NCBI GenBank assembly: GCA_027596195.1
Contig: JADGJG010000013.1
Coordinates: 1 to 64,000 of the forward strand
DNA length: 64,000 nucleotides
Source: Podochytrium sp. JEL0797
Lineage: Eukaryota > Chytridiomycota > Chytridiomycetes > Chytridiales > Chytriomycetaceae
Reading direction: 5' to 3'
Shown here: in pieces, positions 1 through 64,000 of the stretch
How the letters are laid out: the number at the start of each line of letters is the position of its first letter
Numbering within the stretch: the stretch's first letter is position 1
Program-made: the position numbers and the translations under genes
Notes under the pieces: generated by a model
Databases searched by the model: none
What the model was told of the DNA's origin: nothing
The model's input: the letters and a program-made list of their open reading frames with translations, nothing else

Positions 1-272
1 CTAACGCTCGCAAAAAGACCAAATAAGACCTGATATTTGGCAGAGATGCTCTTAAAAGACCTGATATTTGGCAGAGATGAAGGAGAAATCTTATACAAGA
101 GCGCAAAACGCTTCTTAATATACTGCCGGACCCAGCAAAAACCTGGTTTCATTTTTATCAGCGACCTGGGTGAAGGAAGGCGGGTTTATTCATCAAAATC
201 GGAACAAGAAAACGGCCAATAAATGTGAAATAGAGAAAAGAAATGTGTGCAATGCGAATACCCGCTACCCAC
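1..272. other. Intergenic, no gene supported
   Basis: Nothing coding is supported here. A short plus-strand reading frame (37-222) has no recognisable domain and starts inside a direct repeat. The stretch next to the Tyr-rich gene is probably its 3' untranslated region. Confidence 0.5.
25..79. repeat. 24-bp direct repeat, two copies
   Basis: The 24-mer beginning aagacctgatatttggcaga occurs at 25-48 and again at 56-79, a 31-bp period. It looks like a recent local duplication; no function can be assigned. Confidence 0.8.
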
Positions 273-899
273 TCAGTCGCTCTTGGAATAAGTCTCGTAT
301 CCCTTGTTGTAGCTCTTGTGGGGAGGGGCGTAGTACGACTCCTTGGAGCTGTAACCGGTGGAGTAGTCGGACTCGCCGTAGGTCTTGTCGTCGCCGTATT
401 CCTTGGACTCCTCGTGACCGTACTCGACCTTGCGCTCCTCGCCGTAGTAGCTGGACTCGTCGTTACCGCGCTTGTAGTAGGTTGGAGCGTACTCGGTCTC
501 GTATCCCTTGTTGTAGCTCTCACGGTGGGGAGCGTAGCCATAGCTCTTGTCGTCGCCGTATTCCTTGGACTCGTCGTGACCGTACTCGACCTTGTACTCC
601 TTGCCGTAGTAGCTGGTCTCCTCGTCTCCACGCTTGTAGTAGGTGGGAGCGTACTCGGTGTCGTATCCCTTGTTGTAGCTCTCGCGGTGAGGCGCGTAGT
701 AGGACTCCTTGTGGTGAGACGCGTCGCCGTCGTAGCTCTTGTCTTCGCCGTATCCCTTGGAGTAGTCAGCCTCGCCGTAGCTCGAGTATTCGGGCTCGTG
801 CTTGTATTCGACAGACCCGTAGTCCTCGTTGCCAGCGACAGGGGCAGTCGAGGCGCGAAGGGCCACCAGGGACAAGAGGAGGAGAGAGCGGAGCTGCAT
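273..899 (-). CDS. Secreted Tyr/Glu/Lys-rich repeat protein
   Basis: A 208-residue protein of no recognised family. Residues 1-19 form a clear signal peptide (hydrophobic LLLLSLVAL core, likely cut near ASTAPVAG). The rest is low-complexity and very rich in Tyr, Glu, Lys and Ser, with almost no hydrophobic core residues. Two long repeats of roughly 60 residues share blocks such as HRESYNKGY, EYAPTYYKRG, SYYG and KEYGDDK, and a shorter third block follows. The acidic-basic-tyrosine pattern suggests an extracellular wall or matrix protein, perhaps one cross-linked through tyrosines; that role is inference. A TATA-like element lies about 70 bp upstream. The opposite strand is also open but is only a shadow of the repeat composition. 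Confidence 0.8.
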   Translation of the reverse strand: MQLRSLLLLSLVALRASTAPVAGNEDYGSVEYKHEPEYSSYGEADYSKGYGEDKSYDGDASHHKESYYAPHRESYNKGYDTEYAPTYYKRGDEETSYYGKEYKVEYGHDESKEYGDDKSYGYAPHRESYNKGYETEYAPTYYKRGNDESSYYGEERKVEYGHEESKEYGDDKTYGESDYSTGYSSKESYYAPPHKSYNKGYETYSKSD

Positions 900-966
900 T
901 TGAAGCTTTTTTGTTTTTGGGAGTTGGGTGTGAGAGGGAGAGTGGAGAGAGGGCGGAATCGAGCCC

Positions 967-976
967 GTTTATATAC
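967..976 (-). promoter_or_regulatory. TATA-like element upstream of the Tyr-rich repeat gene
   Basis: Read on the minus strand the sequence is GTATATAAAC, about 68 bp before the start codon at 899. This suits a core promoter for a strongly expressed secreted protein. It is inferred from sequence and position only. Confidence 0.45.
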
Positions 977-1353
977 GTTTTGGAAGGGGGTAAGGGGTCT
1001 TGGAGTGGTTGTATCCGAAGGGTCAAAAATCACGAAGTGTGGGGAAAGGGGCTAGCGCGGAACAACTAAGGGGGCCGTTGGCAACTTGGCTGCAGCAAGT
1101 TGTCGACCACGGATTGGGTGGGCCTCAAGAAAACTATCTTGGCGGACGCTTAATTACACGTTCGTGAGCTCTCTTGCTTTTCTTTTGAATTTTGAATAGA
1201 AAAACGAAGCATCAAGGGAAAAAAAACATTACAGCCTTTCTTGGTCGCGGAGTCGAAAGACTCAAAGCCGCGCGAAAGCACCTTCAACCTAAGCTATATT
1301 CATGTAAGTCCATTTTCCTTCCCTCCCCTCCTTTTTCGAACGCGCAAACGAAA

Positions 1354-2330
1354 CATGCATCAATCAATTTCATCCTCCCCATTCTCACTCTGCTCTTGCA
1401 CAACGTAACCAGACCCAGATCCCCCGATCGACGGACTCTTTGGCACTTCATTCAACGAGGCAGTCACCGAAGGACTCTTTCTACCATCCACAGACGGACT
1501 CTTTCTCCCCCGCAAGGGCTAAGAGTTCTTACGACCACGCGACAGCGAAGGACTCTTGCATGCATTGATTTTTATACTCACCAAAAGAACGAAACATGCT
1601 TCAATCAATTTCATCCTTCCCCTTCTCACTCTCTTGAACAGCATACCCAGAATCCCAGATCCAGATCCGACGATCGACGGACTCTTTGGCGCTTCAGTCA
1701 ACGAAACTCTCTTTCTCCCATCCACAGACGGACTCGTTCTCCCCCGCGAGGGCGAAGGACTCTTACTACCACGCGACGGCGAAGGATTCTTGCTGCGTCC
1801 AATTCATTTCACAAGTCTGTTCAAGTAGTGCATGAGTTGTTTTGTATTCTCACCAAAAGAACGCAACAAAGAAATGCATCAATCAATTTCATCCTCTTTA
1901 TTCTCACTCTGCCCTTGCACAACGTGATCAGATCCAGATCCCGCAATTGACGGACTCTTTGCCAATTGATTCAAATTCAACGAGGAACTCTTTCTTCCAT
2001 CCACAGACGGGCACCTTTCTCCATCGGCACTCTTTATTTTGTATTCCCACCCAAAAAGAACGACAAAGAAACATGCATCAATCAATTTCGTCCTCTTCAT
2101 TCTCACTCTGCCCTTGCACAACATACCCAGATCCAGAACCCCCGATCGACGGACTCTTTGGCACTTCAGTCAACGAGGCAGTCACCGAAGGACTCTTTCT
2201 CCCATCCAAGTCCACAGACGGACTCTTTCTCCCCCGCGAGGGCGAAGGACTCTTGTTACCACGCGAAGGTGAAGGACTCTTGCTCGCGTTGCGTCCATTC
2301 ACTCCATTTACACGCCCATCCACCAATCCC
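1354..2330 (-). repeat. Four degenerate tandem copies of the PEX14 3' end
   Basis: Four units begin near 1354, 1592, 1873 and 2072 (the last is the real PEX14 3' end). Each shows on the minus strand the same order: Ser-Pro boxes (KSPSxSRGRKSPS), then a KSPSIxGSGS stretch, then an acidic tail ending in EID and a stop. The unit next to PEX14 still encodes a tail ending SENKEDEID. The two farther units carry shifts and stops. Spacers between units are AT-rich. The pattern fits serial local duplication of a final coding segment. The units could be relics or alternative last exons. Confidence 0.75.
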
Positions 2331-3292
2331 GCAGAAGCCGCCGCCGAATACGAAGGAATGGAAGGCATCGAAGACGGAACCAAGGACGGAACGACGGGCG
2401 CAGGCGCGTTCAACTGCCATGATGGAATCGCCGACTTGCCGGTTGTGAATTTGCCCAAAAACGCATCAACGCTTGAACTCGAGTCGATGGAGTCAGTCAT
2501 TGCCATGGAAAGCTTTGCAGGAGACGTACTATTGGCAGCCGGAGAAGCCGAAGCCGACGAAGAGCTCTGATACGCAAGTGGTGGTGGAATCGGCGCAGCG
2601 ACAGGAACCGGCGGAAACGCTTTGCGATTCAACAAAATGTTTTTGAGCGACTTGAGTTCAGCCTGCAGGTCCTTCACCGACACATCGCCCTGCTGCTGTT
2701 TCACGAGATCGGGGAGCATGTCCTTCAAACTGTCGAGGTCTTCACGCACGACGCGAATTTCTTCAGCGGAGCGTTCCTGGTCTTGTTTTGTGGATTCGAG
2801 GAGTTGTTGGAGTGCTTCTGTTTGTGATTGGATGGTTGCTGTGGCGGATGCGAGTGCGGTTGAGATTTCAGTGATTTGATCTTCGAGGGCGTTTTTGAAG
2901 GGCCATTCGATGTGAGGAAGGATGTATGTCTTTAATGCGAGTGAAGTGTGAGTGTTGTGTGTCGAGAAACCTTTGCAACACACCTGAGCGAGATGCCAGA
3001 CGCCGAAGCCAAAACCGGCAGCGCCAATCAGGGCCAGCGAAACATCGCGCCAGTCTCTCTGGGGCTGCACTTGCTGGTACTGGATCGGCAAAGGTGGAAG
3101 TGGCGGCGCAGAGGAGGGCCCGGCGCCAACTCGCTGCATTGCCGCCTTGATTTCGTCACCCGAAACTCCCTTCGATTCCAGAAACGCAACGCGCTTCGCG
3201 AGGGGCGCTGACGCAACAGAAGGATCAAGGAGGAAGTTGGTGGCCATTGCAACAGAGGCCTCGCGGAGAGCGGGCGCAGGTGGCGTGCTCAT
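2078..3292 (-). CDS. PEX14: Peroxisomal membrane docking protein Pex14
   Basis: Pex14 is the peroxisomal membrane protein that docks the import receptors Pex5 and Pex7 and forms part of the import pore. The N-terminal Pex14 domain is plain (about residues 8-55: LREASVAMATNFLLDP, then PLAKRVAFLESKGVSGDEIKAA). A Pro-rich stretch, a membrane segment near residues 82-103 (VSLALIGAAGFGFGVW) and a coiled coil (about 140-230) follow in the usual order. The frame is open throughout, but 2930-2983 looks like a 54-nt intron (GTGTGT...AAAG); removing it joins WHLAQ to TYILPHIEWPF as in relatives. The tail is Ser-Pro rich (KSPSPSRG repeats) and ends in acidic EEDEID. Degenerate copies of this tail follow the gene. 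The start at 3292 sits directly before the conserved domain. Confidence 0.92.
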   Translation of the reverse strand: MSTPPAPALREASVAMATNFLLDPSVASAPLAKRVAFLESKGVSGDEIKAAMQRVGAGPSSAPPLPPLPIQYQQVQPQRDWRDVSLALIGAAGFGFGVWHLAQVCCKGFSTHNTHTSLALKTYILPHIEWPFKNALEDQITEISTALASATATIQSQTEALQQLLESTKQDQERSAEEIRVVREDLDSLKDMLPDLVKQQQGDVSVKDLQAELKSLKNILLNRKAFPPVPVAAPIPPPLAYQSSSSASASPAANSTSPAKLSMAMTDSIDSSSSVDAFLGKFTTGKSAIPSWQLNAPAPVVPSLVPSSMPSIPSYSAAASAGLVDGRVNGVNGRNASKSPSPSRGNKSPSPSRGRKSPSVDLDGRKSPSVTASLTEVPKSPSIGGSGSGYVVQGQSENEEDEID

Positions 3293-3367
3293 GGGTTGGG
3301 CGTTTTCAAAAGAGAAATGTATTCCGAGAAACTATAAATACTGGCTTCTTTCCTTCTTAATACATCA

Positions 3368-3961
3368 TCACCAGTGCTCTTCGCCAATCTTAACGCTATC
3401 CACATCCGCAACCTTGTCCGTGAACCAACGCTCCTCTTCCTTGATCGCCACATCGTTTCCACTCATCATGCGCTTCTTCATCTTGTTCTGCTCCATGTCG
3501 AAGGTCCAGTCTTCGAGGCCGTAGCAGCGATACCAGTTCATTTTCTCGTCATGCCACTCATACCAAAACTGAACTGCGATTCGGTTGTCTTGGAATGCGA
3601 AAAGCTCTTTGCGAAGCCGATACCCGTTTTCGTTGGCCTGTCGCACGATATGGAATCAGTTTTCAACGATATATGCACCACAAGGACATGCACATACCCA
3701 TTTGTCTTGCAGAAACTTGACAATCTGATCGTGTCCGCGAAAGAACTGATCGCGGTTTCGCCATACGCAGTCTGGCGTGTAAGCCTTGGCGACCGTCTCC
3801 GCGTTGCGCGTGTTCCATAGGGCCTGTGCGCCTTTGACTTTTTGCAGCGCCTTTTCGAGTGTGAAGGCCTTCATGATTCCTGGGATTCTTTTTTTGAGAT
3901 CGCGTGCAAGGATTTTGTTTTTTTGTCGTTCGGCAGATTCGAAATCTGGCGTACATATCAA
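3368..3961 (-). CDS. DUF1348 family, NTF2-like fold protein
   Basis: This matches the DUF1348 family, small proteins of about 150 residues with an NTF2/SnoaL-like fold whose biochemical role is unknown. Two exons are joined by a 60-nt intron (about 3638-3697, GTATGT...ACAG) between FLQDKW and ANENGYRLRKELFAF. Diagnostic blocks are AQALWNTRNAETVAKAYTPD, VWRNRDQFFRGH, NRIAVQFWYEWHD and a C-terminus rich in charged residues ending EEHW. The start is uncertain: ATG at 3961 adds a Lys/Arg-rich leader of 29 residues, whereas ATG at 3874 (MKAFTLEKALQKV) gives the family's usual length. It lies 75 bp upstream of PEX14, same strand. Confidence 0.85.
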
Positions 3962-4807
3962 AATTTCGCGGATTTCTTTCCCATTTTAGTGATAGATTCG
4001 AAACCAAATCACTCCTACCGATTAAATAACACAAGTTCCTTCGTGGGCGCAAACTGGTCGTAGTGGATGCGCGTCGTGCTTCAGCCTCTGGCGACCGTGA
4101 TGCACGCGGTTTCAATTATATTTCCAATGTGAATTGCAGAGAGGTTTTCGCTGTTGAATAGGACATCAAGATTCGTAGGGAATACGTGACTTGTGGCATG
4201 GCAACTTGATGGAGTTCGTGCGGGTTTTCTTCCCCTTCAAAAGCTCACGAAGGATGAAGCCCTTTTTCCAGCTTCCGTTTTTTTCTTTGGCTCTATATGC
4301 TATCCAGGGGGCTCACAGAGCTACAGACGCTGGCTGATGTTTCTTGCCGGTTATTAGGGGGGGGGGGGGTCCCAAGTTGGATTGTAATGAAACCAGGTTT
4401 TAAGATCTTTGCGAATTGTGTTGATCCCGCAAAAGCTTGGCAAAAGCTTATTAAATCCGAAGTAACCGTCTCTATTAAAAACTTCTACTTCCCTCAGCCA
4501 TACTTGGCCGACGCAGTCCCCACTTTTACTTGAATTACGACGGTCGGGGTAGAATGTGCTGTACGAATTGTTTCCGATGGTATCTCCCTCGAGTTGCTTC
4601 TTAACTTTCTCAGTGGGTTTACAATGAAAAGGTCTTTATTCCAGGAATATTTGGCTGCAATGGCTTCTTCCAGCGCAATTCCAATTTTTCCATTCCCGGA
4701 TCAAAACACGGATCACTGCGCAGAAAAATCGAGTCGCTTGGCAAGCTTGTTTATTTGTTTGTTTTCGAACCCCAAAGACCAACAAAAGACTGCTCTCACA
4801 CCCCCAC
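3962..4807. other. Intergenic with a 13-nt poly-G tract
   Basis: No coding region is supported. The stretch includes a run of 13 G near 4357-4369, and probably the promoters of the DUF1348 gene on the left and the membrane protein on the right. Reading frames here are short and compositionally random. Confidence 0.5.
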
Positions 4808-5497
4808 ATGTTCCCGCAACAGCAATTCCTGAACCTCCAATACCCAAACCCACTGCCCGACATCCCTCCCGGCGGAAACTCCCCCCACCCCCCCTTCCCC
4901 CTCCAATTCCCGCCCGAAATCACCGTCTTCTTGACCCTCCTGCTCATTCTTTACATTGCCCTGCCCGCGCGCACCAAGCTCCTCTCAGTCGTCCTGGCCA
5001 TCTGCTTCAGCGGCATCGAACCAACCTTTTACATGCTGACAAAAGAAGATCCCATAACCGGCGCCGTGGACATTGCTTGGGAGGAGTTGATGCAAGGACG
5101 CTTGGGAAGACACCCGCACACAACCTACGAGCAGTTTGCCGTGAATCTCTTGTTCAGTGGACCCCTTTTCCTCCTCTACCATTCCGCTTTCGAACGATTC
5201 CGCAACACCCCCAAGCCAACCCAAGCTTCAATCCACCTCCGTTCTCCATTCAAATGGGGATACATCGAATGGGCGCGATGTCTCGCGACTCCGTTTCTGA
5301 TTTGGGGGTTGGAAATCGTTGAGGGTTTTGTGTTGATTGCCGCGTATGGATGGAACCCGGCGTGGATTTATTCAGGTGACGATGCATGGTTTTTGGGGAC
5401 CATCAACTTGGGGTATTGGAAGTATTGGATTCCGTTGGGAGTGTTGTTGGAGGTGGTGATGTGGCAGGTTGTGCGCAAGATTTCGAATCGGAAATAA
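4808..5497 (+). CDS. Multi-pass membrane protein, family not recognised
   Basis: A 229-residue protein with a Pro-rich N-terminus (about 37 residues, Pro/Gln/Phe rich) and about five hydrophobic segments: ITVFLTLLLILYIAL (38-54), LLSVVLAICFSGI (57-72), FAVNLLFSGPLFLL (110-125), WARCLATPFLIWGLEIVEGF (155-175) and YWIPLGVLLEVVMW (205-220). No catalytic motif is visible, and I do not recognise the family. Conserved-looking polar blocks between segments (EPTFYMLTKEDP, WEELMQGRLGRHPH) suggest a folded integral membrane protein rather than a chance frame. The single exon starts at the first ATG after stops. The downstream F-box gene starts 116 bp later on the same strand. Confidence 0.7.
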   Translation: MFPQQQFLNLQYPNPLPDIPPGGNSPHPPFPLQFPPEITVFLTLLLILYIALPARTKLLSVVLAICFSGIEPTFYMLTKEDPITGAVDIAWEELMQGRLGRHPHTTYEQFAVNLLFSGPLFLLYHSAFERFRNTPKPTQASIHLRSPFKWGYIEWARCLATPFLIWGLEIVEGFVLIAAYGWNPAWIYSGDDAWFLGTINLGYWKYWIPLGVLLEVVMWQVVRKISNRK

Positions 5498-5612
5498 ATA
5501 AGCGCGTTGCTTGCGGCGAGAGAAACCCGAACTTTGGGCGATCTCAAAGCTAATCGGTTGTTTTTATATTATTTGATTGGCTCGCTCGAAACATTCCAGA
5601 ACAAATCGAGAT

Positions 5613-7154
5613 ATGCCACTGAACCTCGTCCAACTGCCCCCCGAGACGCTGTTCAAGATATTTCTACACATAGACAGTCCAAAATGCGTGCTCACAGTGA
5701 TACCTAGAGTGTGCAAGACTCTGGCTTCCGTGTTGTGTGAGTTGTCAATGTTTTCCAAATCCGACCTTACGCGCGAAATTCTAACGATGCATCTCTGCTC
5801 TTTAAGCCAATCGATCCAACCCAATATTAGCCAACGTTGAAATCATTAGCGAAGAGGAAGACGCGAATACGAGTAATGTCGTGGCTTTGGTGCAGAGTCC
5901 GGAAGCTCCAACCCTCTTGCAACTTTTCAAGCGCGTGCGCGTGGTTGGAAGTGGAAGCAGCTCTGGATTGGTTTCTCAGCACAGAGTCGGCTCGAAATAT
6001 ATCGGGGATTCTGAAAACTCGAGTATTGTGTATGTTGGAATCGAGCGAACCATCAAGGTATGGTAATCAACCACAAAAATCAAAATGACGCGTTTATAAC
6101 TCCCCGCTTTACACCAAAGGTCCACGTGAACGCGATCCCCGAAACCCCATCCACCCTCGTGCAATACATCTCTGACCTCCTCCGCCGCGGACTTACACAC
6201 CACCACCCACTCTCCCGCTCAACACGCGTTTTGTTTGGAACCATCCAAGTCGCTGGCCGCCGCAACCCCGCAACCCCCGCCACCCTCCTCGGAAATTTCC
6301 TCCAAGCCCTCAAACCCTGCAACATCACCCTCTGGTGGTGGGACTCGGACCTCATCGCGAACCTCCCCACCACCGCCGCCACCTGTCTCCGCCTCCCCAA
6401 CATGCGCGGTGACGGCAACATCCAAGCCAGAGACATTTCCCTCCTCTCCACAGGCGCCACACACCACTTGAAACGCCTTGAACTCTTCCGCCCCATGCCC
6501 CGCCAACCCTGGGGCCTCGAAGCCTCCGCCTTCACCCCCCTCAGCTCCCTGCATGGACTCCGCCACCTCGTGATCCGCAGCGGTCGTCTCATTGGCTCCC
6601 AAGAAACTCTCGTCACATCCCTCCTCCTCCTCCCCAACCTCACCGTCCTCGAACTCCCCTGGAACATTGACGCGCGTCTCGCAGCCCGTATCCTCGGCAC
6701 ATGTCATTCCCTCGAATCGTTCCAATACATTCAAATCACGTCCCCCGATTTCTTCCTCACACTCCCGACTGCAACGCCACTCCGCCTGCAAACTCTCGGC
6801 CTCAACTTTGTCGAACCCGATTCTGCGGATATCGCTGTCATGGTTGAAGGCCTCATCCGATGCCTCCCGCACCTCACAACCCTCCTCCTCCGCATCAACT
6901 CTCGCCCGGGGAACGATACGACGGGTGCCCCCGGAATGGTGGGGTACGATTTTTACGGGTCCATCCCGCGAGACTCGTTGGTGAGGTGGTTGAGGCGGTT
7001 GGAGGCGGGGTGTCCGCGGTTGGTGGATGTGGGGTTGGAGTTGGGCTTGAGGATGTGGGGCAGTCGCAAGTCGTATGCGGATCAGCTTGTGGATGGGTTT
7101 GTGAGGGAGAGGATGAGGGTGAGGGTGTGTTCGCCGGTGGGGAGGATTGGTTGA
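5613..7154 (+). CDS. F-box protein with leucine-rich repeats
   Basis: The N-terminus (LVQLPPETLFKIFLHIDS, then CKTLASVL) is a typical F-box, the segment that binds Skp1 in SCF ubiquitin ligases. Two introns fit exactly: 5737-5830 (GTGAGT...TTAG, with CTAAC upstream) and 6058-6119 (GTATGG...AAAG). Splicing gives VLSNVEIISEEEDAN and ERTIKVHVNAIPETP in one frame. The C-terminal two-thirds has irregular Leu-rich repeats (HLKRLELF, LHGLRHLVI, LPNLTVLELPW, CHSLESFQYI, LRLQTLGLNF, LPHLTTLLLRI), the usual substrate-recruiting part. The substrate cannot be predicted. The third exon uses strongly C-rich codons compared with the first two. Confidence 0.82.
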
Positions 7155-7208
7155 ATTAATTTGTTTATTTCAGTGAATACATTTGTGGATTTAATTTCAA
7201 AACTCGAT

Positions 7209-9525
7209 TCATGAGTACTCTGGGGGTGGCGCAGTATCCATCAACGCCATCATTCTCGCATCGTCAATCCTCGCTTGTCTCTCCTTCAACAATCCCAACT
7301 CTCTTTCAAGCACCAAGCGATGACCGACAAGCAGGAAAGAAATTTCGGCCACATTGAGCAACAACAATGCGTACCCTCCAATATGTTCCCGGAGAATAAA
7401 CGCAACCATTTCAGGACAGGGTGCGTATTGTGAGACCCATTGAACCACGTCGTTGATTGACCAGAGAGTTGGGGATGCTGGCAGATACAAGCTTCCAAAA
7501 ACTGAGTACTCGATAGCAACTCGACGCAATGGAGCTGGGTCAGGACTACTTTCTGGCAGGTCCGCAGAGTTGGTGCTTTTCTTTAAAGTCATGTCAAGAA
7601 TAGATGGAGTGAGAGCTCCAAACAAGTTCTTGGATGCGGCAGTGGCGGCAGTTTGCAGCACTTCAAAGAGATCCGGACGCGTCTTTTCGCTATTTCAACA
7701 TCGATGTGAGAAACTAAAGAGATATAGCTAGCACACACCTTTGCACAGTAATATCAGTATGTGCCGTCAACAATTTCTGTGCATCAAGCTCGTCAATGAC
7801 GTGAAACTCTTCGCCATTCACAGTTTCGTTTGAGCTTTTCACAAGCGGCTCAGGAGACTTGGAGGCAGTCTTTAGCTCCTTCTTTTGCCTTCTCCAGCAA
7901 TAAATTACACATGCAACAAGTGCAATTCCGACAAGTGCCCCCCCAATCACTTCACCAACAGTTGCCCCAGTTGATTGCTCAAATTTTGATATCCGGACAA
8001 GTGATACCGTATATCCATCAGAGCAAGTCCCATTTGTGAGGAATAAATTTGTGGTATATAGCCCTCCCTGGCATCCACTATCGTTGAAATATGCCATGTT
8101 GACGCTTAATCCATTTTCAGAAACATACACCGACTTTGCAGAAGGATTAATATATGAATTTTGGATACACGCCCCAACTCGAAACGACGTGATTTCACTG
8201 GGAAAGGACTTGCACTCTTGATCCGCAAACATGGTGAGGACAAAGTAGGACGACCCGCTTCCATTCGGAAGTAGAGATGCTGTCTCATTCTTCCAATACT
8301 GCAGAGAACTCGAACAAGTGGATGTTCTGAAGTCGTTGGAGGCATCCACCTGGCAATAAGAGCTGGTTTCGCAGGGAACGGGGGAGAATCCGAACCACAA
8401 TGCACCAGTGGTTTGACAGGTTGGTGTAGTGAATACTGTGGACATGGTGAGGCCAGAATAGTGCAAGAGGGTGACGGTTTGAGCTGCGTTTGGAAAGCAA
8501 AAGTTCAAGTCAGGCCCCGGAGTCAAAGGAAGGTAATATGAAAGAGTGTGACAGCTGTCATCAATGAACCCTGCCCAATTCATATTCGATGTGTTTGGGT
8601 CAATCCAAATCATCATGGAGGTGTAGTTGTAAGTCACACCATATTTGGACCCAGACTGAGTGCGGATTGTTGGAATACATGAGCCCAGAGGATATTGATT
8701 GCCATGTGAAGGAGTCCCAGAACATATCAAGTCAGTAAAGAGTGTCTGAGCTTGGGGTCTCTCGTTTCCAAAGTAAGGGTCTCCAAAGGTGGACAGATCA
8801 GAAACACACGATTCTCGAAAATACCACCCTTCAGTGTGCGCCCTTCTACAGGTGCCATTAGAAATTGAAGGCACACACGCGATTCCATTGTGTTTGAAAT
8901 AGTTGATAAATATTGCGTTGTTGCATTCCGGATCGAGATAATTGATTTGCGCGACTGGAAGTGCGGGCACCTCTTGCACCGACCCACTCGCGTCTCGGAT
9001 ATCAACATCAGAAGCCTCGGACACTGATTCACGTCTATAGTTGATTAAACTGATACCATAAATGCCGTGGCGGCAGTGGGTAGCACCAACTGTGCTGAAC
9101 GGCTGAATATCCACGCGATTTTGACAGTGTCGATCCGAAAATGCAGACCACGAGAACGCGTTGCGTTCAGAGTCGATTTGAAATTTCATGGATTGAAATT
9201 TGTAGGTTTCGCCGTCTGCTGTCAAGCTTTCGGTCTGGTCAAGCGCCGACACACATGCGTCGGTTGAATATTGAGCTCCCACAGTCGGAGACAACGTGCA
9301 ACTGTTTGTGATCTGAATCAGAGGAGCATCAAAAACGCCGATCCCAAAGTTCGTGATGTTTGAAATGCAGGTTTGGCGAGTGAAGTGCCATCCGGGACTG
9401 TTTAGAGCCGAAATGCATGCGATCGGAGGTTCACAACCCGTCGCGTTTGAGTTTGTATACTCAACGCGTATAGGATTCAGACACTGTGGATCGCGATAGT
9501 ATACGTTGGCAGTGAAGAGAGCCAT
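7209..9525 (-). CDS. Large Cys-rich membrane protein with cytoplasmic SAM domain and PPEY tail (paralogue A)
   Basis: One 49-nt intron (7690-7738, GTGTGT...ATAG) joins a 595-residue first exon to a C-terminal exon, giving about 755 residues. The ectodomain contains repeated Cys-rich units that start with a Y-x-D-x-x-C core (YYRDPQC, NYLDPEC, MFADQEC, YFNDSGC) and carry many N-glycosylation sequons. A single membrane segment (VGEVIGGALVGIALVACVIYCW) is followed by a basic stop-transfer sequence and a tail with a SAM domain (WSINDVVQWVSQY ... LLLLNVAEISFLLVG). The last residues are PPPEYS, a PPxY motif. The likely topology is extracellular N-terminus, cytoplasmic SAM. Oddly, no signal peptide is seen after the first ATG, so a 5' exon may be missing. 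Paralogue B lies 2.4 kb away. Confidence 0.75.
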
Positions 9526-9634
9526 TTTTGGTGATCAGGGATCGTTCTCGATTCAGGTGACAATTTGTGGACGAATCGGATCTTCAAGTTTCAACTTCGG
9601 TACATGTTCTCAAAGTTTGTATTTCAAAGCAACT

Positions 9635-11904
9635 CTACTTTTGGTGAAAAGTGACTCCAATCCACTCCACAAACTTCTCACAAGCTTCCGAAAGCCCACC
9701 CTTCAACTCCTTGCTGTCCGCAATCACCTCGTCTCCATGAACCAAAATGACTCTCATGTCCAAGTCGACTGGGTCCTTGGGTCCGAACTTGGGCCCCTTC
9801 TGGATGGCTTCGTCATACGCCTTCTTCTCGCTCGCCACCAACTCGTCGACATTCTCTTCGAGCATCTCGATCCACGCGTCGCCAGAGAGGTCCGATCCGG
9901 TCATTTCCTTGACCAGGTCGAGGAACATGCGCGAATTACCAGGCTGCCAGTAAATCTTCTGCAAGTCGGCCCCAATCTTGTCGTTGTCCACAAGGAATCC
10001 GTATTTGTTCATAAAGTGCTTGCGCGTCTGGTGAACCGCCATATCCGCGAGTACGTATCCATGGTAGTACGCGGCAGACTCATCCGTCAGCGGGTGCGGG
10101 ACGGACAACAACGGACGGCTGCTCATGACCCCCTGCACATCCAACTCAATCTCATCCGCAACAGCAATCATGCTCTCGACCGTCAACTTGTCCTCAGGCA
10201 TGTCGTACAACCGACGCTCGAAAATCGGGACCGCAAGCATGGCTGTGAGTCCAAACACCTTGTACGCGTGCATCGAGCGAATCTCGCGCTCGACCAACTC
10301 CCAGGGCATCACGGCGCCTTCCTTGCTCGTGGCGTACCGTCCGATCCAAGCCGCGTCTCCAACAAGACTGTCCAAAAACATGGACTGGTTCTCAGCGTAC
10401 GGAATGGAAGTCGGCGCGCGCTCTTGCGAAAAGAGGGGAGACGGTTGCGTGACGTTGGCAAAATGAGCCGCGTGTCCTCCTTCGTGCATGAGAGTCACGA
10501 GCGCAGTGTGGCCGGACCCGACTTGTCCTGGGGTCGCGAGAGATGTGAAGTTGGCTTGGGAGGGGATCCAGCCGCGAGTGGGGGAGACCCACGCGGGTTG
10601 GGGCCAGTGACAGAATCCGTTCGAGTATTTTCCAGGGCGGTCGCAGAGATCGAGACGCATGGTTGCTCCCGAGTAGGTGATTCCGAGGGCGGCAAACGAG
10701 CGGGCCCATGCGTTGACGGCAGTTTCGAAAGGGAAGTAGGGGTCCTGCAAGGCACTCAAATCTCCAGCCAAAGCGTATCCCATGTTCCACGGTTTGAGAG
10801 CATCCGCGCCCTTCTCTTTGGCCAGTGTTGCAAGAGCCTGGTCTCGGATACCCTTGGACCTGGCGGCCAAGTTTTCAAGGATCGGGAACAAAGTGTGTTT
10901 TCCGAAACCCTCGGCAGCAGTGACCTTCATGTCGTCTGAAAATTAATTAGACGAGAACCAATTTCTTCTCACTTTAGACGAGAAACCCGGAATGTTGGAA
11001 ACTCACAATAACATTCGAAGCCCAACGATCGCGCGAGTTTGTTTCTGAGCTTGCAGATTTCGACAAATGCGGGAGCAACAAATGGTCCAATCGACCGCAT
11101 TCCCTCGAAACAGGCCTTGCGAAGGGCCTCGTTGTCGGAAGTGCGCATGATGCTTCGCTGGAATCAAAACAGAAACAAGGCTGTCAAAACAATACCCTTC
11201 GACACCATGCATCACGATTCTCTTACCAACTGAACAGATGAAGCCTCGATAAACTTCCCAGTCTCTGGGTGCGTGTATCCGAGCTTGAAAGCCCTGCGCT
11301 CTTCGGCAAGCTTAGCCTCCAAACGGTTCAACTCCTCGCGCATCTCGATTCCCTTCGGGTCGGTGATGATGTAACACTTGAAGGTTCTCTCAAAGATCTG
11401 CAGGGTCTTGCGCTGGTCGGCAGTCAAGTTTGGTTGGGCCAAAAGCTGCTGCACTTTTGTGAGCATCGAAGCGTCTCCAAGGAAGGCATCGAGTTCGTTC
11501 TTGGTGCGGGTGAGCTCGTCTGTTGGGTTGAAGGCATGTCAGTGGTCGAATTCAGAGGCAAACAGAAAGGGATGTTACGTGGTGTGGCTCAAGAGTTGGG
11601 TCACGCCTTGGCCGTACCCGTTGCGTATCAATTAAACAACTCACCCGAAGAGCATCCCTTGAGGTTCATCTTGGTTGACCAGAAGTTGTCTTCAAAAGCT
11701 TTGTGTTTCTGTGAACAAGGCATCAGTTACGGCCCCCCAATGTGGTGGACTGGCGGGATGAGTTACCTCCTCATACGAGGCATTGAAGGTCTCAATAAAC
11801 TGCGTGGTGGTGTCGACGGTCATGCTGATTGAGCGAGGGTTGTTTCGGGGCAGAAAACGGAACCCATTCCGCAGCCATCCGGATTTGCCCAGTCGCGCAA
11901 TCAT
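9635..11904 (-). CDS. M3 family zinc metallopeptidase (oligopeptidase)
   Basis: M3 peptidases (thimet oligopeptidase/oligoendopeptidase group) cut short peptides in the cytosol or mitochondrial matrix. The zinc motif is HEGGHAAHF (HExxH form), and the third ligand region is PYAENQSMFLDSL. Five exons fit: MIARLGKSGWLRN..SYEE, KHKAFEDNFWSTKMNLKGCSS, DELTRTKNELDAFLG..SSVQL, RSIMRTSDNEALRK..FECYY and the long last exon (DMKVTAAEGFG.. to HQK). Introns lie at about 11710-11768, 11521-11645, 11160-11226 and 10930-11007. ATG at 11904 gives an Arg-rich N-terminus that could be a mitochondrial targeting sequence; MTVDTTTQF downstream would give a cytosolic form. The total is about 640-650 residues, usual for M3. 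It lies between the two SAM receptor paralogues. Confidence 0.85.
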
Positions 11905-11965
11905 TTTGACAAATGGCAAAAAGAGAGGTTGTTTCTTCATTATTGTGAAACATAGTGAGTACGCA

Positions 11966-14741
11966 TCAAGAATATTCAGGCGGAGACGCATCCATCATTC
12001 CAAGCGCGTCCGAAATTCTCCTCTGCGGTTCCTTCAACAACATCAACGCCCTTTCAAACCGAATCCTGCGTCCAACCGTCGAAAACGTGAAATCTCCAAT
12101 ATTCATGAGCAACAGCGTGAGCCCATCAATTTCTTGCTCGCGAATGAATTCGAGCATTGAGGGAGAATCATCAAACTGGGACACCCATTCAGATACGTCG
12201 TTGGTCGACCAGTCGGATGGACAGACTGGGAGGCGTTTGTCTCCGAACATGGTATATTCGATTTGAGCCGGACCACCGGTTTCTGGCCGTTTTGACGCGG
12301 ATGCGGCAGTGAAAAGGGACTTTTCAGAATATTCCACGAGTAGCTGAAGAAATGGACAAGCTCATGGCGTGAAATAGGCTATGTTCGGCTTTTTCACTAA
12401 AATTCATTCAGTAAATAAGTCGAATAATGGAAAAGAATAGGGGAACCCAAATTATTCACCTTGTTGGAAGTGTGGCTGCAGTCGCAACAGCGTAATCGAC
12501 TTCGCAAATGGTAATGCCTTCCATTCCATTGACGGTGTTGGTGGAGTTTTCAAGAGGGATTGATGGTGGTGCCTTTTTGGAACTCGAATCCTCAGTGTTG
12601 CCAACAAGATGCACCGATTCGGCAATTCTCTTCCGCCATAAATATCCGCCAATCATTAAAGCGACTCCAGCGATTCCACCGACAACTCCCCCGACAATAG
12701 CTCCATCGTTTGACTGCGTCTTGTGCTGGTTATGAGACGCGCCAAAAATGAAGGATATGGAATTGGAATTGCTGCACGTTCCGTTGACCAGATACGCGTC
12801 ATTTGCAACGATTTGACCCTGACACCCCGTATCCCCATAATAAATCATATTGACCGTGGACCCATCCGACGATAACGAAGAGTTCAACGAGCTTGCTGAA
12901 GAATACATGTACGATGTAGGCATGCAGAGGTTGAGTAGAAAAGCGGACGTGTCACGAGGAATTGTGCAAGCGTTGTCAACAAACTGAGTCAATATAAAAT
13001 GGTCCGAGTCGGAAAACAAAGCGTGGGTATCCTGCTGCCACTCGTCAATTGTATTGTTGCACATGCGTGTAGTATACTCGTTGTAGGAGTTTGTATGGCA
13101 GCTGGGATTGGGTTTGCAGTCAGGTTCACCGTAAGGTCCGAACCATACTTCGGACAGTGTTTGACAGTTTGAGTCCGCGAATGTATAATAGATGGACATT
13201 CCGAAGTAGTGAAACAGATTAACGAGCTGAGAGCCGGAGCACACTGAATCTTCAACGGTCCCGAAATCTTTGAAATCTTGGAGATTCTCACATCCCGTGT
13301 CAGAAAATGAGGCCCAATACAGGCTCGAGTTATTGGGATTCATCCAGGTATAAACTGAGCTGTAGTTGTAAGGTTTCCCACCATCTTGCAATGCCGTAAC
13401 TGGTTCAAGCATTTCAACACAAGTTCCGGTAAGGTATTGAACGCCACCACTGATTTTCCCATCACAACCGGCATTTGTATCCATCAATTGAGCCTGCGTG
13501 ACATTATTGCCAAAATATCCGTCCCCGAAAGTTGAAATGTCCGTAACGCAGGCTTCTTCCATGAACCACCCGTCAACAGTTGCGTTTTGGCAACCTGAAG
13601 CAAGCTTCGACGTTGAACAAGCGATTCCACTGTTGTTGGAGTAAATTATCTGAATGGGAGTTGCACAGTCTGAGTCTTGGTAGTATATTTGAGCGAGAGG
13701 AAGATCTGGGACAGGCACACTCGGTGTTGGGGAAGGAGATTGAACCACAGTGTGCGCTTTGGCGACTCGAGTTTTCGCGGGTGATAGCGTTTGTCCTAGA
13801 TTAACTTGAACATGGTTTGTGCATGTTCCGTTGGTAGGGTATATGCGTGTCCTGATGAGTTGCCCACATTCCGTGTCATTGAAAAATGACATTGTAATTT
13901 CGGAGGTATCCGTTGACAAGGAGGTGTTTACAGAATTTGAAGAGGGGCCGAGATATTTTGTGGGAATGCATGTGCCGATTCGAAGAGAATTGGTTGCTGT
14001 CGAAATTCTGCATTCGGCGTCTTTCCACTTGCGATAGATGAAATACGGCGCATTCGAAAACAGTGACTGCGACTCTGCTACTAGATCATATGACTCTGAG
14101 CAGCTGGCTGTGTAATATTCTTTTTGAGATGTGGTCCCGCACTGTAGTCTCGGCGAGCAAACGTCATTTTTTTGCAACACCCAAATTCCACCGGGGGTTT
14201 GACATCCCGGGCCCGTAAAGATATTGAACATCGTCAAGCCTCGATAATTCAACAGTGTTACGTTTCGCACCGGGGTCGAGAGACATACGGAAGATTGAGC
14301 GACCCCGAGCGGTTGGACATACACGATCGTCTGACATTTTGGATCCGAATATAGCGCGCGAGTTAGCGCGTTGTTTGTCGAGTCCATTACGGCATACTCT
14401 GAGCTGAACGTGAATGAATTTCCGTTGTTGTCCAAGGTTGGGCCGTTGGTTGGCTGCATCATCGGCACACACGTATTGAGTGGATATTGATACGCTTCTG
14501 TCGGAGACGCAGAGCATTCGTTTGTCGATTGAATAATAGACACATCTGTACCGAAAGTGGTGGTTCCAAACGAGTCGAGTTCGGAGGCGCATCCGCGCGT
14601 AAAATACCACCCTGCGTCGGTTGTGGATTGCGTGCAACTGGTCGTCGGGGTGCAAGCCGTGTTAAACAGCGTGTAATCGATGCGAATTGGTTTCTGGCAT
14701 TGAGAATCGCGATATTGGATTATGGCCGTCAGCGGGGGCAT
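11966..14741 (-). CDS. Large Cys-rich membrane protein with SAM domain and PPEY tail (paralogue B)
   Basis: This is a paralogue of the gene at 7209-9525. The first exon (14741 to about 12460) has repeated Cys-rich units (YRDSQCQKPIRIDY, YYQDSDCATPIQIIY, YYGDTGCQG), many glycosylation sequons, one membrane segment (GAIVGGVVGGIAGVALMIGG) and a short basic tail. A downstream exon (11966 to about 12343) encodes a SAM domain (DWSTNDVSEWVSQF ... LLLMNIGDFTFSTVG) ending ASPPEYS. The evident donor (AAG|GTGAAT, 12460) and acceptor (CTTCAG, 12344) do not keep frame, so the join is unresolved: an unusual splice, a microexon or a one-base lesion. ATG at 14741 (MPPLTAIIQYRD) is chosen by analogy with paralogue A. 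It shares a 76-bp divergent promoter with the reductase gene. Confidence 0.65.
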
Positions 14742-14817
14742 GTTCAAGTTGGCGCCGTTGAGGGAGACGTCAGACGATTGTTGACAATTTTCTCGAATTG
14801 AACTCAAATTTGGCTCG

Positions 14818-15704
14818 ATGACCCTCTTTGACGATGCGATCACTTTCATTGTCCTTTATGGAGCGTGTGCATTCGCTGTGACTCTGTTCATTCCTGGCCC
14901 TTTCGGTAGGACCTCGCAGCATTCAATTTCGGCCGCGATCACAAAATCTCCATCTCATCCTACGACTCACAGGCAAATTCTTCACGCCCGGTTGGGGCCC
15001 CGCAATTGACGGCAAACTGGGCTGGCTCGTTTTCGAATCAGTTCCTTGGATCCTATTTCCGCTGTCGTTCTGGTTGGAAGTGGAAACGCCATCTCGGGCA
15101 GCCTGGATCCTCATGTCCCTCTGGCTCGTTCATTATCTGCACCGGTCTCTGATATACACATTCAACGCACCGAGCATGTCGCCTACGAATGTGACGGTAG
15201 TTGTAATGGCCGCCGTGTTCAATGTTGCGAATGGGTTCGTGAATGGGGTTGCAGCGGGACAGACACGAGCGGAACGTGTGAATGAATGGCAGTTTTGGGT
15301 CGGGATTATGATCTTCTTGTTGGGAATGACTGTGAATATTTCCGCGGATTATCGATTGTTTGCGTTGCGCAGAGTCAAGGCGAGTCGGACAAAGGGGAAA
15401 TACTTTATTCCAACTGGAGGCATGTTTGAGTTCGTGTCTGGAGCAAACTACTTTGGCGAGATCCTCGAATGGGCTGGGTAAGTTGTTGTGACCCATCTCG
15501 AGCGGACCCAAACTTTCCTCTGACGCGCCTTGGCGTTTTTTTAGCTGGGCGATCGCAGCCGGAAACGTCGCGGGATATGCCTTCTTGTTCTTCACAATGG
15601 CCAATCTCATTCCACGCGGTCTTGCCACGCACAGCTTTTACGTCAAGACGTTTGGGAAAGAATATCCACAAGCACGCAAGGCTGTGATCCCTTTTCTTTT
15701 ATAA
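14818..15704 (+). CDS. Steroid 5-alpha-reductase family (3-oxo-5-alpha-steroid 4-dehydrogenase-like)
   Basis: Members reduce the C4-C5 double bond of 3-oxo-steroids, or related enoyl lipids, with NADPH in the ER membrane. Three exons join exactly across introns 14906-14972 and 15478-15544 (GTAGGA...ACAG and GTAAGT...TTAG), giving 250 residues. Recognisable family blocks are FGKFFTPGWGPAIDGKLGWLV, the HRSLIYTF segment, FNVANGFVNG, SGANYFGEILEWAGWAIA and the closing YPQARKAVIPFLL. Several hydrophobic segments fit a multi-pass ER enzyme. The family's C-terminal NADPH-binding region (GANYFGE..EW, then FGKEYP) is intact. In a fungus the substrate may be a sterol or polyprenol intermediate rather than a hormone; this cannot be decided here. 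Transcription starts back-to-back with SAM paralogue B. Confidence 0.88.
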
Positions 15705-15728
15705 TGATAAACTATATTACATGGCTAC

Positions 15729-16100
15729 ATGTGGATTTCCAAGAGCTATGATCAGAATTCGGCCAGCAATCGTTCGCGGCTGTTACAAGCACTCAGAAAA
15801 CAGTGTGCTTTATTCTTCTACTTCCTGACTCTGAATTTGGTGGCTGATTGGTGGCTGAATCCTAATTGTTCTACGCTGTTATATTTGTTTGGAATTGTCT
15901 TGTGTGGCGCGTTGGTGGTGTTGTCGCGTCCAAGACGCGTTGTGGACGCTTCTCAGGATGCTTCTCAGTCTGTGAAATTGAAGTCTGCTGGTAGGGTGGA
16001 GGGGAGTCAAAACGCGGTGGTGCGGTTGGAACGGCGCGTGAAGGAGTTGGAGGCGCGCGTTGGACGGATGGAATCGCGTCTTGGGCAAAAAGACGAATGA
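15729..16100 (+). CDS. Small two-helix membrane protein with C-terminal coiled coil
   Basis: A 123-residue frame begins 25 bp after the reductase stop. Hydrophobic segments at about 26-43 (ALFFYFLTLNLVADWWL) and 49-66 (LLYLFGIVLCGALVVL) are followed by a Ser/Lys linker and a heptad-like C-terminus (VVRLERRVKELEARVGRMESRL). The segment order and the clean coiled coil favour a real protein, but no family is recognised. It is close enough to the reductase that it could be a misread 3' untranslated region. The antisense frame is longer but compositionally poor. Confidence 0.45.
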   Translation: MWISKSYDQNSASNRSRLLQALRKQCALFFYFLTLNLVADWWLNPNCSTLLYLFGIVLCGALVVLSRPRRVVDASQDASQSVKLKSAGRVEGSQNAVVRLERRVKELEARVGRMESRLGQKDE

Positions 16101-16877
16101 TTTGAAAAAGATTGAATGTGTGTGTGAATGTGTGCGTGTGATCGTGGAGCTTTGTTTTGCTTTTGATTTTATTTTTCCGCGTCTTGTTCCATTGTATTTT
16201 TGAGGATTAAAAACCCCCCTTTTCAATGATCTTTTGAGCTTTGGGGGACGAATCTGCCGATTCTCGTAGTCCATTGAAGGACATTGGCCATTTGGGATAA
16301 TGCACCGTGGTCGATAATCTCGCAACGCGCTTTGATTCACCGTACATTCCATCATAAGATTTTTGAGAAAGCGCTCGTCGTCAAAAACAAAAAAATACGC
16401 GCGAATATATTTTTTTATTCCGTTCTCCCACATCTCACACCCGGCCGCTCATCTCGTTTGAAAATCTGCTCGCTCCTCCATCCAAGAGCGGCAACAAGGA
16501 CAGGATGCGTCCTTCATACGCCGAAACGAAGAACGTCGCGAACATCGACCAACTCATTAGATGCCATTGCTACTCGGTTATTTCTCATGGACGCGTCACA
16601 TTCGACCCGATGATTCGAATTCAAAGCCGCGTGGACGTTGCTGGAAAGCGGGGGAGAGTATTTGGGGTTTTACAACTGCGGTCCCCTGTCAGGCGCTTCG
16701 GTTCCACACCTCCATATGCAGTTCATCGAATCACTTGGCTTTTGGGTTGCTGGGCGATAACCTCACTAGAACGGAATTTACCCCCTCACTTACCGGAAGT
16801 TATTCACAACATTATTCACAACATTTTAGGGCCCGGGCTTCTCAAGTTGCAATCGCCAACTTTGAAAAGATCCAAAA
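16101..16877. other. Intergenic containing an Ap4A phosphorylase gene fragment
   Basis: Apart from the fragment at 16617-16727 I see no coding potential. The right end, with an AT-poor stretch before the carboxypeptidase ATG, probably holds that gene's promoter. Overlapping plus frames here are artefacts of the fragment and its flanks. Confidence 0.55.
16617..16727 (+). pseudogene. Fragment of the Ap4A phosphorylase gene (relic copy)
   Basis: About 110 bp are nearly identical to 19880-19988 inside the intact Ap4A phosphorylase gene 3.3 kb downstream, in the same orientation. The copy encodes EFKAAWTLLESGGEYLGFY and then NCGPLSGASVPHLHMQF, which includes the HIT-like catalytic block. Differences are a few substitutions and a small change at the GGG run. 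Both edges are abrupt and the flanks show no further similarity. It lacks a start, the N-terminal half and the C-terminal half, so it cannot make enzyme. Confidence 0.85.
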
Positions 16878-18456
16878 ATGATGTGGCACCCCCTCGCCAC
16901 CGCAGTGGCCCTCCTCCTGGCCGCCAGCAGCCTTAACGCCCTGTCCCTCTCACACCACCAGAGTCCCCTGAACTCCGCATCTTCGCACTCGATTGGTCCC
17001 TACGCCGGCCACCGCATCATCCGTCTCCCCGTTTCCCCCGGCGAGCGCAAGACACTGAACGAGCGACTCATCAACACGATGGGAGTGGTCTCTGTGCTTT
17101 CATGGGGCACCAAGCACGTGGATGTGAGTTTGCTTCTTTATCTGGTTTTAATTTGACCCGCTTGTGCAGATCCAAGTGGACGCCTTGTTTGGCTCTCTCC
17201 TTTCACTCGGCACAAACGATGCGTTTGATTCGCGCGTTGTGGTGGAAAACGTGCAATCGTTGGTTGACTCGGAAATGAACCGATTGGCCGTGTCGCGAAT
17301 TTCGATGCGCGAAATGTCAACAGAGGAACTTTACGCGGTCAGAAATTCCTCCTTTCTCTCCGAAAACAAGACTAACTCCATTTCACACGACACAGCCTGA
17401 AAACTGGTTCTCGGAATACCACACCTACCCCGAAATCACCGCCTGGTTCAAATCCCTCGCTGCTCAGCACCCAGACCTCATCACATTTATCCCCTCCATT
17501 GGGAAAACATACCTCAAAAAGGACATTATGGCCATCAAACTCACTTCCCCCGTCAACAAGGAAACGAAACCCCAGTTCTGGTACCACTCGGGCGACCACG
17601 CGCGCGAATGGATCGGACCCGCGACGCTCCAATACGTTGTTCATTCCCTCGTCACGAACCACGTTGCCAACCCTTCCCTCTTGGATTCCGCTGAACTCAT
17701 CATTGTGCCGTTGATGAACATTGACGGGTACGAGCACACGTGGTCCGGAAGCCGTTTGTGGCGCAAGAACCGTAGACCCATCAAGCAAGACTTTTTTGGA
17801 AGCATTGGGGTTGATTTGAACCGCAATTGGCCGGCTCATTGGGGTGAAGGCGGTTCTTCGAGTTATCCGTTCAGTGACACGTACATGGGCCCGAGCGCAG
17901 GGAGTGAGCCCGAGACTCAAGCGTTGATGGACTTTTTCATGAATGATAACCATACGCGGTTGATTGGTGCGATTGACTTGCATTCGTTTAGTCAGCTTGT
18001 TTTGAGACCTTATGGTGAGTTTTTGTGTTTGTTTGATTTCTGCTTTGAGCGCTTCGCGTCTCTGACCCTCGATATTTCCTTTCGGCTATAACGCCAGGGT
18101 GGACCGACGAACCCGCCCCCGACGAAAAACTCCTCAAACAAGCCGGCGACGGCATCCGCGACGCCATCAAAACAACCTCCGGCAAGAAGTACGTCTCGGA
18201 ACGCGAAATTGACCTCTACATGGCCTCCGGAACCGCCTCCGACTGGTTCTACGACAAGCAAGTGCAAGAATGGTTGCCCGACCGTCGTCTCTACGCGTAC
18301 ACGATTGAATTGAGGCCTTCGGCGGATGAAGCGAATGGGGGGGAGGGGTTTATTTTGCCACCGAGTCAGATTGTCGCGACGGGGCAGGAGATTTATAATG
18401 CTCTGGTGGGGTATATGCAGTTTGCGGTCAAGAATCCGTTGATGGTGAAGAAATGA
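16878..18456 (+). CDS. Secreted M14 zinc carboxypeptidase (procarboxypeptidase A/B type)
   Basis: It removes C-terminal residues from peptides outside the cell. A signal peptide (PLATAVALLLAASSLNA) and a propeptide of about 110 residues precede the catalytic domain. Zinc ligands are His and Glu in GDHAREWIGP and the His in AIDLHSFSQL. The substrate-binding Asn-Arg is in GVDLNRNW, and the catalytic Glu is in AYTIELRPS. Three introns fit: about 17124-17169 (GTGAGT..GCAG), 17339-17396 (GTCAGA..ACAG) and 18015-18098 (GTGAGT..CCAG), giving HVDIQVD, YAVPENWFSEYHTYPE and RPYGWTDEP. The total is about 440 residues, normal for an M14A proenzyme. An Asp/Glu-rich pro-segment is not seen. Confidence 0.93.
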
Positions 18457-18567
18457 GTGTGCTGACGTGACTTTGCTTGTGTTTACTTTTGGGATTGTGT
18501 TTGAGCATCTTATGAAGAATTAAAAACAAGTTTCTGCATTGGTGCATCGAATTCGCATCTATTTTTG

Positions 18568-19455
18568 ATGGCGAAACCAACTCGCGAGACCACGCTCTCG
18601 AGTCTGCCGTACCACATTGTTGAGCTCATTTTAAGCTGGATTCCTCCCAAGAAAGATTGGAACCTGCGGACCCTTTCCAAGACATTCGCGACCTGCCTCT
18701 CGTCATCTTCCTTCGCCCATCTCAACCTCGCCCATTTTGTCCCTTTCACCGATACAACAGTAACCGAATCAGACGCTCCAACCGAATACGACACAGTCTA
18801 CCTCAACGCCCCCTCAATATACCAAACATCATACCTCAACAAATGGTGCAAGAACCTCAAAGTCATTTCCTGGTTCGCATCCAACCCGCCAATCTTCTCC
18901 ACCAACAAGATCCCAGACACACTCACAACTCTGCAACACCTTGTGATACTCGAACTCCAGCTCTGCTGTCTCACGGGCGAAATCCCGTTTCAAATCGGGT
19001 CGCTTGCGTCACTCGAAAAACTGCTTCTCGGTGGAAATGCCCTCACGGGTACAATCCCCGCGTCTATTGGCGACTTGAAAAAGTTGAAGTTGCTCTATTT
19101 GGACTCGAACCACCTTATTGGTCCCATCCCCGCGAACCTCGGCAACTGCTGCGGACTCACGATCCTCAGTCTGGGCCGAAACGCGTCCCTCGACGGACCC
19201 ATTCCACATGAACTCGGAAACCTCCTCCTTCTTCAAATCATGGACCTTTCATGGTGTGCGTTAACCGGCTCTATTCCTGTAAAGTTGGGGCAGCTCGGAA
19301 AGCTGGAGGAGTTGCTGTTGGGATCTAATCGCTTGTCGGAAGTTGTTCCTGTGGAATTGGCGGGGTTGCAGATGCTGAGGGAGGTGGATTTGCAGATGAA
19401 TATTGGGTTGGATTGTTTGTTTGAGTTTGGGGAGGGGGTTGAATTCAGTTTGTGA
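18568..19455 (+). CDS. F-box protein with plant-type leucine-rich repeats
   Basis: Single-exon, 295 residues. The N-terminus (LSSLPYHIVELILSWIPPKKDWNLRTLSK) is F-box-like. From about residue 115 there are five or six 24-residue repeats of the plant-specific LRR type (for example LEKLLLGGNALTGTIPASIG, then LKLLYLDSNHLIGPIPANLG and LEELLLGSNRLSEVVP). These LTGxIPxxLGxLxxLxxL repeats are typical of plant receptor kinases and of some oomycete, slime-mould and chytrid proteins. The ATG at 18568 is used because the codon before it is TTG. The stop is 27 bp from the start of the Ap4A phosphorylase gene. The substrate is unknown. Confidence 0.78.
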   Translation: MAKPTRETTLSSLPYHIVELILSWIPPKKDWNLRTLSKTFATCLSSSSFAHLNLAHFVPFTDTTVTESDAPTEYDTVYLNAPSIYQTSYLNKWCKNLKVISWFASNPPIFSTNKIPDTLTTLQHLVILELQLCCLTGEIPFQIGSLASLEKLLLGGNALTGTIPASIGDLKKLKLLYLDSNHLIGPIPANLGNCCGLTILSLGRNASLDGPIPHELGNLLLLQIMDLSWCALTGSIPVKLGQLGKLEELLLGSNRLSEVVPVELAGLQMLREVDLQMNIGLDCLFEFGEGVEFSL

Positions 19456-19482
19456 TTTTGAGAATGTCTGAACAAAACAAGA

Positions 19483-20479
19483 ATGAACCTCACATCGAAA
19501 CTCGCATCGCAGTTTGAAACTGCCCTCGCCAGCGGCCACCTCGTCTTCACACCCAGCACGTGCGTCGTTATTCCCAATGGTCCCATCAACGTAAACAATC
19601 CCCAATGCGTGCACAACTTCGAACCAACAAACCCAACCCCAGTTCCAAATCCGCTTCGCCCCTTCCCTCGCCAAAAAGCCAACCGGACCCCTCGCCCGTC
19701 CCAAACAACTCCCCACCCACCCGCCCTTCAACCCATTCCTCACCCCAGACCCAGAACTCCTCGTCACCCCCCTCTCACCCTCGCACAACCTCCTCCTCAA
19801 CAAATTCTCCATCGTAAAAGGCCACGCCATCATCACAACGCAGCACTGGGAAAGCCAGCTAAGCCAGCTAAAAGAATCCGAATTCAAAGCCGCGTGGGCG
19901 TTGCTGGAAAGCGGGGGTGAGTATTTGGGGTTTTACAACTGCGGTCCCTTATCGGGCGCTTCGGTCCCACATCTCCATATGCAGTTTATTCCCGTAACGA
20001 AAGGTTCGCGAGATGATGGGATTCCGATCCAACCGTTGATGGATGCTGTGAATTCCGCGTGGTTCGAGGAGACGCAAGTGCCAGGCCTTCCCTACTTTCA
20101 CCGCGCATGCAGGATTCCTCCTTCCACGTCCTCCGCATCATTTTACAAGGACCTCGAAACCGCATACAAGCACCTCGTTACCACCGCATTCGCACACCTT
20201 AAAATCGACTTTTCGCAATCCTTCAACAAAACCGTCTCTGGATCCCGCGACGCGCTCAACAACACGGAAAACAAACCCGAATTGTCGTACAACCTCATTT
20301 TCACGCGTGACTGGATGATCGTGATTCCGAGACGTGCCGAGTCGTTTGAAGGCGTGAGTGTGAATTCGGTTGGGTTTGCGGGGATGGTGTTGGTTAAGAG
20401 TGAGGAGCAGTTAGAGCGGTTGAAGAAGGTGGATGCGGTTGCGGAGTTGTTGGGTGTTGTGGCGTTTGACAGGATGTGA
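19483..20479 (+). CDS. ATP adenylyltransferase (Ap4A phosphorylase)
   Basis: The enzyme splits diadenosine tetraphosphate with phosphate into ATP and ADP. A 52-nt intron (19591-19642, GTAAAC...CCAG) restores one frame, joining VVIPNGPIN to FQIRFAPSLAKKPTGP, the conserved N-terminal block. The central block NKFSIVKGHAIITT and the HIT-like catalytic signature NCGPLSGASVPHLHMQF (HxHxQ) are intact. The C-terminus has the family's NLIFTRDWMIVIPRR and NSVGFAGM blocks. The length after splicing is about 314 residues, close to yeast Apa1/Apa2. A 110-bp piece of this gene is duplicated at 16617-16727. It ends 154 bp before muskelin, same strand. Confidence 0.9.
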
Positions 20480-20633
20480 ACGTTGTGCGGCCATTTTGGA
20501 AGCGCGTTTTATTTTAAGGCGTTCATGCCCGAGGACTCTGTGACTTAAATAACAAATATTGGGATTGGAATATCTGAAGCGGTTTCTGTGCAAGGTGGAG
20601 TCTCGCGAGATCGCTTCCGATTGAAAAAAAAAC

Positions 20634-23570
<2,937 letters not shown>

Positions 23571-23616
23571 TTCTGTGTAAACCATGTGGGGTAGAATAAG
23601 AACTTTATTTGCAAAA

Positions 23617-24668
23617 TCAATGATGTCGCCCTTTTGCTTGATGTGCCAACAACGACCTCACAGCAGCCTTAAAATCAATCCTCGGCGCTTCCCCCTTTTT
23701 CATCACATCCGCGTTCTTATTGTCCTGCGTTGGGCGCGAATTGAAGGGCATCACGTTCATCAACGCTGTCAACTGATCCACCGAGATTTCCAGCGGTTCC
23801 CGCGCCACAAGCCACAACACCCCTTCCGTACACGGCGGCATGGACAGGGATCCGATATACGAAAAGAAGGACGCGTTTTCCAACGCGGAGATGATGGGTG
23901 ACATGTCTAAAGAAGAGATGCGGGTCGTTTCGTTGGAGGCGCGGGGGAGGATGTGAATGAACTGTTGGATCCATTCGTTTTTGTGTCCGAGGGTGAAGAA
24001 GAGGGCGATGACGTTCATTTGCTTGTTGGAGGAGGTGTGCACGAAATGGGCTTCGAGTGGGAAGTCTGTTTGCGAGGGAGGGGAAAGTCGCGTGAACAAA
24101 AATTTCTAACACCCAGAAAACGAGCATTTACATTTATCTTCCACGTGATGCTCACTGGGAGAATGAAAATGCATCTGAGACACAGTGTAACTGACTCCGT
24201 TGATTTCATGAGACACGAGCTGCGGTAAGGATTGGCCGAGTTGCAGTTGAACGGTATACCCCGTGTTGAGGAAATCAAACGGGGTTAAAAGCGAGGACCA
24301 GGTCAAGACTGGTTTATTCTTGATGGCAAGACTTTCGCCTTGAAAGTTGATGGGGGATTGGTATTTTCTGGAATGGGAGAGAATCAGCAAACGAAAGCCA
24401 CATTTTTCCTTCAAGAAACAACGGTTTACCCTGACTGGCAAACCGTATAATTCGCATTCAAATTCGCCCAATTGGATGGTCCAGACGCGCCTTCATACGA
24501 GAATTTCGATGCGCGACGTTCTAGATGGCGCATTTCCAAGCCGTGCGCGTGAATGACATCGGCAATGCGATTTGGCTGTCTGCGGTCGATTGCGGGTGCT
24601 ATTGGTGCGGCCAAAACTTTGGAAGCATGGAGGAGCGCAAGAAAGTTGATGGCACGGGCAGGCTTCAT
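23617..24668 (-). CDS. Secreted alpha-carbonic anhydrase 1
   Basis: It hydrates CO2 to bicarbonate outside the cell. Three exons: the leader exon with a signal peptide (MKPARAINFLALLHASKVLA) to NYTVCQSG; a middle exon KYQSPINFQGE to SPSEHHVED; and a last exon DFPLEAHFVH to KGRHH. The introns (about 24367-24430 and 24075-24133) fall at the same places as in the two paralogues downstream. The zinc histidines are in QMHFHSPSEH and EAHFVH; the gatekeeper Thr is in PPCTEGVLWLVAREP. All active-site blocks are intact. The C-terminus carries a short basic extension. It is convergent with muskelin (46 bp) and is the first of three tandem copies on this strand. Confidence 0.92.
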
Positions 24669-24774
24669 TTAGTGCGGATGGGAAGAAATTGCCAAGGAAT
24701 TGCTGCCAAACTCGAAAATTTGTATCCGCTTTCTGAGGTTCGACCAAAGGTTCAGCCAGAAGTCAAAGCCGTAT

Positions 24775-25045
24775 AATTAAATGAGTTTGGACCGCGTTCT
24801 CAGCTCCGGAAATTCGAGAAAGAGCCGCAACGCGGAATCCTGAATCAGTGGCAGCTCTGAAACAAGTTTCTTGGCGGCACTTTTGCTCTTTGGTATATTT
24901 GTTTGACTGAGTTGGTTCTATTTCTCGAAAGGGTGAGATTTCAAACGCTTCTTCTCCTTCGGACATGAATTTTCTATTTAATTGAATTTTTTGAAGCGCC
25001 TCAGCAATCACTGTTGTGTCCAACGACGGGATTCGGGGAGTTTGC
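24775..25045 (-). pseudogene. Alpha-carbonic anhydrase relic
   Basis: Between carbonic anhydrases 1 and 2, and on the same strand, the sequence encodes TPRIPSLDTTVIAEALQKIQ, which matches KIPSLDMTLISDALRNS in carbonic anhydrase 2. Farther on, FREIEPTQSNKYTK resembles FNSRPTQPNKFVK at its C-terminus. Everything between (the PPCTEG block) and all zinc ligands are missing. The relic is best read as a decayed fourth copy of the tandem family. Its left edge is uncertain. Confidence 0.65.
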
Positions 25046-25093
25046 GTGCCAATCGCGTGCCTGTCACGTCACTCAAAAATCTCCCCACAAAAT

Positions 25094-25588
25094 ATGAAAC
25101 GTGCCAGGGAAAACGAATCAACTCTCGTCCACTCCTCGCTTCATTTGACGCCCATCAAGACGCTTGGTCCAGATCACGAATCCAATGCGGACTGCCGTTC
25201 CTTCACAGAGTTGCTGAGCATGCGTCCCGGCGTGCCAATTTCACGCATCTGCTTCTTCAGCCAAAACTTCAACGCTGCCTTCGTGTTCAAGAACCTCCCA
25301 CCACACAATTACCCCACGTTGCCGCCCCCTGAAATCGTCTTTGTGATCCACAAGAAGCATCGATCTGATTCACCAGCAACTTTCCTGTCACCACATTCAC
25401 CCACCCTTCTTCAGCAAGACATGATTGGCACTGAGATTATTGTCCCCATTTGCTTGCCATTTGATTTGCCATTGACTCGATACACGGAGGATGATGTGCC
25501 ATGGAGGTCAGACATTTTATGTAAATATAATTTTGAAGTGAATATATTAATAAAAAAATGTCAAAAAATGCCTATAAAGGAGCCATAA
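25094..25588 (+). CDS. Hypothetical protein, no recognised family
   Basis: A 164-residue frame starts with MKRARENES at 25094. It reads mainly as mixed polar and hydrophobic protein sequence (RICFFSQNFNAAFVFKNL, PPPEIVFVIHKKHRSDSPA, GTEIIVPICLPFDLPL) and ends in a Lys-rich AT-rich tail that is probably beyond the real coding end. I see weak resemblance in order to the hypothetical protein at 62497-63487 (an IC..N.. block, then PPPE and SPA blocks), not enough to claim homology. It lies opposite to, and partly over, the carbonic anhydrase relic's right flank. Confidence 0.35.
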   Translation: MKRARENESTLVHSSLHLTPIKTLGPDHESNADCRSFTELLSMRPGVPISRICFFSQNFNAAFVFKNLPPHNYPTLPPPEIVFVIHKKHRSDSPATFLSPHSPTLLQQDMIGTEIIVPICLPFDLPLTRYTEDDVPWRSDILCKYNFEVNILIKKCQKMPIKEP

Positions 25589-25640
25589 CAAAAATGCCTT
25601 TCAGCTGTGACCTCAGCTCCAGAAAAATATAAACGACTTT

Positions 25641-26678
25641 TCAAGGCTGGTGCCGCAACACAGAATCATTGTCATCGCCATCCGCAACCAGTTTCTTGGC
25701 GCCACCTTTGACGAACTTGTTCGGCTGAGTGGGTCTGGAATTGAACGGCATCACACCTGTCAGCTTGTGCAATTGCGCTGGCGAGATTTCGAGTGGCTCT
25801 CGTGCCACCAGCCAAAGAATCCCTTCCGTGCATGGCGGTGTCGTGAGCGATCCCGTATAAGCAAAATAGGTTGAATTTCGAAGCGCGTCGGAAATCAATG
25901 TCATGTCCAAAGACGGGATTTTTGTGACTTGGCCCTTGGTGGGTGGGATTCGCTCAATAAACTGCTGGATCCAAGGATTCTCGTCGCCAACGATAAAAAA
26001 TACACCGATAACATGAAGTTGTTTCTTGGCCGAGAGTTGGACAAAATGGGCTTCCAGCGGGAAATCTGGAGGAACAAAACCAAGTTTCAGTGATTAAACA
26101 GCGCCACCGCGCACTTACATTTCTCATCCACGTGATGCTCACTGGGGGAATGAAAGTGCACTTGCTCCACCGTGTAATCAACCCCATTAATTTCATGAGA
26201 GCGCAGCTTGGGGGTCGATTGGCCCAATTCAAGCTCCACTGAGTGCCCAGTGTTGACGAAATCAAATGGTTTTTGCAGCTTGTCCCAGAGGAGAATCGGT
26301 TTCTCAGAGACAGCGAGCTCTTCGCCTCGAAAGTTGATGGGTGATTGGTAGGCACTGAAATTGGGATGAGCGAGAGGAGGGACGACGACAGTGCAGTCAA
26401 AACCAAACCCCGTAAGATCTGAAATCGATTGCGACGTACCCTTTTTGGCAAGTGGTATACTCTTTGTTCAGCTTTGGCCAGCGAATTGGTCCCGATCCGC
26501 CTTCGTAAGACCAATCGGACGAGCGGCGCTCGAGATTGGATAGTTCCAACCCTTGGGAGTGGATCACACCTGCCAGACAATTGGTTTCACCAGGCTCTGA
26601 TGTATGAGCAATCGGAGCTGCCGACATGCTTGAGACAAGGAGGACAGCGATCGGAACGAGACGGTGCGGGGATTTCAT
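25641..26678 (-). CDS. Secreted alpha-carbonic anhydrase 2
   Basis: Paralogue of the gene at 23617-24668 with the same three-exon layout. Signal peptide: MKSPHRLVPIAVLLVSSMSA. The mature region begins with a shared fungal leader (AGVIHSQGLELSNLERR, then DWSYEGGSGPIRWPKL). Zinc histidines are in EQVHFHSPSEH and LEAHFVQ, with PPCTEGILWLVAREP intact. Introns lie at about 26065-26118 and 26355-26440. Unlike copy 1, the residue after the third zinc His block is Gln (HFVQ, not HFVH). The C-terminus is Lys/Asp rich. It stands between a relic copy and a chitinase, all on the minus strand. Confidence 0.92.
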
Positions 26679-26944
26679 TTCAAGGTTTTTCTTGACGAGT
26701 CATGATTGATAATATAGGTGACAAATCCGCGTATCGTATATTTTTGAGTGGAAAAGATAACCGACATAGTTTCCAAGACAATAACGACCGTGCAGCACGT
26801 TTCTTGAAGGCGGTTCTTGAAGCGCCAAACAGGGATTCGGAAATCTTGAAACGGCGCTGTGGTGAAAGGACACTGAATCATATAAATGCAGAACGATAAT
26901 ATTTGGTATGCCATAAAAAACGATAAAATAGAGACAAACAGCCC

Positions 26945-28886
26945 TCATTTTCCCCACCCAGCCTTCAAAGCACCCAACATCTCGCCTTGGAAATCCTGGT
27001 CAATCTCCCAAGCCATGATTCCACCCAACCCAGCCTTCTTAGACCACAAGCTTTTGGCCTTGATACTCTGCGGGTCGTCATAACTGATGAATGTTGGAGC
27101 ACCACGGTAACTGGGGTGGTACAACGTTGGAGTTTGCGCAAACGGGTAAAAGACCCTCTTCCAGCCATTGGACCCTTTCAATGCCCCATTCGCCAACGGT
27201 GCATTCGGTTGAATAAACGCCGCGTTTCCGCTCCTCGTGTCTCCTCTCAGATTCATGTACATCCAAACCGAGCTGTGCTCCAAACCGCCACACGCGTCCG
27301 GGTACGTCGTCACGTCCAACACGTCTCCCACAATCGGAACGCAGGCCTTGCTTCCAGGTTGCAACGCTCCAGCACATAATTGATACAGCCCGTTCAACGG
27401 GGGGTTTGGCTTGACTTGCCAAGAGCGCCCATAAAACGCGAGTCCCGCCACCAGTTGCTGTTTCTTGACACCGGCTTTCGTGTAGATGCTGAGAGATTTT
27501 GCAATGGTATATTGGATGCCGTTGGCAGTGGGCTGTTTCGGGTCTTTGGAGCCAGGGCTGGAGAGGGGGCTGTTGAAGTCGGTGAATGGGTTCCAGGATC
27601 CGTAAAAGTCGTATCTGGCGGAATCGAAAAGACGTTTGAGCTTTTCATACAGAGCGTGGAGTCAAATAACAAAGTCTCACGTCATAACCATGATATATGA
27701 AACGTATTTTGCATACTGCGGCATGTAGTTTGTCCCTCCAATCGCATAACGCGAGATATCTGCGCTCACTGCCATGGAAATGATACGAGTCGGACCGAGC
27801 TCTGAACGGAGAGCTTTCAAGAGATTCAGAAAGTTGACCGGGTCATTGGGCGACACTGTGTTGCAAGACAATCCCTTGCCTTTCGGGTATTCCCAATCCA
27901 AATCGACACCATCAAACCCTGTTTGATGATGAAGAAAAAACTGTCAATATTTAAACAAATCACGCTTCCTGAAGGTAATGGGAAGTAATGAGGTTACCAT
28001 TCTGATCCAAATACGCGTGCACACCCTTGACAAAAGTCTGAATCGTTCCCGCGCTCGCAGCAATAGTGCTAAAATGCGTGCTCCCACTCCACCCTCCAAT
28101 CGAAATGATAGTCCTCAAGTTTGGATACTTGATCCTCACTGCCCCATTCAACTGCGGGATACGCACTCCATCCGAAAACGCGTCAAACGAAACCAACGTC
28201 CCGTCCGCCAAAGGTTTCAAAAACGCGTAGTTGATGGCACTGAACCCGGACAAATCGAGCTTCGCAATGTTGTTTTGTAGACGCGAGTAGTCGGCCCAGT
28301 TGGTGTAGTAGCCAATGATGCCGGGTTTTCCAGAGTAGGGTCGTGGTTTGAGAGACGCGGTGTTGCAGGTGCCGAAGGACTTCCAGTCCGTGCTAGTGGT
28401 GGGGTCGTTGGTGGTGTAAAACTTTGCTTGGTAGTTGACACCGTTTTTGCTCATGATGGCACCTTTGGAGTACGCGACGCCGGTTTGGAAAGGTGGGTAG
28501 CAGGGCGGTGTTGATGAGGTTGCTGCCATTGTTGGAAGAGGCGCAGAAGACGAAGATGAAGCCGTTGTAGCGCAACCACCCACAAAGTACTGGTCCCAGG
28601 TGAGCTGACCAGCGTTGAAATACGCGCATTGATATGTGATTCCGTTGGTGCAATCAGTCGCGCCTTCGACTGTACACACACCACCCTGTGTCGCTACTTT
28701 GATATCGAGGTTGATGATGGCAGTAGAGTTGCAGTTGTGAGAATACCAGGGGGCCCAGGAAAGCGTCTTTTTGATTCCGACCGTGCAGTGGTAGATGGTA
28801 TCGTTCGTGCAAGCCAAGTTCCCGAGTTGCGCACAAGCGGAACCCGAAAGCAAATCAGGGGGTGAAACTGCTAACAGAGTAGACAT
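26945..28886 (-). CDS. GH18 chitinase 1 with chitin-binding modules
   Basis: It hydrolyses chitin. The catalytic GH18 barrel shows SIGGWSG, the active-site DGVDLDWEYP (DxxDxDxE), MVMTYDFYGSW, GLAFYGRSW and GGIMAWEID. Before it are two Cys-rich modules (CAQLGNLACTNDTIYHC and CTVEGATDCTNGITYQC types) and a CBM5/12-like domain (FQTGVAYSKGAIMSKNGVNY, then TDWKSFGTC). Three exons: the first ends at LDQN, the second runs from GFDGVDLDW to VMT, the third from YDFYGSW to GWGK; introns lie about 27920-27990 and 27610-27677. The N-terminus from ATG 28886 (MSTLLAVSPPDLLSG) is a weak signal peptide, so a short 5' exon may be missing. It is nested within the carbonic anhydrase cluster. Confidence 0.92.
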
Positions 28887-29081
28887 GACGTGCGAAGTGT
28901 AAAGCGTTGATTCTGGGGGATTCTTGCAGAGCTTGCTTTTGTGGGAGACAAGGGTTCGAAAAGAAATGTCCGCATTTCGGACAAGGGGGGGGTCAAAAAT
29001 CCAAAGCGACACATTGTGATTCACGAGAGCGACTGAATAATTGCATATTTGAGTACACTTTATGTAATTTACAGTTCCAAT

Positions 29082-30234
29082 TCATTCAGTACAATGATCT
29101 TTGAAATCGAGGATTCCATGGTTGCACACAAAACCCTCTGCCAAAGAAACCGCGCCCCCCTGTCCAGCACCAGTACAAACAATCAAAACAGAGCCGCACT
29201 GCTCTTGACACAAATTGGCATGCGCTTCCGTGCAATCGGCGGGTGAGCATTTGGGGTGGTCTTCCTTGAAGTGTCCAACCTTGTTTACTTGGGTGTGTCG
29301 CGAATTGAAAGGCATGACGTCCGTCAATGCGTTCAACTGCTGCTGAGAAATCTCAAGAGGCTCGCGCGCCACGACCCAGAGAATGCCTTCTGTGCATGGA
29401 GGCGTCGTAAGAGAACCTGTGTACGAAAAGTAACTGGATCCTTGCAGCGCGGAAACAATGGGTATCATGTCCAAGGAGGCAAGTTGGTTGGTTTGATTCG
29501 TGGCGGCTGGAATCTGACGAATGAACTGTCGGACCCAAGGGTTCTCATCCCCGACAACGAAAAAGACGCCAAGGACGCTGAGTTTCTTGTCAGAAGAGAC
29601 TTGAACAAAGTGGGCTTCGAGAGGGAAGTCTGTTATTGTTTCGGCAACAGTTCAAAACAACGCGGTACTCAAAAAAAATGGAACTACGCTTACGCTTCCC
29701 GTTGACATGATGCTCACTTGGAGCGTGGAAATGGGCTTGAACGACGTTGTAGCTGATTCCATCGACTTGTTGGGATACGAGTTGAGGCGTAGATTGGCCC
29801 AATTGGAGCTGAACCGAACGGCCGTTGTTGACAAAATCGAAAGGAGAAGTCAGCGCCGACCAAGAAAGCGTGGGCTTTGCGGTGATGGCGAGTTCGTCTC
29901 CTTCAAAGTTGATTGGGGATTGATGCTCTCTGTACGGATATGAGAATGATCAGTGAACATCAGCAAACAGGTTTGATTAAAACACGTACCCAATCTGACA
30001 AACAATGTATTCTTTGCCGAGTTCACCCCATCGCGTTGGTCCAGAAGCGCCTTCATATGACCAACTGGCAGCATGGTGCTCTGGATTGGCCCTTCTTTCC
30101 AACCCATGAGACTCGACGATATCCGCAAAACAATGCGGTTCTCTGTGTTGACGTTCGGACTTTGACGCGGGAGCTGAAAGGGCGCCTGGGACGACGAGGA
30201 TTGCTTCAAAGAATAGAATGAAAGTGGGCTTCAT
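29082..30234 (-). CDS. Secreted alpha-carbonic anhydrase 3 with Cys-rich C-terminal extension
   Basis: Third paralogue with the same intron layout. Signal peptide: MKPTFILFFEAILVVPGALSA; shared leader block ADIVESHGLERR and SWSYEGASGPTRWGEL. Zinc histidines lie in AHFHAPSEHHV and in EAHFVQ; PPCTEGILWVVAREP is intact. After the usual C-terminus (FNSRHTQVNKVGHF) there is an extra tail of about 60 residues with eight Cys (KCSPADCTEAHANLCQEQCG, then VCNHG and DHCTE). Copies 1 and 2 lack it. It could form a disulfide-bonded module or a wall anchor, which is inference. Introns are near 29630-29693 and 29935-29988. Confidence 0.9.
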
Positions 30235-30413
30235 TAGTTGGATTTTTTTTCGTTGCCACACATGCGGAAGGAATCGGGTGCGTATCACCGAGAGGTTCGA
30301 GTGGAACGAACACGCCTTGGAGCTTAAAGAAATGATACCAAATGACTCCTCGACAAAATAGAAATAAACGCGCGTGCATTGGATTTCGATATTTTTCTCT
30401 TTTTGATTTTTTG

Positions 30414-32283
30414 TCACTCTTGATTCAACCTCTTCCAATCCACAATACACCGAAACACATGCTCCAACACATGTCTCCCATCTTTCTCCCCACCCTCCAA
30501 TTTGTCCATGACCCCAAGAATTTCACCACACTCGCGAATGTAGTATTCCAAATCGTCGTCGTTGCACTTGTTGGTCAATTGCGCGAGCCGCACGCGCTCA
30601 CTCGCAAAGTGCTCGTCGAGGTCAAAGAGATCGAGAGAGGGTGGAGCGAGTTGGCGGAGGGAAGGCGGGAAGACGGCGGGTTGAAGGGGTGGAAGTGGGG
30701 TTTCGAACTAAGCGAGATTCGTGAGAATTCATTCAGTAGTAATTTCTCCCACGCACCTGCGGTTGAATCAAGCTCAAAGATTCGTGCTTGAGTCTCAACT
30801 CGTCGTAGAGGTTGATGGCTTCAGGCACAAGCATCGTATCAAAATTGAACAACTTGACATCAAACAGAGTCGTGAAATCTTTCGGCACGTCCTCGCTTTC
30901 CTGAATCCCTCAAATTCATTAGAATCCGCATTCGCCATACAAATCGAATAACAGCAACAAAACGAACCAACAAACAACTCCTCAAATTCTCCGCCAACTT
31001 GGCCGTATCCGGCAAATAATGATAATCGCTGACATCCGGCTCATTCGCGTCGATCGGGTTCAACACAACCTTGTCCGTCGTCAACAGTTGAATCAACACG
31101 TCAAACAGTTTTGCGTTTTCCTCCTTGTCGATATAGGCGTCCGAGAACATGAGTCCGGATCCGACCACCACGATTTTGCCTTTGGTTTTCTGCGGTTTTT
31201 GGGTGTGAGGAAGCGATGCGCGTGAATCGAGTGGGATCCTTACGGGGTTTATATACGCTGCTGTGATGGGTCTGTTGAGTGGGTATGACACGGTCCCTGT
31301 CGACAAGAGCGGAACAGACGGTTTCTGAACTGTCAACGACGCGCCGTACGGATACACAAAACTCAGTCTGAAAAAAGGATCCAAAGCATTAATTATTCTA
31401 TAGAGAGGGAGCCCAACTGGGTGTTTTGTAATTACCCAGTGTGGTTCTTGTGATCATGATGTCCACCTCCATCGCCGCCAATCATTCCACCCTGCTTCCC
31501 ACCGCCAGCAACAGCCGCAGAAGATGGCACGGGCGCCTTCTTTCCCGCAGCACGGTTGATTTCGCGGTTCAGAATCCCGTTGGATACAAACACTTCCTTT
31601 GGGTGAAAGTATTTGTAAAACACGGTGCGTGTGACGCAGTCTGGATTTTTTTTCATGGTTCAACGAACCCATTTTTGAAAAGGGAAAGTGAGGAAAATCG
31701 CTTTACCTGGATTCACAACCATCCCGTATTCTTCCAACAAATAATTGAAATTCGTGTTGTATTCGGACTCGCCACCTTCCCCTGCGAGATACAGAATCGA
31801 TCCGCCGCGTTCCAAGAACGTTTTGAGGGCTCCAAACTAGGGAGCAAGGATCGAAAAATTGAGCGGAATTATATAGTGGGGGAAATGTGCATTCACCTCC
31901 GACATGGAAAACTTTTCTCTCGGCGCCCCGAAAATCAACAAAGACGTTTCATTCAGCTTCGAATAATTCATTTCATCCTTATTCCTAAAGAAATTGAACT
32001 CGTTTTGAACTACATCCTTCCTCGCGACACGGCTGTCAAACGCAAAAAACACTCACAACCCAATCTTGAACGCATTCCTTAACCGCCTCTGCATACTCTT
32101 GAGCCCATTATTCGGCGTCAAGGCTTCTTTTTTCGAAATGTTGAATAGCAGCGTTTTGGTGGATTTCTCGCGATCCCCCGACGCTGGGTCCGTGGAGGTT
32201 GCTGTGTCGCCGTCCGCGTCGCGAAAGTTGTTGCCGTCGCGGTCCGAGTTGCGCGCGGATGCTTCTTTTCGCGTGTCTATCAT
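30414..32283 (-). CDS. IFT52: Intraflagellar transport protein IFT52
   Basis: IFT52 is a core subunit of the IFT-B complex that carries cargo along the flagellum; in fungi it survives only in lineages with swimming zoospores. The exons give TLLFNISKKEALTPNNGLKS, LLIFGAPREKFSMSE, TRTVFYKYFHPKEVFVSNGI, LSFVYPYGASLTVQKP / VPLLSTGTVSYPLNRPI, GSGLMFSDAYIDKEEN and ISDYHYLPDTAKLAENLR-like blocks in family order. They close with HVFRCIVDWKRLNQE at about 30414. At least six introns are present. ATG 32283 gives a Ser/Asp-rich N-terminal extension of about 43 residues. A 49-nt GT-AG interval (about 32276-32324) would instead join it in frame to an upstream exon; this is unresolved. The extension is unusual in the family. 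Confidence 0.88.
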
Positions 32284-33403
32284 GCATTTTTAAGTATGGC
32301 GGGCGTGGTATTGTCGGGAAGATACCTCTTCGATCGCCCCGCGTTTTGATGGACCGACGCGCCGTGGATGCGGATCCGTTCGAATCCGCGGCGGCTGCGA
32401 CGCTCGCGCCCGTCAAACTGGAAACGGAATCCGCCGCAAAGCCCGGCACGAATCCACCGCGTCCGGTGGCGGCACGATCTTTGTTGGCAAGCATTTCTTT
32501 TTTCGGGCCTGTCAAACCAAATATTGGACAATTTTTCACAATATCTTTCCGCGAGATTTCTGAAGCAGGTGGCCGACTTTGCATTCCTTGTTTTGCTGGC
32601 GGTATAGTCTCTCGAAGTTGGTGGCAAACGGCACCCACTTGGTTTTCTCGCCAAACGCGTCACTCGTATTCCCCACCTCACCCATATTCTGCTCGAAATC
32701 AACAGCCTAAAGGTGAGAAAAATACATTCACCCTCTCTCTGCCCCTTGAAACAAACGAGTGCCTCTCCGAATCTTTCCACCTTCCTCCATCACGTCAATA
32801 TTCATTATCCATTTTAAGCTCGCAACTGGAGAAACAGCAGTGAGGTTGTAAATGGAACCGAAACGACAGCAGCGCCTGGTTTCATTCCTTGTCGTGTCGG
32901 TCTCATCAAGGATCGATTCAGGAGAGTTTAATATCAGATCTGCAAGGCGATTTTCATTCTGATTAAGAAACCGGCCGGCGCTGCGATTCTTGAGAAGAGA
33001 TTCTCAGAAATTGTACGTTACTCCCCCCTCTTTCCTCCGTCAGTATTCGTAACGCTTGTTTGGTTGTCTTGTTATGGCAGGGAGCGCATGCTCTTCGAAT
33101 GGAAGTGTTGTGAAGACTCGAAACTGCAGCACAATTTGTGTCACACGACACAGTGAGTCTTTCTCTATATCCGTCACTCCGTCTCCTTTCTCTGTGCAAC
33201 ATCGCTAACAGGAGATTTTGAACCTAAGTCTTACGTCTTTGTCGATTACGGCCACTCGCAAGAATGCTCCCTTTAAGCCCGGCACCGGCCTCGATGATGC
33301 CGTCTCTGAGCCCTCTGATTCCCACCTTACGTGTTGTAAAGAGTGAGAAGGAGTCGAGTCCGAGACCCTCTCCTTTCCAAACTATATTTTTTTGACCATT
33401 TTT
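32284..33403. other. Region without an assigned gene; possible IFT52 5' exon and possible spliced transcript
   Basis: On the minus strand 32325-32600 is open and reads PIFGLTGPKKEMLANKDRAA and onward; it might be a 5' exon of IFT52 or part of another gene. On the plus strand two well-formed intron candidates lie close together: about 33013-33080 (GTACGT...GGCAG) and about 33153-33211 (GTGAGT...ACAG). One frame stays open across both joins and stops after TCCKE at about 33345. I do not recognise a product, so I do not call a gene. Confidence 0.4.
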
Positions 33404-35091
33404 TTACTGCACTTCATGAACACTCAACGGCATATAATACTGCAAATCCAACCCCGCTTTCGCGCGATCCTCCTCATTAAACGGCGGCTTGGGAAGAAGA
33501 AAATAAAAATGCTTGTCAGGAACGCATAACGCTTGAGGAATTTTTTTGTAGCGGGCTCACCTTCAACAATCCCCTGAAATCCCTCCTCACCAACGCATGA
33601 AACGTTGAATACTTTTCCAAATGCTCTCTTTCACAAATCCACGAGAACCAGCGTTGTCCAGCCGCAACGTGTGTCACCTCGTCCTAAAATTCACCAACCC
33701 AACCACAAAAAAAAACGCTGTAAGAAAAAACTCATCGAGAACAGATATTAAAAGAAAAAGGGAGTGCAAAAAACCTCGTGAATAATGGTTAACTTTTCAA
33801 CACTTTCCATATCCCCCGCCGCTTCAAACCGCGAAATCGTTTGCGGATTCACATCGAGTCCTCTCGCCTCATGAACCCTGTGTATCCAAAACATCAGCAC
33901 CACACAAGCGCACACTCGCACATTCGATACTCACATATGAACAATCGCCAACCGCGCCAACAAACTCCCCGCCGTCCGCTCCGCACTCTCCCACAACGCC
34001 GCATGCACAGGCAACGCGCCAAAAAAGCTTCCCAAGTCTTCCAACCGCTGCACCAAGAAGCTATAATGCTTTGCTTCATCATTCGCGACTTTGACCCAAT
34101 CGTCGAAAAACGCGCGTGGCAGCGCCTCTCCTGCGGTCATAGTCGTGGCGAACCGGGCCATGATGTCGAAGGAGAGGTCAATCGCCCATTGTTCAATTGC
34201 CGCCAAGGAATGCAAAATCGCAATCCGAGACGCGACAGACCCGCCTTTCCCGCGTCTCTTGACCTTTGTGAACGAAATCTGCTCCGCGTCCGCTTCACGC
34301 GCGGGTTCGGGTGGGGGTGTGCCGGATCCGATTTCGGGGATTCCGCCTGAATGGTAGAGCTCGTAAATGTGGAACGTGAGTGCGACTTTGAGTTTCGGGT
34401 TCGGTTCGTTGAGGACGCGGATGCACCAGGAGACAAGGGGCCATGTTTCGGTGGTGTTGAGCTCGGGTTGGGGGTGGAGTGGTTTTTCCGTAGTGGTTTC
34501 TTGAGACGGGGAAGAATCGGTGTTGGATTCCGGGGTTAATGGTTTGGCGGTGGCGGGTTTGGGGGGTTTCGGGGAAACGTTGATTTCAGAGAGACAGGCC
34601 ACATGAGTGTAGACCGAGTCTTCGGGTAGTTCCAAGTGCAAGAATCCATCCACATCCGAGATCACGTTCAGAGTCTGTGTAGTCGCAAAAAACAAACAAG
34701 CGGGAACGATGGCTAAATGATCAGCTCCCCCGATTCGCGGAAAAAGAGCTTCCACACAAACCTGCGCCTCATGGCCCTTCTCATCCACATGATCACTCTC
34801 CCCCGTCTTCAAATTGAACCGAAACGAATGCCAAGGACACACAATGAACGCATCCCCACCACCTCCGCACTTGTCACTCGTTGGATCCAAGTCCTCGATA
34901 TCTTGCACTTCAATCGGTCCCTTGAACAGCGGACCTCCACTATGCGGACACACGGATTCGATGCAGTAGAGTGAATCGTTGTGGGAGACGAGGATGAAGT
35001 CGGTAGGTGGGTGCGGTGGGGTTGCGGCAAGGGTGATGCTGAGACGGTGGGTTCCTGTGGGTGCTTTGGCGTGGAGGGCAAGTTGAGGCAT
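33404..35091 (-). CDS. Rieske [2Fe-2S] domain fused to DUF455 ferritin-like domain
   Basis: The N-terminal Rieske domain (residues about 1-105) has both cluster ligand pairs, CPHSGGPLF (CxH) and CPWHSFRF (CxxH). A Pro/Thr/Ser-rich linker leads to a DUF455 ferritin-like helical domain: LAAIEQWAIDLSFDIMARF, NDEAKHYSFLVQRLEDLG, and, from later exons, ARGLDVNPQTISRF, IIHEDEVTHVAAGQRWF and VHEVQ. Repeated Glu and His-Glu pairs suit a di-iron site. Introns lie near 33876-33938, 33688-33773 and 33490-33560. The same pairing is known from fungal and bacterial DUF455 proteins of unknown function. An oxidoreductase role fed by the Rieske cluster is inference. ATG 35091 is chosen because it directly precedes the domain. 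Confidence 0.87.
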
Positions 35092-35191
35092 GTTGAAGGG
35101 GCTTGGGGATGTCGAGAGATTCGCAAAAAGAAAAACAAGACGGTCGATTGCGGGTCGATTCGAGTCTTGGATTCGAGTCCATTCACAGAGT

Positions 35192-35569
35192 TTATTTGGC
35201 ACCAAACGATGCAGCAAACTCATCCATCCTCTTCGCCATCTCCACATCGCGTGCACTGACTTTGTTGCCCGCATCGTGGGTCGTCAAGACCACATCGACC
35301 CGGTTGTACACATTGAACCATTCGGGGTGGTGATCGCTCTTCTCCGCCACGAGAGCCACGCGGTTCATGAAGGCCCAGGCTTCGCTAAAGTCCTTGAATC
35401 GGAACGCCTTGGTCAGGGCTTCCTTTTGTCGGTCGGAGTGTGGTTGCAGGGTCCAGCCGTGTGTGAGGAGGGGGGTGACGTGGGTGGAGTGTTCAGAGGG
35501 AGTGAGTGCACGGATCGTCATGGTGCGGGGGCTGGAAGAGAACAATCGGCGTGACGAAGAAGCGAGCAT
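35192..35569 (-). CDS. Pterin-4a-carbinolamine dehydratase
   Basis: It dehydrates 4a-hydroxytetrahydrobiopterin, recycling the pterin cofactor of aromatic amino acid hydroxylases. The 125-residue protein carries the family signature [20 protein letters not shown] and then a His in [10 protein letters not shown]; the catalytic His-His and distal His are all present. The first 16 residues ([16 protein letters not shown]) are Ser/Arg rich with no acidic residue and look like a mitochondrial presequence; MTIRALTPS downstream would give the cytosolic form. Single exon, 100 bp upstream of the Rieske gene, same strand. Confidence 0.9.
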
Positions 35570-35707
35570 CCGAGTTTGGCCGGGTGTTTTTTTTTTGGAG
35601 ATCGCGAACGATTCCGCCGAAACTCTTCGGATCACCCCGCCTTTCAACAGCTCTCCAACGCGTTCGCGTTCCATCATCACATATTTATATCTTATTCAAA
35701 TCGGTAT

Positions 35708-36635
35708 TCACAACTTCGAAGCAGCCTTCTTGGACGCGTTGTACGCTTCGCGTTTGGCAGCCGCATCCGCCTGAGCCCTTTCCAACGCCACGGACATGGG
35801 ACCTGCGAGCCATTCACCGCCATCCACAACATGAATCGTACCCGTCACAAGCGCCGCAGCTTCCGAGAGCAAATACAGTGTCGCGAATTCGATATCTCTG
35901 ATCTTTCCAAACCGTTTGAGCGGAATCGCGTCGAGATACGAGTCCCTCATTCCATCGGGTGTCAGTTTGGACATTCCAACCGTGTCTTCAATCGGACCCG
36001 GCGCGATCGCATTCACACGGATTCCGTATTTCCCCCACTCAAGGGCCAAGACTTTTGTGAGAGCATCCACGCCAGCCTTTGCAGCGCAAGCGTGAGCCAT
36101 CATCGGAGTACCCTTGTACTGCAGGGTTGCCGACACGTTGAGAATGGCGCCCTTTGTCTTTTTGAGGAAGGGAAGGACGGCCTTGGCCGCGTTGAAGGTG
36201 CCCACGAGGTCAATGTCAATGACTGTTTGGAACGCGTTCGTGGACAGCGATTCGGCGTCGCAGAGAAAGTTTCCTGCGGCGCCGCAGATCTAGAGACTCG
36301 TTAGTGGATGGTTAGAGAAATAACAAAATCACCAGATAGTCGATTCTCGCGCACTTCTCGACTGTTTCCAACACGGCCTTGTCCAGCTGTTCCTTGTTTC
36401 TCACGTCTGTGGACAGGGCAAGCACGACGACGCCCTTCCCAGCGACTGCCCTGATTTGCTCTGCGGCCGAATCCAACTTCTCTTTTGTGCGCCCCACCAG
36501 GGCCACGCTGCAGCCATGTCTTGCGAGCGCCGTCGCCATGCCCAGGCAGATGCCGCTGCCGCCGCCAGTCACAACGGCGACTTTGCCAGAAAAGAGGTCT
36601 GTTTGGAACACAGAGGAGGTGGCGTGTGGCGTCAT
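35708..36635 (-). CDS. Peroxisomal 2,4-dienoyl-CoA reductase (SDR)
   Basis: It reduces 2,4-dienoyl-CoA with NADPH so that polyunsaturated fatty acids can be beta-oxidised. It has the Rossmann motif VTGGGSGICLGMA and the DECR-type blocks ICGAAGNFLC, SATLQYKGTPMMAHACAAKAGVDALTK and VNAIAPGPIEDTVG. As in other DECRs, the usual SDR Tyr-x3-Lys is changed and Lys stands in AAKAG. The last three residues are SKL, a classical PTS1 peroxisome signal, which matches the PEX14 import machinery encoded at 2078-3292. One intron (about 36290-36335) joins ARIDYL to ICGAAGNF. Length is about 293 residues, normal for the peroxisomal form. Confidence 0.93.
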
Positions 36636-36664
36636 TTTTGATTTTCAGTTTTCTTTCGGGTGCG

Positions 36665-37882
36665 TTACTCAGAGATCTCTCGAATCATTTCCCCAATTTG
36701 CATAAAGCTCGGGCGCAACTCAGAATCGGCATGCCAACACTGCTCCACTAAATCCCGCCATCCTTTTCTCACTCCCCCAACAGAGTCAGACCCCGGAAAC
36801 GCAGGTCGCCCACCCCGCAATACAGCTTCCCGCACGCGTTGCGCCGTCGGCAAGTCACCAAAGGGTCGTTCGAGAAACAAGATTTCGAACGCAGTCATGC
36901 CAAAGGAATAAACGTCATGCGCAAGGGTTGGTTCGTATTCCTCCTCTGTAACAAAAGATTCCGGTGGCGCGTAATGAGCGGGTCCGCATGGAGTACCGCG
37001 TGGTTGATTCGCATCAGGCTTCTCACAAAGCTGTTTTGACAGTCCAAAATCGCCAATCCGCACGTGCCCGTCGTAATCTGCTTTCAAGATTCAAAAACAA
37101 CCCCCCCAAACCCAAACCAACTCACCCAAAAACAAATTCTCAGGCCTCAAATCCAAATGCACAACAGGCGGATTCTGCGAATGCAAATACACCATCCCTT
37201 CACACGTTTCCGTCACCCACTTTTCCCGCCTCCCAACCGCAATCACCCTGCGACCCCTCAACACCTCCGCAACACTCACCTCCATCCGTTCCATCACAAC
37301 CACAGGCTCCCCAACCCCATCCACAACCCCAATCCCGAGCAGAGGAACCAAACACGGATGATCCCATGTGTGCCACAAGTCGAGGATATCCACGGCGGGG
37401 TGTGTGAATCGAGATCGAATCAAGTCTTCGTGCAAGTCGGTATGATCCAGGGGTATAGAATTCGAGTGAATGTTGAATGCACGCGCACATTTGATGGCGA
37501 CTGGGCGCGAATCGAGTGTGCCGGCGTACACTTGCGCGTGTCCGCCTTCGCCAAGCGACAGGGTCTTATCGATGGTTAACCCCGTTCCAGGAACGATATA
37601 CGGAACTCTCTTCTTCAAATCCTCTTGGTGAACCACGACCGTGGGTTCCTCTTGGGGGAAAGAGACAGACGACAGGTTCGAGAGTGCAAACGCTTCCTCG
37701 ATCGAAAGGCCGCCAAGGGACATGTGTGTGACCACGTTTTGGGCGGATTCGAGTTCGGTAAGGGTTGGGGGTCGGGAGTCGGTGTAGAGGGTGTGGAGGA
37801 AGGCGGCGTGGTGGGCGGCGAGGGCGAGTGGGGTGGTCGGGATCATCGCATCTTTTTTTGAACAGCTTCGCGAAGCCATCAT
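36665..37882 (-). CDS. Protein kinase, TKL-like
   Basis: An N-terminal region of about 85 residues without known motif is followed by a kinase domain. The glycine loop is LGEGGHAQVYAG, the ATP Lys is in VAIKCAR, the catalytic loop is VHLDLRPENLF, the Mg loop DFG is in RIGDFGLSKQ and the activation segment ends GPAHYAPPES. Substrate-lobe blocks (DVYSFGMTAFEILF, WRDLVEQCWHADSELRPSF) are TKL/Tyr-kinase style. Two changes stand out: HLD in place of HRD, and Arg where Ser/Thr kinases usually have Lys (DLRPEN). It may still be active since Asp, DFG and Lys remain. One intron of about 60 nt (near 37080-37125) follows ENLFL. It is divergent from the epimerase gene. Confidence 0.85.
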
Positions 37883-38008
37883 GTTGATTTGGCAATATGC
37901 TTCACTTCGCAATAAACTCTTTACTAAGCCTCATAGAGAAGGATATCAGAGGCTGGTCGCGTCCAAACCAAAAATCACTCGCAAAGTTCAACCATACTAC
38001 CGCATAAC

Positions 38009-39073
38009 ATGACACACGAAACGTCCTCACCTGCAACTTCGACGAATGCACCCTCGTCAGCAAACTCACCTTCATCACCAACCGTCCTTGTCACCGGCTC
38101 CTCAGGCCACCTCGGCACCGCTCTGATGCTCTCACTCCCATCCCTCGGATTTGTTCCTGTGGGCATCGACCTCCTCCCCTCCCCCACAACGCACCACGTT
38201 GGTTCCATCTCAGACTCAAACTTCATCTCCAGCGTATTCGCGCAACACCCATCACTCACCCACGTTCTCCACACGGCCACGCTGCACAAGCCACACATTG
38301 GCAGCCACTCCACACAAGATTTCATCGAAACCAACATCAAGGGAACCCAAGTCCTCCTCGACTGTGTCCAAAAATGTCCCCACCTCGAATCCTTCATATT
38401 CATCAGCACCACCAGCGCGTTCGGCGCCGCCCTCACGTCCAAGCCAGACTCCCCCGCCACCTGGATCTCCGAATCCATCACCCCGATCCCCAAAAACATC
38501 TACGGCGCCACCAAATGCACCGCAGAAGACCTCTGCTACCTCACCCACAAATCCACACACCTCCCCGTCCTCATCCTCCGCACGTCGCGGTTCTTTCCCG
38601 AAGCGGACGACGACGAAACGAAGCGTGATTCCATGTGCGATGAGAACCTCAAGGTTCTTGAACTCTCTCATCGACGGTGTGATGTTGCTGACATTGTTGC
38701 CGCGTGTCACTGCGCCATGATCCACGCGAAACGGGTTGGGTTCGGCCGGTTCGTGATTAGCGCGACGACACCGTTCCACAACGATCCACCCACGCTTCGA
38801 TTGTTGAATGAGAACCCCGAACAAGCGGTTTTGCAAGTTTGTCCGAACGCGGTTGCCGTGTTTGCCGAGAAGGGGTGGAAATTCCCTGCCCGCGTGGACC
38901 GCGTGTATGATTCGAGGAAGGCGGTGGAGGTGTTGGAGTGGAACCCTGTGTATACGTTTGCGCGTGCGGTGGAGTGTGTGTCGAGGGGGGAGGAGTGGAG
39001 AAGCGCGTTGTCGATTCGGGTGGGGAAGAAGGGGTATCATGATGTGACAACGGGCGTTTATACCACGCGTTAA
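38009..39073 (+). CDS. NAD-dependent epimerase/dehydratase-like (extended SDR)
   Basis: Single exon, 354 residues. A Ser/Thr-rich N-terminus (about 24 residues) precedes the Rossmann start VLVTGSSGHLGTALM. The catalytic site is Ser-Thr-Thr in FIFISTTSAFG and the Tyr-Lys pair in NIYGATKCTAEDLC (YxxxK). LRTSRFFPE fits the substrate-binding part. The C-terminal third (FVISATTPFHNDPP, VYDSRKAVEVLEWNP) is typical of sugar-nucleotide or steroid-type extended SDRs, but the substrate cannot be told. A 115-bp relic resembling residues around CDVADIVAACHCAMIHAKR lies at 40510-40624. Codon use is very C-rich. Confidence 0.82.
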   Translation: MTHETSSPATSTNAPSSANSPSSPTVLVTGSSGHLGTALMLSLPSLGFVPVGIDLLPSPTTHHVGSISDSNFISSVFAQHPSLTHVLHTATLHKPHIGSHSTQDFIETNIKGTQVLLDCVQKCPHLESFIFISTTSAFGAALTSKPDSPATWISESITPIPKNIYGATKCTAEDLCYLTHKSTHLPVLILRTSRFFPEADDDETKRDSMCDENLKVLELSHRRCDVADIVAACHCAMIHAKRVGFGRFVISATTPFHNDPPTLRLLNENPEQAVLQVCPNAVAVFAEKGWKFPARVDRVYDSRKAVEVLEWNPVYTFARAVECVSRGEEWRSALSIRVGKKGYHDVTTGVYTTR

Positions 39074-39625
39074 GAGACGATATACAGAAATATGACTAGT
39101 CTACAATTCCTCAGCTCTTCATATCAGCGGGCCCTTATCCTCCTCACACATCACGCCACACCCAGCTCCCTATCACATGATTCGCGCACATCAACCCCAT
39201 CGCCGCCGCCCCATGCCCCCTTAGTGCCTGCCACCCTACCTCCCGCCGCCATTTGCCGCGGATTGAGCGGCCTTCTTTGGCATCACGAATCCTTTGGTTG
39301 GCAACTTGATACCGCAGGCCGGGTTCGGGGCAAACACTGGAGACGACGGTGGGAGTGCCTAGAATATGAAACTCCTCCAACATCGAAAGACACCCTCCTC
39401 TTTCTTTCGATATTGACAATGAAGGAATTATTTACTATAAGGGGGGGAATCCGTATTTTCTGGCAGGGGGGGGGGGGGGGGGGGGGTTAATCCAAAAAGG
39501 AGTACTAGATTAAAGTGTTGAATGAAATACACGTAAATGTTTATTCAAAAAAATATTCTAAAATTATAGTATAAATTCGAAAAAGAAATCCTCTTCAATG
39601 CGTCTCAACAATCAACGACGCGCTC
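39074..39625. other. Intergenic with long poly-G tracts
   Basis: A run of about 21 G occupies 39466-39486, with a shorter 7-G run near 39441. On the minus strand around 39240-39375 a short open piece (a TTCTAG acceptor, then PVFAPNPACGIKLPTKGFV.. to a stop) resembles a lone 3' exon, but no upstream partner is visible. No gene is supported. Poly-G length may also be a sequencing uncertainty. Confidence 0.45.
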
Positions 39626-39979
39626 TCAAACAGTATATTCAGGCGGTCGGACCCCCCCAGAATCCCCTTCCACCTCACCCCCCTCCCGCTCATACCGCGG
39701 CAAAGTCGGCACCCGCTGCATATTATAATACCCCGGCACAGGCCCCAGACCCGGATCCGCTTCCAAATCGGACACCCACAGCCGCCCGGGCAAAGCCTCT
39801 TCATCCACCTTTTCGATTTTGAAAAAGGATAGCATGTATTTGAAGAGGTAAATGGTGGCCATGATGCTGAGGAGGACGAGGGTTACGGCGAGGATGATGG
39901 TGGTTGTTGCTTTTGAAAAGTAAGGGCTCAGTGATGCGTTTGGAGGAGCGGTGGTGCTATCGGGGTGTGGGATGTCCAT
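39626..39979 (-). CDS. Small single-pass membrane protein with LPRY and PPEY motifs (copy 1)
   Basis: Taking ATG 39979 (MDIPHPDST) gives 117 residues and matches the starts of both paralogues. A single membrane segment (ATTTIILAVTLVLLSIMATIYLFKYML) is followed by a conserved juxtamembrane block (ALPGRLWVSDLEADPGLGPV, then PGYYNM), LPRYEREG, an acidic Gly-rich linker and a C-terminal RPPEYTV. There is no signal peptide; a short luminal or outer N-terminus and a cytoplasmic tail are the likely topology. PPxY and LPxY are ligands of WW domains in NEDD4/Rsp5 ubiquitin ligases, so this looks like a ligase adaptor. That role is inferred, not shown. Frame upstream of the ATG is open but unlike the paralogues. 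Confidence 0.72.
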   Translation of the reverse strand: MDIPHPDSTTAPPNASLSPYFSKATTTIILAVTLVLLSIMATIYLFKYMLSFFKIEKVDEEALPGRLWVSDLEADPGLGPVPGYYNMQRVPTLPRYEREGGEVEGDSGGVRPPEYTV

Positions 39980-40509
39980 TCTAATGAAACTAAATCTTGC
40001 ACGGCTTTTCGAATGCCTGGGGAATGTCGAACCCAACGAGGTGGCGTAACTGATCATTTTTACAAGGTTAAAGATAAGCGTTAATCAATGTCAGAATTGC
40101 TCATTTTCTTTTCCTTTGGACCCTCAAGATTAAAATGAACGCAACCGTGCTTGGAGTCGCCTCGTGCATATGCCGAGTATGGTGGGCTTTCAGAGTCGTG
40201 CTGGACGGAAGTCCGAAATCAATCCGAAGAGGTGCGTCGTTGGCGACGCGAGAAAGTCCAGGTCCACACGAACCAAATCCCAGTGCTTTTCGGAGCAGAG
40301 TTTCTTGAAGCTCGATTCGATTTTGACGCGGTATCTGCGTGCGTGGCAAGCAGCAATTTTATCTGCTCGAACTATTTTCTAAAAAACGCGAATCGTAACA
40401 CTACCTGCTGCAAAACTTCCACACTTAAAACTGTGATATTTTGTGGAGAGAAGAAAAGAAGGTTGGACGGAATATTTGAATTGCGCCACCAAGAATCAGT
40501 TATCTATCG

Positions 40510-40624
40510 CCCTGCCACTGCGTCCTGTGATATAGTCCACATTATCACATCGCACCATCGCACCATGATACACGCAAAGCGGCTCAGTTTTGCGCGTCTC
40601 GTCATCAACACACAAATGCCCTAG
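40510..40624 (+). pseudogene. Relic of the epimerase-like gene
   Basis: The plus strand encodes CDIVHIITSHHRTMIHAKR and then LSFARLVINTQMP. This aligns with CDVADIVAACHCAMIHAKRVG and GFGRFVISATTPF in the intact gene at 38009-39073, 1.8 kb upstream in the same orientation. It is truncated at both ends and has diverged more than the Ap4A fragment. It stops after Pro. It cannot encode enzyme. Confidence 0.65.
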
Positions 40625-40752
40625 GGGTTTTAGAGATTATTGAGCGAGAATCCCAGGCCAAGCGTTTTCCTTTCAGCTGTTTATTGAAAACTAATCTACA
40701 TAAGATATAATGTCGTGCAGGCTCAAAATTTGATCAATCCAAGCGCGCGCTC

Positions 40753-41082
40753 TCAAACCGAATATTCGGGCGGTCGCGTCACCCCAGAGTCTCCTTCCAT
40801 ACCGCTCCCCTCCCGCTCATACCGCGGCAAAGACATCACCTGCTGCATGCTATAATACCCAGGCGCAGGTCCCGTCCCCGATTCCGCTTCCGCATCCGAC
40901 ACCCACAGCCGCCCAGGCAGAGCCTCTGGGTCTTCCTTTTGGTCGACTTTGAAATAGACTAGCACGTACTTGATGAGGTAAAAGACGGCCATGATGCCGA
41001 GCAAGATGATCGACATTGCGAGGATGTACTGGCTGAGGAAGGAGGAGAGAGGAGAAGCAGAATTGGGGTGTGGGATGTCCAT
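40753..41082 (-). CDS. Small single-pass membrane protein with LPRY and PPEY motifs (copy 2)
   Basis: A 109-residue paralogue of the protein at 39626. It starts MDIPHPNSASP, has one membrane segment (ILAMSIILLGIMAVFYLIKYVLV), then ALPGRLWVSDAEAESGTGPA with PGYYSM, LPRYEREG and the C-terminus TRPPEYSV. The conserved juxtamembrane block and both Tyr motifs keep the same spacing (about 17 residues between LPRY and PPEY) while the N-terminal and linker regions have drifted. This pattern argues that the tail motifs are under selection. The frame is uninterrupted. Confidence 0.75.
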   Translation of the reverse strand: MDIPHPNSASPLSSFLSQYILAMSIILLGIMAVFYLIKYVLVYFKVDQKEDPEALPGRLWVSDAEAESGTGPAPGYYSMQQVMSLPRYEREGSGMEGDSGVTRPPEYSV

Positions 41083-41946
41083 TTCTCTGAAACTAAATAT
41101 TTATGTGCTGCAAAAGCTCGCAAAGGCGTTTGAATATGGGATCAGTTGTGGGGGAACGTGTCGAACCCAGTGATGGCGTGTCAAGGATGCAGGGGGAAAA
41201 GGGTTCGTTTGACGTACCTTTGCAGCTCTCGTTAATTCAAACATTCGTCAGGATGAAGAAATGTGCCTATTCCTATTGGCCGGCACATCAACTTTGGCGC
41301 ACACACAATATCTTCCTTTACAATTTGACAGGTGGAAAAATTTTTAATTGACGCCTGTCAAGGGATGATGACAGCTATTCCTCCCCCATAAATGTATTGA
41401 ATTTTCAGGATCGCGAGGAGAAGAAGTTACGGGATCCAACGTTATTCCCCACAACCGCTTAGTCGTCTCGATTGAGAACGATGTGACTGCAGTTAGGGAT
41501 GAATAATTTTGTTTTATGCGATTGAGAATAAAAGGATCTGAGTTGGTTTGGGATGAAGTTACGTGTTTAGCTATAGCTGCTTTCAGCTTCTGCGCCAGGT
41601 GCGCGCGCCAAAACCAGCGGACCTTTAACGCCACCGAATGTTTTTCTGGCACGGTTGAAAATTACTGGTGGCGGATGGGAGTACATACATGTTGCAGCCG
41701 GTTGTTTATTTGAACCTTGCCATCTACCTCGTTGTTATTCTTCGGATTCGTAACTTTGGTGGCATTTCCGGCTTCCCGGCCCGGTTTGGTGGCGGATCGG
41801 GCGGAGTCAATTATTTTGAAGCAGGTTGTTACTCAGTATCTACCCTCGTGCTATGTAATTTCATGAAATTTTCTTTCCTCCACCTGACAGCATATAAATG
41901 TGGGTGATTCCGCTCAGAATCTTCATTCAAACCCAATCAGCCAACA
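41083..41946. other. Intergenic, no gene supported
   Basis: Short plus frames (41103-41351, 41516-41713, 41668-41907) have no recognisable features. The right end holds the TATA-like element of the double-psi barrel gene. I see no repeat or RNA gene. Confidence 0.5.
41893..41899 (+). promoter_or_regulatory. TATA box of the secreted double-psi barrel gene
   Basis: tataaat stands 48 bp before the ATG at 41947, preceded by a pyrimidine-rich stretch (ttttctttcctccacctgac). The position suits a core promoter. Confidence 0.5.
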
Positions 41947-42849
41947 ATGATCTTCTCTACTCTCAACTCTCTCGTTCTTTCCGCTGTTGCTCTCCAAGCT
42001 GCCGCCTTGCCAGCGACTTCCACAAACACGGCCGGATCCGAATGTGCCACTTTCGGAGAATGGGCCTGCGACGTGACGGAAACCGAACTCCTCCAGTGTG
42101 CCTATGGTCAAGCCGGACACACGCTTAATTGGCACGTTTCTGGAACTTCCTGCAACTATTGGAAAGAGTACCACGGCCTCGCTACCGCTGAAACCGTTGA
42201 AGCATCCACCACCACCACCACCAGCACCCAAGTTTCCGAAGCACCTGTTCAAACGGCGCCCACCCAAGGGACCACTGCGGTTGCTCCTGTTCCAACTTCC
42301 ACTGCCACCACCCCCGTGGTCGAACAACCCAAAACGACGACTACCCCTGCTGTTGAGCCACCGAAGACCACTACCCCTGCTGTCCAACCACCGACGACCA
42401 CGGCTCCGCCTCAACCACCCACCAGCTCCGCCAACATTCTAATCAGCGGATCTGGCTCCGGAACCTACTACTACGACATCTACAACCAAGTCTGCCCTGG
42501 GTTTACTCACTACGCCGAAAACCAGGGCATCACGGCTTGTGAGCCTTCCACGGGATACCAAACACTCGCCCAGCGCAACAACAACAATATCGTCGCAATC
42601 GCCGTGGACCAGTTGAGTGCCAACAAGGCCGGGTTGTGTGGTAAACGCGTGGTGGTCAAGTACAATGGGGAAGAGGTTGAGGGCACCTTTGTGGTTTGGG
42701 ACGCGTGTGTCGCGTGTACTGGTGGAGTCAAGATTGACTTTAGTTTGGGGGCTTTGGAGAAGATTGAGCCGGCTGCTTGTCATATGGGTGTGGTGCCGGG
42801 AATGAGCTGGGAGGTGACGGATGAGCAGGTGATTCCGTATGTTGCTTGA
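41947..42849 (+). CDS. Secreted protein: Cys-rich module, Thr/Pro linker, double-psi beta-barrel (RlpA/expansin-like)
   Basis: Signal peptide (NSLVLSAVALQAAALPA), then a Cys-rich module of about 40 residues (CATFGEWACDVTETELLQC ... LNWHVSGTSC) like those in the two chitinases. A Thr/Pro-rich linker of about 90 residues (TTTTPAVEPPKTTTPAVQPP) is probably O-glycosylated. The C-terminal domain of about 110 residues (YYYDIYNQVCPGFTHYAENQ, IVAIAVDQL, CGKRVVVKYNGEE, VVWDACVAC, IDFSLGALEKI) is a double-psi beta-barrel of the expansin/loosenin/RlpA kind. Related fungal proteins loosen or modify wall polysaccharide without hydrolysing it. Catalytic Asp in IDFS and WDAC context are kept. Single exon, 300 residues. 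Confidence 0.85.
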   Translation: MIFSTLNSLVLSAVALQAAALPATSTNTAGSECATFGEWACDVTETELLQCAYGQAGHTLNWHVSGTSCNYWKEYHGLATAETVEASTTTTTSTQVSEAPVQTAPTQGTTAVAPVPTSTATTPVVEQPKTTTTPAVEPPKTTTPAVQPPTTTAPPQPPTSSANILISGSGSGTYYYDIYNQVCPGFTHYAENQGITACEPSTGYQTLAQRNNNNIVAIAVDQLSANKAGLCGKRVVVKYNGEEVEGTFVVWDACVACTGGVKIDFSLGALEKIEPAACHMGVVPGMSWEVTDEQVIPYVA

Positions 42850-43078
42850 GCAAAGGGATTGCTAGCAAAGAAATAGAATTCGAATAAACAATATACCTAA
42901 TATTCCTATCACCCCTTCTTGAAATATGTGATTGTCACCTCGAAAATTCGCAAGGCAAGGCCTCCTTCAATTGAAAGCACATGCCCATAATACTTGAACA
43001 AGATCACAAAGGTGATTGGGGCATGGGGATGCTCCTTGGGGGTGCTCGTTGGATGAAATAAATATATTGATGGCGCCA

Positions 43079-43414
43079 TCAAACTACATATCCAGGCGGT
43101 CGCACCTCCCCATCACCCCCTTCCACCCCGCTCCCCTCCTGCTCATACCGCGGCAATGTCGGCACCCACTGTATATTATAATACCCCGGTACAGGTCCAA
43201 GTCCCGGATCCGCTTCCAAATCCGACACCCACAGCCGCCCAGGCAGTGACCGTCGGTCCTGTTTTTCGAATTTGAAAAAGTACGCTAGCACGTATTTGAC
43301 GAGTTGAATGGCAGCCAGGAAGCTGAGCAAGATGAGGGTTGTTGCGAGGATGATTCTAGTAGTTGGAGTGCCATTTGTAGAAGTGGTGTTGTTATCGGGG
43401 TGCGGGATGTCCAT
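43079..43414 (-). CDS. Small single-pass membrane protein with LPRY and PPGY motifs (copy 3)
   Basis: Third 111-residue paralogue (MDIPHPDNNTT). It has one membrane segment (RIILATTLILLSFLAAIQLVKYVLAYF), then SLPGRLWVSDLEADPGLGPV with PGYYNI, LPRYEQEG and C-terminus RPPGYVV. The PPxY core is kept although the middle residue is Gly instead of Glu. It is separated from copy 2 by the barrel gene, which is on the other strand. The juxtamembrane block is almost identical to copy 1, so copies 1 and 3 are the closer pair. Confidence 0.75.
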   Translation of the reverse strand: MDIPHPDNNTTSTNGTPTTRIILATTLILLSFLAAIQLVKYVLAYFFKFEKQDRRSLPGRLWVSDLEADPGLGPVPGYYNIQWVPTLPRYEQEGSGVEGGDGEVRPPGYVV

Positions 43415-43979
43415 TGTCGGAAACTGAATAGATTGTAAAAGGCTTTTGAAGTGTGGGGGTCGTGTCGAACCCAGTGATGATGGCGTATGTCTTCCAAGAT
43501 AACAAGTTCAGTGAAGGAAAAAAGGTTCATTTCCGCTTGCCTTTGACCTCGAGAAATGAGCATGTTGGCCTTAGGAGGAATGATCCACCAAAGCTGTTTG
43601 AAGCAGCTTTATCAAATGGCCGATGCTTGGCCCTCACATTTGCAGTTCAGCTGATGTCACGTGCGCCTCACAAGCCGGACACAAGCCAAAGGGGAAAGCA
43701 ATCAAAGTAATTCTGTTGGCTGACACCTGCACGCCCCTTTGCAAGCAGCATCTGTTCTGGCCACTTCCTACCTGACCAAATTTTCATAATTCTTCCCGTG
43801 AATCCCTAATCGGCAGAAATACGACGATCCTGCAGGGTGCCACTCAAATGTCACGAGTTTCGTCACGCGCATCGATCAGTTTCTTGTCGCGTGCTTGAAA
43901 GCTTTGCCATCTTCATCACGAGACATTGAAATGCGTATATATTCGGCCGCCCCTCGAGCTCTTTTCCAATCCACAACAA
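43415..43979. other. Intergenic with chitinase 2 promoter
   Basis: A plus frame at 43453-43710 has no domain and is not supported. At 43936-43943 the sequence tatatatt lies 37 bp before the chitinase 2 ATG and is a probable TATA box. Nothing else is evident. Confidence 0.5.
43936..43943 (+). promoter_or_regulatory. TATA-like element of chitinase 2
   Basis: tatatatt precedes a GC-rich leader (cggccgcccctcgagctctt) and the ATG at 43980. The spacing of 37 bp is short but usual for compact fungal genes. Confidence 0.45.
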
Positions 43980-45990
43980 ATGAAACTCGCCCTCCTCGCT
44001 TCCCTCACCATCGCGACGGCCGCCAACGCGCAGTCCTGCACGTTTGGAGCGTATCAGTGCTCTGGATCCACGACTCTCCAGCAGTGCACATACGGGGCCG
44101 GCAACGTTCTCAGCTGGACCACCGCGCAGACGTGTTCGAGTGGCACGGTTTGCAGCGTCTCTGGATACATTGGATGTATTGCGGGTTCGGCTGGAGCTAC
44201 AAGCACCACTGCCACTGCGGTCAAGACTAAGACGACGGCGGCTGCGACCACGGCCAAGGCTGTCACTTCCACGGCTGCGGTCACAACGACCGTGGCCAAA
44301 CCAACGACCACTACTGTGGCCGTTGCGACCACCACTCAGAAAGTTGTGCCAACGACGACTCCTGTCGTTGTTGCAACCTCCACTTCTGGGGGTGCTGTCC
44401 CCCCGGTCCTCGGCGCCCCGTGCTCTCCGTTCGGCGCGTCGGCTTGCGCCAACTCCGTCACTTACCAGTGTGCCTACAACAGCGCAAGTGTGCTGCAATG
44501 GGCCCAATGGTACACTGGTGCCTGTCCTGGCGCTACTACCACCGGGTCTGGACCCGTCACCACCGCGACGGCGGCTGTGCGTCCCTTCACGACTCCCGGA
44601 ATCATTGGTTTGTGCATTTTATTTCATTTTAAATTTTCTAGTCCCTTTCTAACACCAGAAAAATAGGGTACTGGACTAACTGGTCCCCATACTCCCGCGC
44701 CGAGAACGCCATCGACACTCTCGACCTCACCAACTTCACGACCATCAACTACGCCTTCGTGAATGTTTCCGCCGCGGGTGCACTCGTTTCCTTCGACCCC
44801 GTGATGGACGCGACGTGGTTGCCCAAGTTCAACGGTGTGAAGGCCAAGTACCCGAACCTCCGCACAGTCGTGTCTTTGGGTGGTTGGTCTGGGTCGACCC
44901 ACTTTTCAACGATTGCGGCGAGCGCGAGTTTGATTCAGACGTTTGCGAATAATGTGTTGGCGTATTTGGTTGCCAACAACTTTGACGGTGTGGATATTGA
45001 CGTGAGTTACTTAAATTTGCCTCGCTCTACTTTCCCCTTCTCATCACCCCCTTTTTTCCCCAGTGGGAATACCCAGGCGGTGGCGGAATCACCTGCAACG
45101 CCGTCAACAGCATGGACGCCGCCAACTTTGTCACCCTCCTCTCCGTCCTCCGCGCAACCCTCGGCCCACAACGTTCCATCTCCATCGCAGCCTCGGCCCT
45201 CGCGTCCCGCTACATTGACGGCAACGGCGTGAACCAAATCCCCAACATGATGAAATACATCAATTACGCGCAACTCATGTCCTACGACTTTTACGGATCG
45301 TGGGTCCCTTACTCGGACTTCAACTCGGCCTTGGATGTGCCTGGCCCCACTGACCCGCAAGAACCGGCTACGAACAACAAGGCGGCAGGGTACCCCGAAG
45401 GACTCACTCAAAAGGCGTCAGTCGCGTTGTGGCTCGCAGCTGGTGCCAACGCGTCGCAGTTGACGAACGGACTCGCTTTCTACGGACGCTCGTGGTCCGT
45501 GCAGTCCAACACCAACAACGGGTTGTACCAACTCTGCACAGGGAGTGTGTTGAACGCGACGAGTGGGATGCAGGAGGCGTGTCCCGGAATCGTCGGAGAC
45601 TACCTGGACAAGCTCAACTCTGGCCCTGGGGGAACGTGGTGTGACCCATGTGGAAGCTGTTATTTTGCCGGAGTGTGGATGTACAACAATTTGCGTGGAG
45701 AGACTGGGGGTGGGGATGGTGTGCAGGCGAGTCCTCCTTTGGCTTCGGGTCCCACGACTGGATCGAACGGATGGAACCGCCAGTACTTTAACTTTGCGCA
45801 GTCCCCTACGTTGTACACTTCGAGCTACAACGGCGCGTCGAGCTTTATTTCGTATGATGACCCCGTGTCGATTCAGGCCAAGGCGGCGTGGGCCAAGAGT
45901 GCTGGACTTGGAGGAACCATGATTTGGGAGTTGAGTCAGGACTACAACACCGAGTTGGTGAACGCTGTTCGTGCTGGATGGGGTAACTGA
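43980..45990 (+). CDS. GH18 chitinase 2 with Cys-rich modules
   Basis: Signal peptide MKLALLASLTIATAANAQ. Two Cys-rich modules (CTFGAYQCSGSTTLQQC and CSPFGASACANSVTYQC types) flank a Thr/Val-rich linker, then the GH18 barrel: TPGIIGYWTNWSPYSR, SLGGWSGSTHF, the active site DGVDID|WEYP (complete after splicing), LMSYDFYGSW, GLAFYGRSW and LGGTMIWELSQD. Introns at about 44610-44666 and 45004-45063; the second cuts the catalytic motif between Asp and Trp. It lacks the CBM5/12 domain of chitinase 1. Near the C-terminus an extra Cys loop (WCDPCGSCYFAG) is unique to this copy. About 620 residues after splicing. Confidence 0.93.
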
Positions 45991-46457
45991 AGGCTTTTTT
46001 TTCTTTGTGACGGTTGGGAAGTTGTTCTCGCCATGTGGCTCTGATGTGGCTCTATGATTTGGAAATATAGATATATGTGTTTGGATATGGATGGTTGCCG
46101 TTTCGGAATAATTTCCGCAGTTGTGCCGCAGTTGGAGGCTTTTCTAATTTTCTCCTTGACTTCAAGGCAACGAACGACCGTGGAGCAAGCTCTATTCCCT
46201 TATTATGGAATACTTTTTCGTCAAGGCCGAAACAAAACCGATAGCACACAAGCACGCACTGTTGGCCAGAATGGCGGCTCTTCGAACCCTTCCCTCCAGG
46301 AGCCTTTTTGAGTGGCACTCGCGCCGGGATCTTCCGGCGCCAAAGGGGCATTCCCACTGTCACTGACGGCGGTTGACTCATGATTCCTTCTCCCTCCGGA
46401 ATACGCGGCTTGTGTCGCGTTGCCACTCTTCCAACGCAAAAACTGTCCTGGAATCAC
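45991..46457. other. Intergenic, no gene supported
   Basis: Two overlapping minus-strand frames (46052-46426 and 46221-46562) have no family features. The second overlaps the first exon of the CoA-transferase gene on the other strand. I treat both as chance. Confidence 0.5.
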
Positions 46458-48174
46458 ATGCTCCGATTCTCCAAATCCTTCCGCCCCCTCGCACGGCACT
46501 CGCAAGTTCGCTCGCTGCTGACCCGCACGGGTCCGCCAAAGGAGGTAGTTATCCGTGATCATAACCGAGCATTACTTGTGATCTGACCTATCCTCTTCAC
46601 CAGTGCACTCCCGAGGAGGCTGTCAAAATCGTCAAGAGCGGCGACCGAATCTTTCTGCACGGCGTGTCGGTATGCGCTTCCCCGATCGTCTTGGCTTTTC
46701 TAACAGTGACCCACAGGCAACTCCCATGGCTCTCCTGCGAGCCCTCGAAAAGCGGGGTCCAGAACTCAAGAACGTCGAATTCATCCATCTGCACCTGAAC
46801 CAACCCAACCCGTACGCATTTTTCATTGTTATTCAACCGAATTGAACGCTGAATTCTCGCAAACAGATGCGCCACGCAAGAACTCCGCGACTCGTTCTTC
46901 ACAAACAACTTTTTCGTTGGCCCAAACCAGAGAAAACTCGTGGGCCAAGGCGTTTCCTCTTATGTCCCTCTGTTCCTGTCGGAATGCCCACTCGTGATGC
47001 GCGAAGGATATCTGCGCCCCGATGTGGCGTTCATCAATGTTTCGCCTCCGGATCAACACGGATTCGTGTCCCTCGGAACGGAAGTTGCTCTCGCGTTTCC
47101 GGCGGTTGAAACCGCCAAGATTGTGGTTGCGCAAATGTAAGCTGAGGTTTTGCAGATGCTTTCGAGCAATCAATTGACTCGAAATGGTACAGCAACCCGC
47201 GAGTCCCGCGCACGCACGGAGCTTCCTTTGTCCACATGGACTGTCTCAACTACGTATGTCACGTCGATGAGCCGCTGTTCAGTGCAGGTCCAGAGAAAGC
47301 CCCAACGGAGGTGGAAGCCAGGATTGGATCGACGATCGCGAACCTCGTGTCGGACGGCGCGACATTGCAGATGGGAATCGGGAGCATTCCGAATGCAGTG
47401 TTGGCTGGGTTGAAGAATCACAAGGGGCTCGGAGTCCACACGGAGGTACACGTTTTTCTATTTCAACGAACGCGTCCAGCACGTTTCTAAACGAGAAGTA
47501 ATTTAGATGTTCCAAGAAGGACTCATCCCTCTCATTGAAAGCGGAGTCGTGACCAACTGGAACAAGAAATTCATTGCCGGAAAAGTCGTCACGGCCTTTA
47601 TCGCGGGATCTCAGCGACTTTGTACGTGTTCTCCATTGCAATCTTATCCATATCGCCGATTGCACGCGAACACTAATCTCTTCCCTTGCTCGCAGACGAT
47701 TACGTCGACGATAACCCCCTCATCTACTTCGAAGACGCGAGCGTCGTCAACAACCCAGTCGTGATCGCCCGCAACCCCAAAGTCACAGCCATCAACTCCG
47801 CAATCCAAGTCGACCTCACAGGCCAAGTCTGTGCCGACTCCGTAGGCCAACGCCAAATCTCAGGCGTCGGTGGCCAAGTCGATTTCGAACGCGGTGCGGC
47901 CCTCTCGGAAGGCGGTCTTCCCATCATCACGTTGCCAAGTATCTCCAAGACGGGCGAGTCATGTATCGTTGCGCAATTGAATTCGGGCGCGAGTGTGGCA
48001 ACGACGCGGAACCATGTGCATTATGTAGTGACGGAGTGGGGTGCCGCGCAGCTGTTTGGAAAGAATTTGCAGCAAAGGGCCAAGGCGTTGATTGGAATCG
48101 CGCATCCGGATCATCGCGCTGCGTTGGAGAGGCAGGCGTTCCAGTATTTGGGGTTGAGGGCTTGGAGAGACTGA
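46458..48174 (+). CDS. Acetyl-CoA hydrolase/CoA-transferase family (4-hydroxybutyrate CoA-transferase-like)
   Basis: Members move CoA between acyl groups, for example acetyl-CoA to 4-hydroxybutyrate or succinate. The N-terminus MLRFSKSFRPLARHSQVRSL is a good mitochondrial presequence. Conserved blocks in order: TPEEAVKIVKSGDRIFLHG, RDSFFTNNFFVGPNQRK, RPDVAFINVSPPDQHGFVSL, DCLNYVCHVDEPL, GATLQMGIGSIPNAVL, LGVHTEMFQEGLIPLIE, the active-site region SAIQVDLTGQV and GVGGQVDF, then ITEWG-like VVTEWGAAQLFGK and LIGIAHPDHRAALE. About six introns of 50-65 nt; the first (46543-46602) is phase 0 (PPKE|CTPEE). Length about 470 residues fits the bacterial AbfT/Cat1-like branch. Confidence 0.87.
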
Positions 48175-48459
48175 AGTGTAATGTATAAATAAAACCTTGT
48201 TACAATTCTTGTGAACACCCTGTAAAAACTAAGGGCCTAAAAGTCATTCCATTACTCCCATGGATGCCGCAGCTTGAGTTTGGGCGCCGCTCTTTTGACA
48301 AGAGTTTGTGATTTCATTGCGCGGCAATTTCATTCATCTGAGTGACTAATCAGACCAATTCATTCATTAAACAGTTTAATTCATTCGTACCAACTGGGCG
48401 AGAAAAATTTCGATTTAGAGCATATCATTCATAAGTAGTTCCCCCGGTCTTTCTTCCAT
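48175..48459. other. Intergenic upstream of tRNA-Ala
   Basis: No gene is visible. The tail of the CoA-transferase transcript (aataaaacc near 48186) may carry its polyadenylation signal. A short repeated motif (attcattc/attcattaa) lies around 48340-48390 with no obvious role. Confidence 0.5.
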
Positions 48460-48532
48460 GGGGATGTAGCTCAAGTGGCAGAGCGCCCGCTTAGCATGCG
48501 GGAGGCACAGGGATCAATGCCCTGCTTCTCCA
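48460..48532 (+). tRNA. tRNA-Ala (anticodon AGC)
   Basis: The 73-nt sequence folds as a cloverleaf. The acceptor is GGGGATG with CTTCTCC and discriminator A, with one T-T mismatch. The D arm is GTAGCTCAAGTGGCAGAGC. The anticodon stem is CCCGC/GCGGG with loop TTAGCAT (AGC). The T arm is CAGGG ATCAATG CCCTG. A-box (TAGCTCAAGTGG) and B-box (GGATCAATGCC, slightly off the GGTTCGAxTCC consensus) serve as the internal pol III promoter. There is no intron. A pol III terminator (ttttgcccttttg) follows. Confidence 0.9.
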
Positions 48533-48917
48533 GATTTTGCCCTTTTGTGCTTCATTTGATCGCTGGCGAAGTTTTTTCTCTTATTTCCGGGCTATTATAT
48601 TTTGAGAGGCAGAAGAAGGATGGCTGAGTTACTGGGTTCTAGAGGAGAGTGAAGAGCTTTTTAAGTAATGGATTGTCCGAGAGGCTGGGCTGTGCCTGGT
48701 CGCGCATGTCCAATGCTATGCGTGAACAAGAAATTCATTTCACACACCTCGTCTTCGTGAGTCAAAACTCGATCACGTTGAATGAAACAGGACAAATGTG
48801 TAAGGTTTGTTTTCATGGTAATTCCCTCTAAGCATTCTCAACAAATTATCTCCGATCTTCAGTCGACTCGTTGTCCCGCCTCTAGTTTTGCTTCAACTTC
48901 CTAGTTTTCAATTCAAT
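48533..48917. other. Intergenic, no gene supported
   Basis: It contains the tRNA terminator at its left end. The plus frame 48649-48831 has no recognised feature. Nothing else is visible. Confidence 0.45.
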
Positions 48918-49721
48918 TTATTTGGCATCTTCAAGAATCGCCGCAAGTTCTTCGCCAGTAAACACGCGTTTAATATTCTCTGGCTTGATTAGTATCGAGT
49001 GGGACCCTCCAATCCACGTCACAATCCACCTTCCTTTTCTCTCATCGTATCTTTCGAGCTGCCGGCAGTGCCCATTCAAGCCGTTGTTTGCGCACAAGCC
49101 CTCGAGCATGACAAGATCAAGTAAACGGACTTGCAGCTGGCGCACTTTTTGGTCAACGATTCCCTTCTTCCGTCGCGACAGGATTCGCAAACTGTGCTAA
49201 CGTCTCTTACCAAGAATGCTTCCACCACACTCAGAATTGCTTCAGAAGATCGAGACTGATCTGGGATGAAAGGAATCAATTCAAGGACGGGTGTGATGTC
49301 AATCCAGTTGCCGCTCATGGCCTTCATTTCTTGAGACAGTCCTTTAGCGAGGGCAAGCCAACAGTGAGGCGACTCAAGATTTTCGCGGATCGTTATGATC
49401 TTGGAGTCGACAGCGGGTTGCGGGAGGGACCAGGCGTGCGCATCCAACTCAGCGGGAACATGGATTCGAACATGGAAAAGGCTTGCTCACAGCGCTTGAA
49501 GATAATTATGTTCTTCGCTTCTTCATGCGCGAGAAGAACGAACGCAGCGCAGCGGATGTACGGATACTTAGCCGGGTTGTTGGCCGTTCTCTTGATGGGA
49601 GTTGAGAGTTCGGTAGCGGGTCCGGGCTGAAATAAAGCACGTGGAGTGACGACTCTTTGAAGCGGCCAAGGCCAGGTGAGGATTCGAGACCGCGGAGGGT
49701 TCGCGCTATGACGTGCATCAT
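48918..49721 (-). CDS. Hypothetical protein with C-terminal IKPENI domain
   Basis: Three exons join exactly in frame: 49568-49721, 49211-49485 and 48918-49136, across introns 49486-49567 (GTATCC...GTGAG) and 49137-49210 (GTAAGA...CCAG). The product is 215 residues. The middle reads FHVRIHVPAELDAHAWSLP and ENLESPHCWLALAKGLSQEM. The C-terminus (GLNGHCRQLERYDERKGRWIV, then SILIKPENIKRV) resembles the 60-residue domain found in many protist and chytrid proteins that ends in (I/L)KPENL. The function is unknown. In the raw frame the second intron looks like a MYND zinc finger, but splicing removes it. The first ATG is doubled (ATGATG). Confidence 0.65.
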
Positions 49722-49789
49722 CAGCGGGTGTGCTTTAACCTTTTATTTTATTTACAGAAACTTTACATTTCCAACCTTCAACCGCCGAG

Positions 49790-50385
49790 CTATGAAGGCA
49801 GATTTGATGGAATGCCATCCGCCACTGCCCTGTCCCTCGGAGCCGGTAATACCAACAACTTGCGCCACCTCGCCACACTATTCGTATTATACACAGGAAG
49901 CCCACTCGCAGCTTCCAAATCGGGATCTGTCAGATGTAGTGGCAGCTGAGAGGTTGGCTCATGCACGATTAGTTCAAATCGAACAGCTTCCTCCAGGTCC
50001 CTTGACATGATTTCCCCGTCCGACGATATCGCAGTACCCGCGTTGGTGGTTGTATCCTCCCCGGAAAGGACCGCGCCTCCATCTCCGAGAGAATACTTTG
50101 GCAACGGCTCTTCGGTAAAAAAGTCATGTGGCACCATCTGTGTGTCGTTGCCATGCAGACGCTTGCGAATCCGATCGCGGATGCATATGAAGCAGGAACA
50201 CAGAATACCGCAGATGAGAACAACCGCAAAGGCGGTGTAGCCGTACGTGAGGAGTGAGATGGAAGGGTCCTGTAAATCAATACTGTTAACGCTGAAGAGG
50301 AAAGGAGGCGGAGACGGCTCACCGGCGTGTAGTATGCGGGATAGGGATATGCCGTAGGAGTCGGTACTGGTTTTGAGGTGTTCAT
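49790..50385 (-). CDS. Single-pass membrane protein with two LPxY motifs (copy 1)
   Basis: Exon 1 (MNTSKPVPTPTAYPYPAYYT) is Pro/Tyr/Thr rich. A 50-65-nt intron (about 50271-50330) leads to exon 2, which starts before the membrane segment LTYGYTAFAVVLICGILCSCFICI. The tail then has a basic stop-transfer (RDRIRKRL), PHDFFTEEPLPKYSLG, a Ser/Thr/Glu-rich region, and DPDLEAASGLPVYNTNSVARWRKLL. The two LPxY motifs (LPKY, LPVY) are the same in all three paralogues. Their position suits binding of WW domains; an adaptor role is inference. No signal peptide; the short outer N-terminus could be O-glycosylated. Confidence 0.72.
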
Positions 50386-50696
50386 TTGAGATTTCAACGA
50401 CGTTCGCGTTTCTTAAAAATAGCGGCCGCGGGGGCGCAGATTCAATAGGATTTCCAATTTCGTGGAAAGGAAATGAATGAATGAATTTCATGCAGGTTCG
50501 ATTATTCCTTAAATTATCGCCTGGCCCCCCCTCAAACTCACATTCCCTCGCTCTTGCATCCCCACCATTTATTCTCGAAACATTTAAACGCGATATCCTA
50601 CTCTCTACCATTAAAAAAATTCTGCTTTCCTAATTCGCATTCCCATTTAGTTCAAAAAAAATCGCGGTCAATGCAATGCGTTTTCTATTTACAATA

Positions 50697-51319
50697 TCAC
50701 ACGGGGAATGAAGGCAAGTATGTGGGAATGTCATCCGCCACTGCCCTGTTCCTCGAAGCCGATAATACCAACAACCTGCCCCACCTCGTCACACTATTCG
50801 CATTATACACAGGAAGCCCACTCGCAGCTTCCAAATCGGGATCATCCGGCGGTGGTGGCAGCGGAAGCGTTGGTTCATGCAAGATAAGTTCCAATCGAAC
50901 AGCTTCCTCCTGGTCCCTTGGCATGATTTCCCCGTCCGACGACAATGCGGTACCCGCGTTGGTGGTCGCATCCTCCCCTGAAAGGACCGCGCCTTCGCCT
51001 CCAAGAGAATACTTTGGCAACGGTTCTTCAGTGAAGAAGTCATGTGGCACCACCATCTCTGTGTCATTGCCACGCAGGCGCTTGCGAATCCGATCGCGTA
51101 TGCACAAAAAGCAGGAAAACAGAACGCCGCAGGTGAGAAGGACCGCAAAGACGATGTAGCCGTACGTGAGGAGGGAGACGGAGGTGTCCTGTGGAATAGT
51201 CCTGCTGTCAGTGGTTTGCGCAAAGAAACGAGACAGAAAGGACTCACCGCCGTGGGGTAGTATAAGGGATAGGCCGAAGGTGTCGCGCTTGGTCTTGGTG
51301 TTGGTAGTGAGGTATTCAT
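50697..51319 (-). CDS. Single-pass membrane protein with two LPxY motifs (copy 2)
   Basis: Neighbouring paralogue of 49790-50385, about 310 bp away. Exon 1: MNTSLPTPRPSATPSAYPLYYPTA. An intron (about 51192-51250) precedes the membrane segment LLTYGYIVFAVLLTCGVLFSCFLCI. The tail repeats all landmarks (RDRIRKRLRGND, DFFTEEPLPKYSLGG, EIMPRDQEEAVRLELI, DPDLEAASGLPVYNANSVTR). Copies 1 and 2 are nearly identical in the tail, which indicates a recent tandem duplication. The DNA between them shows the promoter-proximal similarity expected of a duplicate. Confidence 0.72.
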
Positions 51320-51638
51320 TTGTAGGTTCTTGATCAATCGCTTCGAGTTTCTTATATTCTGCTGGGGGCGCGCAGACTCTGACGACGGCAATTTCCAATT
51401 CGTGGAAATGAATGAACGAATTTGGTGCAGGTTCCATTGCCATTTCGAATATTCATCAATTATCGCCCCCACCCACCCAAACTCGCACTCCATCTCTGTT
51501 TTACCGTCATCATTTATTCTAGAAATCGAACCTTTTGGTTGATTCGAAAAGTAGCATTGAATCCAAACATAAGATTTCATTTGCTTGGGTGTCTCCGCAA
51601 ATTTCGCATGCACAAACAAAAAACACCCCAAAAAAGCG
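51320..51638. other. Intergenic, shared promoter region
   Basis: It separates the divergent LPxY copy 2 and SDR genes. I see no coding potential or repeat. Parts resemble the upstream region of LPxY copy 1 (tttcgtggaaa/ aatgaatga words), as expected after duplication. Confidence 0.4.
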
Positions 51639-52667
51639 ATGGGTCGCCTTGACGGAAAAGTGGCTGTAATTACCGGAGCCGGAAGGTGCAGCCCTGATCA
51701 ACTTCTGCCTAGTCTTCTCAGCACAAAACACAGCGGCATCGGGTTCGAAACATCGCTGCTTTTTGCGCAGGAAGGCGCCAAAGTTGTCTGCTGCGACATC
51801 AACCCTCTCGCCATTGCGGCCACTGTCGCCGCCATCACGGCCAAGTTTCCTTCCAAGGACGCAAAGCCAGCCGCCATCGCAGTGACCGTCGACGTGTCCA
51901 ACGAAGCGCACGTCAAAGCCGCCTTTGACGACGCCGAGGCCGTTTTTGGGAAAGTGAACGTGGTCTTCAACAACGCAGGAATCATGTATGTATTTAGTGC
52001 GGGGGGGTGCGTTTGTTTGGGATACATGTTGAGATGCGTTGGCTGGGTGGCGTTTCCCCATGTGCAGGCACGGGAGCGACGACAACGCCGAGGTTACCTC
52101 GGAAGCTGTGTGGGATCTGACCATGAAAATCAACGTGAAGGGAGTCTGGTGGGGCTGCAAGCACGGAATTCCAGCGGTAAAATCGCATGCCTTTTTGATT
52201 CCGAGGAACACCGAAAACTCACTCCCAATTTCCAGCTTCGCCGCGCCGGAGGAGGCTCCATCATCAACACAGCCTCTTTCGTTGCGTTGCTCGGCGCAGC
52301 CACCCCTCAAATCGCGTACACAGCCTCCAAAGGCGCCGTCCTCGCCATGACACGTGAACTCGCCGTTATCCACGCGCGCGAAAACATTCGTTTCAACTCC
52401 CTATGTCCCGGCCCGTTGAGAACGCCCTTGTTGATGGATTTCCTCAACACGGAGGAAAAAAAGGAACGCCGTCTCGTGCACAACCCGATGGGAAGATTCG
52501 GGGAGGCCATTGAGCAGGCGTATGCCGTTTTGTACTTGGCAAGCGATGAGTCTTCGTACACGACGGGAACCGAGTTTATGGTGGATGGCGGGCTTTCTGC
52601 CGCGTATGTGACGCCAACGGGGAATACCACCAGTCTGCCAGTTCACAAGAACTTTTCTGGAGTCTGA
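51639..52667 (+). CDS. Short-chain dehydrogenase/reductase (classical SDR)
   Basis: The first intron (about 51686-51732) splits the cofactor motif; splicing gives VAVITGAGSGIGFETSLLFA. The adenine-binding DINPLA and VDVSNEAHVKAAFDDAEAVFG follow. Then come NNAGIM, the active-site block SIINTASFVALLGAATPQIAYTASKGAVLAMT (Ser-Tyr-Lys triad), and CPGPLRTPLL. The C-terminus TTGTEFMVDGGLSAAYVT is standard. Introns also lie at about 51986-52067 and 52177-52238. Length about 280 residues. Substrate unknown; resemblance is to the 3-oxoacyl/levodione reductase-like branch. No targeting signal. Confidence 0.87.
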   Translation: MGRLDGKVAVITGAGRCSPDQLLPSLLSTKHSGIGFETSLLFAQEGAKVVCCDINPLAIAATVAAITAKFPSKDAKPAAIAVTVDVSNEAHVKAAFDDAEAVFGKVNVVFNNAGIMYVFSAGGCVCLGYMLRCVGWVAFPHVQARERRQRRGYLGSCVGSDHENQREGSLVGLQARNSSGKIACLFDSEEHRKLTPNFQLRRAGGGSIINTASFVALLGAATPQIAYTASKGAVLAMTRELAVIHARENIRFNSLCPGPLRTPLLMDFLNTEEKKERRLVHNPMGRFGEAIEQAYAVLYLASDESSYTTGTEFMVDGGLSAAYVTPTGNTTSLPVHKNFSGV

Positions 52668-52856
52668 AGTCCCGCCTTTTTTCCTTTCGGATGGAATAAA
52701 ATTGGAATTAAAAGTCGCGTTTTTCGGTCTTCACCCAAAATCGCCAGTCCAACACATAGCTCCAACAGCGTATAGACCTACTTAAAAACGCAAGATTCAG
52801 AAGCAGAAATCGTCGAATCCGGACTAAATCGTGGGGCACTTCATTTTCATTCCCCA

Positions 52857-53537
52857 ATGATCATACTAGCCGTTCTTTTCATTGGCGCCGCTTACGAAGG
52901 AATCAAAGCAGGCGCAAATCTCGCTAAAGGCAGACCAGCCAACTTCAACGTCACTGTCGCATTGAACCCACTGGCTGCCGTTGGCCAGGTTGTCCGAGAC
53001 ACCGTCAGCGGCGTCAGCGATCAGAGACGCGGAATCTGGATTGGACGACAATCTCTCGGAGATTACGGTGTCGGGGTCCAATTCTATCCTGGACTGGACG
53101 TGCATCACATGGTGGTTGTGATTGACGGTGCGTGTTGGTTTTTCTACTTCCACTGATCATGATTCATGCCGGGATGAAAACAGGTGTGTTCTATTCCCTT
53201 GAAGGGGATAATGGGAAGGTCTCGTCAATCGTGCCTGTAGATTTGACAGAAGACAAGAGGAAATCATTCAGATGGTCCCGCTTTCCAAGGAGTCCGAAAC
53301 GAGGACGAGAAGAGAGGCAAGCTCTCGCATCATTTAGAATGAGTGTGTTATTTTAACGCATTCTCATTTAGAGCTCAGTTTTGCATTCGCCACGTGCAAG
53401 GGCCCAACAGAATCTACCACCTGCTTGGCGACAACTGCCAATTGTTTGTCAAGCGCATGATCGCATTTACCTGCGACATATCAGAGCATAGAGCGCATTG
53501 TGAGATGGCCTTGACTGGAGGGAATTTGTTGTGGTAG
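52857..53537 (+). CDS. Membrane-anchored papain-like (LRAT/PPPDE-type) domain protein
   Basis: The N-terminus (MIILAVLFIGAAYEGIKAGAN) is hydrophobic and may anchor the protein. After an intron (about 53128-53185) come HHMVVVIDGVFYSLEG and, in a last exon, YHLLGDNCQLFVKRMIAF. The His early (HHMVV..D) and the Asn-Cys pair late (LLGDNCQLFV) match the permuted papain fold of LRAT, PPPDE and related acyltransferases/thiol hydrolases. A second intron near 53330-53370 is needed, but its exact edges are not resolved. Function is inferred from motif order only. The ATG at 52857 is the first after stops. Confidence 0.55.
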
Positions 53538-53651
53538 CCAAAAAGGGGGGGAAATCCGGACCAAACCTGGACTCGAAAGTCCGCATCTCGTTTCCTCTTC
53601 AACATCTTCGTTCCACATTTATTTTCAAAACCCAAAAAATCAAATAAACTC

Positions 53652-56600
53652 TCATCCCTTATAAGCCTGCCCCTCCCACTCCCCCACAATCTCCTTAAAC
53701 ACCATCCTCGCCGCTCCACCCGCCCCACCACCACCACTCTCCCTCCTCGACTCCACCAACCCCGCCAAAACAGCCTTCCGCCCAAAATCGCCACACAAAT
53801 CCAAAAGCGCAAACACCCCACTCGCAAGCGCTTTCCTCACATCCCCCGGGAACGGCGAACTACTCGATTGAATCGAAACGTACTCGGACACGAGGAACTG
53901 CGCGTGTTTCATGAAGGGGCGGACTGTGGCGGATGCCGAAGATTGCAAAATTGTTTGCTGCGTTGCGGAAGCGGTGCTGGTGTTCCCTGCGGCAGAAGAT
54001 TTCTGACCCGTCTTTTCAAGGATACGGGAAATGGATTCAGCCGCTTGCACAGGGTGACTGAGTCGCCGTTTTGAAAAGTAGGGGTACGGCGATTTCACAA
54101 ACGTTTCGACATGAGTTCCTGACGAATTCGAGTCACCGCGGAGGCCGCCCAGGTCTTGCTTGAAACAGTGCAAGAGGCCGCGGAGGACGCCGACAAACGA
54201 AGGGATTGCATCCACGAGGGGTTCGCGGCGGTGCGTGAGGAGGGTTGTGAGGAGGCGGCAGAGGGCGTCAAAGAGGTCGTCGGGGGTGAGGAAGGTGGGT
54301 GGGGTGGTGGGTTGCAGCGTGGAGAGGTAGAGGGGGCTGGTGGGGGAGGAGAGGAGGCAGCAGGCGTTGAGGACCAATGCAATGTCGGAGCTTTTCATTT
54401 CAAGCATCTGCGAGTTCAAATTAGCACCATAATGGAAACTTGTGAGTTGTGAGGACAAAATCAAAACCTTGTCGTCCGCCAATCGAGTCAACAACACAAC
54501 GCTCTGAACCGTCAAATCAATACTCGCGGAACCTTCCACAATCCGCGCCAAAACCACAATCACGCGTTGGAGAATCTTTCGAATCGACGCTCGCTTCACT
54601 ACATAAAGGAAAGATTTTAGGAAAAAAAGCCCCGAAAAAGGAGAGTAGCAAAAACACAAACCGCTCTTTTGAACACCCCCAATAATCACCACCAACAGAT
54701 CCAAAGCCGCCGGCAAATCCGCCGTCTCCGACAACACATTGTCCAACCCGAGAGCCAGTGGCACCAGCGATTCGACCAACTCCAAACTCGAGTTCAACAA
54801 CCCCAAAATCGGACCCGTAGATGCCGCGCTTTTGAACGCATATACTGACAGTGCAGCATGAATTGCAGAAATCGCAGTTGGATCTGTTCCATTCATTTAG
54901 CGAGTCTGCGCAAAAAGGAAACAGAGCTCCGAATAATACTCAACTCTTTCTCCACGCCGCCGTCTCTAAGGCCCAACACAAATTCACGAGATTCGCCAAC
55001 CCAGCCTCCTCAACACCTTCCGCTTGTCCTTCCAACTGATGCAACCGGATCGATAAAAACATGGCTCCCAACTCAATCACATGAGGAGACGCCGCGGCTC
55101 CCTCCTTGTGAACCCACTCCGAGAGTGTGCCCAGGAACGCGTTGGAAAACTCATATAGCTGTTCCAGAGTCTTTGAACCCTCTGTTTTCCACAACACGCA
55201 ACAAAAAACAAAAGAATCAGCTTTCGGTTTTTGCAACCACACAAACGCAAAACACAACGCGACAAGAAAAACTCACCCAAAACTCCATACCCTTCCTTCA
55301 ACAAAACCACCTGCTCCAACACCCTCCCCGCCGACCCACACACACCCCACTCTCCCACCACCCCTCCTCCCGCCTGAACCCCTTCCAACACACGCACCAC
55401 AACCGCCTCCGCCTCCTTCACCAACCCCTGCGCCAAATCCATCACTTTCCCCATCTGCACGTGTTTCCCATCTTCCACTTCCATCGCGTCTTCTTGCGCG
55501 CTGTCGGTTTGTTTTTTGGTAGATGCGGGGAGGGAGTGGGCGAGGGCACGTAGGAATGGGAGGCAGCGGTCCAACCATGTTGCTGATTCTGCTTTGCTGT
55601 GGTGATGCTGCAGGTTTGAAACCGTGGCGGTGAGGTATACGAGTGGGGTGGTGATGGATCCTTTGGGGAGGGATCCCGAGAATCGTTGCATCAGTTTGCT
55701 GCGGAGGGGAAATGAGGGGTTCAGTCAACTGCATCAAATAAATCAAACGCAGATTTTTACGTTAATGTGAGCTCTTGGATGAACCCCGTTTCGCGTTGGA
55801 GAACTGCCAAGAATGGGGGCTTGGTGGATGCATCGCCGCTCGAGGAGGATGCTGCGAGTTCATACGTTGACAGAGAATCCAAGAACCATTCGAGCACTTT
55901 GGGTGAATACAGCTGGAAATACACACAGAAGAAAACGCGTCAGCCACCATTCCCAAAAAAAAAAGACATTCACACACCGTAACCAACGTATCGTCACGAC
56001 TCTCCATAAACCTCGCCTCCAATTTTCGACAAACCGCAGCAAACCGCATCTTCCCCCCCTCTTTCTCCTGCTGTCCAGCAATCTCCGCCCGCGCGACAAG
56101 ACACTCCACAAGCACCAACACACACACCACCGCGTCACGTTCCTGGTGCAGAAAGCAAACGGTCGGGAATGTGTTCAAAATCGACACGAGTTCCCTGACG
56201 CGTGTGAAAGTTTGAGTTGGGAGAGTGAGTGTGGAGGGAGGAGCGGTCGGGAGGCTGGTTAATGTTTGGGTGACGGAAACGGCGAGGGAAGGGTGGAGAG
56301 GGGTGGATAAGAGAGTCATGATGGAGCGGGATGTGGTGTCGTGATTGGAGAGGTTGGTTTCGAGTTCCGACACGAGATTGGCAATCAGTTTGGGAAGAAA
56401 GATGTCTGTGTTTCGGATATTTCAGTCTCCAGGAAAAAAAAATCGGGACACACGCGTACCACGAATGGCTCGCAGCTCGTAAAATTGAGAACTCTGAAAT
56501 AAGCTAGCACTCAAGAGTCTCAAATCGTATTGTCCTTCATTCAACACCCGCGACGCGACACGTTCGTCCGACTTGATGGTTTCAATCAAAGTCTCAGTGA

Positions 56601-59266
56601 TATTCTCAATCTGCTTGGGTGTCGCCAAATGGCTTTTGCACAACAAAACACCATCAGTCCCGAAAACCAAAACTAAGACAAAAAACAACAACAAAAAAAA
56701 ACTCACCAAATCGGAACCAAATGATCCAACAAACACGCCCACACAGCCACCCCCAAATTCTCCTCCCCAACCCTCTCCAAGCTCCCATCCCACACCCCAC
56801 CCCCACCCTCACCACACTTCACCAACACCCCTTCCACCCCCGCCAACGCCCCTTCCACAAGCTCACACGCCAACGCCTCCCTCCGCGGGTCCACCGAATT
56901 ACCCGCCACACACTCGGCATGGAACAACGCTACACGCATCTTCAACAGTCGGATCTGCGCGTCTGCGTCTTGATGTTGCTGAATCGAGACGACGAATTCC
57001 GTTGAAACGCGACGCTTCCAAAACTCTTCACTCGACTGCATGAGTGCATACAACAACACCAATCCGTGTTTGACAAACACGCCTCGTTGGAGATCGTCTT
57101 CGTCGTCATGAGACCTCTTAAGTCCCTGTTTCACAGCCGTCGGGGAAACGAGCGGGACAACCACGCGATCAAACAGGGTATCTACGACTTCTCCGAACGC
57201 CTTTTGGAGGGCTGGAGCTGCCGCGACTTTGGGTGTGCCGTATTGAATGAGAAGCGCGAGCAGGTTGGTGAGGATGTCGATGGAGGTGGGTACGTGAAGG
57301 GTTGTGGAAGGGGAAGTGGTCACGGCTGAAGCAGCGCGCTTGTGTGGCGGCGCGTCTTGTTCGGGCTCGAGGAACTGATGCACGAGCATGGTGAGGAGCG
57401 GGGGAAGTTGGGCAGGAAGGGTTTTGGAAACGCAAATCGCGAAGGCTTTCAAAAATGCATCGTCCAACAGAATCGAGTCCGAGAGTTCGTTTTGCGAGAG
57501 TTCGGAAAGCGCGTTCAGGCATTGCGTCAAAAAAGTTTCGAGTTCTCGCGATTTGGTCAGCGTTTGCATCAGGAGGATTGTGAAGGAAAGGGCGGAGGCT
57601 CGAGATTCAGGCTTGGGCTGTGAAAAAGTAAGAAACGAGATATCAGAACAGATGCGAATCGGTCACATTTGACGCATGATTCTGTTTTGATCGCTTGATT
57701 TGGTCGCTTCGCTGATTCCCGACATCTCGAAGCGTTAAACCCATGCCCCACTCCACTCTCGTTTGACGCGCGAACGGCGCGAAAACTTGTTTCGTTTCCA
57801 CTCACTCTCCGACGCATTCGCTCCCTTGGAAACGCCCCACTTGGCAACTCACCAAAACAAGGAACCCCCACAACTCCTCCATCGATTCCATCACAATCGA
57901 ATGCTCAATCTGCATCAAGGACGCCATCGCGTCAAACACTCCACCGTGCAGCCGTCCCTCCAAATCCCGCAAGACACGCACAAACGCCGAATTCAAGTCC
58001 TTGAACAGCCTCAATTGGGATTGAGAGACGCGATCTTGGGTCGCCTTGTACACGTCCTGAAGGACGAGAACGTGAATCAGACGGCCAACGACGCCAGCGC
58101 CGCCAGACGATGTACTCCATTCGCTATCGAGGGTCATGAGTTTGGAGACGGAATCGATAAAGCCTTTTGGTGCGGCAGCGGGATGGAGAGATGATGGCGC
58201 TGAGACATGAATGAGAATCGAAAAGAGGGTCGTGAAGCAGGCAAAGTCGGCCGAGAAAGCGAGATTGGAATCTTGCGACTTGACGTTGCGTTTGCGGGAG
58301 TCGATAAATGCAGAGAGGAGGTAAGGGAATGCGCAGACGAGGTATTCTTTGGGTCCGTCTGTGTGGTGGGTTCCGAATGTCAAAACACAAGAAAAGTGTG
58401 CCGAAATCCGCCGCACCTTTCAGAATCTCCAAGAGACGATCGAACAACAGCTTCGGGTAACTGGTCTTCTCCTTCAATTGTTTCCCAGCAGTCAGATTCT
58501 TCAAGACAGTTGCGCAGGAATCTTCGAGAGAGGCGGTATTTGACTTTGAGGCGACAATGGTTTCCAACACGGTAACGAAATCCCTCATGTGGTCTTTATG
58601 GAACAAGGAGGATTCGATCATGTTGTTTGCGAGATCAACGCACACATGGTCAGTGGATCGCAAAAAGTGGCGCAATTCGAGTAGTGGAGCCAGCAAGGTG
58701 TCGAGAAACAGCTGAAACGCCTTCTTCTGGTTGGTGGTATTCTTCAATTGGTCGCTCGTTGTTTTCAGGATATTTGCCACGAGGTTCAGCAGTTGAATAT
58801 TTGAGATTCTTTGTTCAACGAGGGCGCGACAGGCAGCGCTGGCGACTTTTGCGTTTTCTTGGAGGGTCTCTCTGAGGTTCTTGTTTCTGTCCAAGAGGGA
58901 ATGGCACTTTTCGAGGGCTTTTACAAGGTCGTTGTCGTTGAGAAGCGACGCGTTGTTTTCAAAGACGGCGCAGAACAAAAGACTCGGCGCCAGTTTCGCC
59001 GCCGGTTTCTGGCGCACTTTGAGTTCGAGAACAAGCGAAAGCCCAAAAAACAACGCCGCCAAATCCGCTGCCGTCGCTGCCTTTTTGGCCGCGGAAAGCG
59101 CCGCGCCAATCGCAACGCAAAACAGCTGCAAAGAAAGATTCGCAACCCCAATGCTTCGTGATGTCACAATACGATGCAGAAACGATACGTCAAAGGTGTC
59201 GCCGGGTTTCTGTCGGAGGAACTGCGTCACTTGCTCGTGAGTGACCTCGGGTGATGTCATTTTCAT
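53652..59266 (-). CDS. URB2: Ribosome biogenesis protein URB2/NPA2
   Basis: URB2 (NPA2) acts in the nucleolus on early 60S pre-ribosomal particles. The gene spans about 5.6 kb with roughly ten introns of 50-75 nt and encodes an estimated 1,600 residues of alpha-helical repeat, in line with the 1,174 (yeast) to about 1,500 (animal) range. Helix-rich blocks include NLSLQLFCVAIGAALSAAKK, LLNLVANILKTTSDQL, LHGGVFDAMASLMQIEHSIV, LLDDAFLKAFAICVSK and LATPKQIENITETLIETIKS. The diagnostic C-terminal domain reads PFMKHAQFLVSEYVSIQ and ALASGVFALLDLCGDFGRKA, then FKEIVGEWEGQAYKG. The start is MKMTSPEVTHEQ, just 3' of a poly-A run on the plus strand. It ends 115 bp from the papain-like gene. Confidence 0.85.
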
Positions 59267-59306
59267 GTTGATGCAAAAAAAAAAAAAAAAATACGCAATC
59301 GCGGAA

Positions 59307-59601
59307 TCAAGAACAACTCGTTGTCCAGTGTCCAGGTGTAAGCTTATCTGACACCTGAAGTTCCCTCTTGCCGCGCTGCCGATCCTTGCGCGATTCAATG
59401 AAAATCATCGTGGTTTGAAGAATCAAATAAACCACCAAAACGGCGAGCAAGAAGTAAATGAAGGTCAGCACGTTGGAGCCCCATCCGAAATTCTGATTCC
59501 AAAAGTCAGCAATTGCACAGCAATTGCCGGAAAATCAACATGTCAGAACTCACCCCATCACCGGTCGAAAGATTCGAGGTGCTGTTTCCATTCGAAAACA
59601 T
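59307..59601 (-). CDS. Small spliced single-pass membrane protein
   Basis: Two exons (59554-59601 and 59307-59492) flank a 61-nt intron (59493-59553; GTGAGT...ATCAG). Each exon has good coding phase and together they give 77 residues: MFSNGNSTSNLSTGDG, then NFGWGSNVLTFIYFLLAVLV and a basic tail IESRKDRQRGKREL ending TTSCS. The first part has sequons for N-glycosylation (NSTS, NLST). One membrane segment (VLTFIYFLLAVLVVYLILQTTMIF) follows. No family is recognised. Neither exon is long enough to stand out by length alone. It lies 40 bp upstream of URB2, same strand. Confidence 0.6.
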
Positions 59602-60151
59602 CTGATCACTTGTTTGGTTCTGGCTTGTTTGGTTCTGGATGCTCATGTTTCGATCTGGCAGTGCGCGCGAATCAGACTGGCGGTGAAATTCTGTCGATGG
59701 GGCGAATCTTCCAGGAATCTCTCAGGAACCTTGGCAAAGAATCACTCTTGCGCTATAAGAGCTTCGATTTAATGAATGAACTGAGCAAATCATTTGTCGT
59801 TTTACGTTATCAATTGGTTTTACGGAATCAATCAAACCAAAAAATTTCCACCCATCTTTTTACGTAGTGCTGAGGAAGAAAGGGGATTTCCAGCAATCAC
59901 ATGTCCATTAGAACAGCGATCTCCTAGCGTCCGATCCGACACCTTTCCCTCTGTACTTGCAATGGCATCCGGCTCCCCCAACGGGGTGATTGCTAGTGCA
60001 CTGCAGGCATGGATGAAGGAAATAACGAACCACCCAAGCGCGCTCCCACACATACACACCACACACTGGCACACATCACACGGAGATAAATGAAAATTCA
60101 GAGAACTTCCTCGATATTTTATTCTTAATTCTCGCAGAGAACTGAAGAAAA
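59602..60151. other. Intergenic, no gene supported
   Basis: A minus frame at 59832-60155 (Cys/His/Ser-rich, 107 residues) lacks recognisable features. The right end may carry the 3' part of the LPxY copy 3 transcript. I see nothing else. Confidence 0.45.
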
Positions 60152-60769
60152 TCAAAGCTCACTCAGAATCCACAAAGGCAAACGCGGTGATCGACCATCG
60201 GCCGACACCGTCGCCCTGCCCCTCGGAGCCGACAATACCAACAACCTGCTCCACCTCGTCACACTATTCGTATTATACACAGGAAGCCCACTTGCAGCTT
60301 CCAAATCTGGATCCGCAGGCGGTTGTGGCGGCAGAGGGGCTGTCTCGGGTAAGATAAGGTCCAATCGAAAAGCTTCAGCCTCCTGGTTCCTTGACATAAT
60401 ATCCCCATCCAAAGACACCGCAGTACATGCGCTGGTAGTCGCACCTCCGAGAGAATACTTTGGCAACGGCTCTTCGGTGAAAAAGTCATGTGGCACCATC
60501 TGTGCGTCATCGCGGCGCAGGCGCCTGCGAATCCGATCGCGGATGCATACAAAGCAGGAAAATAGGATGCCGCAGATGAGAAGAACTGCAAAGATGATGT
60601 AGCCATATGTGAGGAGGGCGACGGAACTATCCTGTGAATCATTTCCGTTGTCAGTCGTTTGCACAACACGAGATGAAAAGTAGCAGAGAGGACTCACCGA
60701 TGTGGGGAAATACGTGGGGTATGCCGCAGGAGTCGCGCTTGCGCTTGGTGTTGGTAGTGATGCGTTCAT
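60152..60769 (-). CDS. Single-pass membrane protein with two LPxY motifs (copy 3)
   Basis: Paralogue of 49790 and 50697, 9 kb away. Exon 1: MNASLPTPSASATPAAYPTY; intron about 60634-60700 (GTGAGT...ACAG); membrane segment LLTYGYIIFAVLLICGILFSCFVCI; basic RDRIRRRLRRDD. The tail holds DFFTEEPLPKYSLGG, a shortened Ser/Thr part, EAEAFRLDLILPE, and DPDLEAASGLPVYNTNSVTR. Compared with the others the middle of the tail has a deletion of about 15 residues, but both LPxY motifs are kept. The last 25 residues (after LLVLSAPRG) are unlike the paralogues. Confidence 0.72.
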   Translation of the reverse strand: MNASLPTPSASATPAAYPTYFPTSVSPLCYFSSRVVQTTDNGNDSQDSSVALLTYGYIIFAVLLICGILFSCFVCIRDRIRRRLRRDDAQMVPHDFFTEEPLPKYSLGGATTSACTAVSLDGDIMSRNQEAEAFRLDLILPETAPLPPQPPADPDLEAASGLPVYNTNSVTRWSRLLVLSAPRGRATVSADGRSPRLPLWILSEL

Positions 60770-61046
60770 TTGCTCTCTGATATTTTGCGAGCGCATTATT
60801 TCGAAAAGGGGTAATCGCAATTTTTGGCAATGAATGAACGTTTTTTTCCCCCGCGAATTCAATTGTGGGGTATGCTCTTCAAGTACCGTCAGTCCACTTC
60901 ACTCCCACAATCTTAGTCTGACCCCTCTCTCCCATTCTCTCTTTCTTTCATGGCAGCATCATTTATTCTCGAAATTATTTTAAACGCGACGCCCTGCTCT
61001 CGACCAAAGAACAGTCATACTACTTTCCCAATCCAAATTCCCCGCC
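60770..61046. other. Intergenic, no gene supported
   Basis: Between two same-strand genes; promoter of the LPxY copy 3 on the left. A pyrimidine-rich stretch (ctctctcccattctctctttcttt) lies at about 60927-60950. No coding potential. Confidence 0.4.
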
Positions 61047-61884
61047 TCATACCGCGGCGGTAACCCGCCCACCCCCGCATAGTGCAGTAATGAAATTGAG
61101 CAGGGGGATGGCGATCCCCGAAAAAAACACGCAAGATGCAAATACGACAAAAAAAATTTCATTTTCGAAAATGAGTTCGATGTTTGTTTTGTCCCCATCC
61201 AAAACCACAACCAAATCGCAAACAAACGATGGTGACGCCCGGGAATTGCCATTTGCATCCTTGTGGTATCCGTTCCCATCCGATGTTGATTCGTCCGCAC
61301 TTTCTCCAACAAGCAAAGTTTCGCCGTCGCGATCGCTGTCGCTTTCTAGAAAGTATGGGGGGTAAGGAAACGAATTCGACAGATTCGAGTGTCTCATACC
61401 TTGGCCAGACATACAGAGTCTCTTTGAGGCGCCTTGCGCTTCTCGGGATGTTGTTGGTGTTTCGTTCTCGCGGTTTTCGCCTCGTTGTTGACCGTCTGCC
61501 AATCTTGCAGCACCGGATGAGCGGACCTGTGCGGCGTGTCGTTCGACCATGGCAGCATCCTGCGGGGATGTCAGTCACAAACAAACAACAACCACTTTCA
61601 CAACTCACTTGGCAAAGCTCGTTTTCCTCATCACTCTGCCTTCTCTTCTGTTCCACTCGGTCTTTGATGTATCGCTTGCGCTCAGGGGAGAGTTTGCGCC
61701 CTTTCCAACACGCCGGACCGTTCTGATCGTACTCTGCGGCGCTCTGCATGTGTGGCAGTCAGTCAGAAGATGAATCGGATGAGGTACTCACAATGCTTTG
61801 CCCCTTTCGCTTCTCCGCAGCTGCGCGGCTCGCGGAAGCCAGAGATTCTTGCTGCTGGGCAGACCGTTTTTTGCGGGGGCCCAT
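61047..61884 (-). CDS. Hypothetical protein with basic N-terminus and C-terminal membrane anchor
   Basis: Four exons join in frame: MGPRKKRSAQQQESLASASR..GQSI, SAAEYDQNGPACWKGRKLSP..CQ, DAAMVERHAAQVRSSGAARL..SGQ and ESDSDRDGETLLVGESAD to the end (introns about 61744-61791, 61560-61615, 61360-61400). The N-terminal two-thirds is charged and Ala/Gln/Arg rich, probably helical or disordered. The last 30 residues (FFVVFASCVFFSGIAIPLLNFI) are hydrophobic and could be a tail anchor. No domain is recognised. All four splice pairs are GT-AG and phase-consistent, which supports a real gene. Confidence 0.6.
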
Positions 61885-62496
61885 CTCGATTTCACCAAAA
61901 AAAAATCAAAGTTTGAGCCCGATCGCCATCCTCGCCTTCTGACCCTGATTACTACACCTTCCTTCATTTTGACACACCTTCTAAGATGAACAATCTGTGC
62001 GCACACCAATACTTAAGGCCTGTGACTTCAACCGAGGCCAAATCTATAACAGGGGCGGGAGATATGGAACGATTAGCAACAGCCCTACCCCAAATACACT
62101 CCTCGGGGATATTCGATCAGACACGTTGCTCAAATCAAATAACGGAGATGAACAATCTCTTCCCAATACAAATAGCTTTATACTGAATCTATCCAGAGTC
62201 CGTTTGGCCGTAAGCCTGTTGCGTTATGGCTCGCAAAGAGTGATTATTTGGAGCTCACGCAAAAATGAAGTTTTTTTAAATCTGACAAGCGGAATCGATA
62301 GAGCCTTCTTTCTTCTTTAACATACTAAAACTTCAACTATATACAGTGAGTGTTGGTCCGGTGCCGATGCGATTATGTTTTGCGCAAGACCTGGTGAAAA
62401 TTTGCGATCCCCAGCTCTTTTGCCATCCCCCTGGAAGATCCACAAATTCGGATAAATGTTTATTTTGGTATCTTAAATGGAAATATCAACAAAAAA
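61885..62496. other. Intergenic, no gene supported
   Basis: No gene, RNA or repeat is seen. Short plus frames (61997-62320, 62346-62588) are AT-rich and lack features. The 62340 region may hold the 3' flank of the gene on the right. Confidence 0.45.
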
Positions 62497-63487
62497 TCAT
62501 TGCAACCCCCAGCCCCCATAAACACTGTCATCTTCTTGACCAGAAACCAAATAAGTCAGCATCAGAGCAACTGGGCGCTCAACAGTAACAGTGTGGCGAT
62601 ATTTGGTGGAGGTGTCGATTCCTGGGACACAAATGGCCTGCGTAATAACACGTCTTTTCACCAAGTTGGAGTCGACAGCCTCGGGGAAGTGAACGTAATA
62701 CTTGTACACCTCGGGAGGAGGGGTTGCAAAATAACTCGTGAGAGCCTCATTGAATGGGCTGGAGGCAGGCTGTGTTGGATCCGTGAAGAAAACAGCCTTG
62801 GTGGATTGAGGAACAAGACTGCACAGCAACGACATGCCATTTGGCTGCACGCAGAAAGTTGCGCTGTGATTTTCGACATTGTAGAAGATCACACAGATCT
62901 GCAGCTTTCCATCGTCATTGAACCGGAACACCTCATGGAGAGGAACATTGGAACCATTGCCTTGTTGACGAATCTTGGGTCTTGCATACGCGAAAGGGTC
63001 AAGAGGGGTGAAGAGAGAGTTTTCTTGCACCTTGGAGGAAGAAAGTGGAGTGTTGGTAAGGCCAGAGTGGTGAGTGTTGGTCGTCGGAAAGCTGGAGGTG
63101 GGGGGACATGGAGTCGATGGTGGAGCCGTGCGTCTGAAGCGAACAAGTTGACTGTCATTCTCGTCTTCGGAAGATTCTCCAGAGATCACGCGCTTTTTCC
63201 CAACATTCATAGGACGCGCACTGATGGGGTCCCAGTCTGAAATGAAACATTGAAGAATTACTATTCACCAGCCAAGAATGATTTGAAAAAGTTCTCTTAC
63301 CTTTATTCTTCCTGACCTGGGCTTTGGCCTTTCTGAGGTGCTTGGTGACGCAATCGTTGCTCCATTGAGAAAGGTGGTCATCAGACTTGCGGACAACAGC
63401 GGCAGTGATAGATGGGGTCTTGCGCACGTGATCGGCGAGAATCTTCATCTCGCAGGAAGTCCATTCTTCATCGGGAAGAGTGGCCAT
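62497..63487 (-). CDS. Hypothetical protein with Myb/SANT-like N-terminus
   Basis: Two exons: MATLPDEEWTSCEMKILADH..VRKNK, then DWDPISARPMNVGKKRVISG onward, joined across about 63239-63300 (GTAAGA...TCAG; phase kept). ATG 63487 is chosen because the codon starting the longer frame is TTG. The N-terminal 60 residues (EEWTSCEMKILADHVRK, SQWSNDCVTKHLRKAK) have the tryptophan and helix spacing of a Myb/SANT-type DNA-binding fold, though the match is weak. A Ser/Thr/Pro-rich middle (NTHHSGLTNTPLSSSK) and a globular C-terminus (LQICVIFYNVENHSATFCVQ, PPPEVYKYYVHFP) follow. A transcription-related role is only a guess. Confidence 0.65.
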
Positions 63488-64000
63488 TGGAAGGAAAGGA
63501 AGTTGAGGAGGTTGAGGAAGTTGATGGTGGAGGTTTTTGGCCAAGAGCGCGCCTTTTTATGCGGTTTCCCGGGGACTTCGTCTTAACGTCAAAGTCATTG
63601 AAAAATCGGCACGCGGCCACACCTTCACAGCACGCGGCCACGCCTTCACAGCACGCGGCCACGCCTTTACAGCACGCGGCCACGCCTTCAACAGCACGCG
63701 GCCACGCACTGGTTCAGCGGACTGATTTGAAAAACACGTTTTTCCGTTTCGCGATCGACAAAGTCAGAAATCACACAGACAGAACCCGACGGTTGCGAAA
63801 AAACCGTCAAAAAATGACAAGGAAAATGTCAAAAAAAACAAACTTGAATAACTTTTTAACTGAAACTTGCCCCGCTTTCCCCCACATGTGCTTTTGCATC
63901 TGATCTCCTTCCGCATATTTCATATTGCAGTCAATCCAAAACTTGGGATTTTCAATTCATTTCTTCTCAGAATATAAATAAGTGTATTTCCATGGTTGTA
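63488..64000. other. Intergenic with tandem repeats at window end
   Basis: The region holds the promoter of the Myb-like gene and the 21-nt tandem repeat. Right of 63720 it is AT-rich and no gene starts before the window ends. Confidence 0.5.
63609..63707. repeat. 21-nt tandem repeat, five copies
   Basis: The unit gcacgcggccacgccttcac plus one base repeats about five times, with one unit of 22 nt and a partial last copy. Each contains a palindromic ggcc and a cgcgg core. The array is about 100-120 bp upstream of the Myb-like gene's ATG. Units are direct and contiguous with no spacers, so this is a minisatellite. Confidence 0.85.

Follow-up and report, generated by a model that had tools for sequence, protein, structure and literature searches.

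A tandem array of single-pass membrane proteins with paired PY motifs in Podochytrium sp. JEL0797: candidate adaptors for an Rsp5/Nedd4-type ligase

Genes of the array and the SAM-domain proteins

The window analyzed here, a stretch of 64,000 nucleotides, belongs to the genome of Podochytrium sp. JEL0797, as indicated by protein-search matches. Eight proteins with PPxY or LPxY motifs had been described in it, and translation recovered all of them: LPRY with PPEY at 39626 and 40753, LPRY with PPGY at 43079 (family 1), LPKY with LPVY at 49790, 50697 and 60152 (family 2), and a C-terminal PPEYS in two SAM-domain proteins (Table 1). Beyond the window end the array runs on with seven more minus-strand, single-TM open reading frames (g65 to g70b), at 65.4–71.2 kb of the contig. 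The array totals 13 single-TM membrane-protein genes at one locus and on one strand. Its members outside families 1 and 2 were initially selected for the presence of a motif.

Table 1. Features of the window (all on the minus strand)
Feature	Position	Strand	Description
SAM exon ending PPPEYS	7209..7694	-	Thought to be joined to the ectodomain and TM frame 7714-9534; possible intron 7690-7738
Cys-rich ectodomain and TM	7714..9534	-	PF11912-like, just below the Pfam cut-off; thought to be the same SAM protein as the 7209 exon
SAM exon ending SPPEYS	11966..12361	-	Thought to go with frame 12456-14855; splice site tentative
Ectodomain with two PF11912 (CfaA_B_C)-like units, and TM	12456..14855	-	41.5 bits against a cut-off of 28.6; thought to be the same protein as the 11966 exon
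g39, family 1	39626..39979	-	117 aa; single TM, N-terminus predicted outside; LPRY 21 and PPEY 2 residues from the end
g40, family 1	40753..41082	-	109 aa; TM, LPRY, C-terminal PPEYSV
g43, family 1	43079..43414	-	111 aa; TM, LPRY, C-terminal PPGYVV
g49, family 2	49790..50385	-	Exon 1 50323-50385 (MNTS...), intron 50270-50322 (GTGAGC...TTACAG), exon 2 with TM, LPKY, LPVY
g50, family 2	50697..51319	-	Exon 1 51248-51319, intron 51189-51247, exon 2 with TM, LPKY, LPVY
g60, family 2	60152..60769	-	Exon 1 60698-60769, intron 60632-60697, exon 2 with TM, LPKY, LPVY

The stop-to-stop frames at 49790, 50697 and 60152 are longer than the family 2 genes, which start in a short exon (MNTS, MNTS and MNAS, respectively) linked to the TM exon by a GT-AG intron; all three joins were confirmed on re-check. 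For g50 and g60, exon 1 is a best-scoring gene model, while that of g49, which lies outside the four models listed, was read by hand and matches the N-terminus of the NCBI protein HDU98_001647; some of the exon 1 models are weak. NCBI entries were recovered in the protein searches for only two array proteins. The entry HDU98_001641 (P0001) overlaps g39 and has a different C-terminus, without PPEY; HDU98_001647 likewise differs at its C-terminus.

The two SAM-domain proteins had been counted in the cluster. Judging by sequence, they are instead a separate, dispersed receptor family, with strong matches on three other contigs (C246, C361 and C873) and weaker ones on more. The SAM exons of the window score 15.9 and 22.6 bits with SAM_PNT, below the Pfam cut-off of 24, and two paralogues exceed it (24.8 and 27.5 bits). 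A C-terminal PY motif is present in all nine aligned family members. The AlphaFold model of the SAM region is of low confidence (mean pLDDT 51), as is that of the ectodomain (mean pLDDT 34), and both are therefore too poor for a fold search. In the literature on SAM/counting-factor receptors and chytrids, the matches listed were, by title, off subject.

Topology of the array proteins and constraint on the motifs

A hydropathy scan found a single hydrophobic region in each of the 13 array proteins. The segment preceding it comprises 10–33 residues and includes an N-glycosylation sequon in 11 of the 13, g40 being one without. Within 15 residues of the TM, Lys and Arg number 4 on the N-terminal side and 51 on the C-terminal side, a charge bias which predicts an N-terminus outside and a cytosolic tail; tails lying outside the cell, the outcome that the preliminary description had named as contrary to its proposal, are not predicted. 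Nine proteins have an LPxY that precedes a C-terminal PPxY located 2–7 residues from the C-terminus, three have LPKY and LPVY, and one has LPKY alone. Tails with dual PY motifs are thus encoded by 12 of the 13 genes, the exception being g65, in which the second motif is absent. No leftover LPxY or PPxY was found beside g65 (minus strand, 61.4–65.5 kb). Weak inverted repeats occur near a transposase in the same area.

When the nine proteins with LPxY and PPxY are aligned, no column is invariant except those of L, P and Y in the first motif and of P, P and Y in the second. A family 1 search with the motifs masked retrieved g68 (E value 3.3e-4), g67b (E value 4.5e-3) and g66 (E value 2.8e-4), and the masked profile supports homology of these six proteins, in which LPxY and PPxY alone, among 68 tail patterns of the form XX.X that were examined, are kept in all six. 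Homology to family 1 was not supported for g67a, g70a, g70b and g65, masked or unmasked (E value 0.28 or worse). With the masked family 1 profile, a motif-less frame at 59307 scores like g67a (E value 0.12 versus 0.2). Homology between families 1 and 2 was likewise unsupported, with a profile comparison probability of 1.3%.

Across the array the motif codons vary silently (L: TTG, CTG, CTC, CTT; P: CCG, CCA, CCC, CCT; Y: TAT, TAC). Pairwise dS and dN are 0.38–0.45 and 0.19–0.32 in family 1, and 0.26–0.54 and 0.12–0.17 in family 2. The earlier claim that the motifs are kept while the flanks drift is weak within these two families taken alone, where long identical blocks also surround the motifs and the fixed motif codons carry 0–1 synonymous changes per pair; it gains its force from the more divergent array members that lie beyond the window. 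Judged from this comparison, constraint within the tails is strongest at the motif residues, which do not evolve as freely as the flanks, a conclusion that applies to paralogues and not across species, since no relative was found outside the Podochytrium genome.

The Rsp5-like ligase and known PY-motif adaptors

A WW-domain ligase, the presence of which had been sought, is encoded in the genome: an Rsp5-like protein on contig 401 has three WW domains adjoining a HECT domain, and its best PDB match is yeast Rsp5 (E value 8e-145). A homologue of Ndfip/Bsd2 (PF10176) is found on contig 418, and the open frame just upstream of the match contains LPQY and LPLY. Because this frame adjoins the match, LPxY is probably present within a recognized ligase adaptor of the same organism. 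PY motifs occur in ligase substrates too, and may bind other WW proteins.

No Pfam family scores above its cut-off in any of the 13 array proteins. Precedents for single-pass PY-motif partners of these ligases are Comm, PRRG4 and Rcr1/2 (PMC5578492). According to two papers, Drosophila Commissureless (Comm) resembles the array proteins in being short and single-pass, without a signal sequence, with cytosolic LPxY and PPxY motifs and little conserved outside them, and it is described there as restricted to insects (PMC5578492, PMC12101832); it acts as a Nedd4 substrate adapter via its PY motifs (PMC12101832). In Comm, compared here by description, PPCY (220–223) precedes LPSY (229–232), whereas in the array LPxY comes first. 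The vertebrate proteins PRRG1-4 share with the array the order LPxY then PPxY and a single-pass arrangement with a cytosolic tail (PMC5578492), but have a Gla ectodomain, whereas the outer part of the array proteins is 10–33 residues long and has no Pfam Gla match. Yeast Rcr1 and Rcr2 (PF12273) offer a fungal parallel to the proposed role of the array: they too span the membrane once, carry PY motifs and are partners of Rsp5 (PMC5578492). Membership of the RCR family was not supported for any of the 13 proteins, none of which matched at E value ≤10; the RCR profile also found no match in the genome, a weak negative because control genomes gave none either. The Ndfip/Bsd2 proteins (PF10176) are Nedd4/Rsp5 membrane adaptors with several PY motifs, but Ndfips have several TM helices and the PF10176 domain, whereas the array proteins have one hydrophobic region and no PF10176 match at E value ≤10.

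Protein searches with family 1, family 2 and the nine-row alignment matched this genome only, which does not show absence from other chytrids, because even for this genome NCBI entries were returned for only two of the array proteins. Within the genome, matches to g70b on contigs C756 and C279 look spurious on reading, and a weak family 2 match on C691 (E value 0.15) overlies a proline-rich simple repeat. Among the literature matches listed, chytrids were not found mentioned in connection with PY motifs or Nedd4, nor was JEL0797 found named.

Proposed role of the array and alternative readings

We think it rather probable that the array comprises locus-confined, single-pass, N-outside membrane adaptors for the chytrid Rsp5/Nedd4 ligase, with a Commissureless-like two-motif docking and one adaptor per cargo; WW binding, the adaptor role and cargo specificity are what we infer from these features. 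Nedd4/Rsp5 ligases rely on adaptors for their choice of cargo. The outer segment, short and mostly with a glycosylation site, would together with the TM associate with a cargo membrane protein, while the tail would offer a pair of PY motifs (LPxY followed by a PPxY at the C-terminus, or LPKY and LPVY in family 2) that would dock onto two of the three WW domains of the ligase. One study reports LPxY as an Rsp5 determinant, and LPxY and PPxY as the two forms for Rsp5 WW domains (PMC1557994); in another, activation of WWP2 by NDFIP2 requires several PY motifs (PMC12720080). The ligase would then ubiquitinate the cargo and direct it to the vacuole, or the cargo would be kept off the surface, as by Commissureless with Robo1. 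Diversification of the outer segment, TM and linker around fixed motifs would yield one adaptor per cargo. Of the preliminary proposal of an expanded, clustered set of ubiquitin-ligase adaptors, the clustered dual-PY membrane set stands, larger than supposed, with tails predicted to be cytosolic and an Rsp5-type ligase encoded, while the SAM proteins fall outside the cluster. The accompanying suggestion of arrestin-like switches is unsupported, because the proteins are single-pass and neither the arrestin N nor the C domain of Pfam matched any of them.

Chance occurrence of the motifs in proline- and tyrosine-rich tails, in frames that are unrelated or spurious, has to be considered because LPxY and PPxY are short; in yeast, about 7% of proteins have LPxY and about 4% PY motifs (PMC1557994). 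The selection of part of the array by motif and the scarcity of NCBI entries point the same way. However, at least two motifs behind a TM were found in 12 of 29 array frames versus none of 120 in the rest of the contig, and in none of 176 frames in other loci or 1972 in shuffles. The Fisher P of 3e-10 for array versus rest of contig is overstated, because the limits of the array were set with the hits already known and each of the two families contributes three related copies. Together with the masked-motif homology and the retention of only LPxY and PPxY among the patterns examined, these controls disfavor chance. Also against this explanation are a dN lower than dS in both families and the short exon with its GT-AG intron in family 2, and we regard it as very improbable.

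A stronger competitor, though one we doubt, is that the array proteins are themselves cargo: they would be small receptors or sensors at the cell surface, and Rsp5, by binding their PY motifs, would control their own turnover, as ligase binding does for ENaC subunits. The motifs and topology would be identical to those expected of adaptors, and a Yxx-hydrophobic endocytosis signal overlaps the C-terminal PY motif in four of nine cases (YVSV, YIAI, YIPV and YICI), an overlap also present in ENaC. Yet the tails are poor in lysine, with, past the first 20 tail residues, none in 5 of the 13 and a sum of 16 in 922 residues, six of these in g65, and 10–33 residues before the TM offer little for sensing. 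The same overlap, along with 23 WW matches spread over many contigs of the genome, would also suit binding to another WW or SH3 protein, or to AP adaptors via the tyrosine signals, in scaffolding or sorting without ubiquitin. This we consider unlikely: the WW domains of Rsp5 are reported to take precisely these two forms, LPxY and PPxY (PMC1557994), and invariance is limited to the L, P and Y of the first motif and the P, P and Y of the second, without extending to the hydrophobic +3 position, which g70a (YVVA) and g70b (YVLD) lack.

The best reading of the array is a mechanism like that of Commissureless, PRRG and Rcr in proteins that match no Pfam family. More tentatively, this fungus may have independently evolved, and expanded within one locus, a Commissureless-like family in which the outer segment, TM and linker diversify around two fixed docking motifs and one ligase is assigned many surface cargoes; in parallel, the TM-SAM receptors with a C-terminal PY motif would make two unrelated surface families feeding the same ligase. 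With drift almost everywhere outside the motifs, such families escape similarity searches; a scan for topology plus motif finds them. If the adaptor reading is true, a tandem array with constraint on the docking motifs alone would be a natural experiment on the minimal needs of an adaptor, the Commissureless design would have arisen again outside animals, and the array could bear on surface remodelling by chytrid cells.

Extent and sequence of the array

All the motifs named in the preliminary description were present upon translation; that observation was right, but it understated the extent of the array. In the assembly (24.4 Mb in 995 contigs), a family 1 search of the genome returned two extra copies at 67.8–68.7 kb of contig JADGJG010000013.1 (C35, positions 1–64000 of which form the window), and reading C35 to its end revealed seven more minus-strand ORFs with a single transmembrane segment (TM) beyond the end of the window. 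The array thus comprises 13 genes on one strand within 31.5 kb, six of which are located in the window; the scan of C35 to its end found no further array ORFs past 71.2 kb. When the genome was searched for family 1, family 2, g68, g66, g70a, g67a, and g70b, array members turned up only on C35, apart from one copy on contig C284. Weak matches on C691, C756 and C279 were considered as relatives and do not look related.

Array genes beyond the window and other features on C35 and C284
Feature	Position	Strand	Motifs or description
g65	C35:65430-65840	-	LPKY only
g66	C35:66090-66470	-	LPMY+PPEY
g67a	C35:67048-67314	-	LPPY+PPTY
g67b	C35:67706-68032	-	LPLY+PPVY
g68	C35:68362-68835	-	LPLY+PPEY
g70a	C35:70127-70672	-	LPKY+PPNY
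g70b	C35:70766-71158	-	LPRY+PPDY
GH18 chitinase	C35:45001-45990	+	between array genes
Small gene	C35:59307-59640	-	no PY motif
DDE_Tnp_4 transposase frame	C35:64879-65421		next to g65
Polysaccharide deacetylase frame	C35:71886-72314		after the array
Family 2 copy	C284:22057-22488		pseudogene-like

The family 1 proteins have 117 (g39), 109 (g40), and 111 (g43) residues, and those of family 2, with the first exon placed, 180 (g49), 187 (g50), and 183 (g60). The family 2 genes start in a short exon (MNTS/MNAS...) followed by a GT-AG intron, and the N-terminus of g49 is identical in the NCBI model HDU98_001647. The C-termini of the NCBI models HDU98_001641 (39626-39979) and HDU98_001647 (49790-50385) are unlike the open frames, and the former lacks the PPEY although that tail is kept by two paralogues. 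Splice scores are weak for the first exons modeled for g66, g67a, and g70b; the first exon of g70a, which had no automated model, was placed by eye. In 9 of the 13 proteins the PPxY lies 2–7 residues from the C-terminus. None of the 13 scored above the cut-off of a Pfam family, and the family 1-type and family 2 profiles aligned over only ten columns, at the LPxY. Judged by sequence and within the searches made, the family appears to be new.

Alone among the array genes, g65 lacks a second motif, and the transposase frame ends no more than about 10 bases from its stop codon. An insertion may have replaced the 3' end of g65; no leftover motif was found beyond the transposase frame. As to the chitinase and the deacetylase, any link to chitin handling would be speculative.

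Constraint on the motifs

Because the extra ORFs had been picked for having a motif, homology was tested with the motifs masked. Among 2779 ORFs, the masked family 1 profile placed g68 (E value 3.3e-4) and g67b (E value 4.5e-3) directly behind its own members, and g66 was matched (E value 2.8e-4) once these two had joined the profile. In this search g67a, g70a, g70b, and g65 were not distinct from background, and the motif-less ORF at 59307 scored about equal to g67a. The small gene at that position, which has one hydrophobic segment and N-glycosylation sequons in its first exon, may be a motif-less relative.

The invariant columns in the six homologues are W, S, G, and E, together with the six motif residues. 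The g39 tail contains 68 patterns of the form XX.X; two of them, LPRY and PPEY, recur in every one of the five other homologues, and the next best recurs in three. Across nine LPxY/PPxY proteins, three of them aligned without all or part of the first exon, the six motif residues are the only invariant columns, and the codons at these positions vary silently. Overall, dN is lower than dS in both family 1 (0.19–0.32 and 0.38–0.45) and family 2 (0.12–0.17 and 0.26–0.54). As a test of the motifs, however, comparisons within these two families have low power, since each pair shows 0–1 synonymous and no non-synonymous differences at the fixed motif codons. The C284 copy, a fourth of family 2 near a contig end, has no visible start codon, keeps LPKY and has a stop codon at the expected LPVY.

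Chance occurrence was assessed by scanning stop-to-stop ORFs of at least 50 residues for LPxY or PPxY motifs located behind a hydrophobic segment. On the minus strand of the array (39.0–71.3 kb), 13 of 29 TM ORFs had at least one motif and 12 had at least two, whereas the rest of C35 with the other strand gave 3/120 (two plus-strand ORFs and a SAM exon) and 0/120, respectively (Fisher P 3e-10, the array interval having been drawn after the hits were known). Forty shuffles of C35 yielded 13/1972 and 0/1972. In 35 other loci (133 kb), a partly overlapping, non-random set chosen via WW, HECT, SAM or array searches, the values were 10/176 and 0/176, and the ten include one HECT exon four times over and the C284 copy twice. 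If related copies (three each in families 1 and 2) are merged according to our own grouping, two motifs occur in 8 of 9 lineages.

Each of the 13 proteins has one hydrophobic region. Lys and Arg residues within 15 positions of the TM are concentrated C-terminal to it, with 51 there and 4 N-terminal to it when summed over the 13, and an N-glycosylation sequon precedes the TM in 11/13. This charge bias and the sequons predict that the tails are cytosolic.

SAM-domain proteins

The two SAM-domain proteins of the window, which the preliminary description had grouped with the array, belong to another family. The ORFs upstream of their SAM exons, presumably parts of the same genes, hold Cys-rich repeats of PF11912 type. 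The repeats of ORF 12456-14855 match PF11912 (CfaA_B_C, counting-factor-associated) at 41.5 bits, and those of ORF 7714-9534 reach 28.0 bits, the cut-off being 28.6. A TM was recognized by eye in both ORFs, and structure prediction for the ectodomain gave a poor model (mean pLDDT 34). Their SAM exons end in PPPEYS and SPPEYS. Eleven SAM matches were obtained from the genome at E≤10. Those with a TM recognizable by eye, either in the SAM ORF itself or upstream of it, were aligned, nine in all; each ends in a PY motif, six in PPEYS or PPEYF and the others in PPSYIG, PPAYQTRNK, and LPLYY. Six of these proteins are closely related to one another, and the other three are weak matches (E values 4.4e-4, 3.6e-3, and 0.15). 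For the remaining two matches, on C832 and C5, the frames that were read did not end in a PY motif, but these genes may be incomplete. On C144 a single open frame has the order ectodomain-TM-SAM-PPSY; its SAM part contains an insert, perhaps an intron that is still unspliced in this frame. On C235 (match 21541-21780), a DOMON-like ectodomain that scores under the Pfam cut-off is followed by a TM seen by eye, a weak SAM match and the LPLYY end; thus, the SAM-PY tail may occur on more than one ectodomain type.

Ligase partner and proposed role

The WW-domain ligase sought in the genome is encoded on contig 401, where three WW domains precede a HECT domain; among PDB entries, yeast Rsp5 matches this HECT domain best (E value 8e-145). 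An exon upstream holds a putative Nedd4-type C2 domain, recognized by eye and without a Pfam match. The genome contains at least 23 WW matches, as well as an Ndfip/Bsd2 homologue on C418; an open frame directly upstream of the matched frame carries LPQY and LPLY, and the two frames are likely one gene.

Commissureless (Comm), PRRG, Rcr, and Shisa have been described as short proteins that span the membrane once and carry L/PPxY motifs; in Comm, the sequence beyond the motifs is remarkably poorly conserved (PMC5578492). Comm is reported to bring Nedd4 to Robo1 via its PY motifs (PMC12101832), LPxY to be a determinant for Rsp5 (PMC1557994), and several PY motifs to be required for ligase activation by NDFIP2 (PMC12720080). 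Earlier work, however, had regarded binding to Nedd4 as dispensable for the midline role of Comm, and Rsp5 as dispensable for the chitin role of Rcr1 (PMC5578492), so a PY motif does not necessarily work through the ligase. Binding of the array tails to Rsp5 WW domains, be it as adaptors or as cargo, seems quite likely. A role as ligase adaptors is the somewhat favored reading; that the array proteins are themselves ligase cargo we consider rather unlikely. In design the array fits the known adaptors and, if the inference holds, would work like that kind: two docking sites would be fixed in the tail, with the TM and the outer part free to match cargo.
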